The notes beneath the pieces were generated by a model. The model saw only the letters and a list, made by a program, of their open reading frames with translations, did not search any database and was not told the origin of the DNA. From an uncultured Clostridia bacterium (lineage in GTDB: Bacteria; Bacillota; Clostridia; Christensenellales; Borkfalkiaceae), in the NCBI GenBank assembly GCA_944343275.1, contig CALVMH010000001.1:61433-125432 (forward strand): a stretch of DNA of 64,000 nt. The letters run 5' to 3'. Shown here piece by piece: positions 1 through 64,000 of this stretch (position 1 is its first letter; every line of letters starts with the position of its first letter). The translations under genes and the position numbers were made by a program.

Positions 1-2
1 GA

Positions 3-563
3 CACGCGGGCATTGTCAGCAAGTGGTCGGGTGAAATTCTGCGTGCGCTCGGAAAGGGGGAGGACCGCATCCGCCTTGCGGAGATCGCGGGATATCTGCA
101 CGACATCGGCAACTGCATCAACCGTAAAGATCATGCACAGTCGGGCGCCATCCTCGCCTACAAGATCCTCAGCCGTCTCGGAATGCAGGCGACCGACGCG
201 GCAGAGATCATGATGGCGATCGGAAATCATGATGAACAGTACGGGCAGCCCGTTTCCGATGTCTCGTCGGCGCTCATCATTGCGGATAAGGCGGATGTCC
301 ATAAAAGCCGCGTAAAAAACGACATCCGCGATGTATTCAACGCAAACATCCATGACCGCGTCAATCTTGCCGCAGAGCGTTCGTTCGTGCAGGTGGAGGA
401 GGACGGCAAGGTCATTGCGCTGCACATCGAGATCGATACGCAGATTTGTTCCGTCATGGACTATTTCGAGATTTATTTCGGGCGCATGCAGCTTTCCAGA
501 AAGGCTGCAGAGTTCCTCGGTTGCCGTTTTTCCCTCGTCATCAACGGGGTATCGCTGCTCTGA
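3..563 (+). CDS. HD-domain phosphohydrolase, 5' end outside window
   Basis: The frame is open from the first bases of the window to a TGA at 561-563, leaving about 186 residues of a protein whose N-terminus is missing. The visible part reads HAGIVSKW and then GYLHDIGNCINRKDH, the His-Asp metal-binding signature of HD-superfamily phosphohydrolases, followed by helices typical of the fold. Such enzymes usually hydrolyse phosphate esters or (cyclic) nucleotides; the substrate cannot be read from this fragment. It lies 230 bp upstream of nrdD and is separated from it by nrdD's own promoter, so it is probably a separate unit. Confidence 0.7.
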   Translation, partial: HAGIVSKWSGEILRALGKGEDRIRLAEIAGYLHDIGNCINRKDHAQSGAILAYKILSRLGMQATDAAEIMMAIGNHDEQYGQPVSDVSSALIIADKADVHKSRVKNDIRDVFNANIHDRVNLAAERSFVQVEEDGKVIALHIEIDTQICSVMDYFEIYFGRMQLSRKAAEFLGCRFSLVINGVSLL

Positions 564-633
564 GGCGAGGGCGTCTTCCGTGAAATGACTGCGCCTTTTT
601 GTTTCACGGCGAAATCCGACAAAAAGCGCACGC

Positions 634-714
634 ACCACAAGATATTGTGGTCAATAAAAAATATTTTATCAAAATATAGTGCGAAACCCTTGACAAATCC
701 CAAGATATGGTGTA
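634..714 (+). promoter_or_regulatory. Three phased NrdR-type boxes upstream of nrdD
   Basis: Three related 16-bp imperfect palindromes lie in tandem: CACAAGATATTGTGGT (638-653 region, arms ACCACAA/TTGTGGT at 634-651), CAAAATATAGTG (670-681) and CAAGATATGGTG (701-712). Aligned on the same bases, their spacings are 32 and 31 bp. NrdR, the ATP-cone repressor of ribonucleotide reductase operons, is known to bind pairs of about 16-bp boxes spaced 31-32 bp apart on the same DNA face. The third box fills the gap between -35 and -10, as expected for repression. Assignment rests on motif and context; NrdR itself is not in the window. Confidence 0.75.
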
Positions 715-718
715 TGAT
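690..718 (+). promoter_or_regulatory. Sigma-A promoter of nrdDG
   Basis: TTGACA (690-695), a 17-bp spacer and TATGAT (713-718). This is near-consensus and is overlapped by the third NrdR-type box. Transcription should start near 725, inside or at the edge of the hairpin at 722-751. Confidence 0.8.
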
Positions 719-721
719 GAT

Positions 722-751
722 AGCGTTCCCTCAAGCGGGGGAACGCTTTTT
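722..751 (+). terminator. Terminator-like hairpin at the nrdDG transcription start
   Basis: AGCGTTCCC (722-730) pairs with GGGAACGCT (739-747) and is followed by a run of T to 751, the shape of an intrinsic terminator. It lies only a few bases downstream of the predicted nrdD start site. A second GGGGAACG at 761-768 could pair with the same left arm, so a switch is conceivable. It could equally be a stabilising 5' hairpin. Confidence 0.5.
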
Positions 752-791
752 ACACCCTTCGGGGAACGAACATGAAAGGCGGGAGATAGCT

Positions 792-2966
792 ATGAAGATC
801 ATCAAGCGGAACGGTGCAGAGGTTGCGTTCGACGTCAGCAAGATCGAGAACGCCATCCGTAAGGCAAACAACGAGGTGAGCGAGGACAACAGGCTGTCGG
901 AAGATCAGATCGCGCTCATCTGCAAAAAGGTCACGGCGCTTGCCGGGGACCTTAACCGCGCCGTCAACGTCGAAGAGGTCCAGGACTTTGTCGAAAATCA
1001 GATCATGGATCAGAAGGCGTTTGCCGTTGCACGCAAATACATTACCTACCGCTACTCCCGCGCGCTCGTGCGCAAAGCGAACACGACGGATGCGCAGATC
1101 CTTACGCTCATCGAGTGCAACAACGAGGAAGTCAAACAGGAGAATTCCAATAAGAATCCGACGGTCAATTCCGTTCAGCGCGACTATATGGCGGGTGAAG
1201 TCTCCAAAGACCTGACACGCCGCATCCTGCTTTCTCCGGAGATCGTGGAGGCGCACGACGAGGGGCTCATCCATTTCCATGACGCGGATTATTTCGCGCA
1301 GCACATGCACAACTGCGATCTTGTCAACCTGGAAGACATGCTGCAAAACGGAACGGTCATTTCGGGGACATTCATCGAGAAGCCGCATTCCTTTTCCACG
1401 GCGTGCAATATCGCAACGCAGATCATCGCGCAGGTCGCTTCCAATCAGTACGGCGGGCAGAGCATTTCCCTGACGCATCTGGCGCCCTTTGTGGACGTCA
1501 GCCGTCAGAAGATTCGTGCCGACGTCGCGGACGAGCTGAAAGACCTCGGCATCACGGACGAAAAAAAGATCGCAAAGATCGCGGAAAAGCGCCTAAAAGC
1601 CGAGATCGCAAAGGGCATCCAGACCATTCAATATCAGGTCGTCACGCTGCTTACGACCAACGGACAGGCGCCCTTCGTGACGGTGTTCATGTACCTCGGC
1701 GAAGCGCGCAGCGAACGGGAACGCGCCGATCTTGCGCTCATCATCGAGGAGACGCTCAATCAGCGCATTCGCGGCGTCAAGAACGAGTCCGGCGTGTGGG
1801 TGACGCCTGCCTTCCCCAAACTCATCTATGTCTTGGAGGAGGACAATATCCGTGAGGGGAGCAAATATTGGTACCTGACGCAGCTTGCGGCGAAGTGCAC
1901 GGCAAAACGCATGGTGCCCGATTACATCTCCGAAAAAATGATGCTCAAATACAAGATCGACAAGAACGGGGAAGGGCACTGCTATACCTGTATGGGCTGC
2001 CGCAGCTTTTTGACGCCTTATGTCGACGAGAACGGGAAACCGAAGTATTACGGCAGATTCAATCAGGGCGTCGTGACCATCAACCTTGTGGATGTCGCGC
2101 TCTCTTCGGGCGGGGACGAGGGCAGGTTCTGGAAGATTTTCGACGAGCGTTTGGAGCTGTGTTACCGTGCGCTCATGTTCCGCCACAACCGCTTAAAGGG
2201 CACGATTTCGGATGCCGCGCCCATCCTTTGGCAGTACGGCGCGCTTGCGCGTCTGAAAAAGGGCGAGACCATCGACAAGCTCCTCTACGGCGGATATTCC
2301 ACCATTTCGTTGGGGTATGCGGGGCTCTATGAATGCGTCAAGTATATGACGGGCAAGAGCCACACGGACGACGAAGCAAAGCCGTTCGCGCTTGCCGTGA
2401 TGCAGCACATGAACGACAAGTGCAAGGAGTGGAAAGCGAAGGAGAACATCGATTTCTCGCTGTACGGCACGCCTTTGGAGAGCACGACATATAAGTTTGC
2501 CAAGTGCCTGCAAAAGCGGTTCGGGGTCATTCCGGGCGTTACGGACAAAAACTATATCACCAACAGCTATCACGTTCACGTCTCGGAACCCATCGACGCT
2601 TTCACCAAGCTCAAATTCGAAAGCGAGTTCCAGCAGCTTTCTCCGGGCGGCGCGATTTCCTATGTGGAAGTGCCCAACATGCAGAACAACATCCCCGCAG
2701 TGCTCGCCGTTATGCAGTATATTTACGACAATATCATGTATGCGGAGCTCAACACCAAGAGTGATTACTGCCAGGTTTGCGGCTACGACGGGGAGATTCA
2801 GATCGTGGAAGATGAGGACGGAAAGCTCGTGTGGGAGTGCCCGCACTGCCATAACCGCGATCAGACCAAGATGAACGTTGCACGCCGGACCTGCGGATAT
2901 ATCGGAACGCAATTCTGGAATCAGGGCAGAACGCAGGAGATCAGGGACAGGGTCCTGCATTTGTAA
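792..2966 (+). CDS. nrdD: Anaerobic ribonucleoside-triphosphate reductase (class III)
   Basis: Oxygen-sensitive glycyl-radical enzyme that reduces ribonucleotides to deoxyribonucleotides in the cytoplasm. The 724 residues start at ATG 792 behind GGGAGA; an in-frame extension upstream runs through the promoter and is rejected. The N-terminus (about 1-95) is an ATP-cone allosteric domain (MKIIKRNGAEVAFDVSKIE). The central part is the catalytic barrel. Near the C-terminus a CxxC...CxxC zinc site (CQVCGYDG ... CPHCHN) precedes the glycyl-radical loop RRTCGYIG, with the radical Gly at about residue 702. The stop overlaps nrdG (TAATG). Expression is probably NrdR-controlled (boxes at 634-712). Confidence 0.97.
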   Translation: MKIIKRNGAEVAFDVSKIENAIRKANNEVSEDNRLSEDQIALICKKVTALAGDLNRAVNVEEVQDFVENQIMDQKAFAVARKYITYRYSRALVRKANTTDAQILTLIECNNEEVKQENSNKNPTVNSVQRDYMAGEVSKDLTRRILLSPEIVEAHDEGLIHFHDADYFAQHMHNCDLVNLEDMLQNGTVISGTFIEKPHSFSTACNIATQIIAQVASNQYGGQSISLTHLAPFVDVSRQKIRADVADELKDLGITDEKKIAKIAEKRLKAEIAKGIQTIQYQVVTLLTTNGQAPFVTVFMYLGEARSERERADLALIIEETLNQRIRGVKNESGVWVTPAFPKLIYVLEEDNIREGSKYWYLTQLAAKCTAKRMVPDYISEKMMLKYKIDKNGEGHCYTCMGCRSFLTPYVDENGKPKYYGRFNQGVVTINLVDVALSSGGDEGRFWKIFDERLELCYRALMFRHNRLKGTISDAAPILWQYGALARLKKGETIDKLLYGGYSTISLGYAGLYECVKYMTGKSHTDDEAKPFALAVMQHMNDKCKEWKAKENIDFSLYGTPLESTTYKFAKCLQKRFGVIPGVTDKNYITNSYHVHVSEPIDAFTKLKFESEFQQLSPGGAISYVEVPNMQNNIPAVLAVMQYIYDNIMYAELNTKSDYCQVCGYDGEIQIVEDEDGKLVWECPHCHNRDQTKMNVARRTCGYIGTQFWNQGRTQEIRDRVLHL

Positions 2967-3487
2967 TGAATTACGCAGAGATCAAAAAGACGGATATTGC
3001 CAACGGAGAGGGGGTTCGCGTCTCCCTCTTCGTTTCCGGTTGCAGGCGGCATTGCAAGAACTGCTTCAATAAGGTGACGTGGGACTTCGCATACGGCAAG
3101 CCGTTTACCGAGGAGACGCAGCAGGAACTGCTTGCGGCGCTCGCGCCGTCGTATATTACGGGACTGACGCTGCTCGGCGGGGATCCGATGGAACCCGAAA
3201 ACCAGCGTGCGCTGCTGCCGTTCGTCAGAAAAGTGCGTGCCTGCCTGCCCGAAAAAACGATCTGGTGCTATACGGGTTATACCTACGCGGACGGCGGTAT
3301 CGAAGAGGAGCAGGCGAACTGCGAAGTCACAAAAGAGTTCATATCGCTGTTGGATGTGTTGGTGGACGGGCGGTTTATCGAGGAGTTAAAGGACATCCGC
3401 CTTGTGTTCCGTGGGTCCTCCAACCAGCGCGTGATCGATGTGAAACGCAGTTTAGAGAGCGGGAACATAGTACTATATCTAACATAG
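2966..3487 (+). CDS. nrdG: Anaerobic ribonucleotide reductase activase (radical SAM)
   Basis: A 173-residue radical SAM protein that installs the glycyl radical in NrdD using S-adenosylmethionine and a [4Fe-4S] cluster. The cluster motif is C26-x3-C30-x2-C33 (CRRHCKNC), and LLGGDPM is the usual SAM-contacting strand. Its ATG shares one base with the nrdD stop, so the two are translationally coupled. The last residues (NIVLYLT) and the TAG stop are encoded by an interspersed palindromic element at 3465-3490, so the natural C-terminus may have been altered by that element. An intrinsic terminator follows at 3496. Confidence 0.95.
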   Translation: MNYAEIKKTDIANGEGVRVSLFVSGCRRHCKNCFNKVTWDFAYGKPFTEETQQELLAALAPSYITGLTLLGGDPMEPENQRALLPFVRKVRACLPEKTIWCYTGYTYADGGIEEEQANCEVTKEFISLLDVLVDGRFIEELKDIRLVFRGSSNQRVIDVKRSLESGNIVLYLT

Positions 3488-3490
3488 TAT
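3465..3490 (+). repeat. Interspersed palindromic element, copy 1
   Basis: Half-sites CATAGT, ACTATA, centre TCTAA, CATAGT then AT, read on the + strand. It is one of six related copies in the window. It encodes the end of nrdG and its TAG stop (3485-3487). Confidence 0.75.
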
Positions 3491-3495
3491 CATCC

Positions 3496-3520
3496 ATGCG
3501 GGAAATTTTCCCGCATTTTT
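3496..3520 (+). terminator. Intrinsic terminator of nrdDG
   Basis: ATGCGGGAAA pairs with TTTCCCGCAT, followed by a T run to 3520, eight bases after the nrdG stop. Confidence 0.85.
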
Positions 3521-3532
3521 CATGCCGCATGT

Positions 3533-3561
3533 TTGACGGTTGCACGCGAATGCGGTATAAT
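3533..3561 (+). promoter_or_regulatory. Sigma-A promoter of the M29 aminopeptidase gene
   Basis: TTGACG (3533-3538), 17 bp, TATAAT (3556-3561), 33 bp upstream of the start codon. Confidence 0.8.
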
Positions 3562-3594
3562 AATAGGGAACGATCGAAAAATTCGGAGGATATC

Positions 3595-4821
3595 ATGAAT
3601 AAATTGCAGTTAAAGCGGTATGCAAAATTGCTTGCAAAGACGGGGCTCAACGTCAAGCGCGGGCAGTGGGTCATCGTCAACGCGGGGCTCGATCAGCCGG
3701 AGTTTGTCGAGTGGGTCGTGGAGGAACTCTATCGTGCGGGCGCCGGAAAGGTGACGGTGGAGTGGTCGCATCAGCCGCTGACGAAACTCAAATATAAATA
3801 TGAAAAGGAGGGCGTGCTCTCCGCCGTTCCGCAGTGGGAAGAGGAACGCTGGAAATTGTACGTCAAAGAGCTTCCCTCCATGCTGCATATCATTTCGGAG
3901 GATCCGGACGGGCTTGCGGGTGTCGATCAGGAGAAGATGCGTGCCGTCACCGTCGGCAGGATGAAGATCGTCAAGCCGTATCGGGACGAGATGGAAAATA
4001 AATACCCTTGGTGCATTGCCGCCGTTCCCGGGAAAGCGTGGGCAAAGAAGGTGTTCCCCGGTTTGCAGGTCAACCGTGCGGTCGAGGCGCTGTGGGACGC
4101 CATCTTAAAAGCGTCCCGTGCGGACGGAGCAGACCCCGTGCGCGAGTGGGCGCGTCACAACGATGAACTTGCCAAGCGGTGTGACTACCTCAACCGTCTC
4201 GGTCTTGTTTCGCTCGAATACAAGGCGTCCAACGGAACCGACCTGCGCGTGGGGCTGCTGCCCGATGCCGACTTCATGGGCGGGGGCGAGAGCGATCTGA
4301 AAGGGCGCTATTATAATCCCAATATTCCCTCCGAGGAGATATTCACCACGCCGCGCGCGGGGGATGCGGAAGGCATCGTCTATGCCACCAAACCGCTCTC
4401 CTATCAGGGGCAGCTCATCGAGAACTTCTCCGTCCGCTTTGAAAACGGCAGGGTCATCGAGGTGAAGGCGGAGAAAAACCAGGCACTGCTCGAAAAGATG
4501 GTTTCGATGGACGAGGGCGCCGCGATGCTCGGCGAATGCGCGCTCATTGCCTACGACTCCCCTATCAACAACCAGGGCATCCTGTTCTATAACACCCTCT
4601 TTGATGAGAACGCGAGCTGCCATCTTGCGCTCGGACGGGGCTTTGGGAACTGTGTGCGCGGTTATGAAACGATGACCAACGAGCAGCTCAAAGAACACGG
4701 CATCAACGACAGTATGATCCACGTCGATTTCATGATCGGCAGCAAGGACCTCTCTATCACGGGTGTGACGGCAAAGGGCGAACGCGTCGCCATCTTCAAA
4801 GATGGCAATTGGGCATTTTGA
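3595..4821 (+). CDS. M29-family metallo-aminopeptidase
   Basis: A 408-residue cytoplasmic aminopeptidase of the thermophilic M29 family (AmpS/PepS/AmpT type), which removes N-terminal residues from peptides using two metal ions. Start ATG 3595 lies behind CGGAGGA. The metal-ligand pattern known for the family is visible: Glu in IPSEEIF (about 248), Glu in LGECAL (314), His in SCHLALG (343), and His and Asp in IHVDFMIGS (376, 378). It has its own promoter and ends 37 bp before the metallochaperone-like GTPase, so the three following genes may form one transcript. Length and domain order are normal. Confidence 0.93.
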   Translation: MNKLQLKRYAKLLAKTGLNVKRGQWVIVNAGLDQPEFVEWVVEELYRAGAGKVTVEWSHQPLTKLKYKYEKEGVLSAVPQWEEERWKLYVKELPSMLHIISEDPDGLAGVDQEKMRAVTVGRMKIVKPYRDEMENKYPWCIAAVPGKAWAKKVFPGLQVNRAVEALWDAILKASRADGADPVREWARHNDELAKRCDYLNRLGLVSLEYKASNGTDLRVGLLPDADFMGGGESDLKGRYYNPNIPSEEIFTTPRAGDAEGIVYATKPLSYQGQLIENFSVRFENGRVIEVKAEKNQALLEKMVSMDEGAAMLGECALIAYDSPINNQGILFYNTLFDENASCHLALGRGFGNCVRGYETMTNEQLKEHGINDSMIHVDFMIGSKDLSITGVTAKGERVAIFKDGNWAF

Positions 4822-4858
4822 CAAGCCCCATAAAGGGTATCTATCAGTCGAGGCAGGT

Positions 4859-5899
4859 ATGATCAAGATCGATATTTTTTCAGGCTTTTTGGGGGCGGGC
4901 AAGACGACGCTCATCAAAAAGCTCATCCGCGAAGTGTACAAGGGCGAACAGATCGTTCTCATTGAAAATGAATTCGGCGAGATCGGCGTGGACGGCGGAT
5001 TTTTGCAGGATGCAGGGATCCGCATCACCGAGATGAATTCGGGCTGCATCTGCTGCACGTTGGTGGGTGACTTTGCAAAGGCACTCAAAGTGGTTGCGGA
5101 ACAGTATTCGCCCGAACGCATCGTGATCGAGCCTTCCGGCGTCGGAAAGCTGTCCGACGTCATCCGCGCCGTACAGAGCGCGGGCGTAGAGGGGGCGCAG
5201 CTCAACGCCTTCTGCACCGTCGTGGATGCCAATAAGTGCAGGATGTATCTTAAAAATTTCGGCGAGTTTTTCCTCGATCAGGTGGAGAATGCGGGCTGCA
5301 TCGTGCTTTCGCATACGGGGAATGCCGCAAAGGTCGCAGAGGCGGTCGCGCTGCTCAAAGAACATACTGCGGCGACCATCGTCACGACCGATTGGAACAT
5401 GCTCTCCGGGAAGGAACTGCTTGCCGCCATCGAGCGAAAAGATACGCTGGAGGCGGAGCTCAAAAAGCTCGCCGAGGAGGCGCACGAACACGGGCACTGC
5501 CATCATCACGAACATGAGCATGAAGGCTGCCATCATCACGATCACGAGGGCGAATGTCATCACCACGAACATGAACACGGCGAGTGCTGCCATCACAACC
5601 ATGAACATTGCGAAGGGCATCACCACGCCGATGAAGTGTTCACGAGCTGGGGTACGGAGACGGGCAAGGTCTTTACGAAAGAGGTGCTCGACGGGATACT
5701 TTCGGCACTTGCGTCGGGGGAATACGGTCAGATCCTGCGCGCCAAGGGGATCGTGGACGGCGGGAAGGAATGGCTGTATTTCGACTATGTCCCCGACGAA
5801 CCGGACATCCGCACGGGTGCGCCTTGTGTGACGGGCAGACTGTGCGTCATCGGCTGCAAGCTTGACGAAAAGAAACTTCAAGCGCTCTTTTTGGGGTGA
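4859..5899 (+). CDS. COG0523 (CobW/ZNG-type) GTPase with His-rich metal-binding insert
   Basis: A 346-residue G3E GTPase. Start ATG 4859 follows GAGGCAGGT; an upstream in-frame ATG at 4802 lies inside the preceding gene and is rejected. Walker A is GFLGAGKTT (9-17), and the family metal site CxCC is at 63-66 (GCICC). Residues 209-256 form a striking cluster of His, Glu, Asp and Cys, as in zinc-delivering COG0523 members. The usual NKxD guanine motif reads SHTG, a degenerate form. A role in zinc or cobalt handling is inferred from family and composition. The next gene is a paralogous GTPase starting three bases after the stop. Confidence 0.9.
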   Translation: MIKIDIFSGFLGAGKTTLIKKLIREVYKGEQIVLIENEFGEIGVDGGFLQDAGIRITEMNSGCICCTLVGDFAKALKVVAEQYSPERIVIEPSGVGKLSDVIRAVQSAGVEGAQLNAFCTVVDANKCRMYLKNFGEFFLDQVENAGCIVLSHTGNAAKVAEAVALLKEHTAATIVTTDWNMLSGKELLAAIERKDTLEAELKKLAEEAHEHGHCHHHEHEHEGCHHHDHEGECHHHEHEHGECCHHNHEHCEGHHHADEVFTSWGTETGKVFTKEVLDGILSALASGEYGQILRAKGIVDGGKEWLYFDYVPDEPDIRTGAPCVTGRLCVIGCKLDEKKLQALFLG

Positions 5900-5902
5900 G
5901 AT

Positions 5903-6847
5903 ATGGCGCAGGAGATTCCCGTCTATCTCTTTCTCGGATTTCTCGAATCGGGCAAGACGAAATTTATTCAGGAGACGCTCGAGGACGCGCGCTTCGATTC
6001 GGGCGAACACACCCTGCTCCTCGTCTTTGAAGAGGGGGAGGAGGAATACGACTATCATAGGTTTGCCAATCCCTCCTATGCGGTAGAGCATCTGGAACTT
6101 CGGGACATGACCGAGGCGAACCTTGCCTCTCTCGTCAGAAAATATTCCGCAGAACGCATCGTCGTAGAATACAACGGAATGTGGGAATTGCAGTCGTTCT
6201 TCGATGCCATGCCCGAAGGATGGGCGATCGCGCAGGTGATGACCTTCTTTGATGCGACTACGTTCCTTTCCTATAACAAAAATATGCGCCAGCTCGTCTT
6301 TGACAAGGTGCAGTACGCCGATATGGTGGTATTCAACCGCTTTCGCGGCGAGGATTCCAAGGCGGCATTCCACAAGATCATCCGCGGCATGACGCGTCGC
6401 CCCGACATCGTGTATGAATATCTGGGCGGCAAGGCGGAATATGATGAGATCGTCGATCCGCTTCCCTATGACATTGACGCGCCGATCATCGAGATCGCCG
6501 ACAGGGACTATGCCTTTTTCTATCGGGACCTCGTGGAAGAGCCGGACAAGTATCGCGGGAAGACGGTCCACTTCAAAGGGATGGTCGCCGTTGACAAGAG
6601 CATGCCGCAGGGGACGCTTGTCGTCGGGAGGCACGTCATGACATGTTGCGAGGCGGACATTGCTTACAGCGGGCTTGTTTGTTTGCACAAGTCGGAACTT
6701 GCCTTCAAAACGCGGGATTGGGTGATGCTTACCGCGCGCATCGATCTTCGTTATCACAAGATTTACGGACAGAAGGGACCCGTCCTTAGCGCTTCCGAAA
6801 TTGCGTTTTGCGCGCCGCCGGAGCAGGAACTTGCAACATTTTATTAA
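5903..6847 (+). CDS. COG0523-like GTPase fused to a DUF1980 (YcgQ C-terminal) domain
   Basis: 314 residues. The N-terminal part carries a P-loop GFLESGKT (12-19) in the context of a G3E/COG0523 GTPase, but lacks the CxCC metal motif and has NRFR in place of NKxD. From about residue 195 the sequence changes to a block (YRGKTVHFKGMV ... VVGRHVMTCCEADIAYSGL) that resembles the C-terminal domain of YcgQ/TIGR03943 proteins, with the characteristic Thr-Cys-Cys-x-Ala/Glu-Asp motif. YcgQ/YcgR and COG0523 genes commonly occur together, so a metal-homeostasis role is plausible. The fusion and the adjacency to a His-rich paralogue are seen; the function is inferred. Confidence 0.78.
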   Translation: MAQEIPVYLFLGFLESGKTKFIQETLEDARFDSGEHTLLLVFEEGEEEYDYHRFANPSYAVEHLELRDMTEANLASLVRKYSAERIVVEYNGMWELQSFFDAMPEGWAIAQVMTFFDATTFLSYNKNMRQLVFDKVQYADMVVFNRFRGEDSKAAFHKIIRGMTRRPDIVYEYLGGKAEYDEIVDPLPYDIDAPIIEIADRDYAFFYRDLVEEPDKYRGKTVHFKGMVAVDKSMPQGTLVVGRHVMTCCEADIAYSGLVCLHKSELAFKTRDWVMLTARIDLRYHKIYGQKGPVLSASEIAFCAPPEQELATFY

Positions 6848-6856
6848 AATTGATAT

Positions 6857-6888
6857 AAAAAATGCCGTTTTTTATGCGGCATTTTTTT
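6857..6888 (+). terminator. Intrinsic terminator after the GTPase pair
   Basis: AAAAAATGCCG pairs with CGGCATTTTTT, ending in a T run. It closes the 3595-6847 transcript. Confidence 0.85.
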
Positions 6889-6896
6889 ATTCACAC

Positions 6897-6925
6897 TTTA
6901 CAAATAAATTTGTTTGTGTTATAAT
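6897..6925 (+). promoter_or_regulatory. Sigma-A promoter of flavodoxin gene
   Basis: TTTACA (6897-6902), 17 bp, TATAAT (6920-6925). An imperfect palindrome ACAAATAAATTTGT starts at 6900, overlapping the -35 end, and could be an operator. Confidence 0.75.
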
Positions 6926-6951
6926 AAACATATCAGAGCGGGAGGCGGAAG

Positions 6952-7425
6952 ATGAAAAAGCTGGTCGTATACTATTCGTTGAGCGGGAATACCCGTGCAG
7001 TGGCAAGGCGCATCGCGCGTGCATTGCGTGCGGATCTTATGGAACTGCGCACCGTGAAAGCGTATCCCGATGATTACGATGTCTTGCTGAGCCTCGGACA
7101 AAAAGAGGTCAAGAGCGGTTACATGCCGCAGCTGACGGCGCTTCCTTACGATGCCGCAAAATATGATACCATCATTCTCGGCACGCCCGTTTGGTGGAGC
7201 AGCTATGCGCCTGCCGTCAAGAAGTTCATGTCCACCGTCAAGTGGAAGGGGAAGCAGGTCTTTCCGTTTGCGACCAACGAGGGAGAGCTTGGTCACACGC
7301 CGAGCGATCTCAGAAAGGCGATGCGCGGAGCGCAGGTCGCGCCCGTGCTCAATGTCAAGTTTGAAAACGGCGTTCAGCTGACGGCTCCTGCGGAAATCAA
7401 GGAATGGATCGCCACGATCGAATGA
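6952..7425 (+). CDS. Flavodoxin family protein
   Basis: A 157-residue FMN-binding protein. The N-terminus KLVVYYSLSGNTRAVA carries the phosphate-binding loop SxSGNTR, and GTPVWWSSYAPAVKKF is the loop stacking on the flavin. This WW-type loop is common in the flavodoxin_4/NADPH-dependent reductase subgroup. It acts as a small cytoplasmic electron carrier or quinone/flavin reductase. GGGAGGCGGAAG precedes ATG 6952. The stop overlaps the start of the methyltransferase gene (ATGA), so the two are co-translated. Confidence 0.88.
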   Translation: MKKLVVYYSLSGNTRAVARRIARALRADLMELRTVKAYPDDYDVLLSLGQKEVKSGYMPQLTALPYDAAKYDTIILGTPVWWSSYAPAVKKFMSTVKWKGKQVFPFATNEGELGHTPSDLRKAMRGAQVAPVLNVKFENGVQLTAPAEIKEWIATIE

Positions 7426-8297
7426 ACGGGATACCCGAATCGCTCTCCGCGCGCCTGAAAAGTGCGTTCGGGGAGCTTTTTGCGTCGATCGAGGCGGGCT
7501 TTTGTGCCATACGTCCCGTGACGTTCCGCGTCAATTCCCATAAGACGACGGCGGAACGCGTTGCGCAAGGCATGGAGGAATGCGGGATCCGTATCCGCCT
7601 TTGCGATTGGTATGGCGATGCATTCATTGCGGAAAACGTGCGGGAGGATGCGCTGCGGGCGACCCCCTTTTATGAACGGGGGGAAATCTATCTGCAAAGC
7701 CTTTCCTCCATGCTTCCGCCCGTTGTTCTGCGTCCGCAGGCGGGGGAAAATATCCTTGACATGACGGCGGCACCCGGCGGCAAGACGACGCAGCTCTTTT
7801 CTCTTTCGGGAGGGAAGGCGCTCATTACCGCCTGCGAACGGGATGCCGTGCGGTATGAACGCTTGAAATTCAATCTTGCGCGGCAGGGGGCTACGCGCGT
7901 CAACGCCATGAAAACGGATGCGCTTGTGCTCGACGATGCGCTGAAATTTGATAAGATCTTGCTGGATGCTCCCTGTACGGGAACGGGGACCATTTCGCCT
8001 GCTTCGCCCGTGCGCTATTCGGACGGATATCTTGCCAAGTGTACCGCGTTGCAGAAAAAGCTCATCGGGAAGGCATTGAAGTTGCTGAAAAAAGGGGGCT
8101 TGCTGCTCTATTCCACCTGTTCCGTGCTCCCCGACGAGAACGACCGGATCGCGGAACACGCAGTCCGGCTCGGCGCGAAGCCCGTTGCGGTGGAGCTCCC
8201 CGTGCAGACCGTGCGTCTGCCGTCTTCTGCGGAAACGGTATGCATTTGTCCGGACGCATTGTATGAAGGGTTTTACCTTGCCATGTTCACAAAATAA
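7422..8297 (+). CDS. RsmB/RsmF-type rRNA or tRNA cytosine-C5 methyltransferase
   Basis: 291 residues from ATG 7422, which overlaps the flavodoxin stop by four bases. It is a SAM-dependent enzyme of the NOL1/NOP2/sun family. Motif I is DMTAAPGGKTTQ, motif IV LDAPCTGTGT contains the Pro-Cys that releases product, and motif VI YSTCSVLPDEND holds the Thr-Cys nucleophile. It lacks the long C-terminal PUA/RNA-binding extension of E. coli RsmF, as do many short clostridial homologues, so target assignment (16S, 23S or tRNA) is open. It ends in a 17-bp inverted repeat shared with the convergent gene. Confidence 0.88.
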   Translation: MNGIPESLSARLKSAFGELFASIEAGFCAIRPVTFRVNSHKTTAERVAQGMEECGIRIRLCDWYGDAFIAENVREDALRATPFYERGEIYLQSLSSMLPPVVLRPQAGENILDMTAAPGGKTTQLFSLSGGKALITACERDAVRYERLKFNLARQGATRVNAMKTDALVLDDALKFDKILLDAPCTGTGTISPASPVRYSDGYLAKCTALQKKLIGKALKLLKKGGLLLYSTCSVLPDENDRIAEHAVRLGAKPVAVELPVQTVRLPSSAETVCICPDALYEGFYLAMFTK

Positions 8298-8333
8298 CGC
8301 TGCGGGACGCATTTTTTGCGTCCCGCAGCGTTA
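8295..8333. terminator. Perfect 17-bp hairpin between convergent genes
   Basis: The arms are 8295-8311 and 8317-8333 with a T-only loop. The outer TAA/TTA ends are the stop codons of the methyltransferase (+) and the DUF1848 gene (-). There is no T tract on either side, so it is a bidirectional 3'-end hairpin rather than a classical terminator. Confidence 0.65.
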
Positions 8334-9272
8334 CAGATCGAAAATGGAGAGCTGGCGTTCGTCGCACAGATAGCTTGTCTGGATGCCTTCGGTAAATTCG
8401 TCGTTTTCTTGCAGCGTACCGATCAGCAGCGGGGAGGCGGCGTCGTGACGCCGCACGTTTTCCATCACCGCCGTATGGGAATGATTGGCATTGCAGTAAC
8501 GGCAGAGGTTGGGGCAGCTGTCGTACCATCCGATGTCCCTGCTGGCGATACACAAGCAGTCCCGGTCGATCCCCGTATGGCGGATATTGCGGAAGCGGCA
8601 GCCGTTCGCTTCGCCGATGGCGTCGAGCGTATAACAGCCCTTGCGCGCGATGCCGAATTGTTCGTAAGTATTGCGCGTCCTGCATGTCTGTAAGGGGAGA
8701 GCATGTTTTGCGGCGATCGCCGCAAGGCGTTCGGCAAAGTAGAGTTTTCGTTCGTTGTTGAGCGGATAGACATCCGGAAGGCGCTTGCGCAGAGAGAAAA
8801 AGGGCTCAATAAATCCGAATACGCATCCGCTGACATGCGGTGCGAGCCGTTCGGCAAGCATGTCAAAGGTATTGAGGATGCGTTGGGCGGGATAGCGGTC
8901 TGTTTCAAAGATGGGCGTGAACCGCCACATGATCCGCTCTCTTCCCACAAGCTTGCTCAGCTCCGTCAGCGTGCGGATGCGTTCCAGGATGGGCGGGATG
9001 TTGGGTTCGATGTCTGCGCCGTATGCCGTGATCGTATAATGGAAATAGGTGTGATACCGATCGGTGATCTCATGCAGGCGGGAAAGGGCGGGCGCATAAT
9101 TTTTGGAACAAAACAGCACGGCATCCACTTTGTCCGGATGGAGCACATAGGAATTCACGCGGTTCGGAAAGAGCGGGTTGCGCGTATAGACATACCCTTC
9201 GCGGAAACGGTTGAAGAGCCATTCGGAATAGTGGTTGATGATATCGGTCCGGATCCCTGTATTGATGATCAT
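8331..9272 (-). CDS. DUF1848 family protein with C-terminal CxxxCxxC motif
   Basis: About 313 residues. The start is placed at ATG 9272 because AGGGGG lies at the right distance and MIINTGIRTDIINHYSEW is the normal family N-terminus; an upstream in-frame start is rejected. The block FREGYVYTRNPLFPNRVNSY, the FCSKN strand and IMWRFTPI match DUF1848 proteins. Near the C-terminus CPNLCRYC forms a Cx3Cx2C motif of radical-SAM type, implying an iron-sulfur cluster, with the family fold TIM-barrel-like. No biochemical function is established to my knowledge. It lies downstream of tRNA-Trp on the same strand, separated by a hairpin. Confidence 0.85.
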   Translation of the reverse strand: MIINTGIRTDIINHYSEWLFNRFREGYVYTRNPLFPNRVNSYVLHPDKVDAVLFCSKNYAPALSRLHEITDRYHTYFHYTITAYGADIEPNIPPILERIRTLTELSKLVGRERIMWRFTPIFETDRYPAQRILNTFDMLAERLAPHVSGCVFGFIEPFFSLRKRLPDVYPLNNERKLYFAERLAAIAAKHALPLQTCRTRNTYEQFGIARKGCYTLDAIGEANGCRFRNIRHTGIDRDCLCIASRDIGWYDSCPNLCRYCNANHSHTAVMENVRRHDAASPLLIGTLQENDEFTEGIQTSYLCDERQLSIFDL

Positions 9273-9343
9273 GCTGGTTTCCCCCTTTGACATTTCCGCG
9301 CGTTTTACCGATGTCGGAATCGGAAAATTGCCATGCGATTGGA

Positions 9344-9372
9344 TTGACATTTTCCGCCATATTCGTTAAAAT
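9344..9372 (+). promoter_or_regulatory. Strong sigma-A-like promoter reading toward tRNA-Trp antisense and proC
   Basis: TTGACA (9344-9349), 17 bp, TAAAAT (9367-9372). Transcription from it would run through the palindrome at 9391-9416 and antisense across tRNA-Trp to proC, giving a leader of about 200 nt. It is the best promoter candidate for proC, but unproven. Confidence 0.55.
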
Positions 9373-9390
9373 AGATAGAGTAAAGAAGTT

Positions 9391-9416
9391 CCCGACCACA
9401 ATATCTTGTGGTCGGG
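9391..9416 (-). terminator. Hairpin after tRNA-Trp, carrying an NrdR-box-like core
   Basis: CCCGACCACAA pairs with TTGTGGTCGGG around a 4-base loop. On the - strand it follows tRNA-Trp by 6 bp and is succeeded by a T-rich stretch. Its core ACCACAAGATATTGTGGTC is identical over 19 bases to the first NrdR box at 634-652. Confidence 0.65.
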
Positions 9417-9422
9417 ATTCCA

Positions 9423-9497
9423 TGGCAGGGGAGACGCGATTCGAACACGCAACCTACGGTTTTGGAGACCGCTACTCTACCGTTGAGCCACTCCCCT
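9423..9497 (-). tRNA. tRNA-Trp (anticodon CCA)
   Basis: On the - strand the acceptor stem AGGGGAG (from 9497) pairs with CTCCCCT, and the encoded end is GCCA. The anticodon arm has loop CTCCAAA with anticodon CCA, and the T arm contains GTTCGAATC. 75 nt including CCA. Confidence 0.95.
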
Positions 9498-9509
9498 GTG
9501 ACAAGGGAT

Positions 9510-9538
9510 ATTATACCGTATTCTTCTTGTTTCGTCAA
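9510..9538 (-). promoter_or_regulatory. Promoter of tRNA-Trp
   Basis: Read on the - strand: TTGACG (9538-9533), 17 bp, TATAAT (9515-9510), 12 bases before the tRNA 5' end. Confidence 0.85.
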
Positions 9539-9578
9539 GAATTTTCCTGCGGTAAACACAAAAAAAGGAGTTTTTCTT

Positions 9579-10373
9579 ATGAAAAGACATCATGTCCTCG
9601 GCGTGATCGGCGGTGGTTTCATGGCGAATGCCATCCTGCGCGGTGCGCTTGCAAAAGGCGTCCTGTCGGCGGAGGACGTTCTCGTGTGTGAGCCGTCCGA
9701 GGAACGGCGCAAAGCATTTTCAGAGGCGGGGATCGTCGTCTCGTCCGAGAACCGCGACGCCGTGGGCTGCGATTATGTTCTGCTTGCCGTCAAGCCGCAG
9801 ACCTTTCCCGCAGTGGCGGAAGCACTGCGCGGGGAAACATTCCCGCCCGTGATCAGCATCATGGCGGGAAAGACCAAGTCGAGCATCCGCAGTGCGACGG
9901 GCGCCGCAACGATCGCGCGCGTCATGCCGAACCTGCCGTGCAGCGTGGGAGCGGGAATGACGGCGGTGGACGCCTCCGAATTGGAGGAGGATGCGCGCCG
10001 CTTTGTGCTCGGGCTCTTTTTTTCGGTGGGTGACGTCATCGAAACGTCGGAGACCGAGTTGGATGCCGTGACCGCGCTTTCGGGCAGCGGACCTGCATAC
10101 ATCTATCTCTTCCTGCGCGCACTCATCGCGGCGGGCGAGGAACAGGGGCTTTCCCGTGAGCAGGCGCAGACGCTTGCGTTTCAGACGATGGAGGGCGGGC
10201 TGAAGATGGCGCGCACTTCCGGGAAGTCGTTGGATGAACTCATAGCCGCCGTTTCCTCCAAGGGCGGCACGACAGTCGCCGCGCTTGATGTGTTCCGTGC
10301 GGAAGGCTTTGAACAGAGCGTTCTGCATGCCGTGGACGCGGCGGCGCGCCGCGCGAAGGAACTTTCCCGATGA
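9579..10373 (+). CDS. proC: Pyrroline-5-carboxylate reductase
   Basis: 264 residues, the normal length. It catalyses the last step of proline synthesis, NAD(P)H-dependent reduction of pyrroline-5-carboxylate. The start at ATG 9579 is set by AAAGGAG eight bases upstream. The N-terminal Rossmann fold shows [12 protein letters not shown]. The C-terminal dimerisation and substrate domain has [15 protein letters not shown] and [10 protein letters not shown]. It overlaps rnhA by the ATGA arrangement and heads a four-gene run (proC, rnhA, VTT protein, flavoprotein) in which every junction but one overlaps. Confidence 0.96.
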
Positions 10374-10810
10374 AGCACGTCACGCTCTACACGGACGGCG
10401 CGTGTTCCGGCAATCCCGGGCCGGGCGGGTGGGGCGTCGTGCTCCTGTACGGCGCGCACCGCAGGGAACTTTCGGGGGGAGAGCGGGAGACGACGAACAA
10501 CCGCATGGAGCTGACTGCCGTCATCATGGGGCTTCGCGCGCTCAAAGAGGCGTGCGCAGTGGATATTTACAGTGATTCCGCCTATACCGTCAATGCTTTT
10601 TCGGAAGATTGGGTCGGAGGTTGGGAGCGGAGCGGCTGGAAAAAGGCGGACAAAAAGCCCGTTCTCAATGCGGATCTCTGGCAGGCGCTGTTGGCGCTGA
10701 CAAGGATGCACCGCGTGACGTTTCATAAGGTCAAAGGGCATGCGGACAACGAACTCAATAACCGCTGCGATGAACTTGCCCGCGCCGCCATCCGCGCAAT
10801 GTGCGACTAA
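10370..10810 (+). CDS. rnhA: Ribonuclease HI
   Basis: 146 residues. It degrades RNA in RNA-DNA hybrids (primer and R-loop removal). The catalytic carboxylates are visible in the family order: Asp in [14 protein letters not shown], Glu in NNRMEL, Asp in YSDSAYTVN and Asp near the C-terminus in NNRCDELA. The basic handle region [14 protein letters not shown] is present, so this is the E. coli-like form. The ATG overlaps the proC stop. Confidence 0.96.
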
Positions 10811-10867
10811 TTCACGGGCGTGCAGGATATAATAGAATATCACGGACGGAAACGGAACAGGAAACGT

Positions 10868-11899
10868 ATGGGAAGAAAACGGCATGCCCGCAGGGGCGAC
10901 ATTGCGCATATCATCTGTCTTGCGCTGACGGCGGCGCTCTTTCAGGCGCTGTTTGTGCTTGCCGTATCCACGTTCCGTGGCAAGTGGACGGATACGCTCT
11001 ACTTTCTTGCCCTGACGGGCGGGACCGTGGTAAATGCCGTTCTGCTGTCCGTTGATTATATTACGTACTTCCTCGGCAAACAGACCATCTATCGTTTTTG
11101 CATCATAGCCTATCTTCTGCTCGTTTTTGCCGCAGCGATCGCTTATGCGCTGTTTGAAACGGGCTTTATCGATGTATTGCAGGATGAAAAGCAGTTCGAA
11201 GCATATCTGGAACGCTCCGGGAATTGGATGAGCGTGCTCTTCATTGTGCTGCAATTTGCGCAGGTCGTGCTGCTGCCAATTCCGAGCACGGTGACCGTCG
11301 CTGCGGGCAGCGCGCTGTTCGGGCCGCTGCTCGGCAGTGTTTACAGTCTGATCGGCATCATGATCGGTTCTGTCGTTGCATTTCTCGTCGGCAGATATGC
11401 GGGCTACCGCGTTGTGGCGTGGATCGTCGGGCAGCAGACGCTCGATAAGTGGCTCGGACGCATCAAAGGCAAGGATAAATTGTTCCTGTCCGCGATGTTC
11501 CTGCTGCCCGTCTTCCCGGATGACGTGCTGTGCTTTGTGGCGGGGCTGTCGTCCATGTCGTTTGTCTTTTTCCTGGTCGTCATTGCCGTTTCGCGCGTGC
11601 TTGCCATCTTTGCGACGAGCTATCTGTTCGCTTATATCCCGTTCACGACATTGTGGGGGCTGCTCGTCTGGTGCGCGTTCGGCGTGCTCGTCATCATCTT
11701 GTTTATCGTTTTGTACAAGAAGTCGGATGCCATTCTCGCCTGGTTCGACCGCATATTTCATCGTGCCGTGCAGGTGAAGCGTCCTCCCGCAAGCGATGAG
11801 TTTACGGTTGAGATCGTCGATGCGGACGGCAATCTTGTCGGAAAAGGGGTAAAAAAAGAGGGGGATGTGCCGCACAAGGAAGGGGGCGGAAAGGAATGA
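10868..11899 (+). CDS. TVP38/TMEM64 (VTT domain) membrane protein
   Basis: About 343 residues with roughly six to eight hydrophobic segments. The central block LLPIPSTVTVAAGSALFGPLLGSVYS...GSVVAFLVGRYAG matches the VTT/DedA-like fold, and F..LLPVFPDDVLCFVAG is the second re-entrant repeat. Such inner-membrane proteins are thought to act as lipid scramblases or transporters. Start ATG 10868 (after ACAGGAAACGT) gives the basic leader MGRKRHARRG; an upstream in-frame ATG at 10820 overlaps a TATAAT-like sequence. The hydrophilic C-terminal tail (about 50 residues) is unusual. It overlaps the next gene. Confidence 0.85.
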   Translation: MGRKRHARRGDIAHIICLALTAALFQALFVLAVSTFRGKWTDTLYFLALTGGTVVNAVLLSVDYITYFLGKQTIYRFCIIAYLLLVFAAAIAYALFETGFIDVLQDEKQFEAYLERSGNWMSVLFIVLQFAQVVLLPIPSTVTVAAGSALFGPLLGSVYSLIGIMIGSVVAFLVGRYAGYRVVAWIVGQQTLDKWLGRIKGKDKLFLSAMFLLPVFPDDVLCFVAGLSSMSFVFFLVVIAVSRVLAIFATSYLFAYIPFTTLWGLLVWCAFGVLVIILFIVLYKKSDAILAWFDRIFHRAVQVKRPPASDEFTVEIVDADGNLVGKGVKKEGDVPHKEGGGKE

Positions 11900-13113
11900 A
11901 ACATGTCGTTATTGTCGGCGGAGGCGCCTCCGGACTGATGGCTGCATATGCCGCCGCATCGCAGGGAAAGCGCGTAACGCTGCTCGAAAAGAATGAAAAG
12001 CTCGGGAAAAAACTGTATATCACGGGAAAAGGGCGCTGCAATCTGACCAACGATTGTTCCCCTGCGGATTTTTTGGCGAACGTTGTGCGGGGCGGAAAAT
12101 TCCTGACGCGTGCCGCATATCGTTTTCCCGCTGCGGAAACGATGGCGTTTTTCGAAGCGCAGGGGCTTGCGCTCAAAGTGGAACGCGGCAATCGCGTCTT
12201 TCCCGTTTCCGATCATGCGAGCGATGTCACCAAAGCGCTGGAACACGCCTGTCTGCGGGCAGGCGTATCCATCCGGCTGCATGAGACGGTGACCGATATC
12301 GGGACGGATGGAAATGAAGTGCGCTTTGTTACGGCAAACGGCGAACGGATCGCGTGCGACGCAGTCATTGTTGCGACAGGCGGACTGTCCTATCCGTCGA
12401 CGGGGTCTACGGGGGACGGGTACCGTTTTGCGGAAGCGGCAGGGCATGCGTTGGTACCTCCGCTGCCTTCGCTGGTCGGAGTCGAGACGGCGGAGGATGT
12501 GCGCGCCGCGCAGGGAGTATCGCTCAGGAATGTCGTGCTCACCGCAAAGCGCGGCGGTAAGGCGCTATTTTCGGAAATGGGGGAGCTGCTGTATACGCAT
12601 TACGGGATCAGCGGTCCGCTCGTTCTCACGCTCTCTGCTCGCATCAATCGTCTGCCGCTTGCGGAAATTGCGCTCACGCTTGATTACAAACCTGCGCTTG
12701 CGGAACGCGTGCTCGATGAACGGCTCCTCCGCGAATTTGCGGAGCGCGGGAACGAGCAGATGAAGAATGTCATGCGGGGACTGCTGCCTGCGGGGGTGAC
12801 AGAACTTGTTCTGCGCGCGGCGCGGCTTTCCGCCGTGCGCCGTGCCAATGAAGTCACGCGGGAAGAGCGCCGCAGACTGCTGTCCGCGCTCAAATGCTTT
12901 TCGCTGACGCCTGTCGCACTGCGCGGCTTTTCGGAGGCGGTCGTTACCTCGGGCGGAGTGGATTTGCGCGGGATCGACCCCGCTACCATGCAAAGCAAAC
13001 TCGTAAAGGGGGTTTTCTTTTGCGGAGAAGTGCTCGATTGCGATGCGTATACGGGCGGATTCAATTTGCAAATTGCCTTTTCCACGGGCTATCTTGCGGG
13101 AATAAATGCATAA
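11896..13113 (+). CDS. HI0933/BaiN-family flavoprotein (NAD(P)/FAD-dependent oxidoreductase)
   Basis: 405 residues. The N-terminus KHVVIVGGGASGLMAAYAAA is the FAD-binding dinucleotide fold. KLYITGKGRCNLTND and the C-terminal GGVDL...MQSKLVKGVFFCGEVLDCDAYTGGFNLQIAFSTG are hallmarks of the HI0933 family. Some members act on bile-acid intermediates (BaiN), but most have unknown substrates, so no specific reaction is claimed. Its ATG overlaps the VTT gene stop. An interspersed palindromic element lies 12 bp after its stop. Confidence 0.9.
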   Translation: MKHVVIVGGGASGLMAAYAAASQGKRVTLLEKNEKLGKKLYITGKGRCNLTNDCSPADFLANVVRGGKFLTRAAYRFPAAETMAFFEAQGLALKVERGNRVFPVSDHASDVTKALEHACLRAGVSIRLHETVTDIGTDGNEVRFVTANGERIACDAVIVATGGLSYPSTGSTGDGYRFAEAAGHALVPPLPSLVGVETAEDVRAAQGVSLRNVVLTAKRGGKALFSEMGELLYTHYGISGPLVLTLSARINRLPLAEIALTLDYKPALAERVLDERLLREFAERGNEQMKNVMRGLLPAGVTELVLRAARLSAVRRANEVTREERRRLLSALKCFSLTPVALRGFSEAVVTSGGVDLRGIDPATMQSKLVKGVFFCGEVLDCDAYTGGFNLQIAFSTGYLAGINA

Positions 13114-13125
13114 AATTCAATGTTT

Positions 13126-13151
13126 ACATAGTATTATGTCAGACATATTAT
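13126..13151 (+). repeat. Interspersed palindromic element, copy 2
   Basis: Half-sites CATAGT, ATTATG, centre TCAGA, CATATT then AT, read on the + strand, 12 bp after the flavoprotein stop. It lies upstream of the aroH-cmk promoter. Confidence 0.75.
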
Positions 13152-13171
13152 TGGATATTCCCCCAAGGATG

Positions 13172-13199
13172 TTGACTTTTTCCGGAAAAGGGATATGAT
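13172..13199 (+). promoter_or_regulatory. Sigma-A promoter of aroH-cmk operon
   Basis: TTGACT (13172-13177), 16 bp, TATGAT (13194-13199). An AAAGGAG ribosome site follows before ATG 13223. Confidence 0.75.
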
Positions 13200-13222
13200 A
13201 TTTAACAAAGGAGAACTATTTC

Positions 13223-14230
13223 ATGACAGTGATTCGCGGGGCAACGACGATCGTGCAGGACACGCCGGAGAATATCCGTTCGGCGGTGGCGGAATTGCTT
13301 GAGCAGATCGAGAGCCGCAACGCGCTCAAACGCGATGAGGTTTTGAGCATCGTCTTTTCGAGCACCTCGGATATTCATTCTTATTATCCCGCAAAGGCGG
13401 CGCGTGAGGCAGGCTTTGCAAGCTGTTCGCTCTTTTCTGCGCAGGAGCCGGATATCGAAGGCGGGCTTGCGCTCTGTATCCGCGTCATGCTCTTTGTCGA
13501 ACGGAACGTCGAGCCGCATCATGTTTATCTGCGCGGGGCGCGCGTGCTCCGCAAGGATCTTGCGCAAAAATACAACATTGCCATCGACGGTCCTGCCGGC
13601 AGCGGAAAATCGACGATCGCCAAGATGCTTGCGAACGATCTGCACATTCTCTACCTCGATACGGGGGCGATGTACCGCGCCTGTGCGCTTGCGGCACTGC
13701 GGGCGGGTACCGACATCGATGACGAAGCGCAGGTGTGCGATCTGATGCGCGATCTTCCGCTCTCCGTTCTCTATCGGGACGGAGTGCAGCATACGATGCT
13801 CGGCGATGAAGACGTGACGCCGCTTTTGCGGACCTCCGAAGTGACGATGGCGGCGTCCTCCATTTCCCGCCATGCGAGCGTGCGGATGAAAATGGTGGAA
13901 AAGCAGCGCGAGATCGCGGGGAAGATGCCCTGCGTTCTGGACGGCAGAGATATCGGGACGTTTGTTCTGCCCGATGCCGATTTCAAATTTTTCCTGACCG
14001 CTTCCCCTGCGGTGCGCGCGAAGCGCCGCTATGACGAACTGATCGCCCGCGGCGAAAAGGTGGACCTGCAATCGCTCACCGAGGAGATCGCCGCGCGGGA
14101 CAAGCAGGATTCGACGCGGGAATTTGCGCCGCTCAGACAGGCGGAGGACGCGTTGCTCATCGATACGTCCGATCTGACGGTGGAAGAAGTGCTCGGCGTC
14201 GTCAAACGTAAGATGCAGGAGAAGATCTGA
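13223..14230 (+). CDS. Fusion: AroH-type chorismate mutase + cytidylate kinase
   Basis: 335 residues in two domains. Residues 1-113 align with Bacillus AroH chorismate mutase (chorismate to prephenate): VIRGATT with Arg5, AQEPDI with Glu75, CIRVML with Arg87, and VYLRGARVLR with Tyr102 and Arg110. The position of the Bacillus Cys75 appears to be Ser72. Residues 117-335 are CMP kinase: Walker A GPAGSGKS (123-130), LDTGAMYRA, and DGRDIGTFVLPDA. Both domains look intact, so the protein should be bifunctional. It heads the cmk-plsC-ispH/rpsA cluster typical of Clostridia; the AroH part is the addition. Confidence 0.92.
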   Translation: MTVIRGATTIVQDTPENIRSAVAELLEQIESRNALKRDEVLSIVFSSTSDIHSYYPAKAAREAGFASCSLFSAQEPDIEGGLALCIRVMLFVERNVEPHHVYLRGARVLRKDLAQKYNIAIDGPAGSGKSTIAKMLANDLHILYLDTGAMYRACALAALRAGTDIDDEAQVCDLMRDLPLSVLYRDGVQHTMLGDEDVTPLLRTSEVTMAASSISRHASVRMKMVEKQREIAGKMPCVLDGRDIGTFVLPDADFKFFLTASPAVRAKRRYDELIARGEKVDLQSLTEEIAARDKQDSTREFAPLRQAEDALLIDTSDLTVEEVLGVVKRKMQEKI

Positions 14231-15004
14231 ATGAAGGGAGAATTGACCGAGGCGCAGCAAAAAAAGCGGCTCGCCAAGCAGCAAAAACAAGAAAAACGGC
14301 GCCAAAAAAAGTTACAAAGGCATGAAAAACAGCGCCGCCTGCTCTTTCCCGCAGACACAAAGGGCAGGCACTCCATGCCTCTCATGAATGTGCTGCGCGT
14401 GCTGCTGTATCCCATTCATTGGCTGATCTTTCCCTTCCGTCTGCACGGACATAAAAAGGTGGGAACGGGTCCCGTTCTCTATGTAGGAAATCATTACAGC
14501 CTGTTCGATGTGTTTTTCACTGCGCATACGACGTGGGAAGGCATCCACTTCCTTGCCAAAGAGCCTGTTCTGCATGCGCCCGTGGTGGGGTATTTTGCCC
14601 GCAGGCTGGGCGTTATCGGCGCCATGCGCGACGGTTCCGATGTGCGCTCGGTCATGGATTCGATGAAGGTGTTGAAAAACGGGGAGAAACTTGCCGTGTT
14701 CCCGGAGGGCACGCGGAACAAGGTTTCGGACGAAACGTTCCTGCCCTTCCACAGCGGGGCTGCGATGCTGGCGATCAAAACCAAAACGCCCGTCGTTCCC
14801 GTCGTCATCTGCAACCGCCCCAAACCCTTCCGGATGACGCACGTCGTCGTCGGGGAGCCCTTCGAGTTGGACGGATATTACGGCAAAAAACTTTTGCAGG
14901 AAGATTATGAACATGCCACCGAGGAGATCGTCGCACGGTTTTATCGCCTGCGGGATGAATTCAGGGCAGAGCGGGCGCAGAAGAAGAGGAAGAGGGCGGA
15001 ATGA
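14231..15004 (+). CDS. plsC: 1-acyl-sn-glycerol-3-phosphate acyltransferase
   Basis: 257 residues. It transfers an acyl chain to lysophosphatidate in membrane phospholipid synthesis. The acyltransferase blocks are present as NHYSLFD (catalytic His/Asp, with two bases of motif variation from the usual NHxSxxD) and FPEGTRNK, followed by VPVVICN. The first 40 residues are a highly charged Lys/Gln/Arg helix, not seen in most PlsC proteins, which may lie on the membrane surface. The ATG directly follows the cmk stop, and its own stop overlaps ispH. Confidence 0.92.
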   Translation: MKGELTEAQQKKRLAKQQKQEKRRQKKLQRHEKQRRLLFPADTKGRHSMPLMNVLRVLLYPIHWLIFPFRLHGHKKVGTGPVLYVGNHYSLFDVFFTAHTTWEGIHFLAKEPVLHAPVVGYFARRLGVIGAMRDGSDVRSVMDSMKVLKNGEKLAVFPEGTRNKVSDETFLPFHSGAAMLAIKTKTPVVPVVICNRPKPFRMTHVVVGEPFELDGYYGKKLLQEDYEHATEEIVARFYRLRDEFRAERAQKKRKRAE

Positions 15005-17271
15005 AGGTCACGGTCGCGGCAAACTGCGGATTCTGTACGGGCGTGCGCAAAGCGGTGGAGACGGCGATGAGCGTCCCCCCGGAAAACACCTATGTGCTCG
15101 GAGAACTCATTCACAATGAGGACGTTACGCGGCGCATTTGTGCGCGCGGGGTGGAAACGGTGCAGCAGCCCGAAGATGTTCCGGACGGGGCAACGCTGCT
15201 CATCCGCTCCCACGGCGCGGCAAAGGCGGTGTATGAACGGTGTGCGCGCAAACACCTTCATGTCATCGACTGCACCTGTGCCTTCGTGCGCAAGGCGCAG
15301 CGCATCGTCGAACGCGCGTCTGCGGCGGGGAAGACGGTGGTGATCGCGGGGCTTGCGGAGCATCCGGAAGTGGCGGGACTGGTCGGCTGGGCTTGCGGAG
15401 AGGTTTACGTCGTCGCTTCCGAAGAGGAAGATTTTTCGCCGCTTGCGGGAAAAGACGTCGCGCTGCTCTCGCAAACCACCTTTTCCGTGCAAAGATTTTC
15501 GAAAATCGCAGAAAATCTTCAAAAAGTATGTCCAAAAACAGTTGAGATTTTCAAGACAATTTGTTATACTACTGTAAGCAGGCAGAGAGCTGTTGCGCGC
15601 CTTGCGCGGGAATCGGACGCGATGCTCGTCATCGGCGGACTGAACAGCAGCAATACCAACAAGCTTGCGGAGATCGCGGAGCAGTTCTGCGGCAGGGTAT
15701 ACCGGCTCGGAAATGCGGAAGCGTTCGACTACGAAAAAGTTAAATTTTGTAAAAGGGTCGGCATTGTAGCGGGAGCGAGCACTCCCGATTGGCAGACCTC
15801 GGAGGTTCTCAAAAAGATGGCAGAAAACAACGCGGAAGTACAGGTGGAGACGCAGGTCTCCGAGGAGACGGTCCCCGTCGCAGAGGAACAGGCAACGCCG
15901 GTTGCCGAGACTGCACCCGCACCGGAGGCGGCTGAGGCAGCTGCCGAGACCGCAGCCGAAGCTGTTTCCGGGCAGACGGAAGAGGCGTCCGCACCGGAGG
16001 CTCCCGCAGAAACGTCCGCAATGGCAGCCGCCATGGCGGAAATGGACAAGAGCGCACATTATAAAAGAGGTCAGCTCCTGACCGTGAAGATCGTCTCCGC
16101 GACGGATGAGGGCATCTATGTGTCCGGGTCCGGGAAGGCGGACATCCTCATTGAAAAAGCGGAGCTGGACTGCGACGAATACAGCCGTGAAGCGTATGCG
16201 GCAAAGATCGGGGAGAATATGGACGTGATGGTCGTCGATGCAAAGGCGCCCGTCAAACTTTCCGAAAAGCAAGTCCGCAAGATCAAAGAGGAGGAGGCGC
16301 TCCTCAAAGATATCGAGGAAGGAAAGGAGTTCAGCGTTGTCTGCACCGGGTTCAACAAGGGCGGTCTTACGTCGGAACTCGGCACCTATTCCGTGTTTGT
16401 GCCTGCCCGCGAGATCCGTTCCGGCTATGTGCGCGAACTCGACAAGATGGTCGGTAAAAAACTGCGCCTCAAAATGCTGGAGATCCGCCGCGAAAGACGG
16501 AAGGAGATCATTGCTTCTCAGCGCGTCATCCTTGAAGCAGAGAAGGCTGCGCGCGATGCCGCAAAGGCGGAGCGTGAAGCGGCGTTCTTTGATTCCATTC
16601 AGGTGGGCGACGTCGTCGAAGGCAAGGTGGAGCGCGTCACCTCGTTCGGTGCGTTCGTCTCCGTCAACGGGTTCGATTGCCTGGCGCACATCTCCGATCT
16701 GTCCTGGACGGGCGTCAAGGAAGTGACGGACGTTCTTGAGATCGGCAAGCGCTATCAGTTCAAAGTTCTCAAGATCGACCGTGAGAACAAGAAGGTCTCC
16801 ATCGGCTACAAGCAGTTGCAGCCCCGTCCTTGGGACACCGCGGCAGAGCGCTATGCCGAGGGTGACATCGTTCACGGCAAGGTCGTCCGCATCGTCCCGT
16901 TCGGCGCGTTTGTTGAACTTGAAAAGGGGATCGACGGGCTTGTTCATGTCTCTCAGATCACGCATGAGTGGCTGGAAAATCCCACGTCTGCGCTGACCAT
17001 CGGGCAGGAAGTGGATGCAAAGGTGCTGGCTTTCGATCCCGAAGCGCATAAGATCACGCTTTCCATCAAGGCGCTGCAGCCCCGTCCTTGGGATGAGCAT
17101 GCCGAGCGCGACGAAGAAGAAGTGCGCGAAAAGCGTCCTCGCAACCGCAACAAAGGCAGCCGCCGCACGGCAAGTGACTATGCCGACGAAGCGGAATACA
17201 GGGAATGGAGCGAAGGCGGTTTCGGCGGCGCGTCCATTGCCGATCTGCTCGGCAGCGACGAAACCAAATAA
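15001..17271 (+). CDS. ispH: Bifunctional HMBPP reductase (IspH) / S1-domain RNA-binding protein
   Basis: 756 residues. Residues 1 to about 272 are IspH (LytB), the [4Fe-4S] enzyme that makes isopentenyl and dimethylallyl diphosphate from HMBPP; Cys12 (GFCTGV), a Cys near 95 (DCTC) and FKTICYTTVSRQ supply the cluster ligands. An Ala/Glu/Pro-rich linker spans about 275-350. Four S1 repeats follow, the last two being canonical (FGAFV...GLAHIS-type). IspH-S1 fusions are known in Clostridia and presumably supply ribosomal protein S1-like function. It ends the cmk cluster before a strong terminator. dxs and ispA of the same isoprenoid route are at 50.5-53 kb. Confidence 0.95.
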   Translation: MKVTVAANCGFCTGVRKAVETAMSVPPENTYVLGELIHNEDVTRRICARGVETVQQPEDVPDGATLLIRSHGAAKAVYERCARKHLHVIDCTCAFVRKAQRIVERASAAGKTVVIAGLAEHPEVAGLVGWACGEVYVVASEEEDFSPLAGKDVALLSQTTFSVQRFSKIAENLQKVCPKTVEIFKTICYTTVSRQRAVARLARESDAMLVIGGLNSSNTNKLAEIAEQFCGRVYRLGNAEAFDYEKVKFCKRVGIVAGASTPDWQTSEVLKKMAENNAEVQVETQVSEETVPVAEEQATPVAETAPAPEAAEAAAETAAEAVSGQTEEASAPEAPAETSAMAAAMAEMDKSAHYKRGQLLTVKIVSATDEGIYVSGSGKADILIEKAELDCDEYSREAYAAKIGENMDVMVVDAKAPVKLSEKQVRKIKEEEALLKDIEEGKEFSVVCTGFNKGGLTSELGTYSVFVPAREIRSGYVRELDKMVGKKLRLKMLEIRRERRKEIIASQRVILEAEKAARDAAKAEREAAFFDSIQVGDVVEGKVERVTSFGAFVSVNGFDCLAHISDLSWTGVKEVTDVLEIGKRYQFKVLKIDRENKKVSIGYKQLQPRPWDTAAERYAEGDIVHGKVVRIVPFGAFVELEKGIDGLVHVSQITHEWLENPTSALTIGQEVDAKVLAFDPEAHKITLSIKALQPRPWDEHAERDEEEVREKRPRNRNKGSRRTASDYADEAEYREWSEGGFGGASIADLLGSDETK

Positions 17272-17286
17272 ATCTTATAAATGTGC

Positions 17287-17315
17287 AAAAAACCCGCTTA
17301 AAAGCGGGTTTTTTT
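17287..17315 (+). terminator. Intrinsic terminator after ispH-S1
   Basis: AACCCGCTT pairs with AAGCGGGTT, followed by a run of T. Confidence 0.9.
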
Positions 17316-17358
17316 GTTTATATATGCTATGAATATTGCAAGAATAAGGAGCATTACA

Positions 17359-19167
17359 ATGGAAAAGCAGGGTAATATCCGCATCGCAAGCGAAAACATG
17401 ATGCCCATCATCAAGAAGTGGCTGTATTCGGAAAAGGATATCTTTTTGCGCGAGATCGTTGCCAACGCGCAGGATGCCATCACAAAGCATAAAAAGCTCA
17501 GCGACCTCGGCGAGACTGCCGCAGAAGAGCATTACAAAGTCACCGTCACGACGGATGCCAAGGCGGGAACGCTGACCGTAGAGGACAACGGCATCGGCAT
17601 GACGGAGGAAGAGGTCGAAAAGTACATCACGCAGATCGCCTTCTCCGGCGCCGCCGACTTCGTCGATAAATATGAAAAAGCGGGCGGCGACGGCATCATC
17701 GGGCATTTCGGGCTCGGTTTTTATTCCGCCTATATGGTTTCGGAGAGCATCGAGATCTTTACGAAGTCTTATCGGGCGGACGCCAAGGGCGTGCATTGGG
17801 CGTCGGACGGCAATTCGACGTACACGATCGGAGACTGCGACAGGGAAGCGCGCGGGACGAAGATCGTAATGCACATTGCGGCGGATGAAAAAGAGTTCCT
17901 GAAATCCGCCAGGATCCGTGAACTGCTGCACAAATACTGTTCGTTCATGCCCTACGAAATTTATCTCGATCCGACGGGCAAAGACGATAAACCCGTCAAC
18001 ACGACGCATCCGCTCTACTTGAAGCAGCCCAAGGAATGCACGGACGAGGAATACAAGACATTCTACCGCGAGACGTTCTCCGATTTCAACGAGCCGCTCT
18101 TCTGGATCCATCTCAATATGGAGTATCCCTTCCGCTTAAAGGGCATTCTCTATTTCCCCAAGGTAAAGAAGCAGGTGGAGCTGGAACGGGGGAAGGTTAA
18201 GCTGTACTGCAATCAGGTGTATATTGCAGACAACATCAAGGAAGTCATTCCGGAGTTTCTGATGCTTCTGAACGGCGTCATCGACTGCCCGGACATTCCG
18301 CTCAACGTGTCGCGTTCTTTCCTGCAAAACGACAGACAGGTGCAAAAGATCGCGGCGCACATCACCAAGAAAGTGGCAGACAAGCTCATTGAACTTTACA
18401 AAAACGATAAGCCGCGCTATGAAAGCTGCTGGGGCGATCTTGCCAACTTTGTCAAATTCGGCTGCCTGAAAGATGAAGCGTTCTACAAGCGCGTGGAAGA
18501 CATCATCATCTATAAGAACCTTGCGGGCGAATTACGTCCTGTCAGTTCCTTCTACGGAGAAGCAGTTTCCGAAGAGGACGCCAAGAACGGAAAGGAGCCG
18601 CAGGCAGTCTATTATGTTTCCGATGAAAACAAACAGGCGCAGTACATCAAAATGTTCAAAGATGCAGGATTGGATGCCATCTACTGCGATACCTATATCG
18701 ACCCGCATTTTTTGAGTTTCCTTGAATATAAAAACCACGCCCGCGTGCGCTTTTTGCGCATTGACGCCGATGTGGACGGCGCGCTCAAAGAGGACGGAGC
18801 AGAGGATGCGGACCTGAAAGGGGTCTTTGAAAAGGTGCTGGAAGGCAAGCATGTGAGCGTCCGGACGGAAAAGCTCAAGGACGCGAACGTCCCCGCCATC
18901 GTCAACGTTTCGGAATTTGCCCGCCGTCTGAGCGAGATGCACACCTTCTACGGCATGGGAGAATCTCCTGCCGACATCACGCTCGTCGTGAACACGGCAA
19001 ACGGCGCGGTGCAGGTGCTCAAAGATGCGCCGGAAGAGGCACGTTCCAAGGCGGCGATGCAGGTCTATTATCTTGCGCTGATGAACTATCGGCCCTTAAA
19101 GCCGGAAGAACTTTCCGAGTTTGTGTCCGTCAATGCGCTGCTTCTTGAAAACTATTTGAAAAAATAA
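17359..19167 (+). CDS. htpG: Hsp90-family molecular chaperone HtpG
   Basis: 602 residues, normal for bacterial Hsp90. Start ATG 17359 has AAGGAG upstream; 15 in-frame upstream residues overlap the terminator and are rejected. The GHKL ATPase domain shows EIVANAQDA (N-box; the usual Ser before Asp is Gln here), DNGIGM and GHFGLGFYSAYMV. The middle domain has NVSRSFLQND. It is an ATP-dependent cytoplasmic chaperone. It stands as a single gene between terminator and promoter signals. Confidence 0.95.
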   Translation: MEKQGNIRIASENMMPIIKKWLYSEKDIFLREIVANAQDAITKHKKLSDLGETAAEEHYKVTVTTDAKAGTLTVEDNGIGMTEEEVEKYITQIAFSGAADFVDKYEKAGGDGIIGHFGLGFYSAYMVSESIEIFTKSYRADAKGVHWASDGNSTYTIGDCDREARGTKIVMHIAADEKEFLKSARIRELLHKYCSFMPYEIYLDPTGKDDKPVNTTHPLYLKQPKECTDEEYKTFYRETFSDFNEPLFWIHLNMEYPFRLKGILYFPKVKKQVELERGKVKLYCNQVYIADNIKEVIPEFLMLLNGVIDCPDIPLNVSRSFLQNDRQVQKIAAHITKKVADKLIELYKNDKPRYESCWGDLANFVKFGCLKDEAFYKRVEDIIIYKNLAGELRPVSSFYGEAVSEEDAKNGKEPQAVYYVSDENKQAQYIKMFKDAGLDAIYCDTYIDPHFLSFLEYKNHARVRFLRIDADVDGALKEDGAEDADLKGVFEKVLEGKHVSVRTEKLKDANVPAIVNVSEFARRLSEMHTFYGMGESPADITLVVNTANGAVQVLKDAPEEARSKAAMQVYYLALMNYRPLKPEELSEFVSVNALLLENYLKK

Positions 19168-19189
19168 GCAAATATTTCCCGAAGGGGTC

Positions 19190-19218
19190 TTGACAAGCGC
19201 GCCGCAGGAGAGTATAAT
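19190..19218 (+). promoter_or_regulatory. Sigma-A promoter of the cold-shock gene
   Basis: TTGACA (19190-19195), 17 bp, TATAAT (19213-19218): consensus. The transcript would carry a leader of about 73 nt, long enough for a cold-responsive structure as in other csp genes. Confidence 0.85.
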
Positions 19219-19297
19219 ATTTTATGGCGTGGATAAGTAATGACTCGTGACGCTTCGGTGCGTTCGTTGTGACAGCGCGCCGACAGGAGGTAACTAT

Positions 19298-19510
19298 ATG
19301 AACGGAACTGTAAAGTGGTTCAACGACGGAAAGGGATATGGCTTCATCGCAAACGATGAGGGCGGCGACGACGTGTTCGTCCATTTCTCTGCGATCCAGA
19401 CAGAGGGCTTCCGCACGTTGAAGGAAGGGCAGAAGGTCACATTCGAGACCGAGCCCGATCCCAAGGACAGCGGCAAGTTGCGTGCAGTCAATGTCGTGCC
19501 CGTGTCCTGA
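19298..19510 (+). CDS. cspA: Cold-shock domain protein
   Basis: 70 residues, a single cold-shock domain that binds single-stranded RNA and DNA. RNP1 is KGYGFIA and RNP2 is VFVHFSAI, both intact; [15 protein letters not shown] is the classic start. AGGAGG precedes ATG 19298. It has its own consensus promoter and terminator, so it is a single-gene unit. Confidence 0.96.
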
Positions 19511-19525
19511 GACAAGAAAGCAAGC

Positions 19526-19554
19526 AAAAAGCGCACCCGACGGGTGCGCTTTTT
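19526..19554. terminator. Bidirectional intrinsic terminator between csp and spoVG
   Basis: AAAAAGCGCACCC pairs with GGGTGCGCTTTTT, giving T tracts on both strands. It serves the convergent cspA (+) and spoVG (-). Confidence 0.9.
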
Positions 19555-19579
19555 CATATCCGTATCAGATCGCGGCGCG

Positions 19580-19876
19580 TCAGGCTTCCGCCGCCGCTTG
19601 TTCTGCGCCGTCGTTTTCCGCCAAAAAGCGATCGTATGCGGAAAGGACGATCTCCTGAAACATCTGCCGCGTTTCGGAGTTGAGCGGATGGGCAATGTCT
19701 TTATATTTTCCGTCCGCAGTCTTGCGGCTGGGCATGGCGATCGTAAAACCGTCGTCGCGCTCGAATATTTTGATGTCGTGCACCACGAAACAGTTGTCAA
19801 TGGTCAGCGATACCACTGCCTTCAATTTGCTCTCCGGATTGCGGATCTCTCGGATGCGTACATCATCGATTTTCAT
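19580..19876 (-). CDS. spoVG: Septation/sporulation regulator SpoVG
   Basis: 98 residues. MKIDDVRIREI, the central LTIDNCFVVHDIKIF and GFTIAMPSRKTADGKYKDIAHPLNSETR are the diagnostic SpoVG blocks. SpoVG is a small nucleic-acid-binding regulator affecting septation and sporulation in Firmicutes. CAGGGGGA lies ahead of ATG 19876. It is transcribed divergently from murC from a promoter that shares its -35 hexamer. In Bacillus spoVG lies near purR/glmU; here it is next to murC. Confidence 0.95.
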   Translation of the reverse strand: MKIDDVRIREIRNPESKLKAVVSLTIDNCFVVHDIKIFERDDGFTIAMPSRKTADGKYKDIAHPLNSETRQMFQEIVLSAYDRFLAENDGAEQAAAEA

Positions 19877-19921
19877 GTGCGTTTCCCCCTGAAAAAAAAT
19901 TACCCCCCTGTTGTGTTCACT

Positions 19922-19973
19922 ATCTTATCACAAAACAGGACGCTTTGCAAGAGGTTTTTCCAAATTTTATCAA
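19922..19973. promoter_or_regulatory. Back-to-back promoters of spoVG and murC sharing one -35 hexamer
   Basis: The self-complementary TTGCAA at 19945-19950 serves both strands. On + it is followed by 17 bp and TATCAA (19968-19973). On - it is followed by 17 bp and TAAGAT (19927-19922). The geometry is symmetric. Confidence 0.65.
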
Positions 19974-20033
19974 TTTATTTTGAAAACATACGCTATGTGC
20001 ACCCGTTCGGACGGCGTTTGCATACGATGCGGT

Positions 20034-21365
20034 ATGCCTTTCTTTTCGGAAGCCCGTGCGCAGGGTGTGTATTTTGTCGGCATCGGCGGCGTCAGCATGA
20101 GCGCGCTTGCCTGTCTTTTGCATGACCGCGGAGTGCCTGTCCGCGGCTGCGATGCGCGTGCGGGCGCATTCACCCGCATGCTGTGCGCGAGAAATATCCC
20201 CGTCGCCATAGGTGAGGAGGCGGAGCCTGTGCGTGAAGGGATCGTTGTCTATACGGAGGCGATCGACAGGCATGCGGATTTGCTTGAACGGGCACGCGCA
20301 CAGGGGAAACGCATTCTGACGCGGGCACAGCTTTTGGGACTGATCGCAGAGACCTATCCGCGCGTGCTGGCTGTTGCGGGGTGTCACGGCAAGACGTCGG
20401 CGACCTGCATGCTCGCGCACGTTCTGTTCGGCGCCGGCTTGCCCGTCACCTGTCATATCGGCGGGGAAGATTCGGATTTCGGCAATTATCGCGCGGCAGG
20501 CGACGGATATTTTCTGACGGAGGCGTGTGAATTCCGGCGCAGCTTTTTAACGCTGCACGGCGAAGTCGCGGTCGTGCTCAATACCGACCTCGATCATACC
20601 GACTGTTATAAGAACGCGGAAGAACTTCTGGACGCATACCGGCAGTTTGCCGCATCTGCAAAATATGCCGTCGTGAATGCAGACGATGAACATGCCGTCG
20701 CCATTCCCCACACGCTTTCGTTCGGCTTGCATGCAGGCGACGTGCGTGCCCTGCGCCTTTGTGCGGACGGGGAGCGGTACAGTTTCACCGTGACCGAACG
20801 CGGCATTCCGACGGTACGCGTCAAGCTGCGGGTGCTCGGCAGGGTCCAGGTCCTGAATGCGCTTGCCGCATACTGCGCTGCACGGCTTGCGGGCGTCTCC
20901 GCACAGCAGATCGCGGCGGGGCTTACCGCGTTCCGCGGAGTAAAGCGCAGATTTGAGCGGGTCGGAACGCTTGCCGGCGTCCCCGTCGTCTGCGACTATG
21001 CCCATCATCCCGCAGAGATCGCCGCCGCACTCTCCACGGCGGAGGGGCTGTGCGACGGAACGGTGCGCGTCGTCTTTCAGCCGCATACCTATACACGCAC
21101 GCGCGATCTGATGACGGATTTCGTGCGCGTCTTGAAGCGTGCGGAGTCGCCCGTCATTTACAGGACGTATGCCGCGCGCGAACCCTTTGCGTTTGAGGGG
21201 AGTGCTCCCGCGCTCGTCAGCCGCATTCCCGAGGCGCTGTATGTACAGACGCCGCCCGATCTCAGGCGGCGTCTTGTGCAAATGTGTCAGGAGGGGGACC
21301 TCATTCTTGTGCTCGGCGCAGGGGATATCGACGGCATTGTCCGCGGCATGTTGGACGGCGCATGA
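20034..21365 (+). CDS. murC: UDP-N-acetylmuramate--L-alanine ligase
   Basis: 443 residues from ATG 20034, chosen because MPFFSEARAQGVYFVGIGGVSMSAL is the normal MurC start; earlier in-frame ATGs at 19995 and 19911 are possible but less family-like, and no strong ribosome site distinguishes them. MurC adds L-Ala to UDP-MurNAc in peptidoglycan synthesis. The Mur-ligase P-loop is GCHGKTSAT, and DHTDCY and YAHHPAEI (catalytic His) are present. The usual EADEYDRSF reads EACEFRRSF. The stop is directly adjacent to the convergent DUF815 gene's stop, with no terminator between them. Confidence 0.93.
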   Translation: MPFFSEARAQGVYFVGIGGVSMSALACLLHDRGVPVRGCDARAGAFTRMLCARNIPVAIGEEAEPVREGIVVYTEAIDRHADLLERARAQGKRILTRAQLLGLIAETYPRVLAVAGCHGKTSATCMLAHVLFGAGLPVTCHIGGEDSDFGNYRAAGDGYFLTEACEFRRSFLTLHGEVAVVLNTDLDHTDCYKNAEELLDAYRQFAASAKYAVVNADDEHAVAIPHTLSFGLHAGDVRALRLCADGERYSFTVTERGIPTVRVKLRVLGRVQVLNALAAYCAARLAGVSAQQIAAGLTAFRGVKRRFERVGTLAGVPVVCDYAHHPAEIAAALSTAEGLCDGTVRVVFQPHTYTRTRDLMTDFVRVLKRAESPVIYRTYAAREPFAFEGSAPALVSRIPEALYVQTPPDLRRRLVQMCQEGDLILVLGAGDIDGIVRGMLDGA

Positions 21366-22499
21366 TCAGAAGGTGACGGGTGCGCCTTTTTGTTCGCAGG
21401 CATAGACGTAATCGGCGAACTGCCTTGCGCGGCGGGGAGAGCGGCCTCCCCGTTCGAGCGCCCAGCGTTCCGCAAGCATGCCGAGCGTCTCTTTGTCCGT
21501 GCGGATGCCGAGATCGTCTGCGAGCGCGTTTACGATGGCGAGATACTCCTTCTTCCCCGTCGATGCAAAGAGGACGGTGATGCCGAAGCGGTCGGAAAGG
21601 GATAGCAGTTCCTCTTCACTGTCTCCCGCATGGACGCTGTTGCGGCGCGTCTCAAAACTTTCCTCCACGATATGGCGGCGGTTGCTGGTCGCCACGATCA
21701 TCACGTTCCCCGCGTGTCCCTCCATGCTTCCCTGCAGAGCTGCCTTTAACGTGGAGACGCGGTCGTCGTCCTCACGCAGGGAGAAATCGTCGATGAACAC
21801 GACAAATTTCATGGGAAGGGGCGCAAGCGCGGCGCGCAGGGCGGGCAGGGAGAGGATGTTCTCCTTGTCGATCTCCACAAGGCGGAGTTTGCGTTCCGCA
21901 AACAGGTTGACCATTGCGTGGACGGTGGAAGATTTTCCTGTCCCGCGGTCGCCGTAGAGCAGCATGTCCGAATAGGGCAGCCCGCGCACAAAATTTTCAA
22001 AATTGTCGCGGACGGCAGTCTTTTCTTCCGTATATCCTTTGAGATCGGACAAGGTCACGGCGGAAGGGGTCAGGATGGGCTGCAACCCGCCTTGCGCATA
22101 ACGGAACGCCGTATGTGCAAGGTAGATGCCGCATCCGTGTTCCGCATAATAGCGTTTGAGCCGTGCGGCACATGTTTTGCCGTTGCCTGCAAACAGGGCG
22201 GGCGTCTTTCCCGCGCGGCAGCCTTCCGGAAGCCGCGTCAGGGCGTCTGCGATGCAGTCAACGTCCTCCGAAAATGCCTTCCGGACAAGCGCGGAAGGCG
22301 TTTTTCCAGCCGCACAGGTGCGGGAAAAGGCGTTATCGTCGCACCTGACGGCATCGAACAGATACGCCGCTACGCGTTCTTCTGCACCGCATCGGTAGCA
22401 GCGGCGCAAAAATTCCGTTTCGTTACCGGCCGCAAGCGCAGCAATGAGCGGATCGGAGAGGAGACCGTATAAGATTTTCATAGAGTGCAGCTCGGACAT
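21366..22499 (-). CDS. DUF815-family AAA ATPase
   Basis: 377 residues. The C-terminal two thirds is a DUF815 P-loop ATPase: Walker A LLYGDRGTGKSSTVHA, Walker B KFVVFIDDFSL, sensor IVATSNRRHI and an arginine-finger-like ERGGRSPRRARQFADY. The N-terminal part is a helical, Cys/Arg-rich region. Function is unknown beyond ATP-driven remodelling of a partner. It has a promoter of its own at 22527-22555 and GGAG ahead of the start. Its stop codon abuts that of murC on the other strand. Confidence 0.88.
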   Translation of the reverse strand: MSELHSMKILYGLLSDPLIAALAAGNETEFLRRCYRCGAEERVAAYLFDAVRCDDNAFSRTCAAGKTPSALVRKAFSEDVDCIADALTRLPEGCRAGKTPALFAGNGKTCAARLKRYYAEHGCGIYLAHTAFRYAQGGLQPILTPSAVTLSDLKGYTEEKTAVRDNFENFVRGLPYSDMLLYGDRGTGKSSTVHAMVNLFAERKLRLVEIDKENILSLPALRAALAPLPMKFVVFIDDFSLREDDDRVSTLKAALQGSMEGHAGNVMIVATSNRRHIVEESFETRRNSVHAGDSEEELLSLSDRFGITVLFASTGKKEYLAIVNALADDLGIRTDKETLGMLAERWALERGGRSPRRARQFADYVYACEQKGAPVTF

Positions 22500-22526
22500 T
22501 GCAATGGCTCCGTCATGTTTTGCATT

Positions 22527-22555
22527 ATCATAGCATATATGCGCGGAAAATGCAA
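22527..22555 (-). promoter_or_regulatory. Promoter of the DUF815 gene
   Basis: On the - strand: TTGCAT (22555-22550), 17 bp, TATGAT (22532-22527), 27 bases before the start codon. Confidence 0.75.
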
Positions 22556-22647
22556 CCGCTGCGGGGGCTTACGGGCATTATCGGTGAAACCGAAAGCGGC
22601 AATCGGGGATTTTGCGGGGATTTTGCCGAAAAAATACTGCCGAACGC

Positions 22648-22677
22648 TTGACGGAAGCGGGGCGTCAGGCGTATAAT
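22648..22677 (+). promoter_or_regulatory. Promoter of ilvC
   Basis: TTGACG (22648-22653), 18 bp, TATAAT (22672-22677). An ATG at 22679 is one base downstream and cannot be the start; ATG 22712 with GGAGGAA is. No T-box structure was seen in the short leader. Confidence 0.8.
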
Positions 22678-22711
22678 TATGAAAAAGCAAAGTTTACGGA
22701 GGAACATCGTC

Positions 22712-23761
22712 ATGGCACATAAGATCTACGATCCGGAAACGCAGGAAGCGCGCATCTTCCACGAGGCGGACTGCGATTTGAAGCGTCTCAAAAATAAGAC
22801 GGTCGCCGTCATCGGCTTCGGCAGCCAGGGACACGCGCATGCGCTCAACCTGAAAGACAGCGGCGTCAATGTCATTATCGGTCTCAACAAGGGCGGCAGA
22901 ACGTGGCCCATCGCGGAAAAGGCGGGTTTCAAGGTCTACCCCGTCAAAGAAGCGGCGGAAAAAGCGGACATCATCATGATGCTTACGCCCGACGAAAAGA
23001 TGGCGGATATCTATAAAGAGAATGTCGCGCCCGTTCTTACAGAGGGCAAATACCTTGCCTTTGCGCATGGCTTCAACATCCACTTCAAACAGATCGTTCC
23101 GCCCGCGAACGTCAACGTGTTCATGATCGCGCCCAAGGGACCCGGTCACACGGTGCGCAGCGAGTATGTCGAAGGGCACGGCGTTCCCGATCTCGTTGCC
23201 GTCTATCAGGATCCTTCGGGCGATACGATGGATGTGGCGCTCGCTTATGCGCTCGGCATCGGCGGTGCGCGCGCAGGCGTCCTCGAAACGACCTTCAAGT
23301 GCGAAACGGAAACCGACCTCTTCGGGGAGCAAGCTGTTCTGTGCGGCGGCGTGACGGCGCTCATGAAGGCGGGCTTCGAGACGCTCGTCGAAGCCGGCTA
23401 CGATCCCCGCAACGCGTATTTCGAATGCATTCACGAGATGAAGCTCATCGTTGATCTGATCTATAACGGCGGATTCAAAAAGATGCGCTATTCCATTTCC
23501 GATACGGCGGAGTTTGGCGATTACGAGACGGGAAAGCGCCTTATCACCGACGAGACCAAGAAGGAGATGAAGAAGGTGCTCGCCGAGATCCAGGACGGGA
23601 CGTTCGCCTCCAAGTGGATCTCCGAGAACAAGAGCGGCGGAAGGGCGCACTTCAATGCCTGCCGCGAAAAAGAGGCTGCGCACATGCTGGAAAAGGTCGG
23701 CGAAGAGCTGCGCGAGCTGTACGCATGGAACAAGGAAGACAAATACAGCGAGACGAAGTAA
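22712..23761 (+). CDS. ilvC: Ketol-acid reductoisomerase
   Basis: 349 residues, class I length. It catalyses the second common step of valine, leucine and isoleucine synthesis with NAD(P)H and magnesium. [22 protein letters not shown] is the dinucleotide fold, [10 protein letters not shown] follows, and the knotted C-terminal domain has [12 protein letters not shown] and [18 protein letters not shown] with the magnesium-binding acids. It is a lone gene with its own promoter and terminator; other ilv or leu genes are absent from the window. Confidence 0.97.
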
Positions 23762-23769
23762 ACGATTTT

Positions 23770-23800
23770 CCCCTCGGCTGCCGCCGAGGGGACTTCTTTT
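23770..23800 (+). terminator. Intrinsic terminator of ilvC
   Basis: CCCCTCGGC pairs with GCCGAGGGG around a 4-base loop, followed by a T-rich tail. Confidence 0.8.
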
Positions 23801-23866
23801 CGCGCCGAAATATGCCTTCCGCAAAAAATTTTTTGCAAAAAAACGCTAAAAATTGCAAATTGGGTA

Positions 23867-23895
23867 TTGAAACCCGCCGCAAAATATAGTATAAT
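23867..23895 (+). promoter_or_regulatory. Promoter of the glycogen operon
   Basis: TTGAAA (23867-23872), 17 bp, TATAAT (23890-23895), about 73 bp ahead of glgB. Confidence 0.75.
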
Positions 23896-23968
23896 AAGAA
23901 CAGTGCAAGGCGATATCTGCCGTTTTGCGCCAAAATACGGGGGACGACCTGTTTCGGAAGGAGTGGAC

Positions 23969-25966
23969 ATGCAGAAGAAGCGCGAGAATGAAAGGGCAGA
24001 AGCGACGCAGCAGGAACGGCTGACGGATTTCCCGCTCTATCTCTACCATCACGGCAAGAACGACCGCATCTATGAACTGTTCGGCGCGCACAAGGAAGAG
24101 CGCGGCGGGCAGAGCGGATATGTCTTCCGCGTGTGGGCGCCGCACGCGCGCTGCGTCTCCGTTGTGGGGGATTTCAACGATTGGAATGCCGAAAGCAACA
24201 TCATGGAGCGCATGGTGGACGGGGAGAGCTTCGAACTCTTTATCCCCGGACTTAAACAATACGACACCTATAAGTACTGCGTCACATCGGCGGACGGCAG
24301 GCAGCTCCTGAAAGCGGACCCCGTCGGGTTCCACACCGAAACGCCGCCCGCAACGGCGTCCAAGCTCTACGATCTGGATGGCTATGAATGGCAGGACAAA
24401 GCATACTTCGAACAGATCGGCAAGCGGAATATTTTCGCATCGCCGATGAATATCTATGAAGTCAACCTCCTTTCATGGAAACGCCATGCAGACGGGAATT
24501 TTTATTCCTATCGGGACCTTGCGCGTGAACTCGTTCCATATGTGAAAGAAATGGGCTATACGCATGTCGAATTCATGCCCGTTACCGAGTTTCCGTTTGA
24601 GGGTTCGTGGGGGTATCAGGTGACGGGATACTATGCCGTCACGTCCCGCATGGGGACGCCCAAGGACTTTATGGCGCTCGTCGATGCCTTCCATGCGGAG
24701 GGGATCGGCGTCATCCTCGATTGGGTGCCCGCACATTTCCCCAAAGATGCACACGGGCTGTATGAATTTGACGGACAGCCGCTCTATGAGAGCAGCCAGT
24801 GGGACAGGATGGAGCACAAGAGCTGGGGAACTCGCCGTTTCGATTACGGACGGAACGAAGTGCTTTCCTTCCTCATTTCGGATGCCTGCTTCTTCTTTGA
24901 CAAGTATCATGTAGACGGACTGCGCGTCGACGCCGTCGCGTCCATGCTCTATCTCGATTATGACAAGCGTCCCGGCGAATGGGTACCAAACATCTACGGC
25001 GAGAACAAGAACCTGGAAGCCATCGCTTTCCTGCGGAAGCTCAATGAGGCGGTTTTCCTGCGCTATCCGCACGCATTGATGATCGCCGAAGAATCGACGG
25101 CATGGGGACTTGTCACCAAGCCGGGCTCGGTCGGCGGATTGGGGTTCAACTTCAAATGGAACATGGGCTGGATGAACGACATGCTTTCCTATTTGTGCCT
25201 CAATCCTTATTTCAGGAGCTACAATCACAGCAAACTCACGTTCTCCATGATGTACGCCTTCTCGGAGAATTATGTCCTGCCCATCTCGCATGACGAGGTG
25301 GTGCACGGAAAATGTTCGCTCATCAACAAGATGCCCGGAACATACGAGGAGAAGTTCGCAGGCGTGCGCTCCTTCCTCGGCTATATGATGGCGCATCCCG
25401 GAAAGAAACTCAACTTTATGGGATATGAGTTCGGACAGTTCAAGGAATGGGACTATCACGAGGGCTTGGAATTCTTCCTGCGCGATACCTATGAACTGCA
25501 CGGCAAGCTCGCCGTCATGGTGAAAGAGCTCAACGCCTTTTACCGTTCCAACGCGCCGCTCTATGAAGTCGAAGATTCGTGGGACGGGTTCGAATGGTTG
25601 GCGCCGGACGATGCGGATAAGAACACCGTCGCATTTATCCGCAGGGACAGACAGGGGAACGAGATCGTTGCCGTTGCATGCTTTGCGGGCGCGGATATGC
25701 CTTCGTACCGCTTAGGCGTCCCGCAGCGCGGAAAATATAAAGTTGTTTTCAACAGCGACGACAAGAAGTACGGCGGCGACGGAAAACTGACCAAACGCGT
25801 ATTCGCTGCAGTCAAAAAGCCGAGTCACGGCAAACAATATTCCGTTGTCATCGATATGCCGAAGCTCACATGTCTCTACCTTGTGCGCGAGGCGGAAGCG
25901 CCGGAAAAGGCGCGGTCTGTAACATCTGCAAGAGCGGCATCTGCGGCAAATGCGCCGAAGAAATAA
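23969..25966 (+). CDS. glgB: 1,4-alpha-glucan branching enzyme
   Basis: 665 residues, GH13 subfamily 8/9. Start ATG 23969 follows GGAAGGAG. After a charged leader comes a CBM48-like domain (YVFRVWAPHARCVSVVGDFNDW), then the barrel. Catalytic residues are Asp in DGLRVDAVASM, Glu in LMIAEEST and Asp in PISHDEVVHG. It creates alpha-1,6 branches in glycogen. An Ala/Ser/Lys-rich tail of about 20 residues follows the C-terminal beta domain. It is the first gene of glgB-C-D-A-P; glgC starts 28 bp after it. Confidence 0.96.
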   Translation: MQKKRENERAEATQQERLTDFPLYLYHHGKNDRIYELFGAHKEERGGQSGYVFRVWAPHARCVSVVGDFNDWNAESNIMERMVDGESFELFIPGLKQYDTYKYCVTSADGRQLLKADPVGFHTETPPATASKLYDLDGYEWQDKAYFEQIGKRNIFASPMNIYEVNLLSWKRHADGNFYSYRDLARELVPYVKEMGYTHVEFMPVTEFPFEGSWGYQVTGYYAVTSRMGTPKDFMALVDAFHAEGIGVILDWVPAHFPKDAHGLYEFDGQPLYESSQWDRMEHKSWGTRRFDYGRNEVLSFLISDACFFFDKYHVDGLRVDAVASMLYLDYDKRPGEWVPNIYGENKNLEAIAFLRKLNEAVFLRYPHALMIAEESTAWGLVTKPGSVGGLGFNFKWNMGWMNDMLSYLCLNPYFRSYNHSKLTFSMMYAFSENYVLPISHDEVVHGKCSLINKMPGTYEEKFAGVRSFLGYMMAHPGKKLNFMGYEFGQFKEWDYHEGLEFFLRDTYELHGKLAVMVKELNAFYRSNAPLYEVEDSWDGFEWLAPDDADKNTVAFIRRDRQGNEIVAVACFAGADMPSYRLGVPQRGKYKVVFNSDDKKYGGDGKLTKRVFAAVKKPSHGKQYSVVIDMPKLTCLYLVREAEAPEKARSVTSARAASAANAPKK

Positions 25967-25994
25967 AATACGGACTATACGATAGGGGGTCATT

Positions 25995-27191
25995 ATGCAA
26001 AGAAAGAAAGAATGTGTTGCAATGCTGCTGGCGGGCGGGCAGGGGAGCCGTCTCTACGCGCTCACCAACAACATTGCAAAACCCGCAGTCGCGTTCGGCG
26101 GAAAGTATCGCATCATCGATTTCCCGCTCTCCAACTGCATCAATTCGGGGATCGATACGGTGGGGGTGCTCACCCAATACGAACCGCTCGAACTCAATGA
26201 GTACATCGGAAACGGTCAGCCGTGGGACCTCGATCGCTCGTTCGGCGGCGTGCATATCCTTTCGCCCTATCAGGCGAAGAAAAAGTCCTCGTGGTTTGAA
26301 GGTACGGCAAACGCCATCTATCAGAATATGGCGTTCATGCAGAAGTACAATCCCGATTATGTGCTCATTCTGTCGGGCGACCACATCTACAAGATGGATT
26401 ATGCCGCCATGCTCAAAGCGCACAAGGCAACGGGTGCGGATTGCACCATCGCCGCCATCGAGGTGCCCCTGAAAGAGGCTTCGCGTTTCGGCATTCTCAA
26501 CACCAATGCGGATGGCTCCATTTATCAGTTTGAGGAAAAGCCCAAGCAGCCCAAGAGCAATCTTGCCTCCATGGGCATTTACATCTTTACGGCGAGCAAG
26601 CTCTTCAAGTACTTAAAAGAGGACGACGAAAATCCTGCGTCGAGCAAGGATTTCGGAAAGGACGTCCTTCCCGCCATGCTCAATGCAGGCGAGAAAATGT
26701 TCTCCTATCGGTTCCAAGGGTATTGGAAGGATGTCGGCACCATTTCCTCTCTGTGGGAGGCGAACATGGATCTGCTCGGCGAAGAGCCCAATTTCGATGT
26801 CAACGATCCCGATTGGAAGATTCACTCGCGCAACCCGCTCGCTCCGCCCGAATACATCGGAGAACATGCTCTGTTGGGCAATTCGCTCATTTCGCTCGGC
26901 TGCGAGATCGGCGGGACGGTCATCAATTCCGTTCTTTCGAGCAACGTCGTCATTGAAGAGGGCGCGCGCGTCATCGACAGCGTGCTGATGGCGGGTTCCG
27001 TTGTCAGGAAAGGGGCGACGGTCTGCTACTCTATCGTCGATGAAAACACCGTCATCGAAGAGGGCGCCGCCGTCGGCGAAGATAAAGAAGCGGGTGCGGG
27101 GATCGCCGTACTCGGACGCAACATCCGGATCGGCGCGGGCGCAAAGGTCGCAGGCGGTCAGATACTCGATAAGGATTACAAGGGGGAATAA
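25995..27191 (+). CDS. glgC: Glucose-1-phosphate adenylyltransferase, catalytic subunit
   Basis: 398 residues. It makes ADP-glucose, the committed glycogen precursor. The nucleotidyltransferase loop [14 protein letters not shown] is intact, with the substrate motifs [21 protein letters not shown] and [10 protein letters not shown], and a C-terminal left-handed helix of hexapeptide repeats. AGGGGG precedes the ATG. It is paired with glgD, the non-catalytic partner typical of Firmicutes. Confidence 0.96.
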
Positions 27192-27195
27192 GACA

Positions 27196-28314
27196 ATGGC
27201 AAATTCCGCAGTCGGCGTTATTTTTTCCAACGTGCACGATGAAAATATTCCGGAGCTGTCCCGCCACAGGACGATGGCGTCCATTCCCTACGGCGGACGC
27301 TACCGCCTCATCGACTTCTCGCTCTCCAACATGGTGAATGCGGGGATCGATACGGTGGGGGTCGTCACGAAATATAATTATCAGTCGCTTCTTGACCATC
27401 TCGGCAGCGGCAAGGATTGGGACCTCGCCAGAAAGGACGGCGGGATCATTTTGCTCCCGCCCTATTCGGATGAAACGGACGCGCCCTATTCCAATCGTTT
27501 GGAGGCGCTCAAGGGCATCACGGGCTTCCTCAATCACAGAAATGAGGACTATGTCGTCATTTCCGATTGCGACGGCATCGCCCGCATCGACTTTGCCGAC
27601 ATCCTTGCATGGCACGAACAAAAGGGCGCCGATATCACGATGGTCTATCATGAAGAGGAGGGTCCCGTCGATTCCGGATATTACATGACCATGTCGATGG
27701 ACGAGGATGCCCGCGTTACGGGATTGAAGATCAATCCCCGCATCAAGGCAAAGGCGAAGAACAACGTATACATCAATGTCATGGTCTTAAACCGTGAATT
27801 TCTCACCAACATCATTCAGGATGCCGTCACGCGCGGGCTTTCGAGTTTCGGCAAGGACATCCTGAGCAAAAACGTCGATACGCTGAAAATTTACGGCTAT
27901 GGTTTCAAAGGATACTATGCAGGCGTCGATTCGCTGTCCAAATACTACCAGCACAGTATGGAACTGTTGGAAAAGGATGTCCGCGATGAGCTGTTCGGCG
28001 CACGCGACATTTATACAAAGGTGCGCGATTCGGCGCCCAGCAAATATGCAGACGGCGCGCAGGTGAAAAATTCGCTCATTTCCGACGGTTGCGAGATCGA
28101 GGGGACGGTGGAGAACTGTATCCTTTTCCGCGGCGTCAAGATCGGAAAGGGGAGCGTCGTCAGAAATTCCATCATCATGCAGGATTCCGTCATCGGTTCC
28201 GGGGTGCAGCTTGACTGCGTCATCACGGATAAGAACGTCGTCGTGCGCGACAGGCGTCACCTTGCGGGCTGTGCGGAACTGCCGTATTTCATCGCCAAGG
28301 GCAGAATGCTCTGA
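27196..28314 (+). CDS. glgD: Glucose-1-phosphate adenylyltransferase, regulatory subunit GlgD
   Basis: 372 residues from ATG 27196, four bases after the glgC stop. It is homologous to GlgC (IPYGGRYRLIDFSLSNMVNAGIDTVGVV) but the catalytic nucleotide loop is absent: the N-terminus reads GVIFSNVHDENIPELSRHRTMA. This matches GlgD, which activates GlgC in heterotetramers in Firmicutes. The C-terminal hexapeptide-repeat region is present. Upstream in-frame sequence lies in glgC and is not coding in this frame. Confidence 0.95.
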   Translation: MANSAVGVIFSNVHDENIPELSRHRTMASIPYGGRYRLIDFSLSNMVNAGIDTVGVVTKYNYQSLLDHLGSGKDWDLARKDGGIILLPPYSDETDAPYSNRLEALKGITGFLNHRNEDYVVISDCDGIARIDFADILAWHEQKGADITMVYHEEEGPVDSGYYMTMSMDEDARVTGLKINPRIKAKAKNNVYINVMVLNREFLTNIIQDAVTRGLSSFGKDILSKNVDTLKIYGYGFKGYYAGVDSLSKYYQHSMELLEKDVRDELFGARDIYTKVRDSAPSKYADGAQVKNSLISDGCEIEGTVENCILFRGVKIGKGSVVRNSIIMQDSVIGSGVQLDCVITDKNVVVRDRRHLAGCAELPYFIAKGRML

Positions 28315-28368
28315 GGCGGCGGGATGCGTAAACAACGAAAAAAAGGGGAATGATAAGGAGGTCAGCTT

Positions 28369-29943
28369 ATGGCAGCAACCAAAAGTACGGCAAAAAAGAG
28401 CACGACGGTGAAGAAGGCGCCCGTTCTCAAAGAGGCGGAAAAGAAACCGCCCGTGGAAGTTGTTCCCGGAGCGGAGCCCGCTTCTGCTTCTGCACCCGAA
28501 CCCGAAGTGCAGGTGCAGCCCAAGAAAAAGATTCTGTTCGTTGCTTCGGAGGCTGCGCCCTTCATTGCGACGGGGGGGTTGGCGGAGGTCATCGGTTCGC
28601 TTTCCAAGGCGATCGCAAAGGATGACGCCTATGACGTGCGTGTCATCATCCCGCTCTATCAGGACATCAAAAAGGAGTACAGGAAGGATTTCCGTTTTAT
28701 TGGCAATATCTTTGTCCCGCTCTCCTGGCGCAATCAGTACTGCGGCATCTTTGAGTACGAAAAGGACAACGTGAAGTTCTATTTCGTCGACAACGAATAT
28801 TATTTCAAGCGTCCGGGATGCTACGGATACTATGATGACGGCGAGCGCTTCGCCTTCTTCTGCCGCAGCGTGATGGAAATTTTGTCCTTCCTCAACTTTT
28901 ATCCGGACATCCTGCACTGCCATGATTGGCAGGCGGCGCTGGCGGCACTGTATCTGAAAACCATCTACTGTTTCCGCCCCGAATATCAGTTCATTCGCTC
29001 CGTCTTTACCATTCACAACATCGAATATCAGGGAAAATATTCCCTCGACATTCTCGAAGACCTGTTCGGGATCTCCAACCGCTATCGCTACCTCGTCGAA
29101 TACGACCGCTGCATCAACCTCATGAAGGGGGCGATCGAATGCAGCGAGCGCTTCTCGACGGTCAGTCCGACATACGCGGGGGAGATCAAAGACCCTTACT
29201 ATGCGCACGGGCTCGATCCCATCATCCGCAGGAACGAATTCAAACTCTGCGGCATCCTGAACGGCATCGATACCGATTATTACGATCCCAAAAAGGACAA
29301 ATCGCTGTTCGCCAATTACGATGCGGAGGACATAGCCGGAAAGGCGGTCTGCAAAGAAGAATTGCAGCGGATGCTCAATCTGCCCGTCAAACCCGATACG
29401 CCCGTCATTGCCATGATCACCCGTCTTGTCGCGCATAAAGGGCTCGATCTTGTTCGGGAGGTCATCGAGCAGGTGCTTCGTCAGGATGTGCAGTTCATCC
29501 TGCTCGGAACGGGCGATTCTGCCTATGAAAATTATTTCAGCGATCTTGCGCGCCGCTATCAGGGGAAAGTGGTCTCCATTATCTCCTTCAACTCCGATCT
29601 TTCCCGCAAGATCTATTCGGGCGCGGATTTGTTCCTCATGCCATCCAAGAGCGAGCCGTGCGGTCTTTCACAGATGATCGCGTCCCGCTACGGAACCGTC
29701 GCCATCGTGCGCGAGACGGGCGGTTTGCGTGACAGCATCCAGCCTTACGGCGCTGGCGGGAACGGTTTTACGTTCCATGACTACAACGCCTACGATATGC
29801 TCTATGTCATCAACGAGGCGCTCGGCGTCTACCGCGACAAGGAGGCATGGAAGGCGTTACAGAAGAAGGCAATGCTGACGGACTTCTCATGGGCGACGTC
29901 TGCAAAGTACTATGTGGGGCTTTATCTCGGCATGCTGAAATAG
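28369..29943 (+). CDS. glgA: Glycogen synthase (ADP-glucose)
   Basis: 524 residues, GT5. It extends alpha-1,4 chains from ADP-glucose. The first 53 residues are a Lys/Ala/Pro-rich, probably unstructured extension that precedes the true domain start KKILFVASEAAPFIATGGLAEV; the family Lys of KTGGL reads Ala-Thr-Gly-Gly-Leu, so the ADP-glucose-contacting Lys is substituted. DILHCHDWQAAL and the C-terminal PSKSEPCGLSQMIA acceptor and donor motifs are intact. AAGGAGG precedes ATG 28369. A terminator follows. Confidence 0.94.
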   Translation: MAATKSTAKKSTTVKKAPVLKEAEKKPPVEVVPGAEPASASAPEPEVQVQPKKKILFVASEAAPFIATGGLAEVIGSLSKAIAKDDAYDVRVIIPLYQDIKKEYRKDFRFIGNIFVPLSWRNQYCGIFEYEKDNVKFYFVDNEYYFKRPGCYGYYDDGERFAFFCRSVMEILSFLNFYPDILHCHDWQAALAALYLKTIYCFRPEYQFIRSVFTIHNIEYQGKYSLDILEDLFGISNRYRYLVEYDRCINLMKGAIECSERFSTVSPTYAGEIKDPYYAHGLDPIIRRNEFKLCGILNGIDTDYYDPKKDKSLFANYDAEDIAGKAVCKEELQRMLNLPVKPDTPVIAMITRLVAHKGLDLVREVIEQVLRQDVQFILLGTGDSAYENYFSDLARRYQGKVVSIISFNSDLSRKIYSGADLFLMPSKSEPCGLSQMIASRYGTVAIVRETGGLRDSIQPYGAGGNGFTFHDYNAYDMLYVINEALGVYRDKEAWKALQKKAMLTDFSWATSAKYYVGLYLGMLK

Positions 29944-29977
29944 GCTTGCCGCATCGTCCGATCACGGCATAAGAGAG

Positions 29978-30018
29978 GGAGGGGCAGAAGGGTCCTTGAC
30001 TTCTTGCCCCTCCATTTT
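29978..30018 (+). terminator. Intrinsic terminator after glgA
   Basis: GGAGGGGCA (29978-29986) pairs with TGCCCCTCC (30005-30013) with GAAG/CTTC continuing the stem, then ATTTTG. glgP may therefore have a separate promoter (TATACT at 30049-30054, -35 not clear). Confidence 0.75.
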
Positions 30019-30085
30019 GTGTGCCGCTTGGATCGGAATACAAACAGTATACTTTCGATCAAATTTTTTGGGAGAGCTACATCCA

Positions 30086-32512
30086 ATGAACAAGTTGACC
30101 GAGCAGGAGGCGCAGCGCCTCATCACGGGCAAACTGTCGCGTTACTTCGGCGTCATTCCGCAGGAGGCAACGCGCGAACAGATCTACAGGGCGGTCGTCA
30201 TGAGCGTCAGGGACATCATGGCGGAAAAGCATCAGAAATTTCACCTGCGCACCAAAAACGCCAAGGCGAAGCGCGTATATTATCTTTGCATGGAATTTCT
30301 GATGGGACGGTCGCTCAAAAACAGCGTCTACAACCTCGGCATTTACGATGCACTTTCAAGCGCACTCAAAAGTTTCAAGCTGACGCTTGAAGACCTGTAT
30401 GAAGAAGAGCCGGATGCGGGGCTCGGCAACGGCGGGCTCGGCCGCCTTGCAGCCTGTTTTTTGGACGGGCTTGCCACGCAGAACTATCCCGCGATGGGCT
30501 TTTCCATCTGCTATCAGTACGGTTTGTTCAAACAGAAGATCGTAGACGGCTGGCAGATCGAACTTCCCGACGTCTGGCTGCCGGGAGGGGAGTGCTGGCT
30601 CATTCAGCGCGCCGACAAGCGGTTTATTGTCCGGTTTGACGGAACGCTCGAAGAACAGTGGACGGATCACGGCATGGAGACCGTATACCGCAACGCGCGG
30701 GAAGTGGAAGCCGTTGCATACGATATGATGGTCTCCGGCAAGGATTCCGATTCGGTGAGCACGCTCCGTCTGTGGCGCGCGCGCGCCGTGCAAAAATTCG
30801 ACATGCAGCTCTTTTCGCAGGGCAATTATGCGGAAGTCATGCGGGAAGATACCGAAGCGCAGCTCATTTCCAAGGTGCTGTATCCTTCGGACAATCATTA
30901 TGAAGGTAAGTCTTTGCGCTTGCAGCAACAGTATTTTCTCGTTTCCGCCTCGCTGCAATGCATCGTTTCCGACCACAAACGCCGTTACGGGTCGCTTGCC
31001 CTGCTTCCGCAGATGGCGGCGATCCACATCAACGATACGCATCCGGCGCTTGCGATCCCCGAACTCATGCGCATTCTGGTCGATGAGAACTATTTCAGCT
31101 GGGAAGTTGCATGGAACATCACCACTTCGACTTGCGCCTATACCAACCATACCGTGCTTGCGGAAGCACTTGAAACGTGGGCGGAGGACCTCATCGCCCG
31201 CAGAGTGCCGCGCATTTACGCCATTCTCAAAGAGATCAACCGCCGTTTCTGCGAAGACCTCTGGCAGCGTTATCCGGGGGATTGGGCGAAGATTTCCCGT
31301 ATGGCGATCCTCGCAAACAATACCGTCCGTATGGCAAACCTGTGCGTCATGGGAACGCACAGCGTGAACGGCGTCTCCGAACTGCACAGCAATATCATCA
31401 AGGAGAGCATTTTCCGCGACTTCTACGATTACACGCCCGACAAGTTCGGGAACGTGACGAACGGAATCGCGCACAGGCGCTGGCTCAATCAGTCCAATCC
31501 GGAGCTTTGCGCGCTCATTACAGACTGCATCGGGGACGGCTACGATAAACACGCGGAGAAACTTGAAGAACTCAGGAAGTTTGCCGATGACACGAGCGTT
31601 TTGCAGCGCCTCGGCGAGATCAAGGCGATCAAAAAGCGCCAATTTGCGCAGCTCGCCAAAAAGCATCAGGGCGTCGATCTCGACCCCGATACGCTTTTTG
31701 ACGTCCAGGTCAAGCGCATGCATGAGTATAAGCGTCAGTTGCTCAATGCGCTGCATATCATCGCGGAGTACAATGCGCTCAAAGAGGACCCGGACCGCGA
31801 CGTTCAGCCAAAGACGTACATCTTCGGCGCCAAGGCAGCTGCGGGTTATGAAATGGCGAAGATGATCATCAAGCTCATCTGCTTCCTGTCCGAAGACATC
31901 AAAAAGCACCCGAAGATCCGCGAAAAACTCAATGTCGTCTATATGGAAAACTATAATGTGACGATGTCCGAAGCGCTGATGCCTGCAAGCGAAATTTCCG
32001 AACAGATTTCTCTTGCAGGAAAGGAAGCATCCGGAACGGGGAACATGAAGTTCATGATCAACGGCGCGCTCACGGTGGGCACGCTGGACGGCGCGAACGT
32101 CGAAATGGCGGAGCGCGTCGGCGAAGAGAATATCTTCATCTTCGGGCTGAAAGCGGACGAAGTGGATGAAATTTGGGCGGGGGGATACAATTCCAGCGCC
32201 TACTACAATCAGGACGCAGAAATGCGCAAGATCATTGAATCACTCATTGTCGGATTTAACGGAACATCCTTTGCGGACATTGCCAATTATCTTTTGCGCA
32301 ATGCGCCCGTTGCGGATCCTTATATGTGTCTTGCCGACTATGAATCCTACCGTAACATCCAGCAGAAGGTCAATACGCTCTATAAGACCGATAAACCGTC
32401 CTGGAACAAAAAATCGCTCATGAACATTGCCGCCGCGGGATATTTTTCGGCAGACAGGGCGATCCGCGACTATGCAAAGAACATCTGGAACTTAAAGCAA
32501 CTCAACAAGTAA
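30086..32512 (+). CDS. glgP: Glycogen/maltodextrin phosphorylase
   Basis: 808 residues, GT35. It releases glucose-1-phosphate from alpha-glucan ends using pyridoxal phosphate. Start ATG 30086 follows GGGAGAG. EFLMGRSLKNSVYNLG and GNGGLGRLAACFLDGLAT are the N-terminal signatures, and EASGTGNMKFMINGALTVGTLDGANVEM-type sequence carries the PLP Lys. Length is normal. It completes the storage cycle with glgB, C, D, A upstream and the GH13 glycosidase downstream. Confidence 0.96.
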   Translation: MNKLTEQEAQRLITGKLSRYFGVIPQEATREQIYRAVVMSVRDIMAEKHQKFHLRTKNAKAKRVYYLCMEFLMGRSLKNSVYNLGIYDALSSALKSFKLTLEDLYEEEPDAGLGNGGLGRLAACFLDGLATQNYPAMGFSICYQYGLFKQKIVDGWQIELPDVWLPGGECWLIQRADKRFIVRFDGTLEEQWTDHGMETVYRNAREVEAVAYDMMVSGKDSDSVSTLRLWRARAVQKFDMQLFSQGNYAEVMREDTEAQLISKVLYPSDNHYEGKSLRLQQQYFLVSASLQCIVSDHKRRYGSLALLPQMAAIHINDTHPALAIPELMRILVDENYFSWEVAWNITTSTCAYTNHTVLAEALETWAEDLIARRVPRIYAILKEINRRFCEDLWQRYPGDWAKISRMAILANNTVRMANLCVMGTHSVNGVSELHSNIIKESIFRDFYDYTPDKFGNVTNGIAHRRWLNQSNPELCALITDCIGDGYDKHAEKLEELRKFADDTSVLQRLGEIKAIKKRQFAQLAKKHQGVDLDPDTLFDVQVKRMHEYKRQLLNALHIIAEYNALKEDPDRDVQPKTYIFGAKAAAGYEMAKMIIKLICFLSEDIKKHPKIREKLNVVYMENYNVTMSEALMPASEISEQISLAGKEASGTGNMKFMINGALTVGTLDGANVEMAERVGEENIFIFGLKADEVDEIWAGGYNSSAYYNQDAEMRKIIESLIVGFNGTSFADIANYLLRNAPVADPYMCLADYESYRNIQQKVNTLYKTDKPSWNKKSLMNIAAAGYFSADRAIRDYAKNIWNLKQLNK

Positions 32513-32546
32513 GCGGGGCGCACGGACCTGTGCGCGGGAAGAATCT

Positions 32547-34373
32547 ATGCAATTTTATTTTAACCCACTCGACAAAGCCTGCAAGAGCCGCATGGGCGCC
32601 GTTCCGTGCGGCTGCCGTGTGACCTTTCGTCTGTTTTGGAACGGCGGCGGTGAAATGCCGCACGACCTCGATGCGCGTTTTGTTTTCTGGCAGGACGGCA
32701 AGGAACGCACACCGCTTTCCATGAACAGGACGGCAGACGGATTTTTCATTACGCTCCGTTTTCACGAAACAGGTCTGTTCTTCTATTATTTTCGTATCGG
32801 TGATGAATTTTTCGGCAGAGGAAGCCTCCGGAACGGGATATTTGTTCCGCAGGCGAGCCTTGCCGCATGGCAGCTCACCGTCTTTGCAAAGGAGTATCAT
32901 ACCCCGGATTGGATGAAGGGCGGCGTGATGTATCAGATCTTTCCGGACCGCTTTTACAAGGCGGGGGACTTTCCTATCCGGGAGGACAAAGTGCTGCGCG
33001 ATGATTGGGGCGGCATTCCGTCTTATCGGCCGAACGGAGAGGGAAAGGTCCTCAACAATGATTTTTTCGGCGGAAACCTTGCCGGGATCATCGAAAAATT
33101 GGACTATCTTTCCGCACTCGGTGTGACCGTTCTCTATCTCAATCCAATTTTCGAGGCATATTCCAACCATCGTTACGATACGGGCGATTATATGAAGATC
33201 GACAGCCTGCTCGGAACGGAAGAGCATCTGCGGAAATTAACTGCGGAAGCAGGCAAGCGCGGGATACGCATTCTCCTCGATGCGGTGCTCAACCATACCG
33301 GATCGGACAGCCGCTATTTCAACAAATATGCGACCTATGACAGCGTCGGCGCCTATCAGTCGGTCACGTCACCATATTTTGAGTGGTATCATTTCAGTAA
33401 GTTCCCGCATGTTTATGACAGCTGGTGGGGGATCGACACACTGCCCGCCGTGAACGAACGCTCTGCATCCTATCAGGACTTTATTTTTGGCGAGGACGGC
33501 GTTCTCAGGCATTGGCTGGCGTGCGGCATCGGCGGCTATCGGTTGGATGTTGCCGATGAGCTTCCCGATTTCTTTCTCGAAAAGCTGCGCATGACCGTGA
33601 AGAGCGCGAGCAGCGACGCGGTCATCATCGGGGAAGTGTGGGAGGACGCCTCCAACAAGATCGCATACAGCGAGCGCAGACGCTACCTGCAGGGAGCCGA
33701 GCTGGACAGCGTGATGAACTATCCGCTGAAAGACGCGATCATCGGTTATGTGCAGACGGGAAAGACGTCGCAGCTGCGGGAGACGTTGTTCATGCTGATG
33801 GACAACTATCCGAAAGAGACGATCGATGTGCTCATGAATATTCTCGGCACACACGATACGCAGCGAATCCTCACTGTTTTTGGCGGAAAACAATGCGCCA
33901 ATAAGGATGAGATGGCGGTCACGTTCCTGACCGAGCGCGAAAAGGCAGCGGCAAAACGCAAGGTTATGATGGCAGCGGTGCTGCAATTTACGCTTCCCGG
34001 CGTTCCCTGCATCTACTATGGGGACGAAAATGCCATGGAGGGCTATCAGGATCCGTTCTGCCGTCGCTGCTTTGATTGGCTGCACACGGACGAAGAATTG
34101 CTTGCATTTTATCAAAAGCTCGGTGCGCTCCGAAAGCGGTTTTCCGATGCATTTTATGACGGAGAATATGACGAAGTGTTTGCCGACGACGGCTGCCTTG
34201 TCTATATGCGCCGCGCCGCGCGCGGAAATGTCTATGTATGGGTGAATAATTCCCATGAGGAATATACCATTCGCGTAAACGGGACTTTTTACGAACATTT
34301 ATCGGGAACGCGGTTTACGGATCGGCGGAAATGCGAGGCAAAATCCTTCGGAATTTTCACAAAAATCAAATAG
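32547..34373 (+). CDS. GH13 alpha-glycosidase (neopullulanase/cyclomaltodextrinase-like)
   Basis: 608 residues, no signal peptide, so cytoplasmic. An N-terminal beta domain (1-115) precedes the barrel that begins WMKGGVMYQIFPDRFY. GH13 regions: DAVLNHTG, GYRLDVADELPD (nucleophile Asp), IIGEVWED (acid/base Glu) and LGTHDTQR (third Asp). The N-domain plus barrel layout fits GH13_20 neopullulanase/maltogenic types that trim maltodextrins. The TAG stop (34371-34373) is the first three bases of an interspersed palindromic element. Confidence 0.9.
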   Translation: MQFYFNPLDKACKSRMGAVPCGCRVTFRLFWNGGGEMPHDLDARFVFWQDGKERTPLSMNRTADGFFITLRFHETGLFFYYFRIGDEFFGRGSLRNGIFVPQASLAAWQLTVFAKEYHTPDWMKGGVMYQIFPDRFYKAGDFPIREDKVLRDDWGGIPSYRPNGEGKVLNNDFFGGNLAGIIEKLDYLSALGVTVLYLNPIFEAYSNHRYDTGDYMKIDSLLGTEEHLRKLTAEAGKRGIRILLDAVLNHTGSDSRYFNKYATYDSVGAYQSVTSPYFEWYHFSKFPHVYDSWWGIDTLPAVNERSASYQDFIFGEDGVLRHWLACGIGGYRLDVADELPDFFLEKLRMTVKSASSDAVIIGEVWEDASNKIAYSERRRYLQGAELDSVMNYPLKDAIIGYVQTGKTSQLRETLFMLMDNYPKETIDVLMNILGTHDTQRILTVFGGKQCANKDEMAVTFLTEREKAAAKRKVMMAAVLQFTLPGVPCIYYGDENAMEGYQDPFCRRCFDWLHTDEELLAFYQKLGALRKRFSDAFYDGEYDEVFADDGCLVYMRRAARGNVYVWVNNSHEEYTIRVNGTFYEHLSGTRFTDRRKCEAKSFGIFTKIK

Positions 34374-34390
34374 TATGTCAGACATAGTAT
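34371..34390 (+). repeat. Interspersed palindromic element, copy 3
   Basis: TAGTATGTCAGACATAGTAT; it carries the stop of the GH13 gene. The first half-site is shortened compared with other copies, so its orientation (+) is the least certain of the six. Confidence 0.65.
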
Positions 34391-34414
34391 TTTCATGAAA
34401 GGTCGGTATACGTC

Positions 34415-34444
34415 AAAAGACGGCGGGACAACGTCGTCTTTTTC
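34415..34444 (+). terminator. Intrinsic terminator after the GH13 gene
   Basis: AAAAGACG pairs with CGTCTTTT, then more T. Confidence 0.75.
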
Positions 34445-34568
34445 TCATTATTTTTTTGCGTGATCGATGGCGTGCCATCAAAAAACGTATCTCAGCGGAA
34501 AGTTCAAAAAAGATATTGAATGGGTATTTGGATGTAATATCTGTTGTTTTGGATGCATTTTGTGCAAT
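34445..34568. other. AT-rich intergenic DNA without recognisable gene
   Basis: Part of the 415-bp gap 34374-34788. It is AT-rich compared with its neighbours and has short open frames without ribosome sites. I see no RNA gene. The useful structure in the gap is in the two candidate recombination sites listed separately. Confidence 0.5.
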
Positions 34569-34600
34569 ACTATTCGTAAAAGCTGCATTTTGCGAATAGT
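34569..34600. other. Candidate dif-like recombination site 1
   Basis: ACTATTCGTAAAA (34569-34581), six bases GCTGCA, then TTTTGCGAATAGT (34588-34600). The arms match 12 of 13. Trimmed to 11-6-11 (34571-34598) this is the geometry of Xer dif sites. It lies 189 bp upstream of a tyrosine recombinase gene start. The sequence does not match the standard dif consensus closely, so the cognate enzyme is inferred from proximity. Confidence 0.55.
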
Positions 34601-34740
34601 TATATCACTACCCCTTGCATCATTTTCGCCGCCGCAATGGTTTTTTTGAGTGGTTTTTTTCGGCGTAGCATCGTGCGCTGCTTGTCGGGTAACCCTCGCT
34701 GCACATGCCCCATTTTATTTTTTGTGTTTTTCCCCTATGA

Positions 34741-34770
34741 ACTATTCGTAAAATTGACTTTTGGCAATTT
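34741..34770. other. Candidate recombinase site 2 overlapping the promoter
   Basis: The left arm ACTATTCGTAAAA (34741-34753) is identical to site 1. The six-base centre is TTGACT and the right arm TTTGGCAATTT is degenerate (7 of 11 against site 1). The centre is exactly the -35 hexamer of the recombinase promoter, suggesting autoregulation. Confidence 0.5.
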
Positions 34771-34782
34771 GCATGCTATACT
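34754..34782 (+). promoter_or_regulatory. Promoter of the tyrosine recombinase gene (leaderless)
   Basis: TTGACT (34754-34759), 17 bp, TATACT (34777-34782), then six bases and ATG 34789. The predicted +1 is the A of the start codon. Confidence 0.7.
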
Positions 34783-34788
34783 GATGTT

Positions 34789-35850
34789 ATGAAGAAATTT
34801 GGCGACGATTATTATCAGGAACGCAATTTCAAGAACCTTGACAGGATCGATTCCCTGCTCGACGAGCTTCCCCCATTCTGCGAGGATTTTTTGCGCGGGA
34901 TCGAAACGCGGACGAGCGTGCTGACGCGCCTGAATTATGTCTACGATCTGCGCATCTTTTTTGATTTCCTTGCGCGGAAAAAGTATCGCGGCAAGCCGGT
35001 CGGCGAGATCACGCTCAGCGATCTGGAACAGGTAACGGATACCGATATTGAAATTTTTCTGAGTTACCTCTCCAACTATCGTTATGCCGACAAGCGTCTT
35101 TCGTGCGATGAGCGCGCCAAGGCGCGCAAACTTTCCACCGTCCGCTCCATGTTCAAGTATTTTTTCAACAAGGGGCTGATCGAGGTCAATCAGACGGCAA
35201 AGGTCGCAACGCCGAAATTGCACGAAAAAGAGATCGTCCGTCTGGAAGGCAACGAGGTCTCCTCCCTTCTGGATACGGCAGAGTACGGTGACGGACTGTC
35301 TCCGCACGCAAGCGGTTACCATGAAAAGACGAAGGTACGCGACAGTGCGATCTTGACGCTCTTTTTGGGAACAGGCATCCGTATTTCCGAACTTGTCGGG
35401 CTCAATAACGAGAGCATTGACTTTACCAATCATTCCTTTGTCGTGACGCGCAAGGGCGGAAACAAGGCGATCCTGTATTTTTCCGAAGAAGTCGGCGATG
35501 CGCTCGGCGCTTATCTTGCGCAAAAGGAAAACGACCCGCGCATTCCGCCGGAGGAACATGCCCTCTTTCTCTCCCTGCAATACAAACGGATTTCCGTGCG
35601 GGCGGTGGAAAATCTGGTCAAAAAGTATGCAAAGATCGTCACACCGCTCAAAAAAATCACGCCGCATAAACTGCGTTCCACTTATGGCACGGCGCTCTAC
35701 CGCGAGACAGGCGACATTTACATCGTTGCCGACGTGCTCGGACACCGCGATGTGAATACAACACGGAAGCATTATGCCGCCATCACGGAAGACCACCGCC
35801 GTTCCGTTGCGGAGGCGGTCAGACTGCATAAGCCGGAGGACGATGCGTGA
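34789..35850 (+). CDS. Tyrosine recombinase (XerC/XerD family)
   Basis: 353 residues, all catalytic residues present: Arg198 (GTGIRISELVGL), Lys222 (RKGGNK), His293 and Arg296 (TPHKLRSTYGT), His319 (LGHRD) and nucleophile Tyr329 (RKHYAAI). The N-terminal 110 residues form the SAM-like core-binding domain. There is no Shine-Dalgarno, and the -10 element is six bases from ATG, so the mRNA is probably leaderless. It lies beside two candidate sites and overlaps hflX by four bases, which indicates a resident housekeeping gene rather than a prophage integrase. It could be the chromosome-dimer resolvase of this genome; that is inference. Confidence 0.92.
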   Translation: MKKFGDDYYQERNFKNLDRIDSLLDELPPFCEDFLRGIETRTSVLTRLNYVYDLRIFFDFLARKKYRGKPVGEITLSDLEQVTDTDIEIFLSYLSNYRYADKRLSCDERAKARKLSTVRSMFKYFFNKGLIEVNQTAKVATPKLHEKEIVRLEGNEVSSLLDTAEYGDGLSPHASGYHEKTKVRDSAILTLFLGTGIRISELVGLNNESIDFTNHSFVVTRKGGNKAILYFSEEVGDALGAYLAQKENDPRIPPEEHALFLSLQYKRISVRAVENLVKKYAKIVTPLKKITPHKLRSTYGTALYRETGDIYIVADVLGHRDVNTTRKHYAAITEDHRRSVAEAVRLHKPEDDA

Positions 35851-37058
35851 ACGCAGAAAATGTCTATATCATCCATCCGTATGCGCGCGGCGCGGAAGAC
35901 GTTCTGCAGGAGGAAGCCGTTGCGCTGATCGAAAGCGCGGGTGCGCGTTATGCGGGCACGAGCCGTGTCCGTGTGCGCGAGATCGATCCTGCCACCTATC
36001 TCGGCGCAGGGAAGATCGCGGAACTTGCCGCCCTGCTTGCCGGGCTGGATGTCACCGTACTGTTCAACGGCGAGCTCTCCCCTGCGCAGACGGTCAACCT
36101 GTCCGAAGCGCTCGGCGGAAAAAAGGTCATCGACAGGACGACGCTCATCCTTGATATTTTTGCATTGCGTGCCGAAAGCAGCGAGGGAAAATTGCAGGTA
36201 GAGCTTGCACAGCTTCGCTATCTTTATCCGCGGCTCAAAGGCAAGGGCGGCGCCCTTTCCCGTCTTGGCGGCGGGATCGGCACGCGCGGACCGGGAGAAA
36301 CACAGCTGGAGACGGACAGGCGTCACATTCGTTCCAGGATGCGTTCTCTGGAAGAAAAACTTGCCGCGGCAAAAAAGCGGCGCGGACTGCAAACGTCGCG
36401 CAGAAAAAAAGACGGCGTGCGCACGGTCGCGCTCGTCGGCTATACGAATACGGGAAAATCCACCCTTCTGAACGCCTTGACAGGGGCAGATGTCCTGACA
36501 AAAGACGCCCTGTTTGCGACGCTCGATCCGACTTCCCGCAAACTTACCATCGACGGCATGGATTTTCTGCTGACGGATACCGTCGGTTTTTTGCGCGATC
36601 TGCCCCATCATCTCATTGAAGCATTTCGTTCCACGCTGGAAAGCGCGCTCACATGCGATCTTGCGCTCATTGTATGCGACGCGGGAGGCGATTACGAAAT
36701 GCAGCGCAATACCACGCTCGAAACCCTGCGCGGGATGGACTTTTCCGCGCCCACCATTCTTGTGATGAACAAATGCGATACCGTTCCCGCGGGAGTGCGC
36801 CTCCCGCGGGATGCGGTCTGTGTTTCCTCAAAGTGCGGGCAGGGGCTGGATGTTCTGAAACAAACCATTTTTGACGCCCTCGAAGAGCGGTTCGTCGCCG
36901 TGCGGCTGTATGTACCTTATCCCGCTGCGGCGAAATATGCCGCGCTCAGACCGCTCGTTACGGAGCGCAGCGTGCGCTATGATGACGGCGGAGCGCACAT
37001 CGAGGCGGTCATTCCCAGGGAACATGCCGCAAAATTCGAAGACTTTCCGAAAGAATAA
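35847..37058 (+). CDS. hflX: Ribosome-associated GTPase HflX
   Basis: 403 residues starting at GTG 35847, which overlaps the recombinase stop (GTGA). HflX splits or rescues stalled 70S ribosomes. The N-terminal HflX domain (YLGAGKIAELAALL ... FNGELSPAQ, RTTLILDIFA) leads to the glycine-rich linker GGGIGTRGPGETQLETDRR and the GTPase domain: G1 GYTNTGKSTLL, G3 DTVGF and G4 NKCD. All motifs are intact. Co-transcribed with the recombinase. Confidence 0.95.
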   Translation: MNAENVYIIHPYARGAEDVLQEEAVALIESAGARYAGTSRVRVREIDPATYLGAGKIAELAALLAGLDVTVLFNGELSPAQTVNLSEALGGKKVIDRTTLILDIFALRAESSEGKLQVELAQLRYLYPRLKGKGGALSRLGGGIGTRGPGETQLETDRRHIRSRMRSLEEKLAAAKKRRGLQTSRRKKDGVRTVALVGYTNTGKSTLLNALTGADVLTKDALFATLDPTSRKLTIDGMDFLLTDTVGFLRDLPHHLIEAFRSTLESALTCDLALIVCDAGGDYEMQRNTTLETLRGMDFSAPTILVMNKCDTVPAGVRLPRDAVCVSSKCGQGLDVLKQTIFDALEERFVAVRLYVPYPAAAKYAALRPLVTERSVRYDDGGAHIEAVIPREHAAKFEDFPKE

Positions 37059-37067
37059 GGGGGACGC

Positions 37068-37271
37068 TCAGCGCGTCCCCTTCTTTCTGTCGCGTTCATA
37101 TTCCGCAGGATCCGCATACACTTTCTCGATGCGGATGGAAGCAAATTCTTTGATGTCGAGGCATTTCCCGCAATTGTCGCAGATCTTGTTCGGATCGAGG
37201 TCACATACCTCGCATTCGAGGCAGCCGTCGCACTCCTTTTCTTCATCAAGAACACACATCTTTTTTTCCAT
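37068..37271 (-). CDS. Small Cys-rich protein, function unknown
   Basis: 67 residues from ATG 37271. Eight or nine Cys are concentrated in residues 6-37 in CxxC spacing (CDGCLECEVCDL, CDNCGKC), suggesting zinc or iron-sulfur binding, followed by a charged tail (YERDRKKGTR). I recognise this as a recurrent small clostridial protein but know no function. The start is supported by a promoter whose TATACT ends six bases before the ATG; an upstream in-frame TTG would precede that promoter. It is divergent from lexA. Confidence 0.75.
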   Translation of the reverse strand: MEKKMCVLDEEKECDGCLECEVCDLDPNKICDNCGKCLDIKEFASIRIEKVYADPAEYERDRKKGTR

Positions 37272-37277
37272 AGCGTA

Positions 37278-37306
37278 AGTATATCCCTTCCGAGGGAAAA
37301 AAGCAA
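37278..37306 (-). promoter_or_regulatory. Promoter of the small Cys-rich gene (leaderless)
   Basis: On the - strand: TTGCTT (37306-37301), 17 bp, TATACT (37283-37278), six bases, ATG. Confidence 0.65.
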
Positions 37307-37336
37307 CCGCTTTTCGCAAATTTCTGAAAATTATTT

Positions 37337-37386
37337 AGAACAAATGTTTGCAAACTGTTGCAAACCGTTCCGTTCTGTGCTATACT
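37337..37386 (+). promoter_or_regulatory. lexA promoter with SOS-type box
   Basis: AGAACAAATGTTTG (37337-37350) resembles the Firmicutes LexA box (GAAC...GTTY). TTGCAA (37358-37363), 17 bp and TATACT (37381-37386) form the promoter. The box lies eight bases upstream of the -35, and a further GCAAAC repeat overlaps the -35. Confidence 0.7.
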
Positions 37387-37409
37387 AATCATATAAGGAG
37401 TGATATATC

Positions 37410-38009
37410 ATGCTGGACAAACGCAAACTTGATGTTGTACTTGCCTTTATCGACCGCTACACGGATGAGAACGGATTCCCCCCCACCGTGCGCGATATCT
37501 GTGCGGAGCTCAACATCAAATCGACGGCAACGGCGTATGATTACGTCAACCGCCTCAAAGCGATGGGGCTTCTGCAAAAGACGGCGGGAAAAAAGCGTGC
37601 CGTTGCGCTTGCCAATACGGGGACGGTGCGCGTTCCGCTCATCGGTACCGTTACGGCAGGTACCCCCATTCTGGCAACGGAAAATTATGAAGGATATTAT
37701 ACGCTCCCTACCGCGGAATTTTCGGGGGAAGATCTGTTTCTGCTCACGGTCAAAGGAAGCAGCATGATCGATGCGGGAATCTATGACGGCGACAAAATCG
37801 TCGTCCGAAAACAGGAGACGGCAAATAACGGCGATATTGTTGTTGCCATGTTTGACGACGGCATTGAAGAAGGCGCGACGGTCAAGCGATTTTATCGCAA
37901 AAACGGAAAGTTTATTTTGCATCCGGAAAACAAGGAACTCTCCGATTATGTGTTGGACGAAGTGACCATTTTGGGCAAAGTCGTGGGACTGCTGCGCTCT
38001 TTCCGTTGA
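37410..38009 (+). CDS. lexA: SOS transcriptional repressor LexA
   Basis: 199 residues. An N-terminal winged helix (VLAFIDRYTDENGFPPTVRDICAELNIKST) binds DNA; the C-terminal S24 peptidase domain self-cleaves in response to RecA. The cleavage bond is Ala83-Gly84 (TVTAGTP), with catalytic Ser118 (KGSSM) and Lys159 (GATVKRF). AAGGAG precedes ATG 37410. An SOS-type box ahead of its promoter indicates autoregulation. A terminator follows that also closes rluB from the other side. Confidence 0.96.
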   Translation: MLDKRKLDVVLAFIDRYTDENGFPPTVRDICAELNIKSTATAYDYVNRLKAMGLLQKTAGKKRAVALANTGTVRVPLIGTVTAGTPILATENYEGYYTLPTAEFSGEDLFLLTVKGSSMIDAGIYDGDKIVVRKQETANNGDIVVAMFDDGIEEGATVKRFYRKNGKFILHPENKELSDYVLDEVTILGKVVGLLRSFR

Positions 38010-38024
38010 ATATAACCATCATTG

Positions 38025-38052
38025 AAAAGGACCCCCTCGGGGGTCCTTTTTA
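38025..38052. terminator. Bidirectional terminator between lexA and rluB
   Basis: AAAAGGACCCCC pairs with GGGGGTCCTTTT. It marks the point where the dominant coding strand switches from + to -. Confidence 0.9.
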
Positions 38053-38754
38053 TAAGTTTTTCAGGTAAAACACTTCTTCTTGCGAAAGGCGCCGCATTGC
38101 GCCGCGGTCAAGCCCCGTCAGCGTCAGTTCCCCGATCTTCACCCGCTTCAAAAAAACGACCTGTTTTCCGACCGCTTCAAACATTTTCCGGATCTCCCGG
38201 TTCTTTCCTTCGGTAAGGACGACGCGCAGCTTTGTATATTTTTTATTGGTTTCCGTGACGGTCACCCTGCATTTTTTTGTCACGACGCCACGTTCGATCT
38301 CCACGCCGGCGCGCAGTCGGTTGAGCTGGATGTCGGACACCGCCCCCTCCACGCGCACAAGATAGGTCTTGGCGATCTCATTTTGCGGCGCGGTCAGGCG
38401 ATAGGCAAGGTCGCCGTCGTTGGTAAGCAAAAGCATCCCCTCGGTATCATAGTCCAGCCTGCCGACGGGAAACACCCTCCCCGCGCCCGCAGGCAGCAAG
38501 TCCATAACGGTCTTTCTCCCTTTGTCGTCCGAAACGGTGCAAAGGTACCCTTTCGGCTTGTTGAGGAGATAATATTCATATTTGACCTTGTGAGAGAGCG
38601 TTTTGCCGTCCAGCATAACGACGTCCTCCCCCGTCACATCGTCGCCCGCCACGGCGGTTTTTCCGTTGATCGTCACTCTGCCCGCAGCGACGATCCCGTC
38701 GCAGGTGCGGCGAGAGCCGATGCCTTGCTCAGCCAGAAATTTGTTGATTCGCAT
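38050..38754 (-). CDS. rluB: 23S rRNA pseudouridine synthase RluB-type
   Basis: 234 residues. An N-terminal S4 RNA-binding domain (MRINKFLAEQGIGSRR) is followed by the RsuA-family synthase domain with VGRLDYDTEGMLLLTNDGDLAYRL, whose Asp is catalytic. It isomerises uridine in 23S rRNA. Its start lies 82 bases inside the end of the dacB-like gene, an unusually long overlap; no alternative start is possible without losing the S4 domain. GGGAAG lies 7 bases upstream. Confidence 0.94.
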   Translation of the reverse strand: MRINKFLAEQGIGSRRTCDGIVAAGRVTINGKTAVAGDDVTGEDVVMLDGKTLSHKVKYEYYLLNKPKGYLCTVSDDKGRKTVMDLLPAGAGRVFPVGRLDYDTEGMLLLTNDGDLAYRLTAPQNEIAKTYLVRVEGAVSDIQLNRLRAGVEIERGVVTKKCRVTVTETNKKYTKLRVVLTEGKNREIRKMFEAVGKQVVFLKRVKIGELTLTGLDRGAMRRLSQEEVFYLKNL

Positions 38755-39782
38755 AAAAGTCTTCCCGTTGATCGGTTTTCTTCCATGATATACAAATTCT
38801 GTGAAAAAAGCAAGTTGTTTTCAAGAAAAATTTCTTCAAATCCCGCGATTGCGCCCTGTTCCTGCGGAAGCGGGTCGAGAAGGTGCACTTCCGTGTGCAC
38901 CAGCGCCTCCTCCCCCTTGCGGAGCGGATAACGGAACGCTTCCCGCGCCACGACACCGTCCGGAAGCATTGCGCGGTCGGTGAGCGTCGCCATGCGATAT
39001 GTTCCGAACGCCGTGTTCAGGAGCTGCGCCGTATGTTCGTACATCTCGGGTGCGTTGAGAACGACGGAGACGAGCGACATGTCACCCCGCTCTGCACTCG
39101 TTACGAGGCACCTTCCCGCATCCGTCGTGAATCCCGTTTTGACGCCGTTTGCGCCTTCGTAGGAAAAGAGCATTTTGTTTTTGTTCTGCCATCCACGCGC
39201 CGCATAATATTTTGTGGAAACAATGGTGCGGAAGGTCTCGTTCTGCATGGCATACGCCGCAATGAGCGCAAGGTCGCATGCCGTCGTTTTGTGGCGCTTG
39301 TCGGGCAAGCCGTGCGGGTTGACGAACAAGCTGTCCCGTGCGCCCAGCATGGCGGCTTTTTCGTTCATCGCCTGCGCGAATGCCTCGATGCTGCCGCTGT
39401 GGTGCAGTGCCAGCGCCACCGCCGCATCGTTCCCGGAGCGCAGCATCAGTCCGTATAGGAGTTCCTCTGCGGTATAGACGTCTCCCGCCTTCAAATAGAT
39501 GCTCGATCCTTCCGTTCCGGCGGCTTGTGCTGGGATGGTCACTTCTTCCGTAAGATCGCAGTCGTCAATGATAAGGATGGCGGTCAGCACCTTTGTCGTG
39601 CTAGCATTCGGGAGCGGCGTTGCCGCATTTTTTTCGTGCAGGATCCGCCGCGAGGACACTTCCAGAACGCACTCTGCACGGGCGGAATATGCCGCGGCAT
39701 CCATACCGCGCTGCGCGTTCGGCAAGAGAAATACAAGCAGGAATGCAACTGAAAGGCATACCCGCAGGAAGTTATTACGCAT
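38673..39782 (-). CDS. D-alanyl-D-alanine carboxypeptidase (DacB/DacF-like)
   Basis: 369 residues from ATG 39782, which follows AAGGAGG closely. An N-terminal hydrophobic signal (FLRVCLSVAFLLVFLLPNAQ) exports it. The penicillin-binding triad is SxxK in NASTTKVLTA, SGN in LRSGNDAAV and KTG in GVKTGFT. It trims the terminal D-Ala of peptidoglycan stem peptides. The neighbourhood scpA-scpB...dac...rluB recalls the Bacillus ypu cluster, where dacB makes spore cortex, but spmA and spmB are missing here. The C-terminal 27 residues overlap rluB. Confidence 0.9.
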   Translation of the reverse strand: MRNNFLRVCLSVAFLLVFLLPNAQRGMDAAAYSARAECVLEVSSRRILHEKNAATPLPNASTTKVLTAILIIDDCDLTEEVTIPAQAAGTEGSSIYLKAGDVYTAEELLYGLMLRSGNDAAVALALHHSGSIEAFAQAMNEKAAMLGARDSLFVNPHGLPDKRHKTTACDLALIAAYAMQNETFRTIVSTKYYAARGWQNKNKMLFSYEGANGVKTGFTTDAGRCLVTSAERGDMSLVSVVLNAPEMYEHTAQLLNTAFGTYRMATLTDRAMLPDGVVAREAFRYPLRKGEEALVHTEVHLLDPLPQEQGAIAGFEEIFLENNLLFSQNLYIMEENRSTGRLLCESTNFWLSKASALAAPATGSSLRAE

Positions 39783-40152
39783 CGTCCTCCTTCCTTGCCA
39801 ATTTTCCGAACAAGTCTGCCGCCTTTTCGATAAGCCCGTCCAAGGCATCGTCCGTGATGCGCACGACGCGGCACTCCTTTCCGTCGTCAATGAGAAACCC
39901 TGCAGGCTTGACATTGACGACCGTCCCCGCGCCGCCCGCAAACGGCAGGCATTCCCCGTCGTCGATTTTTTTGACGTCACCGTATTCGCCCCCGCCTGTA
40001 AGGTATCCCATCGTCACCTTGGTGAACGGGATGACCTGCGCGCCGCTTGCCGTATGAACGGGCTTGCCGATGACGGTATTCACATCGACGATGCCCGTAA
40101 TTTTTTCCGCAGTCTTTTCGAGGAGACTGTCGATCTTCTTTTTCTTATCCAT
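39775..40152 (-). CDS. gerW: Sporulation protein GerW (YtfJ)
   Basis: 125 residues from ATG 40152 behind GGAGGG. Family blocks: VNTVIGKPVHTASGAQVIPFTKVTMGYLTGGGEY and VVNVKPAGFLIDDG. GerW is a sporulation/germination protein of Firmicutes, found beside the DUF2953 gene ytfI in Bacillus as here. It overlaps the DUF2953 gene by 73 bases and the dac gene by 8. Confidence 0.93.
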   Translation of the reverse strand: MDKKKKIDSLLEKTAEKITGIVDVNTVIGKPVHTASGAQVIPFTKVTMGYLTGGGEYGDVKKIDDGECLPFAGGAGTVVNVKPAGFLIDDGKECRVVRITDDALDGLIEKAADLFGKLARKEDDA

Positions 40153-40679
40153 GTCAAAAATCCCTCCAATGCTTTTTTTGTAAGCGCGATGAGCAGTACG
40201 AGCCCGTTCATCAGTGCGCAGACGCGCAGACTGCATTTCAGACAGGGCGCATCATGCAGAAGCACTCTGTTTTCCACGGACAGCGCTCCGCCGCGTTCCC
40301 TGCAAAACGCATAGAGCGCACCGCCCGCCGCGAACAGCAGTGCGCCGAACAGCGCTGTTTCGGCGTTCTGTGCGCCGCCCGATTCAAGTACCTGATGAAA
40401 ACGCACAAGCTGAAATCCCTTGGTCACTTCAAATTTTTTGCGGGTGCCGGACAGCTCGTTATAGGGCAGCACGATCGCTTTTTTTTCGGAGAGATGAAAG
40501 ACGACCCCCTCGCGCCGCAGTTCCGCATATCCGCCCGCCAGGCGCAGCTTGTGATAGAGTGAAACAGAAAACCAGCCGCGGTTTTGCTGTACGTCAAGAT
40601 ATACGTCTGCATCGGCGAACACGGGAAACAGCAGAAGCAGCGCTCCGAAAAAGAACGAATATACAAAAAATCCGCCCAT
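40080..40679 (-). CDS. DUF2953 protein (YtfI-like)
   Basis: 199 residues with an N-terminal membrane segment (FVYSFFFGALLLLFPVF), a beta-rich middle (DVYLDVQQNRGWFSVSLYHKLRLAGGY) typical of DUF2953, and a second hydrophobic segment near the C-terminus. It accompanies gerW in sporulating Firmicutes; the function is unknown. Its only credible start, ATG 40679, is the first codon of the 3' arm of an intrinsic terminator and has no ribosome site, so expression probably depends on that hairpin. Confidence 0.8.
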   Translation of the reverse strand: MGGFFVYSFFFGALLLLFPVFADADVYLDVQQNRGWFSVSLYHKLRLAGGYAELRREGVVFHLSEKKAIVLPYNELSGTRKKFEVTKGFQLVRFHQVLESGGAQNAETALFGALLFAAGGALYAFCRERGGALSVENRVLLHDAPCLKCSLRVCALMNGLVLLIALTKKALEGFLTWIRKRRSTVSSKRLRKKLRASSM

Positions 40680-40701
40680 GACCGTATTATGGGCGGATTT
40701 T
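40667..40701 (-). terminator. Terminator hairpin after scpB containing the DUF2953 start codon
   Basis: On the - strand AAAATCCGCCCAT pairs perfectly with ATGGGCGGATTTT, followed by T. The ATG opening the 3' arm is the start of the DUF2953 gene. Confidence 0.8.
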
Positions 40702-40716
40702 GGAAAATTATGAGAT

Positions 40717-41418
40717 TCAGTCGATCTTGACGATGTCGGCGTCGTCGAGCCCCTTCAAAAAGTCCGGGATCTCGTAGTCGCTCTCCTCTTTCTTCTCCTG
40801 CGGCTTTTGGGCGGGCTTGTCCGGCTCCTCCGCAGGGGCGGCGCCCTCTTCGTGCAGTTCGTCGCGCGCGTAGAGGTATGTATCGTGATCTTCGTCGGAA
40901 CGTGTGATCGCCGCCATCAAAGTTTCGTAGTCGGGCAAATCTTCCAAGGAATTGAGCTTGAAACGCTTCAAAAATTCATCCGTTGTCGCAAACAGAACGG
41001 GTCTGCCGACGGCATCCTTTCTGCCGCACGGATAGATGAGTTTGAGCTCCAGAAGCGCATTGACGGCGTAATCGCTGTTCAACCCGCGCAGAAGTTCGAT
41101 CTCCGTGCGCGTGATGGGCTGTTTGTAGGCAACGATTGCAGCGGTTTCTAAAATGGTGCGCGTAAGTTCTTTTTCGCGGATGGGATTGAGCACAGCGGCA
41201 ACGCCGTCTTTGTACTTCGGGTTGGAGCCAAGCTGCGCTTTTTTGTTGAATTCGAGCAGAACGATCCCGCCGTCTTCGCCGTAGCGTTCCTTTAATTGTT
41301 TGAGCGCCTTTTTGACTTCCCCTTCCGTAATGTTCAGCTTGTCGGCGATATCTGCGACGGGAACGCCCTTTCCGGAGGCGAAGAGGATCGCCTCAATCGT
41401 ATTCGTCAATTGTTCCAA
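40717..41418 (-). CDS. scpB: Segregation and condensation protein ScpB
   Basis: About 233 residues. A winged-helix kleisin-associated subunit of the SMC condensin. I prefer TTG 41418 because a perfect AGGAGG lies six bases upstream and MEQLTNTIEAILFASG matches the family start; ATG 41433 (five residues longer) is the alternative. Conserved TILETAAIVAYKQPITRTEIE and YPCGRKDAVGRPVLFATTDEFL are present. The C-terminal 60 residues are acidic and Pro-rich, longer than usual. It overlaps scpA. Confidence 0.93.
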   Translation of the reverse strand: MEQLTNTIEAILFASGKGVPVADIADKLNITEGEVKKALKQLKERYGEDGGIVLLEFNKKAQLGSNPKYKDGVAAVLNPIREKELTRTILETAAIVAYKQPITRTEIELLRGLNSDYAVNALLELKLIYPCGRKDAVGRPVLFATTDEFLKRFKLNSLEDLPDYETLMAAITRSDEDHDTYLYARDELHEEGAAPAEEPDKPAQKPQEKKEESDYEIPDFLKGLDDADIVKID

Positions 41419-42211
41419 GTCCTGCCTCCTCATCTCTGTCCGGATTGAGCGCTATGGTGATCGCTCCGAATGTCTGGTCCTGTTTTACGCGCAGGAACTG
41501 ATATTTGAGCAGTTCCAGGATCGCCTGAAATGTCGTGACGATCTCCGACTTTGTAAAATCTTTTGTAAACAGTTGTTCAAACTGAACTTCCTTTTCCTCT
41601 TCAAGGCATTCGAGCACGAATTGGATCTTTTGTTCGACGGTAAAGGAATCACGCGGGATCTCGCGTACCTCTTCTTCTTTGAGTTCCTCTTCCCGTTTGA
41701 GCAGCAGCCCGGAAAATGCGCCGATCAGCCCGTCGAGCGTCAGGTTGTCGAGAGTGAACACGGTACGCGTCTCGCCGACATCCTTGTCCGGCTCTTTGAA
41801 ATAATAGCCGATCGTTTCCAATTCTTTGAGCTTTTTTGTCTCTTCTTTGATGAGTTTATACTCTTCGAGTGCACGGATGAGCTGCGCCTTGTCCTCTTCG
41901 ATCTCCGCATCGAGGTCGGGATCCTCTTCGAGGTTGGGGACCAATGCCTGCGCTTTGATCTTGATGATGGTCGCCGCGATGTTGAGATATTCGCTCACTT
42001 TTTCGACATCGAGATAGGGAAGCCCCTTCATATAGTCGAGAAATTGTTCGGTGACCTTTGAGACAAAGACGTCCTTGATTTCGATCTCCTCCTTGTTGAT
42101 GAGAAAGAGCAGAAGATCGAGCGGTCCTTCAAAGTTGTCGAGGACCGTTGTGTAGTCGACGTTGGAGTCGAATTTTTCGCGGATAGATTGCAATTTTTCC
42201 TGATCTACCAT
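41393..42211 (-). CDS. scpA: Segregation and condensation protein ScpA (kleisin)
   Basis: 272 residues from ATG 42211. FEGPLDLLLFLINKEEIEIKDV and YLNIAATIIKIKAQALVP are the N-terminal SMC-neck contact, and the C-terminal winged helix binds the SMC head. It bridges SMC heads with ScpB. It overlaps the M50 protease gene upstream by a few bases and scpB downstream by 26, so the three are translated together. Confidence 0.95.
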   Translation of the reverse strand: MVDQEKLQSIREKFDSNVDYTTVLDNFEGPLDLLLFLINKEEIEIKDVFVSKVTEQFLDYMKGLPYLDVEKVSEYLNIAATIIKIKAQALVPNLEEDPDLDAEIEEDKAQLIRALEEYKLIKEETKKLKELETIGYYFKEPDKDVGETRTVFTLDNLTLDGLIGAFSGLLLKREEELKEEEVREIPRDSFTVEQKIQFVLECLEEEKEVQFEQLFTKDFTKSEIVTTFQAILELLKYQFLRVKQDQTFGAITIALNPDRDEEAGLGTIDEYD

Positions 42212-42891
42212 GGAATCAGCCCCCAAAGCGCCGTGATCGGCCAACCGAGAATGTCGGTGGCAAAGGTCATGAACCAGCCGAGAATATCAAACCACGCCAT
42301 CTGTGCGATGCCGAAGCGCGCCAGCCATTGACAGACAAAACTTTCGATGATGAGGGCAAACAAAATCCATTGCCCGTTGTTGCGCAGAAAACGGAAGAAT
42401 GTCCCCCGTCGTCTGTTAACGGCGTCGAGGACGCGGAAACCGTCAAGTGGCGGCAGCGGCAAAAGATTAAAGACAAAAAAACTCAGGCTGTACGCAAAGA
42501 CGAGATATAAAAATGTTTCGAGAAGCCCCGTCAGGAGCGGGACATTCGGCATATAATGCATCACGACGCAAAAGAGCGGGTAGACGATGAATGCCGTCAG
42601 GTAATTCATCACAACGCCCGCGCAGGCGGTGAGCGCAAGTCCCGTGCGGTATTTACGGAAATTTTCGGGATTTATGGAGACGGGTTTTGCCCAACCGAAC
42701 CCGACAAGTGTAAAACACAACAGTCCCCAATAATCAAAATGCTTGAAGGGATTGAGGGAAAGTCTCCCGCTCCACTTTGGCGTCGGGTCTCCGCATTTGT
42801 AGGCGACAAAGGCATGTGCGAATTCGTGCAGCGTCAGAACGATGACGACAGCGCATAAACTCGCCAGCAAAAAAATGATATATTCCGCCAT
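42205..42891 (-). CDS. Site-2 protease family (M50) membrane metalloprotease
   Basis: 228 residues with about five membrane segments. The zinc motif LHEFAHAFVAYKCGD (HExxH) and the second ligand region NLLPLPPLDGFRV are intact. It belongs to the short, PDZ-less M50B group common upstream of scpAB in Clostridia. The substrate is unknown. AGGGAATT precedes ATG 42891. Confidence 0.9.
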   Translation of the reverse strand: MAEYIIFLLASLCAVVIVLTLHEFAHAFVAYKCGDPTPKWSGRLSLNPFKHFDYWGLLCFTLVGFGWAKPVSINPENFRKYRTGLALTACAGVVMNYLTAFIVYPLFCVVMHYMPNVPLLTGLLETFLYLVFAYSLSFFVFNLLPLPPLDGFRVLDAVNRRRGTFFRFLRNNGQWILFALIIESFVCQWLARFGIAQMAWFDILGWFMTFATDILGWPITALWGLIPW

Positions 42892-42909
42892 AATTCCCTG
42901 AGAAAAAAG

Positions 42910-44238
42910 CTATTTGAGCCGCGCGGGAAGAGCATCGTTGCGCACGAGGTCTTCATAGGTCTGCGGCTTAACGATATATTCCGCCTTTCCGTCGCAGACA
43001 AGCACTGCCGGCGGAATGAGATTGCGGTTATAGTTGGATGCCATCGAATAATTGTATGCGCCCGTTGAAAATACGGCGAGCAGACCACCCGCTTTTGCGG
43101 CGGGAAGATTGAAATCGATGCCGAGCAAGTCGCCGCTCTCGCAGCATTTTCCGGCAATCGCAACGCGCTCCGCGGGCGGTTCCGCCGCTCGGTTTGCCAA
43201 AATCGCCGTATATTTGCTCTGATAGAGCGCATAGCGCGGATTCTCAAACATTCCGCCGTCCACAGCAACATATTTGCGGATGCCGGGGAGATCGCGAACG
43301 GTACCGACGGTATAGAGCGTAATGCCTGCTTCCGCAACAATGGAGCGCCCCGGTTCAAGATAGATGTAGGGAAGCCGCAGACCGTGGACGGCGCAGCCTT
43401 TGCGCACGGCAGACAGCAGCGCCGAAAGATATGCGGCGTAACCGTCTGCGTCGATCATGGGATCGCCGTCCGCATACCAGACGCCGAATCCGCCGCCGAG
43501 GTTGAGCGCTTGTGCTTCAAAGCGGAGTTTCTTCTTCATCTCCGCCATGAAAGCAAGATTCTTTTCAACGGCAAGTACAAAAGACTGTTTTTCAAAAATC
43601 TGCGACCCGATATGGCAATGATAGCCGAGCAGTTTCAGATGCGGCTTGGAAAGGACATATCTTGTCATCTCCTCCGCCGCTCCGCTTGCCACGGAAAAGC
43701 CGAACTTGGAATCGGGAGTTGCCGTCTGGACATAGGCGTGCGTGTGTGCTTCGACACCGGGATTGATGCGGATGAGAACATCCTGCGTCCGACCGCGTGC
43801 GGCAGCAGCCTGTTCAACAAGATCGGCTTCCGAACGGGCATCCAGGACAAGGATCCCGACGCCTGCGTCAAGCGCCTCACCGATTTCGTGCGGCAGTTTG
43901 TTGTTTCCGTGCATCGTCATGTGCGCCGCAGGAAATCCTGCCGAGAGCGCAGTATAGAGTTCGCCGCCCGACACGATGTCCGCACCGATCTCCTCTTCGC
44001 GGGCGATGGCGTACATCGCCTTGCAGGAGAACGCTTTGGAAGCGTAAAGAACCATGCCGTTTCCGTCATATTCTTTTCGGATGGTGTCGCGGTAGATGCG
44101 CATCATGCGACGGATATACGCCTCGTCATAGACATAGAGCGGCGTGCCGAATTCACGGGCGAGCTGCACGCAGTCCGCGCCGCCGATCTCCAGATGACCC
44201 GATTGATTGACTTTCAGCGTATCTCTTGTGTGGAACAT
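42910..44238 (-). CDS. lysA: Diaminopimelate decarboxylase
   Basis: 442 residues. PLP enzyme that converts meso-diaminopimelate to lysine. MFHTRDTLKVNQSGHLEIGG is the family start; the PLP Lys is in LYASKAFSCKA, with HCHIGSQI, GGGFGVWY and EPGRSIVAEAG following, and CESGDLLG near the end. Six residues of upstream frame overlap the -10 element and are rejected. The promoter's TATAAT ends six bases before ATG, so the transcript is probably leaderless. Confidence 0.95.
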   Translation of the reverse strand: MFHTRDTLKVNQSGHLEIGGADCVQLAREFGTPLYVYDEAYIRRMMRIYRDTIRKEYDGNGMVLYASKAFSCKAMYAIAREEEIGADIVSGGELYTALSAGFPAAHMTMHGNNKLPHEIGEALDAGVGILVLDARSEADLVEQAAAARGRTQDVLIRINPGVEAHTHAYVQTATPDSKFGFSVASGAAEEMTRYVLSKPHLKLLGYHCHIGSQIFEKQSFVLAVEKNLAFMAEMKKKLRFEAQALNLGGGFGVWYADGDPMIDADGYAAYLSALLSAVRKGCAVHGLRLPYIYLEPGRSIVAEAGITLYTVGTVRDLPGIRKYVAVDGGMFENPRYALYQSKYTAILANRAAEPPAERVAIAGKCCESGDLLGIDFNLPAAKAGGLLAVFSTGAYNYSMASNYNRNLIPPAVLVCDGKAEYIVKPQTYEDLVRNDALPARLK

Positions 44239-44244
44239 GTAAAG

Positions 44245-44273
44245 ATTATACCACATCTTGCGTCCGCGGTCAA
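44245..44273 (-). promoter_or_regulatory. Promoter of lysA (leaderless)
   Basis: On the - strand: TTGACC (44273-44268), 17 bp, TATAAT (44250-44245), six bases, ATG. Confidence 0.8.
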
Positions 44274-44326
44274 ATGGATTGCCGCTTTCCGCACAAGAAA
44301 AAATGACACAGCATCGCGGAATTGCA

Positions 44327-44351
44327 ATACTATGTCACATATATTACTATG
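44327..44351 (-). repeat. Interspersed palindromic element, copy 4
   Basis: Read on the - strand: CATAGT, then AATATATG, TGA, CATAGT, ATTGC. It lies 16 bp downstream of the carboxypeptidase stop, in the lysA upstream region. Confidence 0.65.
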
Positions 44352-44367
44352 ATAAAGTGCATTTTTC

Positions 44368-45525
44368 TCAATTCCAATGCCGCGCCGTCTCTCGGTAAGC
44401 CTCCCACCATGTAAAGGCGGGCGCCGCCTCACACGCTAACAAGCGGGTACGCATGATCTCCACGCCGTCGCGCGTCAGGACAGCTTCCCCGATGCCGTCC
44501 CCCGCCGCAACGGGTGCCCGCAGCACGTTCGGCAGCTCGTAGACGACGTCATATTTCTCCTGTGCGCCCCGCCGTCTCAAAACGGTCAGCGGCTGTTCCG
44601 CCGAAATTTTGAGCGAGCGGACGCTGCTGCCCTGCACGGCAAGCTCGTCGGGAAGCGCCTCGCCTGCTGCAAGATACGTCGTGCTCTCAAAATGATCGAA
44701 TGCATAATCGAGCAGCGCCGCGGACGTTGAAAAACGCGTTGCGGAATCCCCTGCGCCGATGACGACGGAGATGACCCGCATATCCCCCCGTTTTGCCGAA
44801 GCGGCGAGACAGAATCCCGCTTCGTTTGTAAAGCCGGTTTTTCCGCCGTCGCAGCCGTCGTATTGCCGCAGAAGATGATTTGTGTTCGTCATTTGCGTGA
44901 TCCTGCCGTCGGGATGGACAAAATCTTCCACACGGATGTGGGTGTATGCGTGATACTTCTCGTGCCCGATGAGTTCACGCAGCATGAGCGCCACGTCGCG
45001 TGCGCAGGAATACTGCGTCTCTTTGGGAAGTCCCGTGCAGTTCGAGAACAGCGTATTTTCCGCCCCGAGTTCTCTCGCGCGTTCATTCATGCGTTCGCAG
45101 AACGCCGCTTCACTGCCTGCGATGCGTTCGGCGATCGCCACGCAGGAGTCATTGGCGGAACATACGGAGATACTTTTCAGAAGTTCGTCCGCACGATAGG
45201 AGAGCCCCGCTCCGAGAAATACCTGCGATCCTCCCATGCCCGCCGCGCGTTCGGAGACCTCTATCTCTTCATCATAGGAAAATACGCCCGCCTCCTCTGC
45301 TTCGAACGCAAGCAGCAGCGTCATGATTTTACACATACTTGCGATCGGCAGCCGCTGTGTTTCGTTTTTGGCATACATCTGTATGCCGCTTGCGTCGTCC
45401 ATGAGGTACGCCGCTTTGCATCCCGGTGCGATTTCTTCCGCGCGTGCCTGCAATGTTCCCGTGTTCGTCCAGACCGCCGCGCCAAGCATCAATCCCGCCG
45501 CGACACAGATCAACCCCTTTCTCAT
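44368..45525 (-). CDS. D-alanyl-D-alanine carboxypeptidase (DacF-like)
   Basis: 385 residues from ATG 45525. An N-terminal signal (KGLICVAAGLMLGAAVW) is followed by the S11 triad: SxxK in IASMCK, SxN in CSANDS and KTG in GGKTGFT, then the C-terminal beta domain of PBP5-type enzymes (TVLRRRGAQEKYDVVYELP). It trims peptidoglycan stem peptides at the cell surface. It occupies the place downstream of spoIVB where spo0A lies in most spore-forming Firmicutes. The start is uncertain: no clear ribosome site, and ATG 45561 is an alternative. Confidence 0.9.
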   Translation of the reverse strand: MRKGLICVAAGLMLGAAVWTNTGTLQARAEEIAPGCKAAYLMDDASGIQMYAKNETQRLPIASMCKIMTLLLAFEAEEAGVFSYDEEIEVSERAAGMGGSQVFLGAGLSYRADELLKSISVCSANDSCVAIAERIAGSEAAFCERMNERARELGAENTLFSNCTGLPKETQYSCARDVALMLRELIGHEKYHAYTHIRVEDFVHPDGRITQMTNTNHLLRQYDGCDGGKTGFTNEAGFCLAASAKRGDMRVISVVIGAGDSATRFSTSAALLDYAFDHFESTTYLAAGEALPDELAVQGSSVRSLKISAEQPLTVLRRRGAQEKYDVVYELPNVLRAPVAAGDGIGEAVLTRDGVEIMRTRLLACEAAPAFTWWEAYRETARHWN

Positions 45526-45561
45526 ATCAACAGTTTGCGCAATGGCGGGAAAAGTATGCAT

Positions 45562-45592
45562 AAAAGGCGGGCGCAGTGTGCGCCCGCCTTTT
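45562..45592 (-). terminator. Intrinsic terminator after spoIVB
   Basis: On the - strand AAAAGGCGGGCGCA pairs with TGCGCCCGCCTTTT, a 14-bp perfect stem overlapping the spoIVB stop. Confidence 0.85.
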
Positions 45593-46598
45593 AGTTTCCA
45601 AGCATTTTTTCAATACCGATGCCGTATCCCCTCGTGGGATCGTTGAGAAATACATGGGTAACTGCGCCGATGAGTTTGCCGTTCTGCACGATGGGACTGC
45701 CGCTCATTCCCTGAACGATGCCTCCCGTTTCGCGTAACAGCGCTTCATCCGTCACTTTGATGACAAAATTTTTGTTATGTTTGTTGCCGGCGTCTACTTT
45801 TGCAATGGCAATGTCGTAAGCGCGCGGCGTTACGCCGTCCACCGTGGAATAAATGATCGCTTTTCCGATGGTCGCCTGTGAAATGGGCGCTGCCTCCACC
45901 GTGGCCGCTTCGGAAAAATCATATCCGTCCGTAAAAGTGCCGTACAATCCCGTTTCGCAGACCTTGTCGGCGTCGGCAAGCTGCGCATCGCTCAACATGA
46001 GTCCTTTCAGTTCCCCCGCTTTTCCGCGTTCTCCGCGCGCAACGCCGACGATACTGCAACGGTAGACCGCCGTATCCGCCAGCGCCAACGAGGTGTGCCC
46101 GCCGTCGCAGACAGCGTGTCCGAGCGATCCGAATCTTCCGCTGTCCTTTTCAATATACGTCACCGTACCGATCCCCGACAACGTATCACGGATGAGAATG
46201 CCGATTTTATATTTTCCGTCCTTCTTGTCCTTTATGGGAAGAAGCGACATCGGAAGCTCTTCACCGTTTCTGCGGACGAGAAATTGCGTCTGCTGTCCTT
46301 CGCTGCGTTCCAGCGCGGCGCCAAGCTCTTCGATCGTGCGCGTGTGGATCCCGTCCACCGCCACAATGAGGTCCCCCGTCTTCATTCCCGCCTGCGCCGC
46401 AGGGCATCCGCTGCCCGTCTCTCCCGCCACTTCTTTGAATGCGACGATCTCCACGCCGTTCGCGGACAGAGAAAACCCCGCCGTCATTCCGCCGAGGTAA
46501 TATTGCGCCGATTGAGCGGATGCCTCCATGCGTCCGCTTCCGAACGCGGCGCACGCCGCCAGGACCGCGGCTGCAAGAAAAAAATTCAGCTTACGCAT
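45591..46598 (-). CDS. spoIVB: SpoIVB peptidase (S55)
   Basis: 335 residues. A forespore-secreted serine peptidase that signals to the mother cell by starting pro-sigma-K processing. An N-terminal signal/anchor (LNFFLAAAVLAACAAFG) is followed by a PDZ domain (AAQAGMKTGDLIVAVDGIHTRTIEEL) and the S55 domain with His in FGSLGHAV and Ser in VQGMSGSPIVQNGKLIGAVTHV. GGAGGT precedes the ATG. The recN-spoIVB order is classic; spo0A does not follow. Confidence 0.95.
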   Translation of the reverse strand: MRKLNFFLAAAVLAACAAFGSGRMEASAQSAQYYLGGMTAGFSLSANGVEIVAFKEVAGETGSGCPAAQAGMKTGDLIVAVDGIHTRTIEELGAALERSEGQQTQFLVRRNGEELPMSLLPIKDKKDGKYKIGILIRDTLSGIGTVTYIEKDSGRFGSLGHAVCDGGHTSLALADTAVYRCSIVGVARGERGKAGELKGLMLSDAQLADADKVCETGLYGTFTDGYDFSEAATVEAAPISQATIGKAIIYSTVDGVTPRAYDIAIAKVDAGNKHNKNFVIKVTDEALLRETGGIVQGMSGSPIVQNGKLIGAVTHVFLNDPTRGYGIGIEKMLGN

Positions 46599-46670
46599 TC
46601 AGACCTCCATGTTGTATACAGAGGCTAATTTGCGTAAGCCTGAAATTTTTATACCGAAACCAAAAAAGGA

Positions 46671-48365
46671 TTACAAGGTTTTTTTGAATGCGCTCGCCTG
46701 CGCAAGCAATTCTTCGGCGTGGCGCAGAGCCGTCGCGCTTTCGGGATCGCCGCCGATCAGCCGCGCGATCTCGTTGATGCGATCTCCGCCCTCCACCGTG
46801 CGGATGACGCTATGCGTTCTGCCTGCGCTCTCGCATTTTTCAATATAAAATTCCCGATCGGCAAATGCCGCGATCTGTGCGGAATGCGACACCGCGATGA
46901 TCTGTACGGTCTGTGCGATCTTGCAGAATTTTTCCCCGACGACGCGCGCCGTCCTGCCGCCGATGCCCGCATCGATCTCGTCGAAAATATACGTCCCGAT
47001 GGCATTGACCGCAGAAAGCTGTGTTTTAACGGCAAGCATGAAACGGCTCATTTCGCCGCCGCTGATGATCTTTCCGAGTTCCTTTAACGGTTCGCCTGCA
47101 TTGGCGGAAAACAGGAACCTGACGCCGCCAAGCCCCTCCGAAGTCACCCGCGGCACATCTTCGCGCGAAAAGCATTCAAAATCGACTTCAAAGCGCGGGG
47201 AAGAAATGTTGAGCGTCTGCAACTCCTGAACGACGCGCGCCGTAAAGGAACGCGCCGCTTCTTTGCGCGCCGACGTCAGGGCGAGACAGGTCGCGTAGAT
47301 GGCGTCGTCCAACGTTTCAAGTCGCGCACCGAGTTCCTCGAACCGCGCCGCGCTGTCCGAAAGCATTTCCTGTTCCGTGCGGGCATTTGCAAGATAAGCA
47401 AGTGCGCTTTCCACCGTTCCGCCGTATTTTTTCTTCAAGGAACGCAGTTCATCGAGGCGGGCTTCCGCGCGTTCGGCTTCCCGTTCGTCGATGTCAAGTT
47501 CCGCAAGGTAGTCCTCCGCAGTTGCGGCGATGTCCTCCGCTTCCGATGCGGTGGTCTCCAATCTGTCGGCAAGCGCGGCGTAGCGTTCATCCAGCCGCGA
47601 GACGGACGAAAGACTTTTGCCTGCGCCGCGCAGCGTGTCGGCACTGCCGCCGTCCTCCGTCAGATATTGGCGAAGCGCGCCCAGCGCGTCGAGGATCTTT
47701 TCCGCATTGCGGTATTTTTCGCGGAACGCAAGGAGCTCCTCTTCCTCCCCTTCCCGCAGCCGGGCGCGTTCGAGCTCGTCGATCTGATATTGTAAAATGT
47801 CCAGCCTGCGTGCCCGCTCCCCTTCGTCTCCGCCGAGTTTTTCGCGGTCGGAAAGAATGGTTTTTCGTTCAGAAAGCTGTCCCACAAGCGTTTTTTTACA
47901 GTCGGCGACGGGGGCGCCCGCAACATCGTCCAGAAGACGGAGCTGATTGCTCTCCTTGAGAAGATAGAAATGCTCGCTCTGACCGTGCACGTCAACGAGA
48001 AGAGCCGTCAGCCGTCTGACCATAGCGGCAGTCGCCGTACAGCCATTGATGCGGAAGGTGCTCTTTCCGTCGGCGGAAAACTTTCTGGAAAGAAGCAGAA
48101 CGTCCTCCGCTTCGATGTCGAACTCCGACAGGAGTTCTCCGACGCGCGCATCCGTGCAGGAAAATTCTGCGCGCACGGAACACGCCTCTTCCCCCGAACG
48201 GATGAGACTTCTGTCCGCCTTGGCGCCGAGCACAAAGTCGATGGCGTCGAGAATGACGGATTTCCCCGCGCCCGTTTCACCCGACAGGACATTGAGCCCT
48301 GCGGAAAACTCCATTTCCGCACGTTCGATGAGTGCGACGTTTTGGATGACAAGTTTTTGCAGCAT
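46671..48365 (-). CDS. recN: DNA repair ATPase RecN
   Basis: 564 residues, an SMC-like protein acting early at double-strand breaks. Walker A is SGETGAGKSVILDAIDFVLG, a long coiled-coil middle follows, and the C-terminal part has KIISGGEMSRFMLAVKTQLS (signature) and FDEIDAGIGG (Walker B). Length is normal. The start lies 8 bases after the argR stop, as in many Firmicutes where argR-recN are co-transcribed. Confidence 0.96.
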   Translation of the reverse strand: MLQKLVIQNVALIERAEMEFSAGLNVLSGETGAGKSVILDAIDFVLGAKADRSLIRSGEEACSVRAEFSCTDARVGELLSEFDIEAEDVLLLSRKFSADGKSTFRINGCTATAAMVRRLTALLVDVHGQSEHFYLLKESNQLRLLDDVAGAPVADCKKTLVGQLSERKTILSDREKLGGDEGERARRLDILQYQIDELERARLREGEEEELLAFREKYRNAEKILDALGALRQYLTEDGGSADTLRGAGKSLSSVSRLDERYAALADRLETTASEAEDIAATAEDYLAELDIDEREAERAEARLDELRSLKKKYGGTVESALAYLANARTEQEMLSDSAARFEELGARLETLDDAIYATCLALTSARKEAARSFTARVVQELQTLNISSPRFEVDFECFSREDVPRVTSEGLGGVRFLFSANAGEPLKELGKIISGGEMSRFMLAVKTQLSAVNAIGTYIFDEIDAGIGGRTARVVGEKFCKIAQTVQIIAVSHSAQIAAFADREFYIEKCESAGRTHSVIRTVEGGDRINEIARLIGGDPESATALRHAEELLAQASAFKKTL

Positions 48366-48373
48366 AGTCCGCT

Positions 48374-48829
48374 TTACGTCCTGACAATGGCATTCAGCCG
48401 TTCGGCGACGGACTTTGCGTCCTCCGCCGTTTCACAGATGAGAAGGACGGTATCGTCCCCCGCGATGGAGCCCGCAACTTCGCGGTATGCGAGTTCGTCG
48501 ATGACGACGCCCGCATTGGCGCCGCTGCCCGGAAGCGTTTTGACGACGACAAGATTTCCGACGGGACGGATCGCAACGGCGCAGGTGCAAAAAAGCGCGC
48601 GCATTTTGTCGGACAGCCCGCCCTCATTTTCGCGCACGCAGGCGTAACGGAAGCGCTTTTCCATGCCGCGGACTTTGATGAGACGCAGGTCCTTGACGTC
48701 GCGCGAGACGGTCGCCTGCGTCACGAGAAACCCGCGCGCGGCAAGTTCGTCGCACAGCTCCTCCTGCGTTTCGATCTCCTTTCCCGCAATGAGCGCGAGT
48801 ATGGTTTCATGGCGAAGATTTCTGGTCAT
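48374..48829 (-). CDS. argR: Arginine repressor ArgR/AhrC
   Basis: 151 residues from ATG 48829 with AAGGAG six bases upstream; a TTG one codon earlier is rejected. The N-terminal winged helix (ETQEELCDELAARGFLVTQATVSRDVKDL) binds ARG boxes, and the C-terminal domain (GSGANAGVVIDELAYREVAGSIAGDDTVLLI) binds arginine and forms hexamers. No arginine genes are in the window; the position in the recN-argR-nadK-tlyA-dxs cluster is standard. Confidence 0.96.
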   Translation of the reverse strand: MTRNLRHETILALIAGKEIETQEELCDELAARGFLVTQATVSRDVKDLRLIKVRGMEKRFRYACVRENEGGLSDKMRALFCTCAVAIRPVGNLVVVKTLPGSGANAGVVIDELAYREVAGSIAGDDTVLLICETAEDAKSVAERLNAIVRT

Positions 48830-48856
48830 CAAAAACTCCTTGGTTGCGGAACGATA

Positions 48857-49645
48857 TCAGTTGATCTTGTGTGTAAGACGGCGGAAATACTCTCCGAGAC
48901 CGCGCGTCAGGAAGGTGACGGTGCGCGCGCTGCGGCGGACGACGAGCTGATCCTGTGCGCCCGCTTCGCCGAGGTAGACGCCGTCGCCGTACAGAACGAG
49001 TGCGCCCTGCGGCAGGGAAAAGCCGAGTTCGCATCTGTCCGGATAGACAATGGGACGGCTTCGCATGGAGAATGCGCATACGGGCGTCAGCTGAAAGGTT
49101 GCGCAATCGGGCGTCATGATGTTTCCGCCCGCCGAAAGCGAATAGGCGGTGGAGCCCGTCGGCGTTGCGACGATGAGCCCGTCGGCGGAAAATTCCCCCG
49201 CGTGACTGCCGTCAATGGTCACGGAGATGGTGACGACCTTATTTTCTCTCCCCGCAGAGACGGGATGCAGTAAGGCAAGTTCATTGAGACAGTCAAACGT
49301 CTTTTTGTTGAGCTCGACTTCCAGCATGCTGCGTTCGAGGCGAACGAACCGGTCGCCGAGGATAAACGGAACGGCTTGCGCGCACTCATCCCGTTCGAAT
49401 TCGGTGAGAAATCCCAGCCTGCCGAAGTTGACGCCGACGATGGGGATCCCGTGCGCGCAGGCTTTTTTGGAGACGCGCAGCATCGTTCCGTCGCCGCCGA
49501 GGACGATCAGCCTGTCCACGCCGCCGATGCTTTCTGGATCGCCGAAGATCTTGGCGGCATGTCCTTCCTTGCGGATGCGCGACGCAAGTTCCGATGCGAC
49601 GGCGATATCCGCCTGGTCGCGGTTGTAAAAAATTCCGATGTTCAT
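48857..49645 (-). CDS. nadK: NAD kinase
   Basis: 262 residues. It phosphorylates NAD to NADP. The motifs LIVLGGDGTMLRV and FSADGLIVATPTGSTAYSLSAGG are diagnostic. The start codon lies only eight bases after a TATAAT, so the leader is at most one or two bases and no ribosome site exists. Its promoter breaks the tlyA-nadK run that is a single operon in many relatives. Confidence 0.95.
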   Translation of the reverse strand: MNIGIFYNRDQADIAVASELASRIRKEGHAAKIFGDPESIGGVDRLIVLGGDGTMLRVSKKACAHGIPIVGVNFGRLGFLTEFERDECAQAVPFILGDRFVRLERSMLEVELNKKTFDCLNELALLHPVSAGRENKVVTISVTIDGSHAGEFSADGLIVATPTGSTAYSLSAGGNIMTPDCATFQLTPVCAFSMRSRPIVYPDRCELGFSLPQGALVLYGDGVYLGEAGAQDQLVVRRSARTVTFLTRGLGEYFRRLTHKIN

Positions 49646-49653
49646 TCCCGATA

Positions 49654-49687
49654 ATTATACAATAATACTTGTATATATGCAAGTATT
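49654..49687 (-). promoter_or_regulatory. nadK promoter with inverted repeat over the -35
   Basis: On the - strand: TTGCAT (49682-49677), 17 bp, TATAAT (49659-49654). AATACTTG (49664-49671) and CAAGTATT (49680-49687) are perfect inverted arms over the -35 and spacer, a possible operator. Confidence 0.65.
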
Positions 49688-50467
49688 TTAGAGAACTTTT
49701 TGCTGTTCGAGCGCGCTTTGCGCCGCCTTCAGAAAGGCGTCTTCGCCGACGGGGTCGCCGTCTTTTTCAAGATAGACGACGTACTCCACATTCTTCCGCC
49801 TGACAACGGGCGCAGGGACAATGTCCCGCGGCGCAAGTGCGAGCGGCAGACAGAAGCGGTAAAACGCGGCAAGCAGGTCGCGGTGAAAGCGAACGGGCAG
49901 GATACCGCCCTTTCCGAGCCCCCTCCCTTCACATTCAAATTGCGGCTTAAAGAGAACGAAGGCGCGTCCGCCGCTGTCGAGCAGTGCGGCAACGGCGGGC
50001 AGAACGAGCCGTAAAGAAATAAAACTCAGATCGGACACCACGCCGTCCGGCTGCTGCGGAAAATGTTCCCGCGTTAAAAAGCGTGCGTTGGTATGATCCA
50101 TCACCGTGACGCGCGCGTCAACGGCAAGTTTTTGGGCAAGCTGCGCTTCACCGACATCGACTGCGTAGACGTGCTTTGCGCCGCGAGCAAGCAGAACTTC
50201 GGTAAAGCCGCCCGTGCTTGCGCCGAGATCCGCAAACACGCATCCCTCCACGCACGCTCCGAACCCGTCGAGACCGCGTGCAAGTTTATAGCCTCCGCGC
50301 GAAACAAATCCTGCGTCCTCCTTCAGAAAGGTGAACGCATCGTCTGCGGTGACGCTGTCCGAGGGGGAAAGCGGAATTCCGCCGCGCAGGACGAGCCCTT
50401 TCATAAGAGCATCTTTTGCGCGGGTACGGGACCCGAACTTCCCGGCGAAAAAGCTATCCGCGCGCAT
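49688..50467 (-). CDS. tlyA: TlyA-family rRNA 2'-O-methyltransferase
   Basis: 259 residues. An S4-like N-terminus (RTRAKDALMKGLVLRGG) leads to the FtsJ-type methyltransferase: SRGGYKLARGLDGFG, FADLGASTGGFTEVLL (SAM site), AVDVGEAQLAQKL and SDLSFISLRLVLP. The Lys-Asp-Lys type residues of rRNA 2'-O-methylation are at the expected places. It overlaps the dxs stop. Confidence 0.93.
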   Translation of the reverse strand: MRADSFFAGKFGSRTRAKDALMKGLVLRGGIPLSPSDSVTADDAFTFLKEDAGFVSRGGYKLARGLDGFGACVEGCVFADLGASTGGFTEVLLARGAKHVYAVDVGEAQLAQKLAVDARVTVMDHTNARFLTREHFPQQPDGVVSDLSFISLRLVLPAVAALLDSGGRAFVLFKPQFECEGRGLGKGGILPVRFHRDLLAAFYRFCLPLALAPRDIVPAPVVRRKNVEYVVYLEKDGDPVGEDAFLKAAQSALEQQKVL

Positions 50468-52166
50468 GGCAATCCTCGATGTAATGCAGGATATCTTGCT
50501 CGTTCAGCCCGAATTCTGCCGCAAGTTCCCGCGTGGTCCCGTGCGGAAGGAACGCATCGGGATAGCCGAAGGAATGCAGGTTTCTGTCGGTATTGCGCAG
50601 AACGCGCCCCACGGCATCGCCCAATCCGCCCGTAAGAACATTATCTTCCAGCGTGATGACATATTTTTCTTTGCGCGAAAGCAGCATTTCCGCGTCAACA
50701 GGTTTTACGAACCGCGCATTCACGATGGTAAAATCGATATGACGTTCCATTGCGGCAGCCAATACGCGAAAGGCGAGTGAGATGCAGCGTTCCCCTGCCG
50801 CATAGATAACTATGTTAGACATAGTACTATGCAAAACCTCAAATTTTCCAAATTCAACATCGCCGCACGCCCCTCCCCGACCTTCTCTCGGATAGCGGAT
50901 GGCGAGCGGCTTGTCATAGGAGATGCTTTTGCGCAGCATGGCGCGGAATTCCGCAATGTTTTTCGGGACGGCAACGGTAAGACCGGGGATCGGAGAAAGA
51001 TAGGAAAGATCGAACACGCCCTGATGCGTTTCCCCGTCCGCCCCCGTGACGCCGGCGCGGTCAATGCAAAAGGTCACGGGCAGTCCCTGACCGCATACGT
51101 CATGGATGATCTCGTCGTATGCGCGCTGCAAAAATGTCGAATAGATCGCATAGTACGGACGCATCCCCTCTTCTGCAAGCGCCGCGGAGAGCACGCAGGC
51201 ATGCTCTTCGCATATCCCGACGTCAAAGGCGCGTTCGGGGAATTTTTCAAAGAACGGGCGCAGTCCGAGTGCATCCGTCATGGCTGCCGTCACTGCGACG
51301 ACGCGCTTATCCCGCTCCGCCATTGCCGTCAGCTCCTCGCCGAGTGCTGCGGAATATTCCGCCCCCCCGTTGCCTGCGGGCGACACGCCGTGCGTTAATT
51401 CGGGCGATTGTTCGCAGAACGCGTAACCCTGTCCTTTGCGCGTTGTCACATGCAGCAAAACGCTCTGTGTTTTCAGGACCTCTTTGGCGCGTTCGAGTGC
51501 CGGAAGCAGCTCCGTAAGGTCGTTTCCGTTATAAACGCCCATGTAGGCAAGCCCGTAACGCTCAAACAGCGCCACATCCTGTACGGGCGCCTCGCCCTCC
51601 TTGAGCTCTGTCAGAACCTCGTGCGTTCCGCCGACCGTGGGAGAAATGGACATCCCATTATCGTTGAGCACGATGAGCACGCGCGTGGAAAGGATCTTTA
51701 GGCTGTTGAGCGCTTCATAGACAAGTCCGTTGTTGAACGAGCCGTCTCCGACGAGCGCAACGACGGAAAAATCCTCATGATTTAGGTCGCGCGCCTTGGC
51801 GATACCGAGCGCGGCGGAGATGGCAGTTCCCGCGTGCCCTGTTTCATAGCAGTCATAGGAGCTTTCCTTGCGCTTCGGGAACCCGGACAGCCCGCCGCGG
51901 CATCTGAGCGTGGAAAAAGCCCCCGCCCTGCCCGAAAGCAGCTTATGCGCATAGCATTGATGCCCGACGTCAAAGATAAGTTTGTCACGCGGAAAGTCAA
52001 AAGCGCGGTGCAGCGCAACGGTCAGTTCCACGGCGCCGAGATTGGATGCAAGATGTCCGCCGCGCACGGAGACCGTGCGGAAGATCTCCTCCCGCAATGT
52101 TTCGCATAACTCCTTTAATTGGCAAAGGGAAGCCGATTTCAGCTCCCCGACAGTCACTTCTTTCAT
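50454..52166 (-). CDS. dxs: 1-deoxy-D-xylulose-5-phosphate synthase
   Basis: 570 residues from ATG 52166 (GGAG 11 bases upstream); GTG 52187, overlapping the ispA stop as GTGA, is an equal alternative. Thiamine-diphosphate enzyme making DXP, the first step of the MEP isoprenoid route that ends in IspH at 15 kb. Motifs: GGHLASNLGAVELTVALH, GDGSFNNGLVYEALN (ThDP site), and in the transketolase domain EEHACVLSAALA and FCIDRAGVTGADGETHQG. At about residues 445-453 an interspersed palindromic element encodes LHSTMSNIV, in a surface hairpin of the family, without breaking the frame. Confidence 0.96.
   Translation of the reverse strand: MKEVTVGELKSASLCQLKELCETLREEIFRTVSVRGGHLASNLGAVELTVALHRAFDFPRDKLIFDVGHQCYAHKLLSGRAGAFSTLRCRGGLSGFPKRKESSYDCYETGHAGTAISAALGIAKARDLNHEDFSVVALVGDGSFNNGLVYEALNSLKILSTRVLIVLNDNGMSISPTVGGTHEVLTELKEGEAPVQDVALFERYGLAYMGVYNGNDLTELLPALERAKEVLKTQSVLLHVTTRKGQGYAFCEQSPELTHGVSPAGNGGAEYSAALGEELTAMAERDKRVVAVTAAMTDALGLRPFFEKFPERAFDVGICEEHACVLSAALAEEGMRPYYAIYSTFLQRAYDEIIHDVCGQGLPVTFCIDRAGVTGADGETHQGVFDLSYLSPIPGLTVAVPKNIAEFRAMLRKSISYDKPLAIRYPREGRGGACGDVEFGKFEVLHSTMSNIVIYAAGERCISLAFRVLAAAMERHIDFTIVNARFVKPVDAEMLLSRKEKYVITLEDNVLTGGLGDAVGRVLRNTDRNLHSFGYPDAFLPHGTTRELAAEFGLNEQDILHYIEDCHARG
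50808..50832 (-). repeat. Interspersed palindromic element, copy 5 (inside dxs)
   Basis: Read on the - strand: GCATAGT, ACTATG, centre TCTAA, CATAGT. In frame in dxs as LHSTMSNIV. Confidence 0.75.
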
Positions 52167-52183
52167 ATCGATCGTTGCTCCGT

Positions 52184-53056
52184 TCACCTGTCCCGACAGC
52201 GCACGGAACGGACAAGTTCCGCCAAAAAGCCGGTATCCGCTCCCGACATCGTATGCAGGATGTCAAGACATGTGTGCGCGCTTGCGTCCGCGCGGCGACG
52301 GGCGCCTTGCAGCCCGTACACCCTGACGGCGGTCAGCTTGTCCTCCTGCGCATCTTTTCCGACGGTTTTTCCAAGCGCAGTACTGCTGCCCGTCGCATCG
52401 AGCAGGTCGTCTGTGATCTGAAACAACGCGCCAAGTTCGAGCCCGAAGGCTTCCGCCTCACGCTCGTAGTTTCCCGCAAGGATCGCCGCCATCCTGAGCG
52501 GAGCGGCAATCAGCCTCCCCGTCTTGTCGCGGTAGATTTCCGCAAGTTCGCGCTCTCCGCCCCCGCCGCCCGTACACAGCAGATCGAGCGACTGCCCTGC
52601 GACCATTCCCTCTGCTCCGGCAGCCTTTGAGAGCGCCTGCGCCGCGCGCAGATGCGCAGCACTTTTTCCCGCTTCTTGCAGCAACAGGTCGAAGGCGAGG
52701 GAGAGCAGCGCGTCGCCCGCAAGGATGGCATTCGCTTCCCCGAACGCCTTGTGGTTAGAAGGGCGTCCGCGGCGGAAATCGTCGTTGTCCATCGCGGGCA
52801 GATCGTCGTGGATCAGGGAATAGGTATGAATGCATTCGATCGCAAAGGCGAATGTCTCCTCCCCGACATAGGGTTTCCCGAATGCTTCGAGCGCCGCCAT
52901 GTAGAGAACGGGACGCACGCGCTTCCCACCGGACAGCAGGGAATAGCGCATGCTTTGCGTAAGGATATCCGGTGTAAAAACCATACCTGCACAGCGTTTT
53001 TGCAGATCGTCTTCAAAATGGTTACGATATTCTTCGTATTTGTCCGCGTAATTCAT
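52184..53056 (-). CDS. ispA: Farnesyl/geranyl diphosphate synthase
   Basis: 290 residues. A trans-polyprenyl synthase that condenses isopentenyl diphosphate units. The first Asp-rich motif is IHDDLPAMDNDDFRRG and the second is QITDDLLDATG; LSGGKRVRPVLYMAA binds substrate. The residues before the first Asp motif (ECIHTYSLIHDD) suit a C15 product, but chain length cannot be decided. ATG overlaps the folD stop. xseA and xseB, usually between folD/nusB and ispA, are absent. Confidence 0.94.
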   Translation of the reverse strand: MNYADKYEEYRNHFEDDLQKRCAGMVFTPDILTQSMRYSLLSGGKRVRPVLYMAALEAFGKPYVGEETFAFAIECIHTYSLIHDDLPAMDNDDFRRGRPSNHKAFGEANAILAGDALLSLAFDLLLQEAGKSAAHLRAAQALSKAAGAEGMVAGQSLDLLCTGGGGGERELAEIYRDKTGRLIAAPLRMAAILAGNYEREAEAFGLELGALFQITDDLLDATGSSTALGKTVGKDAQEDKLTAVRVYGLQGARRRADASAHTCLDILHTMSGADTGFLAELVRSVRCRDR

Positions 53057-53898
53057 CGCATCGCTCTCTCCGCGCAGGCGAGTGTGTTCGTGAGCAGCAT
53101 GGCGATCGTCATGGGACCGACGCCGCCGGGTACGGGCGTGATATAGGAAGTCTTGGAAGCGACAGCGTCAAAGTCAACGTCTCCCGCCAGCTTTCCGTCC
53201 ACACGGTTGATCCCCACGTCGATGACGACGGCGCCTTCTTTCACCATGTCCGCCGTCACAAAATGCGGTTTTCCGATCGCCGCGACCAGGATATCGGCTT
53301 CGCGGCAAATGCTTTTGAGGTCTTTGGTGCGTGAATGGCAGACGGTCACCGTGGCGTCGGCATTGAGCAGCAGCAGCGCCATCGGGCGTCCGACGATATT
53401 GCTTCTGCCGATGACGACGGCACGCTTGCCGCAGGGATCGATTTGATAGCGGCGCAACAGTTCCATGACGCCGAGCGGCGTACAGGCAACGGTACCCTCT
53501 TCATGCATGGCGAGCCTTCCGATGTTTTCCGCGGAAAACCCGTCCACATCCTTACAGGCTGGAATGCACGCAAGAATGCGCTCCGCATCGAGGTGTGCGG
53601 GAAGCGGAAGCTGCACGAGGATCCCGTGCACGTTTTCATCGGCGGCAAGGTCGGAAACGAGCGCCTCGACCTCCTTTTGCGAAGCAGATGCGGGCAGATA
53701 GTGCGCAAAAGAACGGATGCCCGCCTCTTCACACCCCTTTACTTTGTTGCGGACATAGACCTGTGAAGCCGGGTCTTCCCCCACAAGAACGACGGCAAGT
53801 CCGGGTTTTTTGCCGTATTTTTTTTCAAACTCTGCGCTTTTTTCTCTGAGTTCTGCGCGGATGTCCGCCGCGATGCGCTTTCCGTCGATACATGTCAT
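53053..53898 (-). CDS. folD: Bifunctional methylene-THF dehydrogenase/cyclohydrolase
   Basis: 281 residues. It interconverts methylene-, methenyl- and formyl-tetrahydrofolate. VYVRNKVKGCEEAGI has the catalytic Lys, VQLPLPAHLD follows, and GRSNIVGRPMALLLLNADATVTVCHSRT is the NADP fold; CTPLGVMELL and VPGGVGPMTIAMLL close the fold. Four-base overlaps join it to nusB and ispA. Confidence 0.97.
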   Translation of the reverse strand: MTCIDGKRIAADIRAELREKSAEFEKKYGKKPGLAVVLVGEDPASQVYVRNKVKGCEEAGIRSFAHYLPASASQKEVEALVSDLAADENVHGILVQLPLPAHLDAERILACIPACKDVDGFSAENIGRLAMHEEGTVACTPLGVMELLRRYQIDPCGKRAVVIGRSNIVGRPMALLLLNADATVTVCHSRTKDLKSICREADILVAAIGKPHFVTADMVKEGAVVIDVGINRVDGKLAGDVDFDAVASKTSYITPVPGGVGPMTIAMLLTNTLACAERAMR

Positions 53899-54287
53899 TG
53901 GTTGATGATGCCTCCTAAAACTCCGTTCACGAAATCGGCAGAGCGTTCCGTGGAATATTTGCGTGCAAGGGCGACCGCTTCCGAGACGGAAACGACGGGC
54001 GGAACGTCGTCGAGATAGGCGATCTCCGTCATTGCCACGAGAAGCGCCGCACGGTCCGCCGGATAGATACGGTAATCGGGATAGTTCGTCACGGCAGCCG
54101 AGAGCTGCGCCGCGAGATCGTCTTTATGACAAAGGAACGCATCGACGATACGTTCCGCAAACGCACACTCTTCTTCGGAGAGCCGTGCCTGCCGGTAGAG
54201 GGCGGAACGGAAGGACTTGCTTGCGTCGCCGCCGAACAGATCGGCAAAAACAAATTTATATACCGCTTCGCGGGCATCGCTTCTCAT
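53895..54287 (-). CDS. nusB: Transcription antitermination factor NusB
   Basis: 130 residues, all helical. REAVYKFVFADLF at the start and the C-terminal VSVSEAVALARKYSTERSADFVNGVLGGI are the family signatures. With NusE (S10) it binds boxA of rRNA leaders. GAGGAAAAC lies upstream of the ATG. Co-translated with folD. Confidence 0.94.
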   Translation of the reverse strand: MRSDAREAVYKFVFADLFGGDASKSFRSALYRQARLSEEECAFAERIVDAFLCHKDDLAAQLSAAVTNYPDYRIYPADRAALLVAMTEIAYLDDVPPVVSVSEAVALARKYSTERSADFVNGVLGGIINQ

Positions 54288-54307
54288 ACGTTGTTTTCCT
54301 CATGCAA

Positions 54308-54337
54308 ACGTTCCCCCTCTTGCGAGAGGGAACGAAA
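54308..54337 (-). terminator. Hairpin after asp23
   Basis: On the - strand CGTTCCC-TCTC pairs with GAG-GGGGAACG and is followed by a short T run. It could cause partial termination before nusB. Confidence 0.55.
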
Positions 54338-54349
54338 TTTTCCGATGTA

Positions 54350-54724
54350 TCAGGCGTTTGCCGCCTCTTCCCCCGCGGCGGCATTGTCCGCAGGAGCGCT
54401 CTTTTGTACGGGGAAGATGACGCTCGTGATATGAACGTCGACCTTGGCGATCTTGTACTTCGTCATCGACTCCACCATCTGCTTGATGGTCTGCTGGATA
54501 CGGAATGCAAGTTCCGGAACTTTATAGCCGTAATATGCAATGACGGAGATGTCGACAAAGACGCCTTCCTTTTCAAAACAGACCTTGATCCCCTTGTTTT
54601 TGGAGGGAACCAGCTCGATGCCTTCCGTCTCTTGCAGGCTCAGGACGACGATCCCGCTGACGATGTCTGCATTGTAAGTGATCTTCCCTTTTTGTCCGTT
54701 GGGATTATACTTGATGCTTGCCAT
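54350..54724 (-). CDS. Asp23/Gls24 family envelope-stress protein (YqhY-like)
   Basis: 124 residues. ITYNADIVSGIVVLSLQETEGI, VDISVIAYYGYKVPELAFRIQQTIKQMVESMTKYKIAKVDVHI is the Asp23 fold. In Firmicutes the gene lies between spoIIIAH and nusB, as here; the Bacillus homologue YqhY affects acetyl-CoA carboxylase/lipid control. AAGGAG precedes the ATG, and a promoter of TGGCAA, 17 bp, TATAAT (54776-54748 on -) lies upstream, with a weak -35. An Ala-rich tail ends the protein. Confidence 0.93.
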   Translation of the reverse strand: MASIKYNPNGQKGKITYNADIVSGIVVLSLQETEGIELVPSKNKGIKVCFEKEGVFVDISVIAYYGYKVPELAFRIQQTIKQMVESMTKYKIAKVDVHITSVIFPVQKSAPADNAAAGEEAANA

Positions 54725-54785
54725 AGCGAACTCCTTCTCGTAAGTACATTATAACACATCTTTTTCGGAATTGCCACTGTTTTTT

Positions 54786-55265
54786 TCAACTTTCCGCGTA
54801 AACGGGCATAATTATAATGTTTCCCTCGCGGATATTTTGTTCTACTTCGAGCGCATAGAAGATCTTGGTGACCATTTCGCTCGTCAGTTCGCTCGAATTG
54901 ACAAAGACGTTGATGTTATCGGAATCGCCGATGGCGACCGCCGCGTCGGAAAAGCCCATCGCCTTGATGATGGTTTCCATGACAAGTTCGTCTTCCATCG
55001 TTTCGACAAGTTCTTGTTTGCGCGCAAGCGCCGCCGCATATTCTTCGGAATCCTCCGCCGATGCGGAAATGATGCTGTCGAGCTGGACAAATTCTTCGCT
55101 GCGCGTCGTGTTCCTGTCGGCGCGGTATGTCGTGAAATAATTTGCCTCGACATCGGCACTGACATCCTGCCGGTTCGTTCCGGCAAGAACAAAGTTGCAC
55201 ACCGCAGTCACGGCAAGCAGCAGAACAAGCGTGGACATCAGAACGATCTTCTTCGTATTGGACAT
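54786..55265 (-). CDS. spoIIIAH: Stage III sporulation protein AH
   Basis: 159 residues. One N-terminal membrane helix (IVLMSTLVLLLAVTAVCNFVLA), then the ring-forming YscJ-like domain (VMETIIKAMGFSDAAVAIGDSDNINVFVNSSELT). In Bacillus it pairs with SpoIIQ to form the channel between mother cell and forespore. AAGGAGATG lies ahead of the ATG. It is the last gene of the eight-gene spoIIIA operon. Confidence 0.93.
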   Translation of the reverse strand: MSNTKKIVLMSTLVLLLAVTAVCNFVLAGTNRQDVSADVEANYFTTYRADRNTTRSEEFVQLDSIISASAEDSEEYAAALARKQELVETMEDELVMETIIKAMGFSDAAVAIGDSDNINVFVNSSELTSEMVTKIFYALEVEQNIREGNIIIMPVYAES

Positions 55266-55294
55266 ATTGCATCTCCTTCAAATTTTGTTTCCGT

Positions 55295-55672
55295 TTATTT
55301 GTCCGAAGGGCAGACGAGTACCCTGTTTTCGGCGATCCCGAGCGCACGGGCGACGATCTGCGTCAGCCGCAGGCGAACGAGAATGCCGTCCTCGCCGTCA
55401 AACAGGACGACGGCGCCCGTTGCCGTGTTCCCCTCTTCCGAAATGAGCACGGTGACTTCCCCCGCTCCGTCCACTTCGGAAAGAAGCGCTGAAAGCCGCG
55501 CTTCGCGGTCGGTGGGAACGTAGCCCGAAGCATCCTGCGCCTGCCTGTTTCCGAACACGAGCCAGCAGGTGAGCAGCAACAACAGTGCGGCGCCGGCAAG
55601 AAGCAGAATGCGTGCAGTCTTATTTTCCCGCACGGCGGCGAGCGTTTGTTTTATGTGACTTCCGCCTCGCAT
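55295..55672 (-). CDS. spoIIIAG: Stage III sporulation protein AG
   Basis: 125 residues, shorter than Bacillus SpoIIIAG. A membrane helix (ARILLLAGAALLLLLTCWLVFG) precedes the periplasmic-type ring domain (RLSALLSEVDGAGEVTVLISEEGN ... LTQIVARALGIAENRVLVCPS). The long insert that forms the beta-triangle in Bacillus is missing. GGAG eight bases upstream sets the start, inside spoIIIAF. Confidence 0.88.
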   Translation of the reverse strand: MRGGSHIKQTLAAVRENKTARILLLAGAALLLLLTCWLVFGNRQAQDASGYVPTDREARLSALLSEVDGAGEVTVLISEEGNTATGAVVLFDGEDGILVRLRLTQIVARALGIAENRVLVCPSDK

Positions 55673-56106
55673 CCGTACCGCTCCTCCAGCACCCGAACGA
55701 CTTCTTCGCTAATATGTATATGCTCGTCCTGCCCGATTATTCCGAAATCCGTAATGTTTACGGAAATTTTTTTACAGGGGAAGCCGGCTTCCGCGCTGCG
55801 CGATACGTCTACCTGCGCGCAAATCCCGTATGTTTCCTGCAAATATCTGCCGATCGCCGCTTCGTCGGAGGCGGCAAGTTCCTCTGCGCAGAAGGCAAGA
55901 TAGTCCTTGTCCTCCGGGAGGTCCGCTGCGGAAAGCTCTGTACCGTTCCCCGTGAACAGGGTGGCAAGCGGTGCGAGCATGACAAGCAGAATGACGGGCT
56001 TTGTCACCCCTTTCAGAAATTTTCCGACTTTTCCGCCCGGCGCGACGATCGTGATGAGCGCGGTCAGAAGGACGATCCCGGCGATGCTCAGAATATAGGC
56101 TTTCAT
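55651..56106 (-). CDS. spoIIIAF: Stage III sporulation protein AF
   Basis: 151 residues from ATG 56106, overlapping the spoIIIAE stop as ATGA. Two N-terminal membrane helices (YILSIAGIVLLTALITIV, FLKGVTKPVILLVMLAPLATLF) and a C-terminal ring-like domain (SVNITDFGIIGQDEHIHISEEVVRVLEERYG). It is part of the SpoIIIA secretion-like machinery. It overlaps spoIIIAG by 22 bases. Confidence 0.88.
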   Translation of the reverse strand: MKAYILSIAGIVLLTALITIVAPGGKVGKFLKGVTKPVILLVMLAPLATLFTGNGTELSAADLPEDKDYLAFCAEELAASDEAAIGRYLQETYGICAQVDVSRSAEAGFPCKKISVNITDFGIIGQDEHIHISEEVVRVLEERYGCEAEVT

Positions 56107-57311
56107 GCGGTGATCACCCCCGAAGAACAGACAAGCAGGACAAGCGTCAGGAAATAGAGAAACGCAACGCATAGCAGCCCTGCAAGGAAGAAACCGCTGT
56201 CCGCCGCAAGGCGCGACAGGAAGGAAGATATCTTTCCGCCGGCAGGTTCGGTCGCAGCGGCGCACAGCCTCAGGAAGAGCTGAAATGCGGCAATGAGCAG
56301 AACGGGGCGCAGAAGCGCGCCGAAGAGAAGAAAGACGGCGAAAGAGCCAAGTGCGTTTTTGATGAGCGCGCTGCCCGCAAGAACGAGGTCGATCCCGCCC
56401 GATAAAAAGCCGCCGACGATCGGCACGGAACCCGAGACAAGATATTTGATGGCGCGAAGCGAGATCCCGTCGTATTGCGCGGAAGCAAGCCCCTGCACCG
56501 TAAGAAAGAGTGCAAGAATCCCGAGCGTCAGTCCGATGAGCCATTTGGCAATACCTTTGAAGAAGTCGCCGAGTTTTTCCGTGCGAACATCCGGAGAAAG
56601 ATTTCCCACGAATGCAAGCACGATAACGATGACGCAGACGGGCAGAACGACGGATGTGAACAGTTCACAGACCGCGCCCGACAAAAAGGCGACCGCGGGG
56701 CGGAATACGCCCGCGGAAACGGCGCCCCCGCTTGCCGCCATCAAAGTGAGCAGGATCGGATAGATGACCTCCATCTGGCGTCGCATGCCTTCCATGGCGG
56801 AAAATCCCGTTTGAAGCACTCCGATCAGCGCCGCAAGCACCACCGCACCGACGGAAAGATATGCCGCAAAGTTTATTATGTCTGACATAGTACTCTGCAA
56901 AAATCCGTTTTTTGCAGAATTTAAGATGCCGCAGAGCAACGCGGCAGCCACGACGACGGCAAAAGCAGGAAGCATCGTCCGCCCTTCTTCAAACACGAGC
57001 GCGAGCGCAGACTGCCACAGAGAGCCGTAGTCTAGCGCGAGATCGCCGTCAATGAGCCCGGACAAGATTTCCGCGACATCTCGCCCTTCCCACCCTTCCA
57101 GCGAATCAAGATACGCCTGCAGCTCCTGTGTGTCGAGCTCTGCAAGCAGTTTTTCCGCCTCTTCTGCGAGCTCCCGCAGCGCCGCCTCCTCTTCGGGCGA
57201 ATAGGCAGCGGCAGGCGCCGCAAACGTAGCGCCCGTGCACAGCAGCGCGCATATCAAGAGTAGCAAGATTGCCGCCGGGAAAAACGGACGGCGCCGTCGG
57301 AATACTTTCAT
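56103..57311 (-). CDS. spoIIIAE: Stage III sporulation protein AE
   Basis: 402 residues. A signal peptide (FFPAAILLLLICALLCTG), an acidic helical domain (38-110), then about eight membrane helices with family blocks GIAKWLIGLTLGILALFLTVQGL and VPIVGGFLSGGIDLVLAGSALIKNALG. It is the integral-membrane core of the SpoIIIA channel. At residues 138-147 an interspersed palindromic element encodes LQSTMSDII in frame. ATG overlaps the spoIIIAD stop. Confidence 0.93.
   Translation of the reverse strand: MKVFRRRRPFFPAAILLLLICALLCTGATFAAPAAAYSPEEEAALRELAEEAEKLLAELDTQELQAYLDSLEGWEGRDVAEILSGLIDGDLALDYGSLWQSALALVFEEGRTMLPAFAVVVAAALLCGILNSAKNGFLQSTMSDIINFAAYLSVGAVVLAALIGVLQTGFSAMEGMRRQMEVIYPILLTLMAASGGAVSAGVFRPAVAFLSGAVCELFTSVVLPVCVIVIVLAFVGNLSPDVRTEKLGDFFKGIAKWLIGLTLGILALFLTVQGLASAQYDGISLRAIKYLVSGSVPIVGGFLSGGIDLVLAGSALIKNALGSFAVFLLFGALLRPVLLIAAFQLFLRLCAAATEPAGGKISSFLSRLAADSGFFLAGLLCVAFLYFLTLVLLVCSSGVITA
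56875..56898 (-). repeat. Interspersed palindromic element, copy 6 (inside spoIIIAE)
   Basis: Read on the - strand: GCAGAGT, ACTATG, centre TCAGA, CATAAT. In frame in spoIIIAE as LQSTMSDII; with copy 5 it shares TTTTGCA upstream. Confidence 0.75.
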
Positions 57312-57709
57312 GCAATGAGCCCCAGCAGATCGCCGATGAGGCGCAGGATACTTTCAAAGATCGGTACGGCAAGAATGAGGATGAGAATTTTTCCGCAGAA
57401 TATCAGCTTGTCCGCGAGCGAATCCTGCCCGAAGTCATGCAGGACCCCGGCGCTGAACTCCACCAGATATCCGATGCCGACCATTTTCAGGAGCGTTTTG
57501 ACGATCGCGGCATCCAGCCCCGTCATATCGGCGATCTCCGCAAAGATGCCGATGCTTCCGCGGAACACTTCCAGAACGAAGAGCAACAGGATGATGCTGC
57601 CCGCAATGGTGACGGCAAGTGCAAGTTCCGGTTTTGTGTTTTTGACGAGAAGCGCGGCAACGGCGGTGACAAAAGCAACGCCGATGAGCTGAAACAATTG
57701 CCCGCTCAT
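57308..57709 (-). CDS. spoIIIAD: Stage III sporulation protein AD
   Basis: 133 residues with four predicted membrane helices (LIGVAFVTAVAALLV, LALAVTIAGSIILLLFVL, and two after DAAIVKTLLKMVGIGYLVEF). That conserved loop plus DSLADKLIFCGKILILILAVPI identifies the family. Small integral-membrane component of the SpoIIIA complex. Overlaps both neighbours by four bases. Confidence 0.92.
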   Translation of the reverse strand: MSGQLFQLIGVAFVTAVAALLVKNTKPELALAVTIAGSIILLLFVLEVFRGSIGIFAEIADMTGLDAAIVKTLLKMVGIGYLVEFSAGVLHDFGQDSLADKLIFCGKILILILAVPIFESILRLIGDLLGLIA

Positions 57710-57903
57710 GTGACACCGAAAATCTCGCGCACCGTGTCGAACAGGTCGCCGATCATTGTGACGGCGATGGTGAGCGCAATGACGAGCCCGACGATGGAAA
57801 CGACGGTGGAAATGTCGTCGCGGTCGGATTTTTTGAGAATCTGGCAGACAACTGTCACGATGATGCCGATCGCTGCCAGGCGGAAAATGACGGTAATATC
57901 CAT
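57706..57903 (-). CDS. spoIIIAC: Stage III sporulation protein AC
   Basis: 65 residues, two membrane helices (FRLAAIGIIVTVVCQIL and VVSIVGLVIALTIAVTMIGDLF). The motif KKSDRDDISTVV between them is diagnostic. Starts directly after the spoIIIAB stop. Confidence 0.92.
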   Translation of the reverse strand: MDITVIFRLAAIGIIVTVVCQILKKSDRDDISTVVSIVGLVIALTIAVTMIGDLFDTVREIFGVT

Positions 57904-58374
57904 TCAGATGATGAGGATGACGAACGCAAGCCCGCCGAGGAGACCGAGTTTCACGCCGAGCGTGCAGCGCTCTTTTGCGTCCCGTTCACATGCCGTTTTT
58001 TTCGCTGCGAGCGCCTCCCTGCGCGCGCCGAAATATCCGCTCTGTGACTGCGCGTCGCCGCGGCCGAGCATGGAGAAGTAATCTTCACATTCCTTTCTTT
58101 CGTCCTTGGTGAGATAAGAAGCCGCCTGCTGCGGAGCGCGGGTGCATGCGAAGGTTTCCAGCAGCTTTTTGAAATCCCCCGTTGCGGGAAAATCCCGCAA
58201 AAATACGGGAAGTGGCTTTCGCGCATAGCCGAGTTCGTTCAGATACCGCTCGTTGAAGTCGTACATCTGCGCATAAAATTTGCTCCGCGCGCGGGATTTT
58301 CCCGCCCACAGCCACCCCAGCAAGGCGCCGAACGCAACGATGAGGCAGCTCAGGGCGATCTTAATCCAGAGCAT
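57904..58374 (-). CDS. spoIIIAB: Stage III sporulation protein AB
   Basis: 156 residues from ATG 58374, inside the end of spoIIIAA. N- and C-terminal membrane helices flank a helical domain resembling type II secretion GspF. FMLGRGDAQSQ-type sequence (SMLGRGDAQSQSGYF) is the family block. The long upstream open frame is the shadow of spoIIIAA and is rejected. Confidence 0.9.
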   Translation of the reverse strand: MLWIKIALSCLIVAFGALLGWLWAGKSRARSKFYAQMYDFNERYLNELGYARKPLPVFLRDFPATGDFKKLLETFACTRAPQQAASYLTKDERKECEDYFSMLGRGDAQSQSGYFGARREALAAKKTACERDAKERCTLGVKLGLLGGLAFVILII

Positions 58375-59200
58375 TTCCGTCCGCTCCGCAAATTTTTCCG
58401 ACCTTTCCGAGCCCGTCCAGCAAGATATAACGGTCAAAGAGTTTTTCGGGAACGTCTGCGACGCGCACGAGATGCGCCGAGGCAAAGACGCATATCCCGC
58501 TCTCCGTCGCCCGCCGCACTGCCGCATAGTCTTCGGGAAGCAGTTCATCCGTAACGATGAGCTCGGGACGCATGGCGCGGATACCCGCCGTGAACGCAGT
58601 CAGCTTTTCCGCAAAGCGGATGACATCCGACGTTGCACCGAGATCGCCCGCAGACAGTTCCCCTCGTTCGTCGCTTACGAGCACGTTGCACATCTTCCGT
58701 TCGCAGACAAGCCGCGCAAGGTCGCGCAGCAGCGTTGTTTTGCCTTCCCCCGGCGGGGAGAGCAGGATGAGCGAACAAAGCCTGTCCCGCAGGCATTTCC
58801 GGTAGATTTCCTCTGCACACCCCTTGACGGCGTGCGGAATGCGGATGCACAGTGAGGTCACCGAATGCACCGACAGCACGCTTCCGCGCTCGGTGACGCA
58901 GCTCCCCGCGATCCCGATCCGCTCTCCCGCCGCACCGGTCAGAAATCCCCGCCTGATCTGCTCTGCGGACGAATACAGCGAATATCCGCTTGCCGCGAAC
59001 AACGTATCGGAAACCTCCTTCATGGTGGGAAACAACGCCCCTTCTTCCCGCTCACAGACCCCCTCGCCCCCAAGATAGCGGAAGACGCCGCCGACATTTG
59101 CCCTGAGCGGCTTGTCCGCCCGCACGCGCAGTTCATAGAGCAGGTTGAGATTGACGTGATGCACGGCGTTCATGAGCCGCGGCGGAAGAAAATCCAGCAT
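58361..59200 (-). CDS. spoIIIAA: Stage III sporulation protein AA (ATPase)
   Basis: 279 residues, a secretion-type ATPase thought to power the SpoIIIA complex. Walker A is LSPPGEGKTTLLRDLARL, Walker B and sensor are SDERGEL and IVTDEL. RIGIAGSCV and VHSVTSLCIRIPHAV are family blocks. First gene of the operon AA-AB-AC-AD-AE-AF-AG-AH, complete and uninterrupted. The start codon lies five bases after a sigma-E-like -10 element. Confidence 0.95.
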   Translation of the reverse strand: MLDFLPPRLMNAVHHVNLNLLYELRVRADKPLRANVGGVFRYLGGEGVCEREEGALFPTMKEVSDTLFAASGYSLYSSAEQIRRGFLTGAAGERIGIAGSCVTERGSVLSVHSVTSLCIRIPHAVKGCAEEIYRKCLRDRLCSLILLSPPGEGKTTLLRDLARLVCERKMCNVLVSDERGELSAGDLGATSDVIRFAEKLTAFTAGIRAMRPELIVTDELLPEDYAAVRRATESGICVFASAHLVRVADVPEKLFDRYILLDGLGKVGKICGADGNALD

Positions 59201-59205
59201 GGTAT

Positions 59206-59233
59206 ATGATATGCCGCAGGTTTCGGAATATGA
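59206..59233 (-). promoter_or_regulatory. Candidate sigma-E promoter of the spoIIIA operon
   Basis: On the - strand TCATATT (59233-59227), 13 bp and CATATCAT (59213-59206) resemble the mother-cell sigma-E elements (ATA-type -35, CATACAAT-type -10). The spacer is one base short of the usual. Sigma-E control of spoIIIA is established in Bacillus. Confidence 0.55.
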
Positions 59234-59235
59234 AA

Positions 59236-59265
59236 AGCCCCCGCAGGAAATTTCCTGCGGGGGCT
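59236..59265 (-). terminator. Intrinsic terminator of the GH51 gene
   Basis: A perfect 15-bp inverted repeat, AGCCCCCGCAGGAAA and its complement, followed on the - strand by TTTT. It separates the GH51 unit from spoIIIA. Confidence 0.9.
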
Positions 59266-59275
59266 CATCGGCTTG

Positions 59276-61879
59276 TCATTCGATCACAAACACCGATACG
59301 CTGTTGTTTTTGACGGGTGCGCACAGAACATTGCCGTCGATCGGCAGCTCGCTTTCCACGGGTCGGATGTTTTCCGCTTTTCCCGCGCGCATGCCGATCT
59401 CATTGATGACGGTCTCATCTTCATGCCACAGCGTCGTGACCTTTGCCTTCACGCGCTTGCCGAACCCGACGAGCTCTGCCCGCATCTCCTCGTCCTTTCC
59501 CGATACGTTGACGACTTTCAGATAGAGCTTGCCGTCCTCGCCCACCGTTGCCGATCGGAAGACGCGTTCGTTGACTTTCCAGATGTGCTTGCGGAGAACT
59601 TCATGCCAGATGCCGTCCTTGAAGAATTCCGCCGTGAACATCCTGCGCGTATATCTGAGCCGCATGATATTGCCGTCCGGGCTGTATCCGAGAAATTTGT
59701 CCTTCCCCATCATTTCGCATACGGTACGGATGAAATCCACCCGCTTATCGAAGGAGACATCATATCCCTTATGATTTTTTCCGTATTGACAGCAGACAGA
59801 GAATCCGGCGCTGTCCATCGTGCCGGCATCCCGCACATCGGCAACGCCGACGCCCGCAATAAAACTCTGTTCCCCGGAGAGCCTGCGCATGGCGATCTCA
59901 ACTTCGCAATCGCCGAAGGCGCGTTTGTCGTAATAAAAACCGTTGAAGGCATCGCTCTCTTCAATGATGAGTTCCCCGTTTTCGATGTGTCCGCCGCGGC
60001 AGTTCGGATAGGTCTTCCATTCGCCCATTCCGTCCTTAAAATCGTGGCGGTAAAGCACCTTGCCGCTGCCGATGTCGCGCACGGTGACGCTTCGGACGGC
60101 GCTTGCCGTGCGGTGTCCGCCGATGAGAAGTCCGCCCGCGTTGTCGTCGTTCACCGGGGAGAGGTCCGTCAGCGTGTATGTTCCGACGTTGGCGGCGAAC
60201 ATCTGCTGAACATAATAATTGGGCGTGAGCATGACGTCGCGCGCGTTGAACCAGATGAGGTCGGGCGTCCAGCGGTAATGATAAGAAGAAGCGAAGAGCG
60301 GCGCGTAACAAGTCATCTTTACCACGTCGGAATTGCGTTCGCAGCCCGTCAGAAATGCTGCCTCCGCGAGAGCGGAACGCAGGTTGTTATCGCCGTTCAG
60401 TCTCCCCCTCCCGTCCGACATCGTATGCATCGCATATTCGCCCATGAACACTTTCGCACCGCTGCGGTCATAACAATCATAGCGCTTGGTGTTATCGATG
60501 AACCACTGATAGGAGTTGTAGACATGTTCGTCCACGATCATATCGCGGTATTTTTCATTGATGAGTTTCCAATTGTCGTTGGAATCCTGCGGGCGGATAT
60601 CCACGCCCGCACTCGTCACAACGGTGATGCCGAACGACTTCAACAGATCGGTCACGCGTCCCGCATACATGTATTGACGCACGCCGAGCATGCAGGATGC
60701 GAAGTTGTCGAAGTATTCAAATCCCCAATTTTCGTTGCCGATCCCGATATATTTCAAATCGAACGGCGCAGGATGCCCCATGTCTGTCCGGACTTTCGCC
60801 CAATACGATTCGTTCTTGTCCGCGGAAGACACATCGCCTTTGGCAAAAAAGATGAGATCGGCGACGTTGTCGATGACCTCTTTCTGGAAGCGGGGCGTCC
60901 CCGGAACGATGCGCTGATATCCCGTTTTGCGCTGCTCCCCCATGCGGATCTGACAGAGGACGCCGCAGTGCAATACGGGCAGCGGGGTCGCGCCGATGTC
61001 TTCGCACAGGCAGAAATATTCATAAAACCCGATGCCGTAGGACTGCATATACCGCCACAGGTTGGGGATCTGTTTGCGCTGTTCGAGCGGACCGACCGTG
61101 TTGCGCCATTGATATTGCATGTCAAAAGTGACATCCCCTTCCACCACGCAGCCGCCGGGAAAGCGCATGAACGCGGGATGACAGTCTTTGAGGACCTGCA
61201 CCAGGCGGGGAGAAAGTTTTCCGTTGCGGTATTTTCGGGGATCGCCCCAAGTGGTCGCGGGCAGCAGCGATATATAATCGATCCCCAGCCTGCCGTTCCC
61301 TTCCAGAACAATGCAAAGGCGCCCCATCGTATCTTTTTCGGCAACGATGTCCGTAGCGACCTTGACCCAATCACCGTCATCCCCTTCCGGAATAGCGATC
61401 TCGCCGACGGTGGTATGCCTGCCGTGCGCGCCGCGCAGATACACTTTTGCGATCCCGCAAAATCCGAGGCGCTTCACCCACATCGAAAAGTGATAGGTCT
61501 CTTTGTTGCAGACGGGCATGCCGTACATATCATATCCGCTGCTTGTATAATATCCGGGATTTTCCAGATGATAGATTCCGCCGATATCCAACAGAAGATA
61601 GGTCGGATTGTTGGCGTTCATGCCGCCAGACTTACAAAGCTCTTTGGGACCCGCTCCATAGATGTCCCAATAAAATGCATTTTGACTGCGAACTTCCACC
61701 TCGCTCCCCGCGTTGCAGTCGTCGTAGGAAAAATATTCGAATTCAAAGGAATTGTTGATGACCATTTCGGCGTTCAGCCCGCCGTCCGCCGCCTGGTTGA
61801 TGTCCTCGAAGAATAGCCCGTACAGCTCTTTGGAGACCTTCACTCCCTTTTTCTTTGCATCAAGCGTATAGTGGATCAT
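59276..61879 (-). CDS. Alpha-L-arabinofuranosidase (GH51)
   Basis: About 867 residues, no signal peptide, so it acts on arabino-oligosaccharides inside the cell. LYGLFFEDINQAADGGL begins the barrel. A carbohydrate-binding-like beta domain (about 75-220) is inserted, as in long GH51 enzymes. Acid/base Glu is in KYIGIGNENWG and the nucleophile Glu in KVFMGEYAMH. A C-terminal beta domain ends the protein. ATG 61951 is fused to the -10 element, so ATG 61879 is chosen, though it lacks a good ribosome site. Standalone gene, no sugar transporter beside it. Confidence 0.92.
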   Translation of the reverse strand: MIHYTLDAKKKGVKVSKELYGLFFEDINQAADGGLNAEMVINNSFEFEYFSYDDCNAGSEVEVRSQNAFYWDIYGAGPKELCKSGGMNANNPTYLLLDIGGIYHLENPGYYTSSGYDMYGMPVCNKETYHFSMWVKRLGFCGIAKVYLRGAHGRHTTVGEIAIPEGDDGDWVKVATDIVAEKDTMGRLCIVLEGNGRLGIDYISLLPATTWGDPRKYRNGKLSPRLVQVLKDCHPAFMRFPGGCVVEGDVTFDMQYQWRNTVGPLEQRKQIPNLWRYMQSYGIGFYEYFCLCEDIGATPLPVLHCGVLCQIRMGEQRKTGYQRIVPGTPRFQKEVIDNVADLIFFAKGDVSSADKNESYWAKVRTDMGHPAPFDLKYIGIGNENWGFEYFDNFASCMLGVRQYMYAGRVTDLLKSFGITVVTSAGVDIRPQDSNDNWKLINEKYRDMIVDEHVYNSYQWFIDNTKRYDCYDRSGAKVFMGEYAMHTMSDGRGRLNGDNNLRSALAEAAFLTGCERNSDVVKMTCYAPLFASSYHYRWTPDLIWFNARDVMLTPNYYVQQMFAANVGTYTLTDLSPVNDDNAGGLLIGGHRTASAVRSVTVRDIGSGKVLYRHDFKDGMGEWKTYPNCRGGHIENGELIIEESDAFNGFYYDKRAFGDCEVEIAMRRLSGEQSFIAGVGVADVRDAGTMDSAGFSVCCQYGKNHKGYDVSFDKRVDFIRTVCEMMGKDKFLGYSPDGNIMRLRYTRRMFTAEFFKDGIWHEVLRKHIWKVNERVFRSATVGEDGKLYLKVVNVSGKDEEMRAELVGFGKRVKAKVTTLWHEDETVINEIGMRAGKAENIRPVESELPIDGNVLCAPVKNNSVSVFVIE

Positions 61880-61951
61880 GTTGCCGTCTGTTTGTCCGCC
61901 CGTTCTGCCGTTTTTTTGCGGCGCGGACCCTCCCAGATAGTTTCTGCCCAT

Positions 61952-61979
61952 ATTATAACAAACTTTTCGCGTTTGTCAA
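61952..61979 (-). promoter_or_regulatory. Promoter of the GH51 gene
   Basis: On the - strand: TTGACA (61979-61974), 16 bp, TATAAT (61957-61952). The +1 falls inside the first possible ATG, ruling that start out. Confidence 0.8.
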
Positions 61980-62030
61980 CGGAATTACCGCAGATTATTT
62001 TCATAATTTCTAAAATATTTCATTTTGACA

Positions 62031-63383
62031 TTAAACAATATGCCGTGACCTGCCGATACGCATGCAGGCTCGTTGGTCTTGTGTCCGGATTCCGGCACAA
62101 AAAAAGCAACTCAACGGAAAAGCCGATGAGTCGCCTCTTGGTGCCCCGCATGAAAACAAGGTTGAACTTTCGAGTTCTGCAAGGCTGACTGTTTCTTCTT
62201 TGCCGTTGGCATTGTATATGATTTTTAAGTGGTCATCGTAAAGGTAAATGGCGTTGATAAACGTATCTATTATCTTGCGCTTGCCCTCCTGCGTGGTTAT
62301 ATCTATCTTGCGGAAGTTGGACAGAGCCATTCTGAAATGGTCTTGCGTAAAGATTGGTGCTCTAAGCTGCTCCTTGGCAATCGAGTCGCTTATCTCGCGT
62401 TTTTCCTTTTCAAGCCCGTCCAGCCGTTTCAATAAGGTTTCCGTCGCGTAGCCCTTTTGCACGGCATTGACGATATTCTCTATCTCTTTTTCCTTTTGCT
62501 TCAACTGCTCCTGCAACTTGGGAAGAACAGTACTCTCCGTGTATTGCAAATCATACAGCTTTGCAGATAGCTTTTCTATCACGCCGTCGTCTTTGAGGAA
62601 TTCCATCGTCTTATAGACTATGAAATCTTCCAGCTTGGTCTTGCTGACGGGTTTCTTTTCGCATTGGTGCTTTTTCTGCCGCACGCAGGCGTAATAACGA
62701 TAGACAATGCCCTTTGTGCCGCTCGTTCCCGTCTGCGCAACCATCATTGCTCCGCACCGCCCGCAAAATAGTTTGGTGGTGAGCAGGTAATCTTCGTCCG
62801 CCGAATGTCTTGCCGGTGCCTTCGAGTTCTTGGCAAGCTCCAACTGTACGGCATTGAACAGCTCTTCCGAAACAAGCGGCGGCACGCTGTTCTCTATCAC
62901 CACGCCCATGTGGTGGTACTCTCCAATATAAACTCTGTTTGAGAGCATATAGCGGATTGCATTATACCTCAAAGCCTTGCCGTTCGAGCGCGTTACTTTG
63001 CGCTCGTTCATTATGTTATAGATTTCCTTTACCGTTTTTCCGTCATTGCTCAACTTGAATATCTCCTGCACAACGGGCGCGGCTTGCGGATCTATATCGA
63101 GCTTGCGCTCTTTGTTTATCACATAGCCGAACGGAACGTTGCCGCCATTCCACAAGCCTTTCAGTGCATTCTCCTTCATCCCGCGCGTTACCTTTTCGGC
63201 AAGCTCGGCGGAGTAGTATTCCGCCATACCTTCGAGGACGGACTCCAAGAGTATGCCTTCCGAGCCTTCGGCAATCGTCTCCTTTGCAGAAATGACCTTA
63301 ACCCCGTTCTTGCGCAGCAGCGCTTTATAGTGCGCGCTGTCGTAACGGTTGCGGGAGAACCTGTCCAATTTCCATACTGTCAC
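62031..63383 (-). pseudogene. Large serine recombinase, N-terminally truncated
   Basis: 450 residues of a site-specific serine recombinase of conjugative or phage-element type. It begins abruptly at VWKLDRFSRNRYDSAHYK; the preceding 60-70 residues with the catalytic Ser (YARxSS motif) are missing. The recombinase core end, a zinc ribbon (CGRCGAMM ... CVRQKKHQC), a coiled coil (QLKQKEKEIENIVNAVQKG) and C-terminal domain are intact. Without the Ser domain it cannot recombine. The last 45 residues look like read-through. It is a remnant of an integrated element. Confidence 0.85.
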
Positions 63384-63442
63384 ATATTTTTATGGACACT
63401 GTTTTTATTTTAAGTCTTTAGCCGCTTTCGATGTTTAACATT

Positions 63443-64000
63443 TTAAGCATCATACCTTTGAAAGTGACTCATAGATAATTTACAACTTATCGCAGACAGA
63501 ATGATATAAATAACAACCCCTATAATCAAAGCGGCTGCTTTTGCTCCTGTGTTTACAGAATTCAGCCCGTTCAGCGTAACGGAATACAGCGGCGTTGCCC
63601 AGCGTAAAACGATGAAAACGCCGATCAGCAAGAACACGGCAACCGCGCCGATCACGAACGGAACGCCGATCTTATCGGGGGATTTGAAATAGCGCGGAAA
63701 GAAGATCATGTTGAACACGCCGAGCAATACCGCACCATTGCCGACCAAAGCAAGATTTGCCGAGATCCCCGCTTGATTGACATACTGCTCCGCGGGCAAA
63801 ACAGCGCCTTTGACTGCGCCGATGATCCCGACAAGCAGCAAAATGATACCTTGCAGCCCGAATACCACAAGCATCTTTGCAAGTGGGATATGCTCCTTTT
63901 TGACGGGCAATGCGCAGGAAAAGGCAATATCGCCGTTTTCTCTTGTCATCATACAGCAGAAAAAGACCGAAAGGCAGGAGAAAAAGAAAATGACTTCATA
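63443..64000 (-). CDS. ABC-2 type transporter permease, 5' end outside window
   Basis: 185 residues; the frame stays open to the window edge (YEVIFFFSCLSVFFCCMM precedes the first visible ATG at 63952). Several membrane helices, with GDIAFSCALPVKKEHIPLAK matching the ABC2_membrane_5 group of permeases. It would export drugs, peptides or lipids with an ATPase partner presumably just outside. The C-terminus ends near the recombinase remnant. Confidence 0.75.
   Translation of the reverse strand, partial: YEVIFFFSCLSVFFCCMMTRENGDIAFSCALPVKKEHIPLAKMLVVFGLQGIILLLVGIIGAVKGAVLPAEQYVNQAGISANLALVGNGAVLLGVFNMIFFPRYFKSPDKIGVPFVIGAVAVFLLIGVFIVLRWATPLYSVTLNGLNSVNTGAKAAALIIGVVIYIILSAISCKLSMSHFQRYDA

What the first reader, a model, noticed from the sequence alone, without database searches (positions are those of the whole stretch)
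3465..56898. A new interspersed palindromic element: six copies of a CATAGT/ACTATG half-site motif
Copies at 3465-3490, 13126-13151, 34371-34390, 44327-44351, 50808-50832 and 56875-56898 share half-sites CATAGT, ACTATG, a five-base centre TCWGA/TCTAA and a third half-site CATAGT. Two overlapping palindromes result (CATAGTACTATG and ACTATG-centre-CATAGT), giving the element a polarity. About one copy per 10 kb in unrelated contexts is far above chance for a motif of this length. I know of no described family with this sequence. The candidates are a protein-binding site family, an RNA 3' hairpin, or scars of a small mobile repeat.
Basis: seen in the sequence. Interest (0 to 1): 0.88.

Follow-up and report, generated by a model that had tools for sequence, protein, structure and literature searches.

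The report
Polar sites around the replication terminus
A short DNA site in an uncultured group of spore-forming gut bacteria is repeated around the place where chromosome copying ends and nearly always points the same way relative to it, which suggests a new kind of one-way gate for replication, although the protein that reads it is not known.

Summary
The six copies are real and far above chance. The core is a 19-21 bp palindrome (TAYTATGTC-W-GACATARTA) with a third half-site on one side (GTACTATG, then CAAAA and phased A/T tracts), so each copy has a direction. The genome holds 19 sites (reversed-pattern control 0); 37 genus genomes hold 679 (control 13). The sites are concentrated around the replication terminus: GC skew and gene strand flip inside the window at 34-38 kb, beside a XerS-like recombinase gene and a dif-like repeat. 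The third half-site faces the origin in 58 of 61 clearly asymmetric sites on ten contigs from six genomes; the copy next to the recombinase lacks it. Copies on head-on genes (six cases, two loci) follow replication, not transcription. Inside dxs, 28 of 30 species keep the site at the same codons, with the lowest synonymous variation in the gene. Best reading: Ter-like sites of a replication fork trap, resembling Bacillus RTP-Ter in layout, but no RTP or Tus homologue was found. A terminus organiser (matS/MatP-like) or SMC-unloading site is the main rival. The binding protein is unknown and fork arrest was not tested. RNA-hairpin and mobile-repeat readings are not supported.

The parts
3465..3489 (-). 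Polar copy 1, third half-site on the left (origin) side; overlaps the 3' end of the nrdG-like gene (2966-3487)
   Evidence: = G000:C1:64903
13126..13150 (-). Polar copy 2, third half-site and A/T tracts on the left; intergenic
   Evidence: L19.7 against R-24.8
34371..34389 (.). Copy at the terminus, without a clear third half-site; overlaps the stop of an alpha-amylase family gene, about 180 bp from the dif-like repeat
34570..34599 (.). dif-like inverted repeat CTATTCGTAAAA-GCTGCA-TTTTGCGAATAG
   Evidence: same arrangement in four genus genomes, this one included; diverged form in another genus
34742..34753 (+). Single dif-type arm in front of the recombinase gene
   Evidence: role inferred
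34789..35850 (+). Tyrosine recombinase, 353 aa, XerS-like; marks the terminus
   Evidence: best NCBIfam model XerS, 198.6 bits, under its 267-bit cut-off
34000..38050 (.). Terminus interval: cumulative GC skew maximum near 35.5-36 kb; genes change from mostly + to mostly - at about 38 kb
44328..44351 (+). Polar copy 4, third half-site on the right (origin) side; between a PLP decarboxylase gene (Orn/DAP/Arg family) and a D,D-carboxypeptidase gene
   Evidence: R21.9 against L-40.7
50808..50832 (+). Polar copy 5, third half-site on the right; inside dxs (50454-52187, -)
   Evidence: conserved at DNA level in 28 of 30 species
56874..56898 (+). Polar copy 6, third half-site on the right; inside spoIIIAE (56103-57311, -)
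   Evidence: same codons in 15 distinct sequences (mostly pattern-selected)

Best explanation
The element is a polar, sequence-specific protein-binding site of the terminus region, most likely the Ter site of a replication fork trap that is related to neither Tus-Ter nor RTP-Ter. Shown by sequence: a palindromic core, a third overlapping half-site with phased A/T tracts on the origin side, concentration around the terminus, polarity that flips there, and selection on the DNA itself inside genes. Inferred: a dimer binds the core strongly and a further subunit or dimer binds the third half-site more weakly. Forks arriving from the origin meet the weak side and pass; a fork that has crossed dif meets the strong core first and stops. 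The innermost polar sites would keep fork fusion within about 30-50 kb around dif.
For: Skew flip and gene-strand flip at the terminus in the window. Polarity 58 of 61 asymmetric sites, binomial p about 3e-14 (some sites are orthologous between species, so not all independent); 2 ambiguous, 6 terminus copies excluded. A copy without a clear third half-site lies 0.2-0.6 kb from the recombinase gene on all 6 terminus contigs. In a second genus, on an 824-kb contig, all 7 sites lie at 549-772 kb and flip at 592 kb, where skew flips and the recombinase lies. Four of the five own site-bearing contigs map, wholly or in part, onto one 388-kb contig of G061. Local skew agrees in 111 of 125 pattern-selected sites. 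Innermost clearly polar sites 30-37 kb apart in four genus genomes and 51 kb in the second genus. dxs site: lowest synonymous variation in the gene, 0.29 against a mean of 0.83. RTP-Ter precedent: weak A and strong B sites, forks reaching B first blocked (PMC10331603, passages); Ter sites point toward dif (PMC6549158, passages).
Against: No RTP (0 of 61 genomes over the cut-off; 0 of 37 in the genus) and no Tus (0 of 61) homologue, and no binding protein found. Fork arrest not tested. Three of 61 sites discordant. In G061, 13 of 34 sites lie outside the terminus contig and were not placed. The 12 sites on G062:C1 and G064:C1, with arrays near dgt and recG, lie at unknown distance from the terminus and were left out of the polarity test. 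One own contig, C19, did not map. Skew does not flip clearly at the terminus in G009 and is weak in G061; there the terminus is set by recombinase and gene strand. Some species carry 30 or more sites, more than a simple trap needs. Polarity is weaker in the other family G054: 15 of 22 signed sites, 7 of 9 with a clear margin.
Confidence: 0.5

Rival explanations
1. Terminus-domain organiser or SMC-unloading site: a protein marks the terminus zone, holds sisters or links them to the division machinery (like MatP-matS or ZapT), or strips SMC from DNA (as XerD is reported to do in B. subtilis; PMC12322038, passages). The polarity would be read by the arriving SMC complex.
For: Many sites over a wide zone (11-300 kb of the G061 contig, 224 kb in G231), compared with 23 matS sites in 800 kb (PMC3330122, abstract start in the listing); copies often inside genes (35 of 125); scpA and scpB lie near the terminus.
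Against: matS is a short palindrome not described as polar in what I saw, whereas these sites are polar. dif arms changed between two genera (ACTATTCG to ACACTTCG) while the motif did not, so the recombinase is unlikely to be the binder.
Confidence: 0.28
2. Guide sequence for a DNA translocase (FtsK/SpoIIIE), pointing to dif like KOPS/SRS.
For: Points to dif, enriched near the terminus.
Against: Too few (about 18 per genome) and too long and palindromic; the guides named in PMC5357621 (passages) are octamers and heptamers.
Confidence: 0.07
3. Ordinary transcription-factor regulon.
For: Palindromic core; many copies in short intergenic gaps.
Against: Copies inside dxs and spoIIIAE; direction follows replication in six head-on cases from two loci; concentration around the terminus.
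Confidence: 0.07
4. RNA 3' hairpin or scar of a small mobile repeat.
For: Palindromic; copy 1 lies beside a terminator-like hairpin.
Against: Weak folds, replication-linked polarity, same codons across species without insertion, no strict match in viral contigs.
Confidence: 0.03

Closest known systems
RTP-Ter replication fork trap of Bacillus subtilis
   Same: Two overlapping binding sites, repeated on both sides of dif and pointing to dif; the better conserved core faces dif, like the strong B site (strength here is inferred)
   Different: No RTP homologue; more copies; phased A/T tracts; terminus copy without the polar arm. Sequence compared from recall only
Tus-Ter of enterobacteria
   Same: Polar sites around dif over a wide zone
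   Different: No Tus homologue; ter sites are described as non-palindromic (PMC6549158), here the core is palindromic
matS/MatP terminus macrodomain
   Same: Repeated target in the terminus zone
   Different: matS is 13 bp (listing) and not known to me as polar; MatP was not searched for
XerD SMC-unloading sites of B. subtilis
   Same: Terminus-region sites of a chromosome-organising protein
   Different: Motif does not track the recombinase's dif arms between genera; primary paper not read, only cited in PMC12322038
ZapT sites of Caulobacter
   Same: Binding near the terminus, mostly inside genes
   Different: No consensus motif was found for ZapT (PMC7188993, passages)
KOPS/SRS/AIMS
   Same: Polar, enriched toward the terminus
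   Different: Octamer or heptamer motifs in many copies

Membership tests
RTP-Ter fork trap | RTP protein (PF02334) in the genome | tested here: not met
   0 of 61 genomes over the cut-off, 0 of 37 in the genus; one sub-threshold hit in another family, G039
RTP-Ter fork trap | Two overlapping sites giving polarity toward dif | tested here: met
   (sequence only)
Tus-Ter fork trap | Tus protein (PF05472) | tested here: not met
   0 of 61 genomes
Replication fork trap (functional class) | Sites flank dif and face opposite ways on the two replichores | tested here: met
   58 of 61 asymmetric sites
Replication fork trap (functional class) | Polar fork arrest when bound | not testable with these tools
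   needs marker frequency or 2D gels
matS/MatP | Sites confined to the terminus zone | tested here: inconclusive
   Strong enrichment, but 13 of 34 G061 sites not placed
matS/MatP | MatP homologue | not tested
matS/MatP | Non-polar site (recalled) | tested here: not met
XerD SMC-unloading sites | Half-site resembles a dif arm and changes with it (recalled) | tested here: not met
   dif arms changed between two genera, motif did not
KOPS/SRS | Short skewed motif in many copies | tested here: not met

The most novel reading that the evidence does not exclude
A third, independently evolved replication fork trap, in Christensenellales, whose Ter site has a symmetric core plus a polar arm, conserved across several families of the order and read by an unidentified protein. 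Going by the survey in PMC6549158 it would be the first outside the gammaproteobacteria and Bacillales.
Probability: 0.45. Interest if true: 0.88.

Novelty: new variant of a known kind. Interest (0 to 1): 0.82.

Why it matters
Two unrelated fork-trap systems are described, in narrow groups, and perhaps most bacteria have none (PMC6549158 and PMC10331603, passages). A polar terminus site conserved across families of gut Clostridia would show that such systems arise repeatedly, or reveal a new polar way of marking the terminus. It makes the question why bacteria keep fork traps testable by comparison, and supplies a defined bait for finding the protein.

Tried and rejected
RNA hairpin: folds weak, direction follows replication. 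Mobile repeat: positional conservation without indel; viral scans found no strict match and 3 core matches, which were not read. Transcription-factor regulon: see rivals. The recombinase as binder: dif geometry (12-13 bp arms, 6 bp spacer) differs from the core (1 bp spacer), and the arms differ between two genera while the motif does not. LexA, ArgR, DUF4364 and a cupin-HTH protein in site-bearing contigs were looked at as binder candidates; nothing links them to the site. Clustering genes near sites showed no recurrent small DNA-binding gene among the 60 largest clusters printed (judged by eye). G053 (f18) sites lie in AT-rich DNA and G053 has 2 control hits; f18 and f10 were not counted as support.

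Dropped or limited rows: the polarity test covers 69 of 72 sites on ten contigs (3 at stretch ends could not be scored); of the 69, 6 terminus copies and 2 ambiguous sites are outside the 61. Its matrix was made from the loci, at least one of which (L084) lies in G061, so it is not wholly independent. In one search the G015 row was a wrong ORF; its dxs was read separately and has the site with 4 mismatches. Presence in dxs was judged by eye. The dxs sample is 30 of the 35 genus genomes with a match, of 37 searched. The six head-on cases were picked by eye. G231 sites with 4 mismatches (3 further rows, one of them, 579,662, weak and discordant) were not in the count.
Full report
Observation. 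The six copies are at the stated coordinates. The shared core is a palindrome, TAYTATGTC-W-GACATARTA, with a third half-site on one side. Against a 26-base consensus the copies have 2 to 5 mismatches; the best match outside the six loci has 9, and three simulated sequences gave nothing under 8. The genome (1.98 Mb, 92 contigs) holds 19 sites with up to 3 mismatches and none for the reversed pattern. All 37 genus genomes have it: 679 sites against 13 control.

Who. The window carries a spoIIIA operon and spoIVB, so it looks like a spore former. Named records with the strict pattern (80 of 120 rows shown) are uncultured Clostridia MAGs, with one Ca. Gallimonas and one Ca. Borkfalkia; NCBI places Borkfalkia in Christensenellales. 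The window's own genus is not named. In 200 genomes of the order the motif is also in a second genus of the family (5 of 5 genomes, 5-9 sites), absent in a third (0 of 1), and frequent in families f19 (12 of 12 genomes, 3-36 sites), f20 (15, one genome), f30 (19, one genome) and f32 (9 of 12 with 5 or more). Most other families show 0-2, about the control level; f10, f18 and f6 have a few genomes with 3-7 that I did not count as support.

Anatomy. From 148 asymmetric sites the consensus reads TAYTATGTCWGACATAGTACTATGCAAAA, then A/T tracts about every 10 bp; weaker A/T tracts lie on the other side at a similar distance from the core centre. The tracts also occur where the site lies inside genes. 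Most loci here were chosen by the strict pattern, which inflates the core and third half-site but not the flanks.

Location. All 19 own sites lie on five contigs, 20% of the genome; dnaA is on another contig, C26. GC skew on the window's contig changes sign inside the window, with the cumulative maximum near 35.5-36 kb, and genes change from mostly + to mostly - at about 38 kb. There sit a 353-aa tyrosine recombinase and, in front of it, an inverted repeat CTATTCGYAAAA-N6-TTTTRCGAATAG, seen in four genus genomes. Its best NCBIfam match is XerS, under the cut-off; a single recombinase beside its dif site is known for XerS-difSL (PMC5357621, passages). I take this as dif and the terminus. In G061, 21 of 34 sites lie on a 388-kb contig of a 2.0-Mb genome (binomial p about 7e-8), and four of the five own site-bearing contigs (C1, C8, parts of C2, C27; not C19) map onto it. 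In G231, of another genus, all 7 sites lie at 549-772 kb of an 824-kb contig; skew flips near 590 kb and the recombinase is at 592.4 kb; dnaA is on another contig. In G009 skew does not flip clearly and in G061 it is weak; there the terminus was set by the recombinase and gene strand.

Polarity. On ten contigs from six genomes, 58 of 61 clearly asymmetric sites have the third half-site on the origin side; 3 are discordant, 2 ambiguous, and 6 terminus copies are set aside because they lack a clear third half-site. Orthologous sites recur among species, so the p value of 3e-14 overstates independence. The flip is visible within the window: left, left, none, right, right, right. In 125 pattern-selected sites, 111 agree with local GC skew. 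Genes mostly run with replication, so transcription is a confounder; 9 of 91 sites oppose their flanking genes, and of these 6 agree with skew and 3 do not. Six sites in or between head-on genes of known replichore, from two loci, follow replication. In family f19 (G054) the arm has diverged (TATTCTATAAAA) and polarity is noisier: 15 of 22 signed sites, 7 of 9 with a clear margin.

Selection on DNA. In dxs, a protein-only search of 61 genomes matched 35 of 37 genus genomes and gave 30 loci; 28 carry a recognisable site at the same codons and 2 (G005, G012) have substitutions without length change. Synonymous variation in dxs is lowest exactly at the site (12-codon window 0.29 against a mean of 0.83 over 383 columns; one of the 30 rows there was a wrong ORF). 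The spoIIIAE copy is at the same codons in 15 distinct sequences (mostly pattern-selected). So the sites are old, fixed in place and maintained as DNA.

Mechanism. A polar site repeated on both sides of dif, with a conserved core facing dif and an overlapping half-site facing the origin, is the layout of RTP-Ter, where the fork that meets the strong B site is blocked (PMC10331603, passages). Ter sites point toward dif and block forks leaving it (PMC6549158, passages). The innermost clearly polar sites are 30-37 kb apart in four genus genomes and 51 kb in G231. I commit to a fork trap at 0.5. Affinity, binding and arrest are inferred. A terminus organiser or SMC unloader could also use a polar site and is the main rival.

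Known or new. RTP is not found over its cut-off and Tus is not found in 61 genomes. Galli et al. write that two fork-trap systems were described and that RTP-related sequences were confined to a subgroup of Bacillales (PMC6549158, passages). Paper searches for the motif letters (one unrelated oat paper), fork trap with Clostridia (one listed), polar terminus motifs (6 listed), Firmicutes terminus motifs (12 of 47 listed) and Borkfalkia or replication terminus (12 of 266 listed) showed no report of it in the listings I saw; the library holds open-licence papers only.

Limits. No binder; fragmented genomes, so distances to oriC are not measured; 13 G061 sites and the 12 sites on the G062 and G064 contigs are not placed on the ori-ter axis.

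Noticed in passing
window 34570-35850: XerS-like single recombinase next to a dif-like inverted repeat, with a lone dif arm in front of its gene (possible self-regulation); arms read ACACTTCGTAAAA in another genus.
   Followed up: partly
G064:C1:39394-39520 and G062:C1:61603-61729: Arrays of four core sites within about 130 bp upstream of a dGTPase-like gene, in similar order in two species; another pair after a recG-like gene at G064:C1:121511-121582 (gene names by eye).
   Followed up: partly
L153 (G000:C19) 4936 and 6944: Pair of sites flanking a nadD-yqeK-like gene; pairs 2007-2008 bp apart recur in G029, G015 and G013, whose genes were not read.
   Followed up: partly
L232-L251 (G054, family f19): Diverged polar arm TATTCTATAAAA and often a further ATAGT-like element about 30 bp further out.
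   Followed up: partly
L148 2083-2607 (G000:C8): DUF4364 protein unusually conserved (82% to G061, 69% to G231) in the site-bearing zone; function unknown.
   Followed up: no
G061:C1:109299 and G009:C4:41777: Terminus copies are two adjoining cores rather than a polar site.
   Followed up: no
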